A stretch of DNA of 23,446 bases from a virus. The position numbers were made by a program, and so were the translations under genes. This document shows, one piece after another, positions 1 through 23,446 of the stretch. The first letter of the stretch is position 1; every line of letters begins with the position of its first letter. The stretch lies in the IMG/VR virus record IMGVR_UViG_3300029914_000143, positions 1-23,446 of that record; one strand, written 5' to 3'. The notes beneath the pieces are model-generated. The model was not told the origin of the DNA and searched no databases. It was given only the letters and a program-made list of their open reading frames with translations.

Positions 1-3000
1 CTGCCAAAGATATAAAAAGTGTCCTCGTGTCTCTGGCAACAATCGTAAACAGAATCCCAGATTGTGTTACCGTGGTAATTAAGACCGTTTTGTGCTCTTG
101 AGTATACCTGTCCGGTAATGTCGTGAATGTAGTTGTTGATGAGGTTAGTAGCTCCATCAACTCCTACAGCCGCTCCGCACGGAGGTTCAAATTGTCCTCC
201 GCTCGTGCTGCTATCAGTCCAGCCGCAGGACGTTAACAGTTCCATCTCAAAATTATCAAAGAAGCTGTTCTGGACCGTTGCGATGCTGGAGGAATCTCCC
301 TGATCAATATTCAGGCCGCCAGTACTGTTGAATGCAGGTGATCCGGTCTGAGGCATCGCGCTGGGACCGAAATTGTGCACATAGATATTTTGCCAGACGG
401 TGTTATTACCGCTAGGTTGAGTTATGAGCCACAGACTGCCTGACCCCTGCGGAAGCGTGTAGTCCACAGACAATCCCCGGAACTCCAGATGGTCTACGGT
501 TAGGTAGTTTACACCGCTGAAGACAATTGGCCCGTAGTAGGTTTGCGCTCCATTCGATTCGTTCCATACCTTGCCGCTGACATCCATGATCGGGCTGTAG
601 ATGTCTGCAATCGCCGTTGGATATGTGTCGCAGGACCCAGAAAAACTAACCGCAGGATTTGAGGTGTACCCACTACCAGCACTCGTCATAGTGACATGTT
701 GCAACAATCCGGCCAGATATCCGGTGGTCTGGAAATTGGCTGTCGCAGTCGCGCCACTACCCCCGCCGCCAGTGATAGTGACTGTCAGCGACGTACAGTT
801 GTATCCGCTGCTTGTAGGACGAATGGAAAGCACCTGCCCAGTGTTCCATGTCGAGTCGTAGCCGAGATACACTCCCGGATAAGTTCCAGTATTCGCCGTG
901 CTCGTACTGCCGTATGTCCAGAGCCAAGGCATCGAGGCTAACGGCCATACGACTCCGCCCTTGAAGATCAGTTGATCAGTCGAATGGATCGTCGTGGACG
1001 AGCAAAGTCCAGAACACCCATTCATGCCCGGAGCGTGCGCCCAGGCCGATGTCTTCGACGTACCACTATTGGTGTCCGTGCCACCGACATAGTCAATGTA
1101 GTAAGTGGTGGCACTTTGATATGCGCCCGCCTGGAACGAACTACCGCGCGAGGTCCCATTAATGTCATAGCAGAGCGCAGATAGCGAGACACCTCCGACG
1201 CTCTCGCTACACAGATTTGACAAGTTGATGCTATTCCCCGAACTCGCAAAAACGATTGCAGGCGACGATGCCGGGGTGGAAGCACTGGGACCGTAACTGG
1301 TTGCCGCAGTGTACCCATATGTTGTCGCGGCATTGGGTGACAGGATTACGTTCGCGGCATCCACTAATACCTGCGTCGCAGATGAATTTGGATTGGAACT
1401 GCCATTCCACAATCCGCAACCGTAAGTTGCTGTGCAGTCCGAGGGATCGTTGGAGAAAAACCAGTGCGCTGCTGACTGTGACGAAACACACAGGTTATTC
1501 TGTAGAACGAATGGCATACCAGTGCTAAGGGTAGGACTCTTGCCATACCATTGTCCGGCATTCATGCAAGAGGAATTTCCATTGTTTGAGTAAAAGGTGT
1601 TGTTGTAGGCGCGCAGATCAGGTGCCGGGCTGAATCCAGATGCGCTTGAGGAAATGAATTCTGAACTCCATCCTATCGGCGGAGTACTGGTTCCTGCACC
1701 ATTGGTGCCAATACCAAACATCACATTATTGAATAGATAGGTAATGTTGCCGACGGAATTTGGCGTGCTGCCGTTGCCCGTCTCGATGTAAAACGCCGCA
1801 GCGCCGGAGTAAATGTCACGCAGGATGTTGTTATAAGCAACAGTCCCACCCAGCAGGTAAACCGCATCTGGATGCTGCGTGTTTGGATCATTCAAAATGG
1901 CCCAAATCTTGTTCCCTGCTACCAGATATCCGGTCGAAGCGTCTGCTTCGGTGTAGATACCGCCGCGCCACGAGCTGATGACGTTGTTGGTGACCCATGC
2001 CACGTTGTAAATCGCCGTGTTCTGCGTGCATGATCCGCCATAGCCGTTCGCGCATCCGCCAGCAACTTCGCGCTCGTAGTTATTGAAAATGCTATTTATC
2101 AACCGTCCACCCTGGCCGCTGCCCATTCCAAAACCATAGATGCCCGCCGTCTGTGCGGCATTGCGGGCACCGACCATCGCGGTGGAACTGGCGGCTCCAC
2201 TCATCCCAAAGTCGTGCAGGTAAAGGTTCTGGAAGGTCTGGTTTTTGCTGTATGCCAGAATCACGTTAGGAGAGCCGCCCGAGTACGACGAGCCTGCATA
2301 CCATAGATAATGTGCAAACTCTATATGATCGAGGGTCGAATACTGTGCATTCAGCGTCAGCATAGGCGAAATGCTGCTTGAACTGCCATAAACTGTACCG
2401 CTTCCATTCATCATCGGACTATAGATGTCGGCATAGGCCATCGGAAGCGCGGTACACGATCCAGCCGTCACAGTAAATGTGACAGTTGGGTTCGAGGTGT
2501 AACCGGTACCATTGCTGGTCAGAGTGACAAATTCCAAGTCTCCGGCAGCGTATGGGTCAGTCTCTACATTCGCTATGGCCGTTGCGCCGGAGCCGCCCCC
2601 GCCTGCGATGCTAACCGATAGGGTTGTGCCCGAAGCACAGGAACCAGGGTCAATCACGCGGATCGAATTCACCGTGCCCTTGTTCCAGGCAGGGTCGTAT
2701 CCAAGATACAGACCAGGATATGCATACGAGTTGGGCGTAGTCGTACCACCGTTTGAAATTGTCCACGGGAAGCAATTTGCCGACCATGTATCGCCGCCCT
2801 TAAAGATTACTTCATCTGTCGATGAGTACGAGTGCGCCGCTGCGGTGCCGGTGGCGCAGGACATTCCCGGAGCGTGCGCCCAAGCATTTGCCTTCGATGT
2901 TCCGGCGTTGGAATCATTTCCACCGACTGAATCAATGTAATAGCAAGTTCCACCTGCTACACATCCGTTACCTGCACCGGTGAAGGTTGAACTGTATCCA

Positions 3001-3068
3001 TTGTTCTGGCCGACCAGTTTGGTTCCGGCCGCAATTATTACCACAAAAATCAGTTGTTTGAATCTCAT
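1..3068 (-). CDS. Two-module right-handed beta-helix-like protein with signal peptide (3' end beyond window)
   Basis: I translated the minus strand by hand from ATG at 3068 and found 1022 codons with no stop down to base 1, so the gene is incomplete at the left edge. TGAGG lies 8 nt before the ATG. Residues 1-20 (MRFKQLIFVVIIAAGTKLVG) look like a Sec signal peptide. The rest is two copies of one module, starting at about residue 43 (YYIDSVGGNDSNAGTSK) and 656 (YYIDYVGGTDTNSGTSK), a period of about 613 residues. Each contains WAHAPGM, FKGG, YPGxYLGYD and a Gly-rich GGGGSGATA segment followed by GYTSNP. Later parts are rich in short Asn/Gly-rich strands (FNNYER, NNYIHD), as in parallel beta-helix proteins such as tailspikes and pectate-lyase-like enzymes. 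Function is not identified: it could be a receptor-binding or glycan-degrading virion protein or a secreted host-like protein. The signal peptide is unusual for a virion protein. Confidence 0.85.
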   Translation of the reverse strand, partial: MRFKQLIFVVIIAAGTKLVGQNNGYSSTFTGAGNGCVAGGTCYYIDSVGGNDSNAGTSKANAWAHAPGMSCATGTAAAHSYSSTDEVIFKGGDTWSANCFPWTISNGGTTTPNSYAYPGLYLGYDPAWNKGTVNSIRVIDPGSCASGTTLSVSIAGGGGSGATAIANVETDPYAAGDLEFVTLTSNGTGYTSNPTVTFTVTAGSCTALPMAYADIYSPMMNGSGTVYGSSSSISPMLTLNAQYSTLDHIEFAHYLWYAGSSYSGGSPNVILAYSKNQTFQNLYLHDFGMSGAASSTAMVGARNAAQTAGIYGFGMGSGQGGRLINSIFNNYEREVAGGCANGYGGSCTQNTAIYNVAWVTNNVISSWRGGIYTEADASTGYLVAGNKIWAILNDPNTQHPDAVYLLGGTVAYNNILRDIYSGAAAFYIETGNGSTPNSVGNITYLFNNVMFGIGTNGAGTSTPPIGWSSEFISSSASGFSPAPDLRAYNNTFYSNNGNSSCMNAGQWYGKSPTLSTGMPFVLQNNLCVSSQSAAHWFFSNDPSDCTATYGCGLWNGSSNPNSSATQVLVDAANVILSPNAATTYGYTAATSYGPSASTPASSPAIVFASSGNSINLSNLCSESVGGVSLSALCYDINGTSRGSSFQAGAYQSATTYYIDYVGGTDTNSGTSKTSAWAHAPGMNGCSGLCSSTTIHSTDQLIFKGGVVWPLASMPWLWTYGSTSTANTGTYPGVYLGYDSTWNTGQVLSIRPTSSGYNCTSLTVTITGGGGSGATATANFQTTGYLAGLLQHVTMTSAGSGYTSNPAVSFSGSCDTYPTAIADIYSPIMDVSGKVWNESNGAQTYYGPIVFSGVNYLTVDHLEFRGLSVDYTLPQGSGSLWLITQPSGNNTVWQNIYVHNFGPSAMPQTGSPAFNSTGGLNIDQGDSSSIATVQNSFFDNFEMELLTSCGWTDSSTSGGQFEPPCGAAVGVDGATNLINNYIHDITGQVYSRAQNGLNYHGNTIWDSVYDCCQRHEDTFYIFG

Positions 3069-3086
3069 CGCAACAACCTCAGGCTA

Positions 3087-3115
3087 AGGTTACAAGAACC
3101 AACACAGGCCGTCAA
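3087..3115 (-). promoter_or_regulatory. Possible sigma70-like promoter for the beta-helix gene
   Basis: On the minus strand TTGACG (3115-3110) is followed after 17 nt by TAACCT (3092-3087), about 20 nt before the ATG at 3068. The -35 match is good and the -10 match is weak. Transcription would start almost at the ribosome-binding site, so this is only a candidate. Confidence 0.2.
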
Positions 3116-3160
3116 CGAACCAGTGCGTCTTTGATGTCCATGTAAGGGTAATACTCAACT

Positions 3161-3300
3161 TTGATGCTCCCACGGCAAGCCGTGGGATTCTCGTTAGGCT
3201 TGAGCATAATCTGCTCCAGCGTTCCGAAGGGCGTTACCAATACAGCCCACATCCACCGCACTGAGGATGGATGTACTGAACACAGACCAGCCACGCTTAG
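3161..3300 (-). ncRNA. Putative omega RNA of TnpB (right end of the first IS605 element)
   Basis: In TnpB systems the guide RNA scaffold overlaps the 3' end of tnpB and stops at the right end of the element, with the guide read from the adjoining DNA. Here the expected terminal hairpin (3169-3186) and the end GAGCATCAA are present directly after the tnpB stop. The guide would begin at 3160 and run leftward (AGTTGAGTATTACCC on the minus strand). The 5' limit is arbitrary; I infer the RNA from architecture only. Confidence 0.5.
3169..3186 (-). repeat. Right-end subterminal hairpin of the first IS605 element
   Basis: CCCACGGC-AA-GCCGTGGG is a perfect 8-bp palindrome with a 2-nt loop, flanked by GAGAAT and AGCATCAA on the minus strand. 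It is the expected single-strand binding site for a Y1 transposase and also the last stem of the omega RNA. Confidence 0.7.
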
Positions 3301-4258
3301 CAATATTAAAGCCAGCGTTGGCGTCCCTATGCTCGTTATGTAAGCAAACTGAGCAGTGATATTGCTTCCCGTTTGGTTTGTTGATACTACCGCATCTGGA
3401 ACATTCTTGACTGGTATAAGCAGCCGGAACCTCCAAAAGCGTTACGCCACGCAAAGCTGCTTTGTAGCGAAGGAAGGTAAGTAACTGGAAGTATGCCCAT
3501 TGGGATTTTTCTACGAACTTGCGGATTTTCCCTTTACGCACCCCTGCTAAATCTTCCACTGCCACGCACAGACGATGTTCTGCGGCGTAGTCAACAACGG
3601 TTTTGCTTACGATATGGTTCTGATGGGTTGTGCGGCGTGACTGCTTACGCCGGATTTTGTTTAATAGACGGAACTTGCCCGCAGCCTGAAGATTGCTTCG
3701 TCTACCCTTACTTACTGATTTTGTTTTAGCCGGATCATACCCTAACCTACGAACATGCCCGGATTGTAAGTCGGACATTACGGCGATGTTGCCCACGGCA
3801 TTACGGTCTACTCCGAGGCACCCCACTGGATTGTAATTTGGTTCTGGAATGACATTGTAGACGATTGAGGCGTACCAAACTCCCTCCCGTTTATACAACT
3901 CGGCATAACGGATAAACCCCTCCGGTCTACGGCTCCATACAACCGGAATTACGGATTTACCAAAAATTGCAGGAATTCGTATCCCCACCTCAACCAACTT
4001 GATTTGTTTACCTTTGTCCCCACAAACAGGCAGGACGAGGTGAGATACCGACTTACACTTTTTATCCTTCTGATACTTGGCAATGAGGGATTTAGCAATC
4101 ACGCTGGGGATTTCTGGGTAGTATTTACTGCTTGATTCCTTGCGGTTGAGTAGCATAGAATGAACACAGATGTTCGCTTTATCCAGAAGAGAATCCAGAT
4201 GGGCACTAAACGAATCGGAAATCTTGATTTTAATACAGCAAGTCACTGTGTTTATCAT
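3194..4258 (-). CDS. tnpB: TnpB, RNA-guided RuvC-like nuclease (OrfB of IS605)
   Basis: OMEGA-type nuclease of the IS605 family; known TnpB proteins cut DNA next to a short transposon-adjacent motif under guidance of an RNA made from the element's right end. Counting from the ATG at 4258, the RuvC-like catalytic residues are visible: Asp151 in GVDRNAVGN, Glu235 in AVEDLAG, and Asp312 in EHRDANAG. A zinc finger lies between the last two (CSRCG and CSVC). The N-terminal beta-strand start INTVTCCIKIKI supports the 4258 start over the in-frame ATG at 4270. At about 354 aa it is slightly short for the family, with the N-terminal domain looking compressed. Its 5' end overlaps the divergent tnpA by about 60 bp. 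All catalytic residues are present, so it may be active. Confidence 0.88.
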   Translation of the reverse strand: MINTVTCCIKIKISDSFSAHLDSLLDKANICVHSMLLNRKESSSKYYPEIPSVIAKSLIAKYQKDKKCKSVSHLVLPVCGDKGKQIKLVEVGIRIPAIFGKSVIPVVWSRRPEGFIRYAELYKREGVWYASIVYNVIPEPNYNPVGCLGVDRNAVGNIAVMSDLQSGHVRRLGYDPAKTKSVSKGRRSNLQAAGKFRLLNKIRRKQSRRTTHQNHIVSKTVVDYAAEHRLCVAVEDLAGVRKGKIRKFVEKSQWAYFQLLTFLRYKAALRGVTLLEVPAAYTSQECSRCGSINKPNGKQYHCSVCLHNEHRDANAGFNIAKRGWSVFSTSILSAVDVGCIGNALRNAGADYAQA

Positions 4259-4618
4259 CTCACTGTCCATGTTGTGCTCTGCACTAAGTTCCGTAGAAAA
4301 ATCCTTACACCTACAATTAGCAAGTCTCTTTACTTTGTGCTTGGTGAACTCGCTAAAGAACTACACTGTTCTATTACTGAAATAAATGGAGAAGCAGACC
4401 ATATCCATTTTCTTTTGTCCTATCCGCCCACCGTCCAGTTATCCACAATCGTTTCCATCCTCAAATCCAAGTCCGCTCAAGTTATCCTTAACATCTACGG
4501 CTCTTTCTTCTGGGGCAACCATAAAAGAACCATGTGGAGCAGCGGTTACTTCCTTTGTTCCGTAGGAGGAGCTACTTTGGAAGTTCTCAAGAAATATATT
4601 GAGAATCAAGGTAAATAG
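4199..4618 (+). CDS. tnpA: TnpA, Y1 HUH-type transposase of IS200/IS605 family
   Basis: Single-strand transposase that excises and inserts IS200/IS605 elements through a 5'-phosphotyrosine intermediate. The HUH motif is visible as DHIHFLL, followed by the family sequence GGATLEVLKKYIENQ, whose tyrosine is the expected nucleophile. The N-terminal HCVYHLTVHVVLCTKFRRK is the usual first strand of the fold. I chose the ATG at 4199 (MGTKRIG, 139 aa) because homologues begin just before this strand; an upstream ATG at 4160 would give 152 aa. The gene is divergent from tnpB and overlaps its 5' end, as in the IS605 arrangement but unusually tight. It appears intact and could act in trans on the two other elements in the window that lack a transposase. 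Confidence 0.9.
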   Translation: MGTKRIGNLDFNTASHCVYHLTVHVVLCTKFRRKILTPTISKSLYFVLGELAKELHCSITEINGEADHIHFLLSYPPTVQLSTIVSILKSKSAQVILNIYGSFFWGNHKRTMWSSGYFLCSVGGATLEVLKKYIENQGK

Positions 4619-4621
4619 CCT

Positions 4622-4662
4622 CGCCCCTTACCCACCGCAAGCGGAGGGATTGCGGGGCGAAT
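4622..4662. repeat. Left-end subterminal hairpin region of the first IS605 element
   Basis: A nested structure: inner CCCACCGC-AA-GCGGAGGG (4631-4648, one mismatch) inside an outer CGCCCC/GGGGCG stem. The minus-strand context CGCAATCCC resembles CGCAAGCCC at the left end of the second TnpB element, which supports its role as a transposon end. Confidence 0.55.
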
Positions 4663-4743
4663 TGGTTCAGGAACTTAGTACAACACAGTTCTACTTATGA
4701 GTTCGGAAGTTGAAACCCATCTGACTTATTTTGCACAAAAGGA

Positions 4744-4769
4744 AAGGTGGTGACTTTCGCCACCACCTT
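4744..4769 (-). terminator. Rho-independent terminator after the capsid gene
   Basis: A perfect 9-bp stem, AAGGTGGTG/CACCACCTT, with an 8-nt loop lies 24 bases downstream of the stop codon of the 322-aa capsid gene. On the minus strand it is followed by TCCTTTTGTG, a moderately T-rich tail. It closes the head-gene transcription unit just before the IS605 element. Confidence 0.7.
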
Positions 4770-4792
4770 GTAAATCATTGAAAACTAATTGC

Positions 4793-5761
4793 TTAGTTCT
4801 CGCCTACGTTCGTGGTGCTGTTTACGGACAGGTAGCGGCCAGTTACTGTGAGACGCTGAACTCCTGACGGATTGAAGACGAGGAAGCCCAAATTCTCGAA
4901 GATGCTGAAGCCGATTTGGCGAAGATCAGGACGATCTGCACTCATCACGGTCAACGGAATACGCTCCGGGATGACACCAAGGAACTCAGCATCGGCCAGA
5001 ATGTACACGCAACCATAACCAACCTTACGGGACTGGAGTAGAGTTGCGCCCCAGAGGTAACCCATAATGCCAGTCTTCAAAAGCTTGCGCTGTGTTTCAC
5101 GGTCAATGTTCTGTTGAGTCCACTTCAGCAAGTCCGTATAGTCGCGGGGGTTGAAGAAGCAGAAAGCAACTGACAAGTCGTGACGCTGTACCTGACCGAA
5201 ACCATCAGCCATGCTGTTGATGTCGATAGGTGCGGAAATCGGGATGTCCGGGTTGTAGATCGTGTCAGTAGACGACTTGCTTGCGGCGGCCAGAGCCACT
5301 GAGTCGAAAATTCCGAATACATAACCATCTTCGGCGGCTCCAACTTCAGCCTTCGAGAGGTTAAGAGCACGAGCTACTAGGTCAAAGCGACGTTCCTTGA
5401 TCTGCGTAATCGGAATCATCGGGTTAGAGACGATTTCGAAAGTAGGAACGGTTACACGCTTCGGCTTGGTGACGCGGACGATGTCTCCACCCTCTTCGCC
5501 GACCACAAAAGCTTCGACAAATGAACCACCAGCGGTTGAGCCGACAGTCTGAGCGGAGGTATCAAATTCCTTGTCATAGATGGGCAGAGCACCATCGGGA
5601 AGGGTTTCGACCATAAGAGCCTTACGAGCAATGCTCATGTAGTCACGACGACGGCGAAGGCTCGGCCCGAGAGAAGCTGCAAGCTTCTGACGACCACCCG
5701 CCGTTTTCAAGAGCTGACCCAGCATCGCGGTCTGTTGCTGAGTGCGAGAAAGATTTGCCAT
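4793..5761 (-). CDS. Putative major capsid protein (HK97-like fold)
   Basis: A 322-aa protein with AAGGA 8 nt before the ATG and a strong terminator after it, as expected for a highly expressed late gene. The N-terminal 45 residues are basic and helical (RTQQQTAMLGQLLKTAGGRQK...), a common pro-arm-like start. The middle has PTFEIVSNPMIPITQIKERRFDL and the C-terminal half has GVIPERIPLTVMSADRPD and FLVFNPSGVQRLTV. These resemble the E-loop/P-domain regions and terminal strands of capsid proteins in large myoviruses. Position supports the call: it comes last after the protease, scaffold-like and small head gene. No single signature residue proves it; structure prediction should show the HK97 fold if I am right. 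Confidence 0.65.
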   Translation of the reverse strand: MANLSRTQQQTAMLGQLLKTAGGRQKLAASLGPSLRRRRDYMSIARKALMVETLPDGALPIYDKEFDTSAQTVGSTAGGSFVEAFVVGEEGGDIVRVTKPKRVTVPTFEIVSNPMIPITQIKERRFDLVARALNLSKAEVGAAEDGYVFGIFDSVALAAASKSSTDTIYNPDIPISAPIDINSMADGFGQVQRHDLSVAFCFFNPRDYTDLLKWTQQNIDRETQRKLLKTGIMGYLWGATLLQSRKVGYGCVYILADAEFLGVIPERIPLTVMSADRPDLRQIGFSIFENLGFLVFNPSGVQRLTVTGRYLSVNSTTNVGEN

Positions 5762-5789
5762 GTTATTATCCTTTTACTTTCGTCGTCTA

Positions 5790-6290
5790 TTAGAGCAACG
5801 AGGCTACGCCAACCCAAGGTTCGGCGGCAGTGTAAGCGTGAGTGCAGATTCCAACGGGAAGTGAACCAGTGCCCTTGAAGGCGGACGTGGTGTACTTGCC
5901 AATGTTGCCGTGGGTGGTTCCGCCGCAGTAGACGTACTGACCAACTACGAATGAGGCTTCGTTGGCAACGTCAAATGCTTCGGAGTTAACACAACCCTGC
6001 CAGAAAGCGCGAACTACAGGTGCCTTCTTCGAACCGGAAGGACCAATAGCTCCGGCGAACTCACCGGGGCCGTTCAGAAGAGTAGCGTACGGTACCATCG
6101 AGTCGGCATCGCAAGGGACAATAGCAACTAGACCAGTCGCTACCGTAGGAACCTTCAGAGCAACGATAACGCCGCCCAAGAACCCGAGGGAGGTTAGCGT
6201 CTGCTGGTCGGTACCGGGGTCGCCAGTGAGCAGAGCGTCTGGCATGGTGCTGCCGTCGTTCTGACCGTAATAAATCAATTTGAGGGCCAT
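5790..6290 (-). CDS. Putative head decoration or stabilisation protein
   Basis: A 166-aa protein with a good ribosome-binding site (GGAGAAACAAAAATG), ending in tandem stops TAA TAG 28 bases before the capsid start. It is rich in Gly, Ala, Val and Thr and predicted mostly beta: ALKVPTVATGLVAIVPCD, GSKKAPVVRAFWQGC and GSLPVGICTHAYTAAEPW. The last part resembles the Gly/Val-rich segments of lambda gpD-like or trimeric capsid-decorating proteins, which are commonly encoded next to the capsid gene. No catalytic motif is visible. The call rests on composition and position only. Confidence 0.4.
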   Translation of the reverse strand: MALKLIYYGQNDGSTMPDALLTGDPGTDQQTLTSLGFLGGVIVALKVPTVATGLVAIVPCDADSMVPYATLLNGPGEFAGAIGPSGSKKAPVVRAFWQGCVNSEAFDVANEASFVVGQYVYCGGTTHGNIGKYTTSAFKGTGSLPVGICTHAYTAAEPWVGVASLL

Positions 6291-6448
6291 TTTTGTTTCT
6301 CCATGTAAGAAGTTGAGTTATTACCTACCCCCAATCCGTAGTCTAGGAGTAGACAGCGGGACTATAGAGGTGGTAATTCTTCGTACATCTATGGGGTGGA
6401 TATTTAAATTTTTATTTCACTGACATTTTAATTAGCGTATTTACATAC

Positions 6449-7057
6449 ATGAGGTACACCATCTACCTAGTCACCTGTACTGTAACTGGCAAATATTATG
6501 TTGGTCAGACCATGCGGCCACTAAAGGTACGCTGGCGAGTACACTGTAACGCGGCTCGAAAAGGAGTAATAACTCACTTCTACAACGCCATCCGTAAGTA
6601 TGGGTCTGAAGCTTTCATCATTGAATCGTTGGTTGATGGGTTGCCAACTAAAACGGCTGCGGACTTGATGGAGAAGGTATGGATAGTGGCTTTGAACGCC
6701 CGAGACAGAGAGTACGGTTACAATACAACCAGTGGCGGGGACGACCCACCCTCACACAAAGGGGTTACTCGTTCCAAAGAAACTCGACGCAAAATGGCTG
6801 AGTCTAAGCGAGGAAGCAAAAACTCGCAGTTTGGTAAAATCCCGAAAAATACTTACACTATCGAAAATAACCCCAATCACGGCAAGTCACATTCACCTGA
6901 AGTAATAGAGAAGATGCGTGAGGCTCAACGCAAACGATGGGCTGACCCTAACAGCTATACGCGGATTAGAAGCTGCACATGCAGCCGTACGGGGCAGCAA
7001 ACGGGGCTCCCCAAGTCCCGAAACCCGTGCCAAAATAAGTGCCGCCACTATAGGTAA
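6449..7057 (+). CDS. GIY-YIG homing endonuclease with NUMOD3 motifs, frameshifted near its C-terminus
   Basis: A free-standing homing endonuclease on the opposite strand to the structural genes. The N-terminal GIY-YIG domain (about residues 1-95) shows YTIYLVTCTVTGKYYVGQT, the arginine region RWRVHCNAA, HFYNAIRKYGSEAF and a later GYNTTSGGD. A NUMOD3-like DNA-binding motif follows (SKETRRKMAESKRGSKN). After about residue 168 the sequence becomes atypical and Cys/Arg-rich. Another frame encodes a second NUMOD3-like copy, GSKRGSPSPETRAKISAATI, ending at TAA 7077-7079. One extra base near 6956 would explain this, so the original product was about 209 aa. There is no clear Shine-Dalgarno before the ATG. 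Its shift may be real decay or a sequencing error. Confidence 0.8.
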   Translation: MRYTIYLVTCTVTGKYYVGQTMRPLKVRWRVHCNAARKGVITHFYNAIRKYGSEAFIIESLVDGLPTKTAADLMEKVWIVALNARDREYGYNTTSGGDDPPSHKGVTRSKETRRKMAESKRGSKNSQFGKIPKNTYTIENNPNHGKSHSPEVIEKMREAQRKRWADPNSYTRIRSCTCSRTGQQTGLPKSRNPCQNKCRHYR

Positions 7058-7080
7058 ACCTAAAACTAAGAGGCAATAAA

Positions 7081-7105
7081 AAACCCCACCGGGGAGGTGG
7101 GGTTT
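7081..7105. terminator. Bidirectional rho-independent terminator
   Basis: AAACCCCACC/GGTGGGGTTT forms a perfect 10-bp stem with a 5-nt loop, preceded by A-rich and followed by T-rich sequence. It lies between the convergent homing endonuclease (plus strand) and the 753-aa gene (minus strand, stop at 7125) and can serve both. Confidence 0.85.
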
Positions 7106-7124
7106 TTCTTGTTACGGTTTGAAG

Positions 7125-9386
7125 TTAGTATTCGTCGTTGTTGAAGAGCATCTCACCGAGGTCTACCGTCTTTACCTTCTTGTCAGAGGCTACGATAGGC
7201 TTGATGCGTTTCAGGGTAGCCGATGACTTGGGAGCTTCGAGCTTCGGCTTGGAGTCCTGCGGAAGACGCTTCGCACCTTGTTCTTCGGGTGTGATGTCCT
7301 CGATTGCATCCGCCCACAGGTCGCCCATATGGTCAGATTCAGTGTCGCGGGTCTCGGCTTCAGTCTCCTCGTTCTCGAAGTGATTGGCAGCTTCACCAGT
7401 GGAGGATGGAATGAGTTCCATACCAGCCACTTCTTGTGCAGTCTTCAGAGAGCCCATCAAGGAAGCAAGCGGATCGCCGTCTGCACCCTGCATCGAGAAG
7501 ATGCTCTGCATGTCGTTGGCGTAGTGGTCGGCCATCGAAGCCTCTAGGTTGGTGGGTTCGAAATCTTCACCACCACTAGCGGTTACGCTGTCGCCGTCTT
7601 CGTCTTCGTTGGCAAGAGCAGACTTCTTTTCTTCCAAATTGCCGTCGTTGAACATTTGGTCAAAGTCGAGTTCCTTGCCTTCTTCTGCAACTTCCTCGCC
7701 TTCGCCTTCCAGCTCGTCGCCAGTGGCTTCCAGCTCGTCGCCTTCGCCCATTAGCTCGTCGCCTTCGCCCATTAGCTCGTCGCCTTCGCCCTCTAGCTCT
7801 TCACCGTCCATGACCCCACCAAAATCCGGCTCTTCATTCTGTTCGCCGAGGAGTTCGGTTTCGAGCGACTTGATGGCACCAAGAGCCTCGTCAACCTTTT
7901 CCTTGATAATTTCGGTGTCGCCTTCGACCTTAAGGTCTTGGCCAGTTGCTTCAGGAGCGCCCTCTTCAGGCAACGCACCCTCATCCATCGGGGGCATTCC
8001 ACCATCTTCTGCGGGTGCTTCAGCAGCTTCTGGTGCCGGGGGCATCGGAGCTTCAGCAGGGGGAGCGGCAGGAGGCATATCTTCAGGGGCGGCGGTCTTC
8101 GAGCAATTCTCACAGCCCTTGCAGTCAGCGCCTTCGCAAGCAGCAGCCTTCTTTGCAGAAGCCTTCTTCTCGCCTTCAGACTTATTGACGGTGTCGGCAT
8201 CACGGTCGCCCGCTTTACCTGCGTCAATCTTGGACAGGTCGCCCTTGGTATCAGAGCCTGCACGACCATCATCATACTTGGCTGGCTGTTTGCCACATTC
8301 CTTTGTGTCGTCAGCAACCTTGGTGGCCGCGTTAATCGGCTTGCCGCTCATTTCCTTCTTGATGGCGGCGGTTGCGGCCTTGTCTTCACCTTCAGCACCC
8401 TCGTTCAGGGTCTTCTTGGCTTCAAGGGCAATCTTGGTGTAGTGTGAGTTAATCGCGGTCTGACGCAGAGTAGCCTTCAGGACGGATGTCTTGTTCTGAA
8501 GCAGGTTGGACGCGAAAGCCTTCTGGAATTCGACGGGAGCAGTAGGCAGCATAGTTTTGGCAATCGTCCAAGCCGCTGCCACACGAGTCTTCGCTTCCTT
8601 GGTAATCGCCTCCCGCTTAGTTTTTACCTCGGCCAGCTTTTCAATTAGCGAAGGCTTGGTTGGATTTGCCATAGTAATGTCACCTTTCTTCGATGTGGGG
8701 CGTAGATTGCCCGTTCTACCTTGAGGTTGATAGTTCTTTTTCTCGTTAACTTGGGATTTCTTGCTTGCCATAGTAGGAGCAAGAGGCGGCTGTATGGTCT
8801 CGGCTTCTGGGGATTCTTGACCGACAAGGCTGTTATCCATGCCCATCGAATCCTCTTCAGGAACAACTACATCAAGAGGGTCATCGGCTGGTGGTAGTGC
8901 GGCAGGTGCTGCTGGTGCGAGGAGGTCTACGGGAGCGGCCATGGGGTCACCCATGCCACCGGAGTCCCCACCTGCGATATCTGTGAACTGCTGATCTAGG
9001 TTATTGAGGTCGGCCTTGACATCTTCCGACCAATCACCAGACTTGAATTTTTCCCATTCGGTAATGAGTTGGACACGCTCACGCATAGAGCGAATTTCCT
9101 TCTCCAGTTCCTCCCGCTTTTCGGCGAGTAAGTCGAACTTGGCGGAGCCGCCAGTGTCACCCACGGGCATTGTAGAGTCCAGTTCAGTGATTTCGCCGTC
9201 TAGCGCGTCGAGTTCGGCGATTTTGTGAGATAGAGCTTGCTTCGTGGCAGAGATACCCATACCCTTCAGCGATTTCTTGTCCTCTTTTGTCAGAAGCTTT
9301 TTCTTCACTTGTTCTTTTTCCTTCTCAGAGAGGGGCTGCTTTTCGTCGAGGGGCTGCTTTTCGTCACATTTCTTAGAGGTCGCCAT
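7125..9386 (-). CDS. Large acidic scaffold-like head assembly protein
   Basis: A 753-aa low-complexity protein directly after the protease; the ATG shares its A with the upstream TAA stop (TAATG), implying translational coupling. Residues about 20-135 are highly charged and helical, probably a coiled coil. Residues 165-185 are Ala/Pro-rich. A Cys cluster (CEGADCKGCENC) lies near the middle, followed by Pro/Ala- and Glu-rich linkers. Around residues 529-565 is an acidic 7-residue repeat, GEGDELM. An internal ATG at 8672 (residue 239) has its own ribosome-binding site and could give a 515-aa shorter form. Scaffolds next to head proteases are often acidic, helical and translated from internal starts, which suggests the role. 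No homology is certain, and a virion-internal core protein is an alternative. Confidence 0.5.
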   Translation of the reverse strand: MATSKKCDEKQPLDEKQPLSEKEKEQVKKKLLTKEDKKSLKGMGISATKQALSHKIAELDALDGEITELDSTMPVGDTGGSAKFDLLAEKREELEKEIRSMRERVQLITEWEKFKSGDWSEDVKADLNNLDQQFTDIAGGDSGGMGDPMAAPVDLLAPAAPAALPPADDPLDVVVPEEDSMGMDNSLVGQESPEAETIQPPLAPTMASKKSQVNEKKNYQPQGRTGNLRPTSKKGDITMANPTKPSLIEKLAEVKTKREAITKEAKTRVAAAWTIAKTMLPTAPVEFQKAFASNLLQNKTSVLKATLRQTAINSHYTKIALEAKKTLNEGAEGEDKAATAAIKKEMSGKPINAATKVADDTKECGKQPAKYDDGRAGSDTKGDLSKIDAGKAGDRDADTVNKSEGEKKASAKKAAACEGADCKGCENCSKTAAPEDMPPAAPPAEAPMPPAPEAAEAPAEDGGMPPMDEGALPEEGAPEATGQDLKVEGDTEIIKEKVDEALGAIKSLETELLGEQNEEPDFGGVMDGEELEGEGDELMGEGDELMGEGDELEATGDELEGEGEEVAEEGKELDFDQMFNDGNLEEKKSALANEDEDGDSVTASGGEDFEPTNLEASMADHYANDMQSIFSMQGADGDPLASLMGSLKTAQEVAGMELIPSSTGEAANHFENEETEAETRDTESDHMGDLWADAIEDITPEEQGAKRLPQDSKPKLEAPKSSATLKRIKPIVASDKKVKTVDLGEMLFNNDEY
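7711..7809 (-). repeat. 21-bp tandem repeat inside the scaffold-like gene
   Basis: The motif AGCTCGTCGCC (plus strand) recurs at 7711, 7732, 7753, 7774 and, with variation, 7795: five units exactly 21 bp apart. Two central copies (AGCTCGTCGCCTTCGCCCATT) are identical. They encode the acidic heptad-like repeat GEGDELM/EGEGDEL. Nearly identical DNA suggests recent expansion or slippage. Confidence 0.9.
8670..8690 (-). promoter_or_regulatory. Internal ribosome-binding site and ATG in the scaffold-like gene
   Basis: On the minus strand GAAAGGTGACATTACTATG places AAAGGTG 8 nt before an in-frame ATG (8672-8670). The new start, MANPTKPSLIEKLAEVKTK, begins a well-formed helical segment after a linker. 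The shorter protein would have 515 residues. This is the arrangement of nested scaffold genes in other phages, but expression cannot be shown from sequence. Confidence 0.45.
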
Positions 9387-10255
9387 TATCGTAAATTTCT
9401 CCCGCGTAGGTCATCTTCATTCATGAGAACCTCGCCTACATCTAGTTTCGAAGCTACTTTACTATACATATTGGTATTTGCTGCCTTACGGGTGTAAGGA
9501 GTCTTCGGGCCTATCCATTCGTCCGCGACAGTTGACTGCTTATCTGCACCGGGGAAAGCGGGGGTACCTACCCAAGAAGCTTCGACAAACTTCACTCCGC
9601 CATTAGGGAGTGAGGCATGGCCGCAGAGTTCCGCGACACGTCGGGCCACGCCATCTTCATCAGCAAGGAAAGTCCCCTTCTGATAGGAGAGGTGACCACA
9701 GTAAGTATTTGCGTCGGTAACATGTGACCCACAGAAAGAACAGATGACAAGGTCAGTCACGCACCCCATGGAGAGGTAGCGAACCTTACCCTCCCGGATG
9801 TCTGAGACCAGTTCCTTGTGGGCAGTATCAGTGGCTACGAGGATGTCGCAGAAATATACCCAAACTTCAGGGGGGGCGATTTGAATCTTACGCAGGACTG
9901 CGTCAAGGATGTGCCCCTTGGCATACTTGGAATTCTGGAAGTGCTCGACAAAGTTGAAAGCCCCAACAAACGAGCGGTGCGACAACTTCAATACTTCGTT
10001 AGTCCACGCATCGTCGTTGTTATTGACGAGGTGGCTGCATTCCGGCTTAATCAAGTAATCGTAGGGGCTAGCCTCTGTCTGTACCGATGCCATGATGGTG
10101 CAATGGCTAAGCAAATACTTACTGGTGTCCGCCCCAATTTTGGAGAAGGAAGCGGTCTTACGCCCGAATGTATGTTGACCATACATCTTCTCCCAATCAG
10201 TCATTCTCAAGATTGGTTCATTAAGTTGGGCATTCGCTATTTTCTTAAACGACAT
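9386..10255 (-). CDS. Putative prohead (capsid maturation) protease with zinc-binding motif
   Basis: A 289-aa protein whose layout fits phage prohead serine proteases of the herpesvirus-assemblin type. His105 in GAFNFVEHFQNS and Ser162 in VRYLSMGCVTDL are candidate catalytic residues, separated by HILDAVLRKI and YFCDILVATDTAHKELV. It contains CSFCG...CGHL (Cys172, Cys175, Cys186, His188), a small zinc knuckle. The closing sequence VEASWVGTPAFPGA is typical of these proteases, just after the core domain. The 3' end overlaps the start of the scaffold-like gene by one base (TAATG), the usual protease-scaffold-capsid order. The ribosome-binding site (AGAGTG) is weak and lies just downstream of the TnpB-only element. 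Confidence 0.65.
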   Translation of the reverse strand: MSFKKIANAQLNEPILRMTDWEKMYGQHTFGRKTASFSKIGADTSKYLLSHCTIMASVQTEASPYDYLIKPECSHLVNNNDDAWTNEVLKLSHRSFVGAFNFVEHFQNSKYAKGHILDAVLRKIQIAPPEVWVYFCDILVATDTAHKELVSDIREGKVRYLSMGCVTDLVICSFCGSHVTDANTYCGHLSYQKGTFLADEDGVARRVAELCGHASLPNGGVKFVEASWVGTPAFPGADKQSTVADEWIGPKTPYTRKAANTNMYSKVASKLDVGEVLMNEDDLRGRNLR

Positions 10256-10302
10256 ATGTTCACTCTAATCTAGAGGTAGATAGTTGAAATTTTCCAGCTC
10301 TA

Positions 10303-10450
10303 TTGATGCTCCCAGAGTAAACTCTGGGATTCTCACTCTACACACAGATTACTTCCTGCGTGTTAGCGAATGATGGCTCCATCCGAGCCAAAATAACTTG
10401 TGCTGCTGCTGTATCCCGATGTGTGGTGTATCCACACTTTTCGCAATTGT
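10303..10450 (-). ncRNA. Putative omega RNA of the second TnpB
   Basis: The 3' end of tnpB and the right-end hairpin (10311-10328) have the architecture of a TnpB omega RNA ending in ATCAA at 10303. The guide would start at 10302 and read TAGAGCTGGAAAATTTC on the minus strand, the non-coding leader of the protease gene. The 5' limit is a guess; expression is not shown. Confidence 0.5.
10311..10328 (-). repeat. Right-end hairpin of the TnpB-only element
   Basis: CCCAGAGT-AA-ACTCTGGG is a perfect 8-bp palindrome. Its flanks, TTGATGCTCCC on one side and GGGATTCTC on the other, match the right end of the first IS605 element, while the stem interior differs with compensating changes. Confidence 0.75.
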
Positions 10451-11435
10451 GTTTGCGTTCGCCCAGCGACTTCTTTTTCTTCGTACCGCAAGCAGGACAC
10501 GTCTGGCTCGTATAAGCACAGTTGACTCCAACGATTTTCCTACCAGCATCCGCCGCTTTATAGGAAAGGAAGTTGAAGAACGTTGACCAACTTGCATCAT
10601 GGATTTGCTTGCTCAAGATTCCCTGAGCCAAACCTTTCACGTTGAGATTCTCTACGACGATGGTGCCGAACTTGGCGACCAGCGCAGTCGTAGTCTTGTG
10701 CAGGAAATCCTGACGACGGTTTGTGATACGCTCGTGGACTTTCCGCAACAGGACTATAGCCTTACGGCGGTGACTGCTGCCCTTCTTACGGCGTGCAACC
10801 TTACGTTGTGCTATCCGCAGTTCAGCCTGTCCACATTCGTAGAAGCGTGGGTTGGGAATCATCGTCCCATCGCTGAGTGCTGCAAAGTTCTCGATGCCGA
10901 CATCAATGCCAATCGCATCTGTGTTGACAGGCAGTGGCGTAGGTTCGTACTCAAATGTGAGTGTGCAGAACCAACCCGAAACAGACCGCTTCACAGTGCA
11001 AGTCTTGATGACTGCACCTTCTGGCAGTTCTCTTGACAGGCGCACTTTCACATTGCCTATCTTCGACAACTGAAGGTAGCGGCCTGAGAGACTGAAGCCC
11101 GTGTTGTTGAACTGGAAACTGTCGTACCTGTCCTTGCCTTTGAACCGTGGAAAGCCAGCCTTGCCACCTTCTTTGCAACGGCGAAAGAAGTTCTCGAATG
11201 AACGGTTGAGTTTCTTGATGACATTTTGTAGGACATGAGCATGAACAGTCTGGTACTCAGGGAAGACTTGCTTGAGTTCCGTGAGTTGACGCATCTGCTC
11301 AAACTGACCTATGCGTTGTCCACGCCGTTGTTCCAACCCCATGTTGTAGAGTTCTCGGCACACACCCAGAGTTTGGGAGAGTGCTTGCTTCTGCTTGTTG
11401 TTGGGTTGTAGTTTGTACTTGTATGTCTTTAGCAT
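10338..11435 (-). CDS. tnpB: TnpB, RNA-guided RuvC-like nuclease
   Basis: A 365-aa TnpB with a strong ribosome-binding site (AGGAGGAGAG before ATG). The start MLKTYKYKLQPNNKQKQAL is the standard N-terminal strand. The RuvC-like residues are Asp178 in GIDVGIENF, Glu262 in VVENLNVKGL and Asp341 in HRDTAAAQVIL. A four-cysteine zinc finger (CPACG at 313-317, CEKCG at 331-335) lies before the last Asp. In the last motif the usual Asn (DxNAA) is replaced by Ala. The family cuts DNA adjacent to a short motif under omega-RNA guidance and helps retain the element after excision. It is not closely similar to the TnpB at 3194-4258, so the two arrived separately, yet their element ends are alike. Confidence 0.92.
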   Translation of the reverse strand: MLKTYKYKLQPNNKQKQALSQTLGVCRELYNMGLEQRRGQRIGQFEQMRQLTELKQVFPEYQTVHAHVLQNVIKKLNRSFENFFRRCKEGGKAGFPRFKGKDRYDSFQFNNTGFSLSGRYLQLSKIGNVKVRLSRELPEGAVIKTCTVKRSVSGWFCTLTFEYEPTPLPVNTDAIGIDVGIENFAALSDGTMIPNPRFYECGQAELRIAQRKVARRKKGSSHRRKAIVLLRKVHERITNRRQDFLHKTTTALVAKFGTIVVENLNVKGLAQGILSKQIHDASWSTFFNFLSYKAADAGRKIVGVNCAYTSQTCPACGTKKKKSLGERKHNCEKCGYTTHRDTAAAQVILARMEPSFANTQEVICV

Positions 11436-11466
11436 CTCTCCTCCTATCTGTGTGGTGGCTCGCTAA

Positions 11467-11484
11467 CCCAGACAAATGTCTGGG
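11467..11484 (-). repeat. Left-end hairpin of the TnpB-only element
   Basis: CCCAGACA-AA-TGTCTGGG is a perfect 8-bp palindrome with a 2-nt loop, 24 nt inside the inferred left boundary at 11508 and upstream of tnpB. Confidence 0.7.
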
Positions 11485-11496
11485 CTTGCGCTCGTA

Positions 11497-12657
11497 CTAC
11501 GAACGGTCATCAAATTCTTCAGCAGCCAACTTAAGTCCCATCAGCAGCGAACTCTTTTTGCTCTGCTCTTTTACTTCAAGGGCTTTTGCTTCAGCCTCTT
11601 CCTGCATCTGCTGCTTGTTCAGAACCTTGGAGGCTTCTCCAAACAGGTCATAGGCACGGTAGATAGCCTCTACAGCCTCACGCACCGGGCGGGAATCATT
11701 GGACTCGGTAACACCCTTGGCTTCGAGGTAAAGGCTCTTGAGCTGGTCGGCCAGACGGTCACTCAACTTGAGTGCCTTCTGGGTTGTCATCTCCGAGGCA
11801 AACTTCGAGGGGAGTTCAGTTGGAGGTAACGTGATTCCGGTATTGTCTTCCTTGAGCTTGCGTGCCTTTGCGATTTCAGGGAGACGTTCGCCACCTTCAA
11901 GGATTTCTCCGGTGTCTTCGTCAGATATCCATGAGCCTTCGTAAGCGGCTAGATTTAGCCCCTTGAAAGTCGCAGCCTTAGGTGCGGGAACATCTTCTTG
12001 CTCTATCGGACGATTCATTAGCTCTTCCGCAATAGCAGCAATGAACGCTTGAGCCGTCTTGTCGTTCATCAGGTCTTCAGCAGCGGCAAGGGCCTTCTGA
12101 ATCTTGGCAAGTGTGTCACTTGAAAGCTGTTTAATGTCCGTGCTGGGCTTCTTTGCGGGTGCTGCTTGCGCTGGCGCAGGTGGGGCTATTGGGGCTGGGG
12201 CGGCGACTGGCACTGGAGCAGCTTTCTTGCGAGAGGCCGATACAGCAACCTGAGGAACTTCAACCTTTTCCACTTTCGTGTCACGGTCAGTTACCCAGTT
12301 ATCACTACCGGAGGCTACTACTGGAACATCGGGCTGTTGCTGCACTGAACTTCCGCTTTTATTGGCCATGTTGTTAATCACTTGAATGCTTTCTTCGACC
12401 CTTCTAGCAATTTGGGGGTTGGTTACATCGTCCAAATAATCCTCAAGAGTGGACGCTCCCTGTTGAGCCTGCTGTTTTACTTGCTCCAAAAATGAGAGTG
12501 CCTCTTCGATCTGGTCTAAGTCCTGACTCATTGGGTCGGAAGTCAAGAGCTGGGTCGAGATTCTGTCGGCGTCCGCAATAGCCTTCTCAAAACTCTGCGG
12601 GGATACCAGCACGGTGGCTTTCTTATAACGACGACGGGCAATTAGTCTCGAACTCAT
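11497..12657 (-). CDS. Unidentified phage structural or assembly protein, helical with Ala/Pro-rich linker
   Basis: A 386-aa protein with a strong ribosome-binding site (GGAGGGATAAAG before ATG). The N-terminal 110 residues are helical and charged (FEKAIADADRISTQLL, QIEEALSFLEQVKQQAQQ). Residues about 145-175 form an Ala/Pro-rich linker (PVPVAAPAPIAPPAPAQAAP). The C-terminal 200 residues are again helical and acidic (LSDRLADQLKSLYLEAKGV). I do not recognise the family; the composition resembles the neighbouring scaffold-like protein, and a head-core role is possible. The last codons, GAC CGT TCG TAG, probably belong to the TnpB element inserted at the gene's end. The original product would then end in EEFD. 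Confidence 0.75.
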   Translation of the reverse strand: MSSRLIARRRYKKATVLVSPQSFEKAIADADRISTQLLTSDPMSQDLDQIEEALSFLEQVKQQAQQGASTLEDYLDDVTNPQIARRVEESIQVINNMANKSGSSVQQQPDVPVVASGSDNWVTDRDTKVEKVEVPQVAVSASRKKAAPVPVAAPAPIAPPAPAQAAPAKKPSTDIKQLSSDTLAKIQKALAAAEDLMNDKTAQAFIAAIAEELMNRPIEQEDVPAPKAATFKGLNLAAYEGSWISDEDTGEILEGGERLPEIAKARKLKEDNTGITLPPTELPSKFASEMTTQKALKLSDRLADQLKSLYLEAKGVTESNDSRPVREAVEAIYRAYDLFGEASKVLNKQQMQEEAEAKALEVKEQSKKSSLLMGLKLAAEEFDDRS

Positions 12658-12672
12658 CTTTATCCCTCCAAC

Positions 12673-13107
12673 TTAAACAGTTGCGTCCGGTATCGCCGGA
12701 ACCAGCGTCTTCGCACGTAGGGCTGACATCGCAGCCGTAATCATTGTCAGTACCTGCCCCTGCCAGACCTTAGCGGCACGAGCGGGGTTAGGTGTAATCA
12801 CATCCAGCGGACCCTGTCGGGGGCACGGCTGGTTGGGATTACTCGAAGCGGGTAACGCCAACATGAATCGAGCTACTTTGGACGAAAGTTGTGTTGTTAC
12901 CCCTGTATACAATTCCGTAGTGGGCATTTGAAACGTAAAAGTCGGGTCTGAGGGGTCTGTAAACATCCCCGCAATGTTGACTTCAGGGTCGCCAAGAGCC
13001 GCAATCAGGGCTTGGTCATTGGTGTCAGTCATGTCCCCAACAAATGTCACCTGAACTGTCAGGCTGATAACACCGTTGGCTTGCGTTACGTTGGTATGCA
13101 CTTTCAC
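12673..13107 (-). CDS. Unidentified structural protein (144 aa) after the sheath
   Basis: The start is GTG at 13107, which overlaps the TGA of the preceding 53-aa ORF (GTGA), so translation is probably coupled. The first 90 residues are beta-rich (VHTNVTQANGVISLTVQVTFVG, FTFQMPTTELYTGVTTQ); the last 35 are helical and Ala-rich. The position after the sheath would suit a tail tube or tail-associated protein, but the size alone does not prove it and no tube motif is recognisable. The same frame is open for 12 more codons upstream and reads DETYGFGNGGDS without a start codon, so the natural N-terminus may have been longer. Confidence 0.65.
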   Translation of the reverse strand: MKVHTNVTQANGVISLTVQVTFVGDMTDTNDQALIAALGDPEVNIAGMFTDPSDPTFTFQMPTTELYTGVTTQLSSKVARFMLALPASSNPNQPCPRQGPLDVITPNPARAAKVWQGQVLTMITAAMSALRAKTLVPAIPDATV

Positions 13108-13265
13108 ACTGTCACCGCCATTACCGAAACCGTAGGTTTCATCTCAAGGTATGTAATTAACTTTTGAAGGTGGTCTCCATCCGCAGCTTTGGAGGGTTTA
13201 GAGAAGTTGGCGACTATCGACAACTTCTCTAAACCACACTTCATACATGCTTTTACTCTATCCAT
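13104..13265 (-). CDS. Small ORF between sheath and the 144-aa gene, possible zinc-finger fragment
   Basis: An ATG overlaps the sheath TGA (TGATG, 13267-13263) and the ORF ends in TGA overlapping the next GTG start; I give 53 codons. The sequence KACMKCGLEKLSIVANF followed by KPSKAADGDHLQ resembles the first half of a phage zinc-finger/HNH-type module (CxxCGxEKxxxxF...DGxH), but the second Cys pair is missing. The coding region holds a perfect 15-bp inverted repeat. It could be a decayed homing-endonuclease remnant or a reinitiation ORF rather than a functional gene. No ribosome-binding site is evident. The start is taken at about 13265. Confidence 0.35.
   Translation of the reverse strand: MDRVKACMKCGLEKLSIVANFSKPSKAADGDHLQKLITYLEMKPTVSVMAVTV
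13195..13235. repeat. 15-bp perfect inverted repeat (strong hairpin) downstream of the sheath
   Basis: GGTTTAGAGAAGTTG at 13195-13209 and its exact reverse complement at 13221-13235 enclose 11 bases. There is no T-tract on either side, so it is not a standard terminator. It may be an mRNA processing or attenuation site or the remains of an inserted element. Confidence 0.9.
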
Positions 13266-16200
13266 CAGAGTGTCGTCGTGACGGTAAATGTCACGCTGAT
13301 GTACAGGAGTGAGAACATCGGCTTGAACGATACGGTGACATCGACTGTCGTCGGGTCGTCTGGGTCTTGTACCACACTCAAGTTCTTGTACCCGGTGATA
13401 ATCTCGTTCGATACATAGCTGCGTAGGAGCGAGTTGCACACGGTGGTGATGTCGGTTACCAAGGCATCCACCAGCTTGCGGCCAATGAACTGCTGTAGGC
13501 CAGCACGGAAGCCCTGACGGACATAGTCAGTAACCGTGGTGCAGGTCGGTTCCGAGGTAATCGGGTTGCTCGGGTCGGTGGACTTGTAGTGACGGATGTT
13601 GAGTGCTCCGTTGTTGTCGGTCAGGAGAATCAAACCATCCGACGCCATCAGGTTCATCGTGGTGTCATCGTACTTCGTGAGGAGGCGGGTGAACCCGACC
13701 AACTCTTGGTTAGTAAGGGTGGTAGCCACATCGTTGGACGGGTTGGCGTTTAAGCCAGCCAGTGCCGCCGCCATGAACTCGCCGGATACCGCATACTCGA
13801 CTGCTACACCTGTCTGCGAGTCGGTAATCTCAAGTCCTGCGACTGGGGTACCGATTGCCATGATACGTGCATTCTTTAGCGAACGGGCGTAACCGCGTGC
13901 AACTGTTGGGGTGGTGAACTGGTTGAAGCCCACAAACCCGATAGCCTCACCCTTGTTGCGGACAGTTGCCTGAGTGGTAAGTTGACGGCTCAAGAACTGC
14001 TGCACAGTCAGTGATGTGGTCAGCGGAATGATGATGTCAGCCTTGTATGCCGAACCCGGAAGAGCGACGGTCAGTGTCTGAAGTGCAGCGATGAAAGCTG
14101 CGTCCGAAGCGGTGTTCATCCCAGTCTGCTGAGGTACCTGAATGGCTCCGAAAACTTGAGCACCATTCTGGTTCATCAACTGGATACCCAGCGACAAACG
14201 GTTGACCGTGGAGGGCTGGCCGTAGGCCGCGTAGGCATCGGCTACGTTGGTGTAAATCTTGATTGCCATGTCCGCTGCGGTCTTAGCAACCGTGAAGGAG
14301 ACATAGTAAAACTCACCAACGTTAGGCTCATCACCGGACTTGTTGAAGGTGTCGATAATAGCCGTATCACCCGCGTTCGAACCGAAAGTCGTGACCACCT
14401 TAGTGTACAGACCCGGAATCGCAATGAGGTTATTCGGTACTGCTGCACCGTACGGGAAGTAAGTCGAGCCCGTGTAACGGGGCGTCTGTGCAACCGTGAA
14501 GTAGAGCTTGTCGCCCGGTGCGAAGTAGTAGCCGTTTGGTCGAATGGTGTAACCGTAGTTCAATGCTTGGTACGGGTCAACAATCGTGAACTTCAGGTTC
14601 GTCTGGGCGTCGATGTAAGTCTGACCCAAATAACCGATACCTTCAGAACCACCAGTTGCCAACGATGAGGTAACCATGAAGCAGTTCGCGTAGGTGTTGG
14701 CCGTGAGGTCTACACCACCCGCCAGAGGAACTGCGGAAGCGATGACGACTTGACCAGAAGTCGCTGTTACCCCATCTGAAGCCGCCAGAATAACACCACC
14801 ATCCGTAGTAGCAACAGATGGGAACAGGGAGATTACGTGGGCAATCGTGCGGGTTGACGTACCGTTGTTAATGTCAATGGTAACCACATCCCCAGCTACC
14901 GTAACAGCAGAGCCGTCAGGAGTTCCTTGGGTGGACGAAGTGAAGACAATGCTGACTTGATCGCCCGCCGAACCGGGAGTGGAGGCTGTGAACCGGATAC
15001 CTTGAGTCGTGACGGTCGCAGGGATTGGAACCTGACTGAGGTCGGTTGGTCCTCCTGTTGGGCCAGCAATGAAGGTCAAAGTAACAATCTCAGGAACAGC
15101 ACCGGGAGCAGCGTAGAGGTCGGAGATAGCATTCGGCCACACGATTCCGGTGTTGGTGAAGTTCCCTACGGGCTCATTCGGACCGGAGGTGACGGAAACC
15201 ACCGGGAGTACATTGCCCAACTCATCGGTAATGGTATAAGTTCCCTGACCAGTTGCCCCCGGGGTGACAACCGATACCGTGTAGGCATGGTCGTTGAGGG
15301 TGTTACGGTTGTAGGTGACATACACATTCTGACCAGCTTGAGGGGGGTTGTATAGGGTGGCTACGCCTGTGGCTCCGTCGAGCTGAGCAACTGACACTAC
15401 ACCAGAAATCATGGCTTCGTTGGGGTCAACTCCAACGTAAACCTGAATCTTGCTTGGGTCATCAGTGGCCTTATCCAAGCCAGAGCCATCCGTCGGGGAA
15501 TCCGACAAGGTAAAGGCGGTCTTGGTTCCGTCCCCAGTACCTACAAACTGGAGGTATAGCTTTTCGTCAACCAGTGTGGTGGTAATTTGGGTCGGGCCGA
15601 AGGCGGTATAACCCGAGGTAGCGACCCCGGAAGAAACTGAGCTGGAGCAACCCCAGTTGATGATCCCGTTACCCGTAGCATCAGTACCGAGGACGTAGTC
15701 AGTATCCAAGATGTAATCGCTGCGGTCAGGACCGAGACCCACCATCGTGATGCTGGCGACGTTTGAAGCCGGGAGCAAGTCGTAGGTGTTCTGGTAGTTG
15801 TTCGTGTAGTAGGTGACGGTAAGTTGCGAACCCGCAGGTACCGGAGTAGCCAGAGTGACCAGACCGTTAAGCCCGTCTACTGCCGACACCGCAACGGGTA
15901 TGCTGTTCAGGTACGCGGTAACATCTGAGGTCGTGGTGGTAACCACGCCGCCATTGGTTCCGTCTACGATGGGAACATTCTTTACCTTGAAGACTGTGTT
16001 GCTGTTCGGACCTGCTCCGCCCGTAAGGAAGGAGGCTGCCACTGGTGTTCCAGAGGAGGCGACCAGTAGTCCAGTTCCCACCGCGTTCGCTGCTACAAGA
16101 TAGCCAGCCGAGGCGGTGAGGATTCCGCTGCCATTGACCAGATTCTGTAGGTCAACCACAGTGCGGGTGCCACCAACCTTGGAGATGTTAATCGTGATGT

Positions 16201-16876
16201 TGTTGGTGCCGTAGCCACTCACAGCAAGGGCGTCTACAACCGGGGTACCTGCCACGAAAGTGAGGTTCACAAGGTTGCCAACTGCACCGGGGAGCTTGGT
16301 GGTGAGGGTGACACTGGAGCCTACCGTTGCAGAGGCAACCGTCAGGCTGGCATAGACAGGAATCTGAGGCGTCAGATTCTCAGTTGAAATCAAGGTGTCC
16401 GTGCGCTTGAAGTAGTAGGAAATTTCAAGGTTGGCACCTGCAAGTACAATGTCTTGAGTGGCGAACTGGCCAGTGGTGCCATTGAGGGAGATGACCGTCA
16501 CGGGGACGCCATCTGCTGTAACCTGAATCTTGGTTACATCATTGGTCACTGTTCCTGTTCCGTCTCCCGCGACCACTGGAAAGTAGGTCGTGTTGAAGAA
16601 ACGGCCAGTGGTGTTAGTGTACTGAGTCGTCCCGATGAAGTATTGAGTTCCAATACCTGCTTGGTCAGAAATGTTCTCGTTGACCACTTGGTCGTCGGCA
16701 ACTGAAGAGGAACCACGGTGGAGTTCCACATTGGTCTGGGCTGGGCCAGCAAAGTAAAGCGGTGCCTCACCAATAATAACGGGAATGCGGGCGTCACCGA
16801 ACAGGGGCTGTCCCCCGTCGTCTATAACCACCGACGTGTAAACACCGGGCTGGGCGTACGAGCCAAAAAGTGCCAT
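13265..16876 (-). CDS. Contractile tail sheath protein with inserted beta-repeat domains
   Basis: A 1203-aa protein with ribosome-binding site TAGGAG 8 nt before ATG. The N-terminus PGVYTSVVIDDGGQP with IPVIIGEAP is a typical sheath start. The last 300 residues have the conserved sheath C-terminal domain: FVGFNQFTTPTVARGYARSL, ADGLILL-like ASDGLILLTDNNG, VTDYVRQGFRAGLQQFIGRKL and a final strand segment VDVTVSFKPMFSLLYISVTF. Between about residues 100 and 725 it carries extra beta domains. One repeat (GDGT...IxV...DGxTGxVTL...G..VxVTYY) occurs near 103-160, 293-360 and 447-526. A second (PGAxGNxVxLxF...) occurs near 185-290 and 628-724. Usual sheaths have roughly 400-700 residues, so this one is strongly enlarged, probably with surface-exposed domains. 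Confidence 0.88.
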   Translation of the reverse strand: MALFGSYAQPGVYTSVVIDDGGQPLFGDARIPVIIGEAPLYFAGPAQTNVELHRGSSSVADDQVVNENISDQAGIGTQYFIGTTQYTNTTGRFFNTTYFPVVAGDGTGTVTNDVTKIQVTADGVPVTVISLNGTTGQFATQDIVLAGANLEISYYFKRTDTLISTENLTPQIPVYASLTVASATVGSSVTLTTKLPGAVGNLVNLTFVAGTPVVDALAVSGYGTNNITINISKVGGTRTVVDLQNLVNGSGILTASAGYLVAANAVGTGLLVASSGTPVAASFLTGGAGPNSNTVFKVKNVPIVDGTNGGVVTTTTSDVTAYLNSIPVAVSAVDGLNGLVTLATPVPAGSQLTVTYYTNNYQNTYDLLPASNVASITMVGLGPDRSDYILDTDYVLGTDATGNGIINWGCSSSVSSGVATSGYTAFGPTQITTTLVDEKLYLQFVGTGDGTKTAFTLSDSPTDGSGLDKATDDPSKIQVYVGVDPNEAMISGVVSVAQLDGATGVATLYNPPQAGQNVYVTYNRNTLNDHAYTVSVVTPGATGQGTYTITDELGNVLPVVSVTSGPNEPVGNFTNTGIVWPNAISDLYAAPGAVPEIVTLTFIAGPTGGPTDLSQVPIPATVTTQGIRFTASTPGSAGDQVSIVFTSSTQGTPDGSAVTVAGDVVTIDINNGTSTRTIAHVISLFPSVATTDGGVILAASDGVTATSGQVVIASAVPLAGGVDLTANTYANCFMVTSSLATGGSEGIGYLGQTYIDAQTNLKFTIVDPYQALNYGYTIRPNGYYFAPGDKLYFTVAQTPRYTGSTYFPYGAAVPNNLIAIPGLYTKVVTTFGSNAGDTAIIDTFNKSGDEPNVGEFYYVSFTVAKTAADMAIKIYTNVADAYAAYGQPSTVNRLSLGIQLMNQNGAQVFGAIQVPQQTGMNTASDAAFIAALQTLTVALPGSAYKADIIIPLTTSLTVQQFLSRQLTTQATVRNKGEAIGFVGFNQFTTPTVARGYARSLKNARIMAIGTPVAGLEITDSQTGVAVEYAVSGEFMAAALAGLNANPSNDVATTLTNQELVGFTRLLTKYDDTTMNLMASDGLILLTDNNGALNIRHYKSTDPSNPITSEPTCTTVTDYVRQGFRAGLQQFIGRKLVDALVTDITTVCNSLLRSYVSNEIITGYKNLSVVQDPDDPTTVDVTVSFKPMFSLLYISVTFTVTTTL

Positions 16877-16964
16877 ATTGATTTCTCCTAGCGACCAACA
16901 GCCGCTGAATGACCTTCAGTAGTGAGGTTGAAAGTTCGTTTTTTTGTACGGTAATTAACAATGT

Positions 16965-17507
16965 TCATTGACGATTATCTTTGTTTACCGTGTGCTCAGG
17001 GACTACCACTGACTCTAGTTTTCCCTGAATTGGTTTTCCGTATACATTCCCCTTACCGTCCACGGTGAGGTTTAAAGCTTGGCTACCCGTTTCCTGCCGG
17101 AACTTGTCGCGAATTGCCTTACGGTCATGAATCTTGTTCCAACGCTGATCGGAATCTCGTCCAATGAGCACGTCAACACTGACTCCCTTGGTCGTAGAAT
17201 TGCCATGAACAATGGAGAAACCCGCTGGATTTGGTTTTGCTACTGACCTACAAACTGGACATACCATTGTCTTCGGACGAGTCCCGATGGGTAGTTCAAA
17301 ACTTAATGCAGCCCCACAGCCGCCATCTTCTACATGGCATGTGTAGAAGTAATCCTCCACAGTCGCTGGTGGCTCCTTCTGGACTAACGCCAACTTACAA
17401 ATGGGGCAAGGCGGGATAGGTTTTTGCATATTTCGAGGTGCAGCACTGAAATAAAGATACTCATACTCAAAGTTGCACGGTTCACAACGATATAGTTCCT
17501 TGGCCAT
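16965..17507 (-). CDS. Double zinc-ribbon protein, phage structural operon
   Basis: I chose ATG at 17507 (MAKELYRCEPC), which has GAAAGGTG 5 nt upstream, over a GTG six bases earlier. Two zinc-ribbon units are visible: Cys8/Cys11 with Cys34/Cys37, and Cys57/Cys64 with Cys83/Cys86. The remaining half is basic and polar (RDSDQRWNKIHDRKAIRDKF) with a Gly-rich VDGKGNVYGKPIQG end. The first ribbon recalls small FmdB-like putative regulators, but the location between two tail/structural genes suggests a virion or assembly role. Function not identified. Confidence 0.7.
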   Translation of the reverse strand: MAKELYRCEPCNFEYEYLYFSAAPRNMQKPIPPCPICKLALVQKEPPATVEDYFYTCHVEDGGCGAALSFELPIGTRPKTMVCPVCRSVAKPNPAGFSIVHGNSTTKGVSVDVLIGRDSDQRWNKIHDRKAIRDKFRQETGSQALNLTVDGKGNVYGKPIQGKLESVVVPEHTVNKDNRQ

Positions 17508-17534
17508 AATCACCTTTCAATCGTCTAAATGAGC

Positions 17535-17556
17535 AGTAGGAAGTTGATTTCCTACT
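17535..17556. other. Hairpin in the gap after the 515-aa gene
   Basis: AGTAGGAA/TTCCTACT forms a perfect 8-bp stem with a 6-nt loop, within the 118-base gap between two minus-strand genes. No T-tract follows on the minus strand. It may be an mRNA processing signal; nothing else is recognised in this gap. Confidence 0.4.
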
Positions 17557-17631
17557 CGTTGTCTCTCATCTATCTGTCCTTTACCCCAGAAAAACGCAGT
17601 GCTGATGGGTATGCCTAGTTGTTTCGCTATT

Positions 17632-19179
17632 TTAAGAATAACTACTTATGAAAGAAGTTGTCCCAAAAGCCCTCATCTGGGGGGCTAACTGTATCTTGCC
17701 TTGAAAGTCATTAACATACGCGGTCTCAGTGACCTCAAGGTGGGTAAGTCTAGTAACTAACGGGCGGTAGACCTTCCAATCCGCCGCCGCAGTGACTGTG
17801 ATGGTGTAGGTGTAGCTGGGTGCGGTGCCTGATGGGTCACGCTGTTCCCCACGGTAGGAGCGGGGCATATCATAGATGGTCACCCCGTCTGCCTCCATAT
17901 TCTCCCGACGCATAACAAGGAGCTGCTGTTTCAGGAGTTCGCTAATATCTGAGGAGGTCTGTAGGTCGTTAGCTCTAACCTCGATGGTGAAGTTCAAGCT
18001 TTCTTTCGAACCGAATACCTCATAGGTCTCGGTAACAGTCGGGGAGACAATAATGGCTATCTGGTCACCCACGAGGACTGAGTCACCCATGGCGAGGTTG
18101 AGGCCGGGGATGATGTTGCTATTGAGGTTGTACTTCTTGGCCACTGCTTGGGTCTGCCCCGCGTCGATACGAACCTCCCAACGTACCCACTCACCCGGCT
18201 TCAGCAATGTTGGGAGGGTATAAGTCCCATCCAAATTCGCATCCACGTTCAGGTAGTCACCTGAGCTGGTGTGAATGAACACCTGTCCAATAGTTTCGGT
18301 GGGGAGGATGCCAAACGGAATGATATTCTCCGGGTTCGTTCCAACAACGGAGGCGGGGTCGGCCTTCATCACCACGTTGGCGGTAATAGTCGAACCGGAA
18401 GGGGTGTACTCACTAAGCTGCACGCGGTTGAAACCGCAGATGTTGTAGTCGATACCGAGACGCAGCTTGTAGCCCGTCTGGTCGGTGAGAGAGAAAGAGA
18501 TTACCGAAGACCCACCCGGTATGGCTATCATTGTTTCTGTGCCAGTAGCCAGAGCGGGGTAGACCACTGTGCTCACAGTTCTCTGGTACCAATAGTCAAC
18601 CATTGGAGTGAGGGTTGTTGTTCCTTGGTTCAGAACCAAAGTTGTCACGGGCTGAAGCAAGAATACATAACTCAGAAATCCCTCAATTTGAACGGGGAGC
18701 CCAGTGGCAGCATCTGAAGCAGTAAGTGTGGTGCCGTCCACCGAGGGGCTCAAATAGGCCACCGACCCTTGGGCGTTCTTAAATCCGCCCTCTTTCCAGC
18801 GGTACTGGTGGATAGTAACTCCCACATTGTTGGTCTTGGGGTCAACTGAGTCTACATTAATATAGTAGACACCTGCTTCAGGAGTAAGCCGGGTTTTGTC
18901 TGTCTCTTGAATCCATTCGATAAACGAGCCGTCACACTGTTCCACCTTGGCTGCGAGGGCACGGCCATACTGCTTGCACATAAAATAGTCAGGGGAGAGC
19001 CGGTTGCCTTGGGTGGAGATGTCCTTAATTGATATTCGGACATCGCCCCACATAACCATACTACTGTCAGAGAAAGTAACCTTTCCCAGTGTGCTCTTGA
19101 ACCTCGGGTTACGATTCACCGCGTCAGTAATGACTCTCAAAAGATACGACATCAAATTTGCGCCCGTGAGGTCTAGCAT
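17632..19179 (-). CDS. Unidentified phage virion structural protein (515 aa)
   Basis: The ATG at 19179 has AAGGAG 8 nt upstream, located inside the end of the overlapping GIY-YIG ORF. The N-terminal 60 residues are mixed helical (NLMSYLLRVITDAVNRNPRFKS). The rest is mostly beta and rich in Thr, Val and Gly (TLVLNQGTTTLTPMVDYWYQRTV, GYKLRLGIDYNICGFNRVQL). The C-terminal part has WEVRIDAGQTQAVAKKYNLN and YEVFGSKESLNFTIEVRANDLQTSSDISELL, which look like a virion domain rather than an enzyme. Position near the sheath suggests a neck, adaptor or baseplate component. I recognise no family with confidence. Confidence 0.75.
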   Translation of the reverse strand: MLDLTGANLMSYLLRVITDAVNRNPRFKSTLGKVTFSDSSMVMWGDVRISIKDISTQGNRLSPDYFMCKQYGRALAAKVEQCDGSFIEWIQETDKTRLTPEAGVYYINVDSVDPKTNNVGVTIHQYRWKEGGFKNAQGSVAYLSPSVDGTTLTASDAATGLPVQIEGFLSYVFLLQPVTTLVLNQGTTTLTPMVDYWYQRTVSTVVYPALATGTETMIAIPGGSSVISFSLTDQTGYKLRLGIDYNICGFNRVQLSEYTPSGSTITANVVMKADPASVVGTNPENIIPFGILPTETIGQVFIHTSSGDYLNVDANLDGTYTLPTLLKPGEWVRWEVRIDAGQTQAVAKKYNLNSNIIPGLNLAMGDSVLVGDQIAIIVSPTVTETYEVFGSKESLNFTIEVRANDLQTSSDISELLKQQLLVMRRENMEADGVTIYDMPRSYRGEQRDPSGTAPSYTYTITVTAAADWKVYRPLVTRLTHLEVTETAYVNDFQGKIQLAPQMRAFGTTSFISSYS

Positions 19180-19463
19180 TGTGCCGCTCCTTTATTCGAA
19201 GTTTGTTGTTTTCGTAGCCGCCACAATTCGGGGAGAGTAGACACCTCGTGGAGTATGGAGATATTGAAGGCGTCAGAACCGTACTTACGAATGGCGTTAT
19301 GAAGGAGGGGAGAGCTTCTCCTGTGTGCATCAGCTAAGTGCTGTGCCCACCGTTGCTCAACTGTACGAACCGTTTTTCCAATGTAGACTTTACCGTTGAT
19401 TTTGTTGGTTATTTTGTAGATAAACATGGGTGCCCCTATGAGAGGCACCCATAGTTCAATCAT
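19173..19463 (-). CDS. Short GIY-YIG endonuclease, probably truncated
   Basis: The GIY-YIG fold is clear: MFIYKITNKINGKVYIGKT, then RWAQHLADAHRR and LLHNAIRKYGSDAFNISIL. The natural start may be the ATG at 19427 (MFIYK) rather than 19463. The ORF ends after the LHEVSTLPELWR segment, which lacks the later part of the domain (the catalytic-Glu and NG/GYN region) and any DNA-binding tail. It overlaps the start of the 515-aa gene by seven bases and contains that gene's ribosome-binding site. The N-terminal half resembles the plus-strand GIY-YIG at 6449. It looks like a deletion remnant of a free-standing homing endonuclease. Its start codon lies in a hairpin. Confidence 0.75.
   Translation of the reverse strand: MIELWVPLIGAPMFIYKITNKINGKVYIGKTVRTVEQRWAQHLADAHRRSSPLLHNAIRKYGSDAFNISILHEVSTLPELWRLRKQQTSNKGAAQC
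19426..19452 (-). promoter_or_regulatory. Hairpin covering the start codon of the GIY-YIG remnant
   Basis: ATGGGTGCC (19426-19434) pairs with GGCACCCAT (19444-19452), 9 bp with a 9-nt loop. On the minus strand the 3' arm contains most of the ATG at 19427-19425. T4 homing endonuclease genes are known to have hairpins that block translation on read-through transcripts; the same role is an inference here. It could also act as a weak terminator after the 171-aa gene, though no T-tract follows. Confidence 0.45.
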
Positions 19464-19468
19464 TCAGC

Positions 19469-19984
19469 TTACCAGCTTGACGGTACTCCCATACTCTTAA
19501 CACTACCCGTATTCTCATCCGCATGGCCAACTCCACCTTTGTCAGCCACCCGCACAAGTTGAGAGGAGTAGTCCACGCCGGGAGGAGGAGGGGGCACAAT
19601 CTGCTGAATAGGCTCTATCCATTGATGAATTGACCTTCGTATATCCCAAAGGCTGGCGTGCCCGGTTAATCTCGGGTACCAGCGATTTTCAATTTCGATG
19701 TCATCATTACTGCCGTACCCTAGTATGTTCCACTCAGAACCGTCATGAGCTTGAAAAGTGGCTCCCGGGATCATGTATCCAAAAAACACATCGTCACCCT
19801 CAAACACCGAGAGGGGATTCGGCAATTGTATGGAGCCGGGGTTTGGCTTGAACTGGACAAAGGTGGACACCCGTGCGTCATTTGGGTCACCGACTATAGA
19901 TTGTAGCTCTGAGTCGGTGTTAACCTGCTCATCCTCACATAGGACACGTGCAGTCTTTACCAAAGAATCGAGATCAAATTTCAT
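19469..19984 (-). CDS. Unidentified structural protein (171 aa)
   Basis: Strong ribosome-binding site (AGGGAG, then ACCACA before the ATG). The N-terminal 30 residues are helical and acidic. The middle is beta-rich (FVQFKPNPGSIQLPNPLSVFEGDDVFFGYMIPG, HDGSEWNILGYGSND), reminiscent of small head-tail joining or tail-completion proteins. A five-proline run (PPPPP) near residue 132 separates a short C-terminal tail ending in SW. No family recognised. Confidence 0.7.
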   Translation of the reverse strand: MKFDLDSLVKTARVLCEDEQVNTDSELQSIVGDPNDARVSTFVQFKPNPGSIQLPNPLSVFEGDDVFFGYMIPGATFQAHDGSEWNILGYGSNDDIEIENRWYPRLTGHASLWDIRRSIHQWIEPIQQIVPPPPPGVDYSSQLVRVADKGGVGHADENTGSVKSMGVPSSW

Positions 19985-20013
19985 TGTGGTACTCCCTGTA
20001 TAGGGCTGAGTAG

Positions 20014-20316
20014 TTACTTTTTTACGTGGTCGTTGACGTGGTCAATACGACGTTGGATAGCGTTGATATATTTACGAAGGCTTCGACCAAGTTGGTAGAA
20101 CGCTATCTCGGGGTCGTCCCCCTCAACAAATTCCTTCCATTCCTTGGCAATGCCAATTTTCTTGGCCAAAGCCTTGCCCATCCTGAACATCTCCGCATCC
20201 CCCACACCATTGTCAATCTGCTGAAGAATGCCCAGAAGCTGTTTAGCGCTGTCCACGTGAAGTCTGAAGTAATCCAGAAATCCACTAGTTTTATTGAGTA
20301 ATTTTGATTTGAACAC
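20014..20316 (-). CDS. Small helical protein (about 100 aa), unknown function
   Basis: I prefer GTG at 20316 (FKSKLLNKTSGFLDYF follows) because TAGGAG lies 8 nt upstream, just after the TGA of the 430-aa gene. An upstream TTG at 20355 would extend the protein by 13 residues but has no ribosome-binding site. The sequence is almost entirely helical and charged (LHVDSAKQLLGILQQIDNG, YQLGRSLRKYINAIQRRID). Size and character resemble small phage assembly or head-tail proteins. Function unknown. Confidence 0.65.
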   Translation of the reverse strand: MFKSKLLNKTSGFLDYFRLHVDSAKQLLGILQQIDNGVGDAEMFRMGKALAKKIGIAKEWKEFVEGDDPEIAFYQLGRSLRKYINAIQRRIDHVNDHVKK

Positions 20317-20335
20317 TGTGCTGGCTCCTATTCCA

Positions 20336-21628
20336 TCATCGTTGAATTTTTCCAAACACTACGCTTCGGCCTATTGGAATCTCCACCTCATTCTCCCAAA
20401 CCTTTCCCGGCTGCAATCTGGCATCCCAGACGGGTTCTCCGTTACCCGTCTGCGCTCCGGGCTCACCCCCTTGGAGGGGATTGCGGATAATCGGGTCGTA
20501 AACGGTAGGTAGCCCGGTGTTGAGGGGGATCAGATAACGGGTATCCCCTGGATTGAGAAGATTTGTATTAAAGTCCTGTTGAAGAAGAATCCCGCGAGGA
20601 GCCTTATAGGTCACCCCAGAAACCACCAGCCGTTCACCGTTGCGGCGAACAATCAGGTCACCATCTTGTGTAATTGGAGTCGGGCCGAGGTACCCGCGAG
20701 ATTCACGAGTAGATTTGATACCCCCGCCTTCATCCAATTCACGAGTAAGAGCAGAGTCGGGCGGGACGTAAGTAATGTCATAAGGGCCGTAGTATCCCCC
20801 TACAAACCCCACCTCGAAGCAGGAGGGACACCCCGTGCGCGGCTGTCCTAAGCCAGACTCAGAGCCTCGGCAAGCGCAGATTTCGCCCCGAGTCTTACGG
20901 AATAGGATATAGGCTGGTTCGCCCACTTGTTCGAATAGCCACTGATTGCGGTTAATCATCTCGCGGTATTCCCAAGTGAGTTGGTCAACCTCCATGGTGT
21001 TTACAACTTTAGTGCCCGGGGCTCCCGGTGGGTGCGTCTCGCCGTGGTCGCCGATGGGCACCACGCAGTAGAATGTGCGAACCATTGAAGTATAAATGTC
21101 AACGTAGTTCGCCAACCTCTTGTAGATTACTTTGATCTCCTTTACCCCAGAGTAATCCGTAATATTGATGTTGTCTGTGTACGCTTGGGCTTGAGCGCTT
21201 ACTCCACCACCATAGGGCAGGGTGTTGTCTCTCTGGAGCCAGACGGTCTGGTCGATTCCTACCACCATCACCGGGCGCATAGGAACGCCGTCCAGAAACA
21301 CCTGCACATCATCCGGGGAGTTGGCGATAGTGGGGCGGCCTGTCACCACATCCGAGTAGATGGGCTCTGGTAGTTTGAACCCCCATTTACCCAATCTACC
21401 GTCATCCCGCCAGTCTTTCTCCTGCACGACGTAGGTTACCTCTTCTAGGCAAACTTGGTCACGGTAGAAGTGCCCTAGCCATGGGTGGGCGTTCAGCTTA
21501 ACCCAGTTAGTCGGATAGTCAAAGGCTCGGTAAAGGTTGTAACCTTTAGTAGAGGCTGGGTCATCCACCCACCACAAATCCCGGCTTCCACAGTAACTGG
21601 AATTCATAACTATAAGGTTTGGTATCAT
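20336..21628 (-). CDS. Phage structural protein with FN3-like N-terminus and cysteine cluster (430 aa)
   Basis: The N-terminus LWWVDDPASTKGYNLYRAFDY with a later HFYRDQV is FN3-like (W, GYN-YR and FYRD landmarks). Further on the protein is mixed beta (GKWGFKLPEPIYSD, DDVQVFLDGVPMRPVMVVG). Residues 251-270 hold CAC...CPSC, a likely metal site. The C-terminal third is Gly/Pro-rich with VRRNGERLVVSGVTYK. It resembles virion proteins near the neck of large myophages but I cannot name it. No Shine-Dalgarno is visible before either ATG (21628 or 21607), because the IsrB element is inserted just upstream. The ATG at 21628 overlaps the IsrB TGA (ATGA). Confidence 0.75.
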   Translation of the reverse strand: MIPNLIVMNSSYCGSRDLWWVDDPASTKGYNLYRAFDYPTNWVKLNAHPWLGHFYRDQVCLEEVTYVVQEKDWRDDGRLGKWGFKLPEPIYSDVVTGRPTIANSPDDVQVFLDGVPMRPVMVVGIDQTVWLQRDNTLPYGGGVSAQAQAYTDNINITDYSGVKEIKVIYKRLANYVDIYTSMVRTFYCVVPIGDHGETHPPGAPGTKVVNTMEVDQLTWEYREMINRNQWLFEQVGEPAYILFRKTRGEICACRGSESGLGQPRTGCPSCFEVGFVGGYYGPYDITYVPPDSALTRELDEGGGIKSTRESRGYLGPTPITQDGDLIVRRNGERLVVSGVTYKAPRGILLQQDFNTNLLNPGDTRYLIPLNTGLPTVYDPIIRNPLQGGEPGAQTGNGEPVWDARLQPGKVWENEVEIPIGRSVVFGKIQR

Positions 21629-22713
21629 CTGATTTTACGCTGCGGAACCTCGCCGTTTACGGCGGGGAGGAGCAGCGTTCTCCATGTGTTAAACGCCAGA
21701 AATTTGCAATCTTCTGGCTTAAAGTTCTGACCCATGCGTTTGCCTGTACTGACATCGTGCAGGCTAATGCGCCCAGAACTCGTCCCGCCGACATAGGCGA
21801 GACCTTTCTTGATGTGCTTGACCAGCGACCCACGGGTAAAACCCATGCTTTGCGTCCCGCCGTAGTTCTTACGGATGCCGCCTTCTGCGAAATTCTGAAC
21901 ATGCAACTGGCGGCGATGAAACCGCAACGGGGTGATAGTGCGAACCCGTGTATTTTCTGGTTTTACGTGCCCTCCGACGAACCAGTTGGCGAGCACCCAC
22001 GAATCGACACAGTGTGCATAGAAACTCTTCGAGGATTTATCCTTGAGCTTCTTGAGGCCCATCTGTGTCCGCATCCCGAAGGTTTCCCAACCTTCTCTTG
22101 TTTCCACACGTCCCAGTTTGCCCAACTCGGCGTAGAACCATTTCTTGCCTACTTCGAGCGGACTGAAGTTGCCGTTGAAAGCCTTTGCTGCACCCTGTTC
22201 CTGCCCGAACGCTTTGTAGGCATCCTTGTATTTCTTGGTTCGTGCTTTGATATCCTCCACCACAAATGTGGTGATGGGATACATTTTCTGGAGCCAGTTA
22301 GCAATACGCAATTTCCAACCCCAGCGTGCCCTTGTCGAAGGCGGAAGTCTGAATCCAACTCCACGATTCCAACGACATTGGCGGTACGGAGTCTTTCTGT
22401 TGCGCCTAGACCTACGCAAGTTTCTGCGAGTCTCAACTGCATCCTTGACCCACGTGACGGCCTCGGCGTTCAAATTCTCAAACGTGTGGGCCTCTGACAC
22501 TACACTGAAACCCTCGAACTTGCTGCCGGGGTCAATCCCGAGAGCTATCGGTTGTTTCTCTCTGGCGGAAGGTTCCATGTTAAGACGGACACAGAAAATT
22601 CCCCGCTTCCAGAAAGGCGTGGCTTTGCGAGTTTTAATCCACGACGCAGCACGGTTGGCTGTGGTCGGCATCAGCGGATTTTGGTTAACATCAACAACAG
22701 GAACGAATAACAT
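21625..22713 (-). CDS. isrB: IsrB-type OMEGA nuclease (IscB-like, HNH domain absent)
   Basis: IscB/IsrB family, relatives of the ancestors of Cas9; IsrB proteins known so far nick one DNA strand under guidance of an omega (HEARO) RNA. From the ATG at 22713 (362 aa): PLMP-type N-terminus (VNQNPLMPTT, residues 9-18), RuvC-I with Asp61 (LGIDPGSKFEG), an Arg-rich bridge helix (RRNLRRSRRNRK), RuvC-II with Glu153 (VVEDIKAR) and RuvC-III with Asp237 (AHCVDSWVLA). Between RuvC-II and RuvC-III there are only about 80 residues with no HNH signature, which defines IsrB. The C-terminal region RKNYGGTQSMGFTRGSLVK and GRISLHDVSTGKR is the family's adjacent-motif-recognising part. AGGAGG precedes the ATG, separated by a small hairpin. 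The final codons run through the right-end hairpin. Confidence 0.85.
   Translation of the reverse strand: MLFVPVVDVNQNPLMPTTANRAASWIKTRKATPFWKRGIFCVRLNMEPSAREKQPIALGIDPGSKFEGFSVVSEAHTFENLNAEAVTWVKDAVETRRNLRRSRRNRKTPYRQCRWNRGVGFRLPPSTRARWGWKLRIANWLQKMYPITTFVVEDIKARTKKYKDAYKAFGQEQGAAKAFNGNFSPLEVGKKWFYAELGKLGRVETREGWETFGMRTQMGLKKLKDKSSKSFYAHCVDSWVLANWFVGGHVKPENTRVRTITPLRFHRRQLHVQNFAEGGIRKNYGGTQSMGFTRGSLVKHIKKGLAYVGGTSSGRISLHDVSTGKRMGQNFKPEDCKFLAFNTWRTLLLPAVNGEVPQRKIR
21648..21667 (-). repeat. Right-end hairpin of the IsrB element
   Basis: CCCCGCCG-TAAA-CGGCGAGG on the minus strand forms an 8-bp stem with one G-T pair. It lies within the last codons of isrB (AVNGE). Loop and stem length match the left-end hairpin. 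Confidence 0.7.
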
Positions 22714-22933
22714 TGGGCTGTAAGCCCTCCTTTGTACATCTCTTCGACACTGCCCGACGAAGCGGCTGAAAACTAGAGAAGCATTCTCAGCATTCTGTGG
22801 ACTACCACGTCCAGTCGATTCAGTTTGCGATTCCAGACTTAACTGGAACTCGACTTGTCTAGTCAACCGTTTAGTCTCGGGCAGACAACTTGGTTTGTTG
22901 TCTGCTGCAAGCCTCTGGCTTTAGCCAGAGGTG
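22714..22933 (-). ncRNA. Putative omega RNA (HEARO-like) upstream of isrB
   Basis: About 220 nt directly before the isrB ATG are dense in stems on the minus strand: GCCAGAGG/CCTCTGGC (22912-22931), GCAGACAAC/GTTGTCTGC (22881-22905), AGTCGA/TCGACT enclosing TTCCAG/CTGGAA (22813-22855), TGGAC/GTCCA (22798-22813) and GGGCT/AGCCC (22715-22727) just before the ATG. HEARO RNAs of IscB/IsrB lie at this position, with the guide at their 5' end. The guide would therefore come from the flanking 191-aa gene. The limits are inferred. Confidence 0.65.
22726..22731 (-). promoter_or_regulatory. isrB Shine-Dalgarno separated from ATG by a hairpin
   Basis: AGGAGG lies 12 nt before the ATG at 22713, which is too far unless the GGGCT/AGCCC hairpin between them folds. 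Folding of the omega RNA end might therefore adjust isrB translation. Confidence 0.4.
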
Positions 22934-23446
22934 GTTGACCTTGGGGACGTTCCGAGTGCTGTCCCGAATTATGTCTACGGCGGCGTGCAGGGTAGAGAAA
23001 CCCTCTTCAAGATACTTTACTACCTTAACTAAGTCATCTTCTAGGTGAGAAACTTCAGCTCTATTGAAACTCGCCTTGGCACTCTTCAGATGTAAAACAA
23101 TGTGTGTTTCTGTTGTCTTATCCAACGCTGGGAGGGCTCGTCTAATCGCCACGTATAGTCGGTCTTTCAATGACTTCATGGTGTAGTTGTAGTACCGACG
23201 CACCGACATCGGATTCGAGGAGTCGTAGTCCCTAACCGGATTGTTCAAAATCTCATCATGTAACTCAAGGAGGTTGTGAGCCAGTTCCGAGTCATAATGG
23301 TCGAGGTCTTCGTGGGAGTAAAACCCAGCGTGCTTCACTACCGGATATTGCAACAAGGCGTTACTGTAGAAGCGGATGCTTGCGTGCATCGCTTTTGCTT
23401 TCGGGGGAGTCCGATGCGTGTCGATAAAATCCCCCACAAAATTCAT
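22871..23446 (-). CDS. Helical phage protein (191 codons), 3' end altered by the IsrB element
   Basis: The ATG is the last three bases of the window, so the ribosome-binding site is outside and a longer N-terminus cannot be excluded. The protein is helical and charged (KAKAMHASIRFYSNALLQY, DSELAHNLLELHDEIL, RRYYNYTMKSLKDRLYVAIRRALP, LVKVVKYLEEGFSTLHAAVDIIRDS). Residues to about VPKVN are phage sequence; the last 20 (HLWLKPEACSRQQTKLSARD) are probably encoded by the left end of the inserted element, including its hairpin. The original gene may have ended at an ATGA overlap with the 430-aa gene, or been fused to it in frame. Family not recognised. Confidence 0.7.
   Translation of the reverse strand: MNFVGDFIDTHRTPPKAKAMHASIRFYSNALLQYPVVKHAGFYSHEDLDHYDSELAHNLLELHDEILNNPVRDYDSSNPMSVRRYYNYTMKSLKDRLYVAIRRALPALDKTTETHIVLHLKSAKASFNRAEVSHLEDDLVKVVKYLEEGFSTLHAAVDIIRDSTRNVPKVNHLWLKPEACSRQQTKLSARD

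Follow-up and report, generated by a model that had tools for sequence, protein, structure and literature searches.

Does the presence of RNA-guided OMEGA nuclease genes beside GIY-YIG endonuclease genes within one operon of virion genes mean that the former spread between phages as the latter do, by homing? The stretch of DNA analysed here (the window) is a 23,446-nt fragment of a Tunturi_5-like jumbo myophage, a soil phage, and an earlier note on it had listed five nuclease genes among the virion genes (two TnpB, one IscB-like and two GIY-YIG), all of which were confirmed by domain matches.

Nuclease genes and OMEGA elements in the virion operon

The operon is syntenic with that of the isolate Tunturi_5, whose annotation of the same operon contains none of these elements. 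The OMEGA and GIY-YIG genes are embedded among genes (minus strand here and below, unless a plus sign is given) for the major head protein (4793-5761; phrog_2522, E=1.2e-40; 71% identity to Tunturi_5 gp334), the head maturation protease (9386-10255; phrog_18299, E=8.2e-14; gp331), a virion protein, 'vir' (11497-12657; gp328, annotated as DNA ejection protein), the tail sheath (13265-16876; Phage_sheath_1C, E=2.5e-7; gp326), homologues of the tail terminator (17632-19179; gp324) and of a minor tail protein (20336-21628; gp322), and a virion-cluster gene upstream of IsrB (22871-23446) with relatives of 183 and 308 aa. Two contigs, L003 and L006, are about 100% identical to the window across the shared phage genes, L006 diverging inside TnpB-2; no near-identical record was found in the phage collection searched.

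Element 1 (3161-4665), which separates the major head protein gene from a tail gene, encodes TnpB-1 (3194-4270; PF07282, E=2.4e-19), in whose sequence the RuvC D, E and D residues and the zinc-finger cysteines are all present, and the Y1 (HUH) transposase TnpA (4160-4618, +; Y1_Tnp, PF01797, E=3e-33), intact by sequence, with its HIH motif and C-terminal Tyr retained. The overlap of this intact TnpA with TnpB-1 makes element 1 a complete IS200/IS605 element. It has hairpin ends, shows no target duplication and was inserted behind the fixed motif TGAA, with its left end after TGAA at 4666 and its right end, finishing in GGGAGCATCAA, at 3161. The exact empty site is found in L003 and L006 as TGAA|AGTTGAGTATTACC, the predicted TAM joined to the target. 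The predicted TnpB-1 guide, AGTTGAGTATTACCCTTACA (3141-3160), is the flank immediately beyond the right end, as expected from the earlier proposal that guides are copied from the element's own flank, and the same bases stand after TGAA in the empty allele. The same left end is inserted elsewhere in another contig (G031/L140), where TGAA also precedes it. No close TnpB-1 homologue was found in the bacterial genome contigs searched. Because element 1 carries its own transposase, by which it can transpose, its spread can be accounted for without homing, and the transposase alone suffices for an insertion with an empty counterpart.

The TnpB-2 element (10303-11491) is without TnpA and extends from a left-end hairpin (11491-11461) to a right end that also finishes in GGGAGCATCAA, at 10303; the folding potential of the right ends of the TnpB elements is z=-3.2 and, for TnpB-2, z=-5.1. 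Its ISDra2-TnpB-like protein (10338-11435; OrfB_IS605, E=3.5e-26; TNB, E=4e-21; HTH_OrfB, E=1.2e-11) has conserved RuvC residues in the alignment, and a single homologue was detected in bacterial contigs (44%, Acidobacteria MAG). The guide predicted in the window assembly (10283-10302) is the flank upstream of the protease gene, whereas in contig L110 a broken GIY-YIG gene takes the place of that flank. The left ends of the window, L109, L124 and L140 disagree as to a TAM motif for TnpB-2. Truncation of 'vir' by this insertion was considered and dropped, because the C-terminal tail of 'vir' varies among relatives.

The gene previously described as HNH-less and IscB-like does lack HNH, but its identity is IsrB, the best solved relative of the RRXRR ORF (21625-22866; E=6.7e-35) being the IsrB structure 8dmb (E=2.6e-34). 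The IsrB gene (21625-22713) likely begins at the ATG at 22713, encodes about 350 aa with RRXRR/PLMP and RuvC domains, and has a stop that overlaps the start of the next gene. The whole element (21629-22939) comprises an omega-RNA at the left end, the IsrB gene and a right-end hairpin (21672-21648), after which comes ATGA, the start codon of the minor tail protein homologue; the hairpin is located inside the 3' part of the ORF, and the idea of an IsrB without a right end was dropped. The omega-RNA (HEARO, RF02033; 22679-22939) overlaps the IsrB start and matched the complete model with E=9.4e-6 in a scan of the whole window, at 42 bits, under the Rfam gathering score of 83. Its fold has z=-4.0, and its 5' hairpin is maintained with differing bases in 15 phage loci. 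The predicted guide region (22940-22963) falls in the 3' end of the upstream gene.

Phage IsrB elements end just before ATGA or GTGA, an NTGA-type TAM that is mostly a start codon. With the motif positions chosen by eye, RTGA directly follows IsrB in 17 of the 18 phage loci with a recognisable end, which agrees with the measured IsrB TAMs, NTGA/NTG (PMC9581776). An open frame of 74 aa or more begins at this RTGA in 14 of the 18, whereas 21.6% of RTGA sites have one (nominal P=6e-7). A joined guide+NTGA site was absent from all fetched loci. At the IsrB junction of the window phage some sequence was replaced, so that it is not a clean empty/occupied pair, and the insertion altered the C-terminal end of the 22871-23446 gene. 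Contigs L114 and L127 were rejected as clean empty IsrB sites, their C-terminal tails being longer or different. Microcystis phage MaMV-DL01 was ruled out as an empty allele as well, since it has an HNH_3 gene in place of IsrB within retained element ends.

Junctions shared with protein-guided endonuclease genes

One GIY-YIG gene, with NUMOD3, encodes a free-standing homing endonuclease (6449-7057, +) and runs antisense in the gap separating the 7125-9386 gene from the 5790-6290 gene, a junction that holds a GIY-YIG gene in 25 of 64 loci, compared locus by locus, some of them copies of one phage. The second one reported earlier is also present, but truncated to 96 aa (19173-19463; E=1e-9): inspected against its homologues in L114 and L116 (153-255 aa), it has lost the catalytic-Glu helix and is probably inactive.

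Related phages have GIY-YIG genes in the gap between 'vir' and tail tube (3 of 21 loci) and HNH genes in the gap between the 639-aa gene and the protease (6 of 39 loci, the other 33 empty), and in the window phage both gaps hold a TnpB copy. In contig L110, from the same phage, the TnpB copy abuts a third, broken GIY-YIG gene, which is followed by the tail tube gene. Across the loci compared, some of which again are copies of one phage, RNA-guided and protein-guided elements of related phages are found in the same gaps between genes, where one breaks up the other or takes its place. In mycobacteriophages, TnpB without TnpA occupies one fixed site between the tape-measure stop and the start of a tail gene in 15 records, and the joined empty site occurs in 322; in phage Scottish the insertion is clean and preserves the tape-measure C-terminus, PGG-stop.

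An empty allele with an intact recognition site was seen for element 1 and the mycobacteriophage TnpB only; the empty sites anticipated by the earlier note in relatives were clean for element 1 (L003/L006), and none was found for IsrB or, in related phages, for the window's TnpB-2. The general decay of nuclease genes that the note had named as evidence against its idea was not observed, as TnpB-1, TnpB-2 and IsrB have each kept their acidic RuvC residues. Its placing of the OMEGA elements in a homing niche is partly supported, by the junctions shared with GIY-YIG/HNH genes and by the element-1 empty site.

Proposed homing and its alternatives

We lean slightly towards the view that several OMEGA elements of the window phage behave like free-standing homing endonuclease genes and undergo RNA-guided homing between phages. 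Established directly are the anatomy of the elements, their intact catalytic residues, the element-1 empty site, the sites shared with GIY-YIG/HNH genes and the placement of the IsrB TAM at a start codon; from these we infer omega-RNA expression, cutting and conversion by the window's elements. Each element would occupy a tolerated gap between virion genes and give rise to an omega-RNA with a guide copied out of its own flank. TnpB would then cut the element-free allele, in which TAM and target are joined, and IsrB is expected to nick it rather than cut it, while the element's own allele would be spared, the element separating TAM from target. In a mixed infection, repair off the element-bearing genome would convert the empty allele.

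The main rival to homing is ordinary transposition, in which TnpA inserts IS200/IS605-family elements at random, acting in cis on element 1 and in trans on TnpB-2 and IsrB. Only between-gene insertions would survive, TnpB and IsrB would serve transposon retention as they do in bacteria, and elements would not home from phage to phage. The TnpA beside TnpB-1 and the presence of the same element end at another place in another viral contig favour it, and purifying selection acting on random insertions could produce the placement between genes. TnpB-2 and IsrB lack an adjacent transposase and must therefore have moved in trans or by homing or recombination; as the ends of TnpB-2 are similar to those of a TnpA-bearing element in L140, mobilisation in trans is possible, and a TnpB-2 relative in L109 is accompanied by its own TnpA. 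Nevertheless, transposition alone leaves unexplained the junctions common to GIY-YIG/HNH genes, the swap of HNH for IsrB in Microcystis phages and the TnpA-less TnpB at its fixed mycobacteriophage site, and we regard it as less likely than homing. Retention for the benefit of the phage, whether as an RNA-guided weapon against competing phages and plasmids or through RNA-guided gene regulation of the TldR kind, seems quite improbable. TAM and target together form a virion-gene junction, so that an element-free rival phage would be cut, and TnpB-derived TldR repressors are encoded by phages (PMC13418256). However, TldR is nuclease-dead, and a TldR-type repressor was rejected as first choice because the RuvC residues here are intact; the elements are also patchy, with TnpB and RRXRR each above the cut-off in 3 of 30 relative records, and L022 contains a decayed TnpB remnant.

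A partial assembly artefact is compatible with homing and concerns TnpB-2. Relatives have the tail-tube and 639-aa genes between 'vir' and protease, and both are missing from the window, which makes the join at 10303 an abnormal gene order; since this join skips the tail-tube gene, it reflects either chimeric assembly or DNA deleted between TnpB copies. We consider it fairly probable that the join is a chimera formed through TnpB copies with identical ends, given that in L110 the same TnpB end leads on to the GIY-YIG gene and the tail tube gene, and that the TnpB copies are mosaic, 10 of the 11 differences between window and L110 falling within 72 bp where the window agrees with L006. On the other hand, the join of the TnpB right end to the protease is seen again in L006, a separate contig, and such an artefact would leave untouched element 1, IsrB and the GIY-YIG genes, all of which are present in other contigs too.

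Relation to known systems

Free-standing phage homing genes (GIY-YIG/HNH, T4 Seg/Mob) likewise lie between virion genes, at the same junctions in close relatives and with empty sister alleles, but recognise their sites by a protein domain, whereas the window's OMEGA elements would home by a predicted flank-copied guide RNA. IS200/IS605 elements with TnpB (ISDra2, IS608) share TnpA/TnpB, end hairpins, a right end TCAA and a flank guide, and TnpB-only elements together with homing genes in one phage were already reported in Campylobacter phages CP220/CPt10 (PMC2853527); the present case differs in that a near-identical phage supplies the empty site and that homing genes occupy the same junctions. 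The known IsrB nickases with HEARO omega-RNA, DtIsrB and K2IsrB, the latter out of a viral metagenome (PMC9581776), are alike in domain content, omega-RNA and NTGA/NTG-type TAM, whereas the phage loci place the next gene's start codon as TAM. TnpB spreads its IS in plasmid populations through cutting of empty copies (PMC11870625), and in both cases the element would gain from the RNA-guided elimination of copies that lack it; the plasmid gene drive is experimental, whereas for phages we infer its counterpart.

More tentatively, and with somewhat less confidence than in homing itself, we suggest that OMEGA elements and protein homing endonucleases may be interchangeable occupants of the same phage sites, TnpB and IsrB homing by RNA guides that are re-addressed at each site. 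The IsrB TAM would be the next gene's ATGA start codon, which can hardly mutate, so that escape would be limited. The sharing of homing sites and the intact empty site in a sister phage make RNA-guided phage-to-phage homing a concrete and testable idea. If true, it would be a natural route for mobile elements spreading among phages, and isolates would show how a transposon nuclease becomes an element that spreads itself and can be re-addressed. Among mycobacteriophages (15 records with TnpB and 322 with the joined empty site, many of them phages that grow on the laboratory strain M. smegmatis mc2 155), the role of TnpB for its carrier would be testable by ordinary mixed infection.

Nuclease genes in the structural operon

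All the nuclease genes named by the earlier note were recovered from the window by domain and structure-relative searches, including the third OMEGA gene, whose label as HNH-less IscB-like has to be changed. This gene (element at 21629-22939, minus strand) is an IsrB, as indicated by its closest solved structure, 8dmb (E=2.6e-34), and by a HEARO omega-RNA 5' of the gene, which covers the full model with a score under the Rfam gathering score and begins at the GTCA shared among phage IsrB loci. The TnpB-1 gene is overlapped by an intact Y1 transposase gene, and therefore belongs to a complete IS200/IS605 element (element 1, 3161-4665, minus strand). No transposase adjoins TnpB-2 (10303-11491, minus strand). 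RuvC acidic residues are present in TnpB-1, TnpB-2 and IsrB, according to alignments and sequence reading. Of the two GIY-YIG genes, that at 6449-7057 appears intact and that at 19173-19463 is truncated.

The minus-strand genes of this 23,446-base virus fragment are collinear, by sequence match and gene order, with a structural operon in Tunturi_5, an isolated Tunturiibacter phage. The matching genes encode the minor tail protein, tail terminator, sheath, ejection protein, head protease and major head protein, and no TnpB, IsrB or GIY-YIG gene is annotated in Tunturi_5 across this stretch. Tunturi_5 gp329 occupies the tail-tube position and shares 71% identity with the gene called tail tube in other relatives, a label read from gene position and size (family search gave no match), and comparison with gp329 detected no such gene in the window. 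An open gene of at least 1,022 aa at 3-3068, adjoining element 1, contains an internal 81-base repeat (~75% identity) and possibly encodes a duplicated tail or beta-helix protein. The 485 kb phage LR745208 (L144) carries an IsrB 61% identical, and a major head protein 50% identical, to those of the window.

Element 1 and its empty site

The search for empty sites in related phages, proposed in the earlier note, yielded an empty allele of element 1 in two contigs, L003 and L006. On either flank L003 shares 99.7-100% identity with the window, and its sequence is ...GTACTAAGTTCCTGAA|AGTTGAGTATTACCCTTACATGG at the point where 1,505 bases lie in the window; L006 has the same join as far as its contig end. 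The right end of element 1 reads ...GGGAGCATCAA, followed by AGTTGAGTATTACCCTTACA, the predicted guide. TGAA also precedes a second insertion with element 1's left end, in contig G031 (L140), which points to TGAA as the likely TAM of element 1. Another contig of the same phage, L004, lacks both element 1 and 64 bases around the insertion point (window 4705-3139 missing). This loss would fit a repair scar left by end-joining after a cut at the TnpB target, and a plain deletion fits equally well.

Among cultured phages, mycobacteriophage Scottish carries a TnpB after TTTAC, between the tape measure and minor tail genes, and the tape-measure protein ends in PGG-stop with or without the element. 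The joined flanks of this site (91-base query) matched over at least 80% of their length in 322 records and the occupied 3-kb stretch was mostly present in 15, both counts containing GenBank/RefSeq duplicates.

Junctions shared with protein homing genes

TnpB copies of the window's phage occupy the junctions between the virion protein gene (11497-12657, minus strand; Tunturi_5 gp328) and tail tube, and between the 639-aa gene and protease. Counted as loci rather than independent phages, the former junction holds a GIY-YIG gene in 3 of 21 among the relatives and the latter an HNH gene in 6 of 39 (33 empty), two HNH genes having been checked by family search. GIY-YIG genes lie at the junction of the 6449-7057 gene in 25 of 64 loci and at that of the 19173-19463 gene in 6 of 11, counts that take in contigs of the window's own phage. 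Across 30 relative records, TnpB was above cut-off in three and RRXRR likewise in three, while no record had a Y1 transposase above it.

Contig L110 follows the window for 13,144 bases with 11 differences and diverges precisely at the TnpB-2 right end, 10303. Beyond this point come a GIY-YIG/NUMOD3-type gene that lacks ~38 codons at its start and matches homing endonuclease phrog_314 (E=1.3e-19), and then the tail-tube gene start. In the window this right end leads into the protease gene, with the tail-tube and 639-aa genes missing, and this join is suspect. The TnpB before the protease gene in L006 is ~75% identical to TnpB-2 in the middle and identical at the ends, and ten of the 11 differences from L110 fall within 72 bp of TnpB-2, a stretch in which window and L006 agree. 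At least two TnpB copies are needed, recombining either within cells or during assembly. The remnant of a decayed TnpB, 63 aa long and with 68% identity to TnpB-2, lies between the tail-tube and 783-aa genes of another contig (L022:665-853).

IsrB ends and the homing interpretation

In 18 phage loci with a recognisable IsrB right end, this end is followed by ATGA (16), GTGA (1) or ATGG (1). In 14 of the 18, this motif opens a reading frame of 74 codons or more, versus 21.6% for RTGA sites across that DNA; the nominal P=6e-7 is only a rough guide, because motif positions were chosen by eye, the 74-codon cut was fixed after the data were seen and some loci are related. Sequence comparison indicates that the downstream start is native in the window and in L087, a compared viral locus, since IsrB-less homologues begin at the same residue. 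The TAM of DtIsrB is NTGA (TTGA at 60 C), and NTG was reported for several other IsrBs, one from a viral metagenome (PMC9581776). The omega-RNA 5' hairpin is retained with differing bases in 15 loci. No clean empty/occupied pair was found for the IsrB site of the window's phage, gene ends differing in the relatives compared. Microcystis phage LMM01 shares the start-codon placement, its IsrB end lying before an annotated gene, and MaMV-DL01, also a Microcystis phage, has an HNH_3 gene at that IsrB position (L147:930-1850), with the left and right HEARO element ends retained around it.

The anatomy of these elements fits RNA-guided homing, in which the nuclease would cut or nick an allele having TAM and target joined, and the genome that bears the element would then serve as repair template. 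For TnpB, this mechanism has experimental precedent in plasmids (PMC11870625). The main rival is that the elements transpose in the ordinary way and selection removes harmful insertions. A 2010 paper (PMC2853527) described TnpB-only elements alongside homing endonucleases in a single phage; as far as the open-licence literature shows, it is new that a sister phage has the empty allele, that sites are shared and swapped, and that phage IsrBs are placed at start codons.

In a phage related to the window's (contig 3300044801_000124), which additionally has an IsrB and a TnpB remnant, sequence inspection revealed intein-like insertions (L022:3298-5457 and L087:6143-8506) interrupting the genes for head protease and minor tail protein. 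Contig L124 carries an intact TnpB of 371 aa directly 3' of a gene with an apparent intein (L124:1920-6047), and two further TnpB genes.

What the first reader, a model, noticed from the sequence alone, without database searches (positions are those of the whole stretch)
21625..22933. Phage-borne IsrB (HNH-less IscB) with a HEARO-like RNA
Seen: PLMP-type start, three RuvC residues, bridge helix and family C-terminus, but only about 80 residues and no HNH between RuvC-II and RuvC-III; upstream there is a 220-nt stem-rich region ending at the ATG. Known: IsrB proteins are compact RNA-guided nickases. It is unusual to find one placed in virion genes, apparently intact.
Basis: partly seen in the sequence, partly recalled or inferred. 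Interest (0 to 1): 0.75.

Follow-up and report, generated by a model that had tools for sequence, protein, structure and literature searches.

The report
RNA-guided nickase transposon in a phage
A large soil phage carries, just before the start codon of a tail gene, a complete small mobile element made of an RNA-guided DNA-nicking enzyme (IsrB) and its guide RNA; a pair of sibling phages with and without such an element shows that these elements insert cleanly and that their guide RNA matches the sibling that lacks one.

Summary
Window 21625-22713(-) encodes an intact 362-aa IsrB. Its best solved relative by sequence and by predicted fold is DtIsrB (8DMB). RuvC residues D61/E153/H234/D237 and TAM-reading R326/Q329 are kept; there is no HNH domain. 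The 226 nt upstream form a HEARO-type omega-RNA: full-length Rfam RF02033 match at E 8e-7, below Rfam's gathering score, with strong covariation across 16 relatives.

New here are the boundaries and insertion logic. Related phage elements run from GTCAAC to the base before an ATGA, usually the downstream gene's start codon. L007 (occupied) and L140 (empty) are 88-89% identical sibling phages: insertion is precise, between Shine-Dalgarno and start codon, and L007's guide+ATGA equals L140's intact allele. By analogy the window element is 22939-21629, guide GCACTCGGAACGTCCCCAAG, TAM ATGA.

The window's IsrB sits in a fully supported clade found only in viral contigs, at different sites in different phages. 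Best reading: an IS200/IS605-type IsrB element circulating among phages, with the nickase favouring its retention and copying (inferred, not shown). Phage-borne IsrB has precedents (Mic1, Ma-LMM01), so this is a new member of a known kind.

The parts
21629..22939 (-). whole IsrB element (1311 b), from the HEARO 5' end to the base before ATGA
   Evidence: ends shared with 16 other viral elements; boundaries proved in the homologous pair L007/L140; by analogy here, no empty allele of this very site was found
21625..22713 (-). isrB, 362 aa; stop TGA overlaps the ATG of the tail gene (ATGA)
22714..22939 (-). HEARO-type omega-RNA scaffold (Rfam model extends to 22679)
22940..22959 (-). predicted 20-nt guide GCACTCGGAACGTCCCCAAG, in phage flank
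   Evidence: position by analogy with DtIsrB (20-nt guide, PMC9581776) and with L007/L140; only place in the window with up to 3 mismatches
22912..22931 (-). left-end hairpin CCTCTGG-CTAAAG-CCAGAGG
   Evidence: helix 2: all 8 pairs covary
21648..21667 (-). right-end hairpin CCCCGCCG-TAAA-CGGCGAGG
   Evidence: shared position in relatives
21625..21628 (-). ATGA: predicted TAM (NTGA) and start codon of the tail gene
   Evidence: TAM of DtIsrB from PMC9581776
20336..21628 (-). downstream gene, homologue of the minor tail protein of Tunturiibacter phage Tunturi_5
   Evidence: 50% identity over full length; the ATG is conserved as start in relatives
22871..23446 (-). upstream virion-region gene of unknown function; its last 23 codons lie inside the element
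   Evidence: homology to L058 and L051 ends at the element boundary

Best explanation
A complete, apparently functional IsrB-omegaRNA element of the IS200/IS605 kind has inserted between two co-directional virion genes of a large tailed phage, just before the ATGA start codon of a tail gene. Transcription makes an RNA whose 5' end is flanking phage sequence (guide) joined to the HEARO scaffold. IsrB binds it and, on a DNA copy holding guide+ATGA (the uninterrupted allele, as in sibling phages or after excision), nicks the non-target strand. The donor is immune because the element separates guide from TAM. The nick favours repair or recombination from the element-bearing copy, so the element is kept and copied into empty sibling genomes during co-infection (homing-like). 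The first jump to a new ATGA needs a Y1 TnpA acting in trans. Shown: protein family and fold, RNA structure, insertion site and boundaries in a homologous pair, a guide identical to the empty sibling allele (L007/L140), different sites in different phages, conserved catalytic residues. Inferred: expression, nicking, copying by recombination, TnpA in trans.
For: Family and fold; key residues; covarying HEARO RNA; purifying selection against L003 (dN/dS about 0.06, dS near saturation so rough); precise occupied/empty pair with guide+TAM intact in the empty sibling; NTGA at the right end of the elements; IsrB before different genes in different phages (tail gene, DNA polymerase, baseplate hub, kinase); virus-only clade. 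Nickase activity and NTGA TAM of the family: PMC9581776. Gene drive by the related TnpB in plasmids: PMC11870625.
Against: No expression or activity data. Nearest empty allele of the window's own site was not found, and joining the window flanks would fuse two genes in frame without a stop, so the guide may have drifted from any real target. Only one occupied/empty pair was found. Its guide match follows from insertion at that site and does not by itself show homing. A frameshifted copy in L005 shows that the gene is sometimes lost.
Confidence: 0.7

Rival explanations
1. A passive passenger: the IsrB element jumped into the phage and persists only because it sits harmlessly at a gene junction; the nickase serves transposition or retention in bacterial hosts and does nothing useful in the phage.
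For: Surviving insertions lie at gene starts, as expected if only harmless ones remain, and bacterial elements show the same rule; viral and bacterial IsrBs mix in the wider tree; in Mic1 an incoming IsrB element came from the host and lowered phage fitness (PMC11237433).
Against: Catalytic and TAM residues are invariant across viral copies, amino-acid change is strongly held back, and the window clade is virus-only with 100/100 support.
Confidence: 0.2
2. The IsrB RNP acts as a weapon against rival phages: it nicks conserved gene-start sequences of competitors to hinder them, rather than to copy itself.
For: The L007 guide matches a sibling phage perfectly, across the ribosome-binding site and start codon of a baseplate gene.
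Against: A nick is readily repaired; guides are set by the insertion site and not chosen; with up to 2 mismatches only the empty sibling and one chance-level place were hit among the fetched loci.
Confidence: 0.07
3. It is an IscB or a decayed RuvC-family pseudogene rather than an IsrB.
For: NCBIfam's only match is guided_IscB, over the N-terminal half.
Against: That match is 105 bits against a cut-off of 175; no HNH domain lies between E153 and H234; 8DMB (IsrB) ranks first by sequence and by fold; the ORF is intact.
Confidence: 0.02

Closest known systems
DtIsrB-omegaRNA (Desulfovirgula thermocuniculi; PDB 8DMB; PMC9581776)
   Same: Domain order PLMP-RuvC-bridge helix-RuvC-TI, about 350 aa, no HNH, catalytic and TAM-reading residues, HEARO-type RNA directly upstream, NTGA motif
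   Different: About 30% identity; linker between RuvC-II and III about 14 residues longer; carried in a phage; RNA below Rfam's gathering score; activity untested
IsrB element (orf2067) gained by Microcystis phage Mic1 (PMC11237433)
   Same: IsrB with about 207 bp upstream and 59 bp downstream, inserted at ATGA in a phage genome
   Different: There it came from the host in the laboratory, broke a tnpB-like gene and lowered burst size; here it sits at a gene start in a wild phage and belongs to a virus-only clade
RRXRR gene gp171 of Microcystis phage Ma-LMM01 and relatives
   Same: IsrB-like RRXRR protein in a phage genome
   Different: About 35% identity, other neighbourhood (uracil-DNA glycosylase, clamp loader)
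TnpB of IS200/IS605 as gene drive in plasmids (PMC11870625)
   Same: Guide records the insertion site; element-free copies are targeted, favouring element-bearing copies
   Different: TnpB is a double-strand nuclease, IsrB nicks one strand; shown by experiment there, inferred here
Free-standing phage homing endonucleases (GIY-YIG, HNH)
   Same: Proposed outcome: spread into siblings that lack the element; two GIY-YIG genes lie in the same window
   Different: Those recognise DNA by protein; here by RNA, and with a nick

Membership tests
IsrB (OMEGA nickase) | RuvC domain split by a bridge helix, with catalytic D, E, H and D | tested here: met
   D61, E153, H234, D237 invariant in 18 sequences; helix 88-104
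IsrB (OMEGA nickase) | N-terminal PLMP domain | tested here: met
   PLMP at 13-16, aligned with Pro17/Pro20 of DtIsrB
IsrB (OMEGA nickase) | No HNH domain between RuvC-II and RuvC-III, about 350 aa | tested here: met
   362 aa, about 80-residue linker, no HNH match
IsrB (OMEGA nickase) | TAM-interacting domain with the Arg and Gln that read TGA | tested here: met
   R326 and Q329 align with R323 and Q326 of DtIsrB
IsrB (OMEGA nickase) | NTGA at the end of the element opposite the guide | tested here: met
   ATGA at 21628-21625; ATGA or GTGA in 15 of 15 viral elements with a detected right end, though the detection asked for NTGA
IsrB (OMEGA nickase) | Structured omega-RNA directly upstream of the gene | tested here: met
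IsrB (OMEGA nickase) | RNA-guided nicking of the non-target strand | not testable with these tools
   needs biochemistry
Rfam RF02033 HEARO | Score at or above Rfam's gathering threshold (83 bits) | tested here: not met
   42.3 bits, E 8.2e-7, full length; 13 viral relatives also stay below it. I therefore call it HEARO-type and not a curated member
Rfam RF02033 HEARO | Conserved helices kept by compensatory change | tested here: met
   28 of 37 pairs with changes on both sides, 0 of 500 shuffles as high
IscB (NCBIfam NF040563) | Curated score cut-off and HNH domain | tested here: not met
   105 bits against 175; HNH absent
IS200/IS605 element, autonomous | Y1 transposase TnpA inside the element | tested here: not met
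   no other gene in 22939-21629; the window's TnpA lies 17 kb away beside a TnpB. At most a non-autonomous member

The most novel reading that the evidence does not exclude
IsrB elements form a phage-adapted lineage that spreads from phage to phage by RNA-guided homing: the nickase recognises ribosome-binding site plus ATGA start codon of virion and replication genes in element-free siblings, and the element is copied in during co-infection, an RNA-guided counterpart of phage homing endonucleases that works through a single-strand nick.
Probability: 0.35. Interest if true: 0.75.

Novelty: new member of a known kind. Interest (0 to 1): 0.45.

Why it matters
What IsrB does for its element is, as far as I know, still open: a nickase cannot simply destroy empty copies as TnpB can. 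Phage siblings with and without the element, where the guide matches the empty sibling perfectly, give a natural system in which RNA-guided homing by a nick can be tested. The virus-only clade, the start-codon insertion rule and the below-threshold RNA also mean that default Rfam and NCBIfam annotation misses these elements in phage genomes.

Tried and rejected
Default Rfam scan: empty; an E-value search rescued the match. Exact search for the window's own empty allele in IMG/VR: none. Relatives of the upstream gene: only L051 and L058, too distant to fix the ancestral end of that gene. Empty-site searches for L013, L004 and L003 gave no close element-free relative. The idea that start-codon insertion is phage-specific was rejected: bacterial elements show it too (26 of 38 against 27%, p 2e-7). 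The idea that the window's own TnpA mobilises the IsrB element found no support: the TnpB elements end in ...GGGAGCATCAA while the IsrB element has other terminal bases; left open. Original sources on HEARO insertion sites and IsrB activity (Weinberg 2009, Altae-Tran 2021) are not in the library.

Full report
Observation. The ORF at 21625-22713(-) encodes 362 residues without an internal stop. Pfam RRXRR matches at 5e-35. The best solved relative is DtIsrB, aligned over residues 4-343 at E 6e-34. An AlphaFold2 model from 18 viral homologues (mean pLDDT 76.7, pTM 0.76) has DtIsrB as its first PDB match (E 1.3e-28, TM 0.69/0.75), followed by IscBs and then RuvC resolvases. Residue mapping on DtIsrB gives E153, H234 and D237 next to D61 for RuvC, R96 and R100 in the bridge helix, N274 for the phosphate lock and R326/Q329 for TAM reading. 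The RuvC and bridge-helix residues and R326 are invariant in the viral relatives. The HNH linker is about 14 residues longer than in DtIsrB and is predicted with low confidence.

RNA. The 226 nt before the ATG match the whole HEARO model (E 8.2e-7, 42.3 bits) but miss Rfam's gathering score, as do all 13 viral relatives tested. The 220 nt before the ATG fold at z -4.6. An alignment of 16 viral members gives 30 consensus pairs, 25 with two-sided changes. With the closing stem added, 88% of cells pair against 70% in shuffles and 30-46% when slid by 1-3 columns, and 28 of 37 pairs show two-sided changes. Most of that structure was derived from the same alignment, so the slid control flatters it, but the two-sided changes are far beyond every shuffle.

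Element boundaries. In 17 viral loci the element begins GTCAA or close to it, followed by a hairpin, mostly with a TAAA-type loop, and GGGCTTG. Most end with a second hairpin, TTTCCGnnGC and about 10 nt before ATGA. The decisive case is L007 against L140: sibling phages, 89% and 88% identical over 1.3 and 1.5 kb on the two sides, one with a 1286-b element, the other reading straight through CAGCGTAAACAAGCAGGAGG|ATGATGATGGC, with 29 and 14 identical bases at the junction and nothing duplicated or lost. The guide implied by the left flank plus ATGA is therefore intact in the empty sibling. There the guide contains a Shine-Dalgarno sequence and the TAM is the start codon of a baseplate hub homologue. 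By analogy the window element is 22939-21629, the guide 22959-22940 and the TAM 21628-21625. In the window the isrB stop overlaps the tail gene's ATG, which would allow translational coupling (inference).

Start-codon rule. Of 15 viral elements with a detected right end, 14 are flanked by ATGA and one by GTGA; in 11 this codon opens a frame of at least 60 codons, against 31% of control ATGA/GTGA sites (p 0.001). Bacterial elements show the same (26 of 38 against 27%, p 2e-7). The simplest reading is that insertions elsewhere disrupt genes and are lost. A targeting preference cannot be told apart from this with the present data.

Context and spread. The window is an IMG/VR fragment of a tailed phage: tail sheath, major head protein and head maturation protease homologues, and a homologue of the minor tail protein of the 308-kb Tunturiibacter phage Tunturi_5. 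A 485-kb uncultured phage, LR745208, has both a homologous tail gene and an IsrB 62% identical, about 60 kb apart. L005 has an IsrB element, about 80% identical in its first 315 residues but frameshifted, before the same tail gene and next to a different upstream gene. L004 has one before a DNA polymerase gene. In a tree of 50 sequences the window's IsrB falls in a 100/100-supported clade found only in viral contigs (L001, L003, L004, L005, L017). The nearest sequences in 84,980 GTDB species genomes are at most 61% identical (best 80 of 236 kept). Elsewhere in the tree viral and bacterial sequences mix, so exchange with bacteria has happened more than once.

Mechanism. Protein, RNA, TAM residues and site logic fit an RNA-guided nickase that recognises only uninterrupted alleles; the donor junction reads GTCA after the guide, so it is no target. 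That the nick then promotes retention or copying of the element is inference, by analogy with the TnpB gene drive shown in plasmids (PMC11870625). That first jumps need a Y1 transposase in trans is inference from the IS200/IS605 family.

Novelty. IsrB elements in phages are on record: Mic1 acquired one at ATGA from its host (PMC11237433), and Ma-LMM01 carries an RRXRR gene. I therefore file this as a new member of a known kind. The added value is the occupied/empty sibling pair, the virus-only clade and the start-codon placement.

Open point. Joining the window flanks would give an in-frame fusion of the upstream gene (169 codons) with the tail gene. In relatives the upstream gene ends at the tail gene's start (L051) or overlaps it (L058). 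A stop codon lost by drift after insertion, a small deletion, or a fused ancestral gene are all possible.

Noticed in passing
window 3194-4618: IS605-type pair: Y1 TnpA (4160-4618, +) overlapping a divergent TnpB (3194-4270, -) that matches guided_TnpB only from profile position 96, so its N-terminal part looks missing or replaced; 3' end ...GAATCCC-hairpin-GGGAGCATCAA.
   Followed up: partly
window 10305-11499: Lone full-length TnpB (10338-11435, -) starting right after the stop codon of the preceding gene; its 3' hairpin CCCAGAGTTTACTCTGGG is the reverse complement of the hairpin type seen at IsrB element ends (L005: CCCAGAGTAAAACTCTGGG).
   Followed up: partly
window 6449-7057 (+) and 19173-19463 (-): Two GIY-YIG homing-endonuclease genes, the first with NUMOD3 motifs, the second only 96 aa; with IsrB and two TnpBs this makes five mobile nuclease genes in 23 kb of virion genes.
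   Followed up: no
L005 6710-7780: The homologous tail gene in this phage carries an insertion of about 1060 b kept in frame, intein-like (starts CYSDDTEVFTKDGWKLF, ends in HN-type residues before the next extein); the same phage has a frameshifted IsrB element in front of the gene.
   Followed up: partly
L020 and L022 (contig IMGVR_UViG_3300020171_000017): Two diverged IsrB elements at different sites of the same 135-kb viral contig, both followed by TTTTTTTTATGA.
   Followed up: no
bacterial loci L059-L138: In bacterial genomes too the ATGA at the right end of IsrB elements is most often the start of an open frame (26 of 38 against 27% of control sites).
   Followed up: partly
window 22871-22940: Joining the two flanks of the element would fuse the upstream gene and the tail gene in frame with no stop; the ancestral arrangement is unexplained.
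   Followed up: partly
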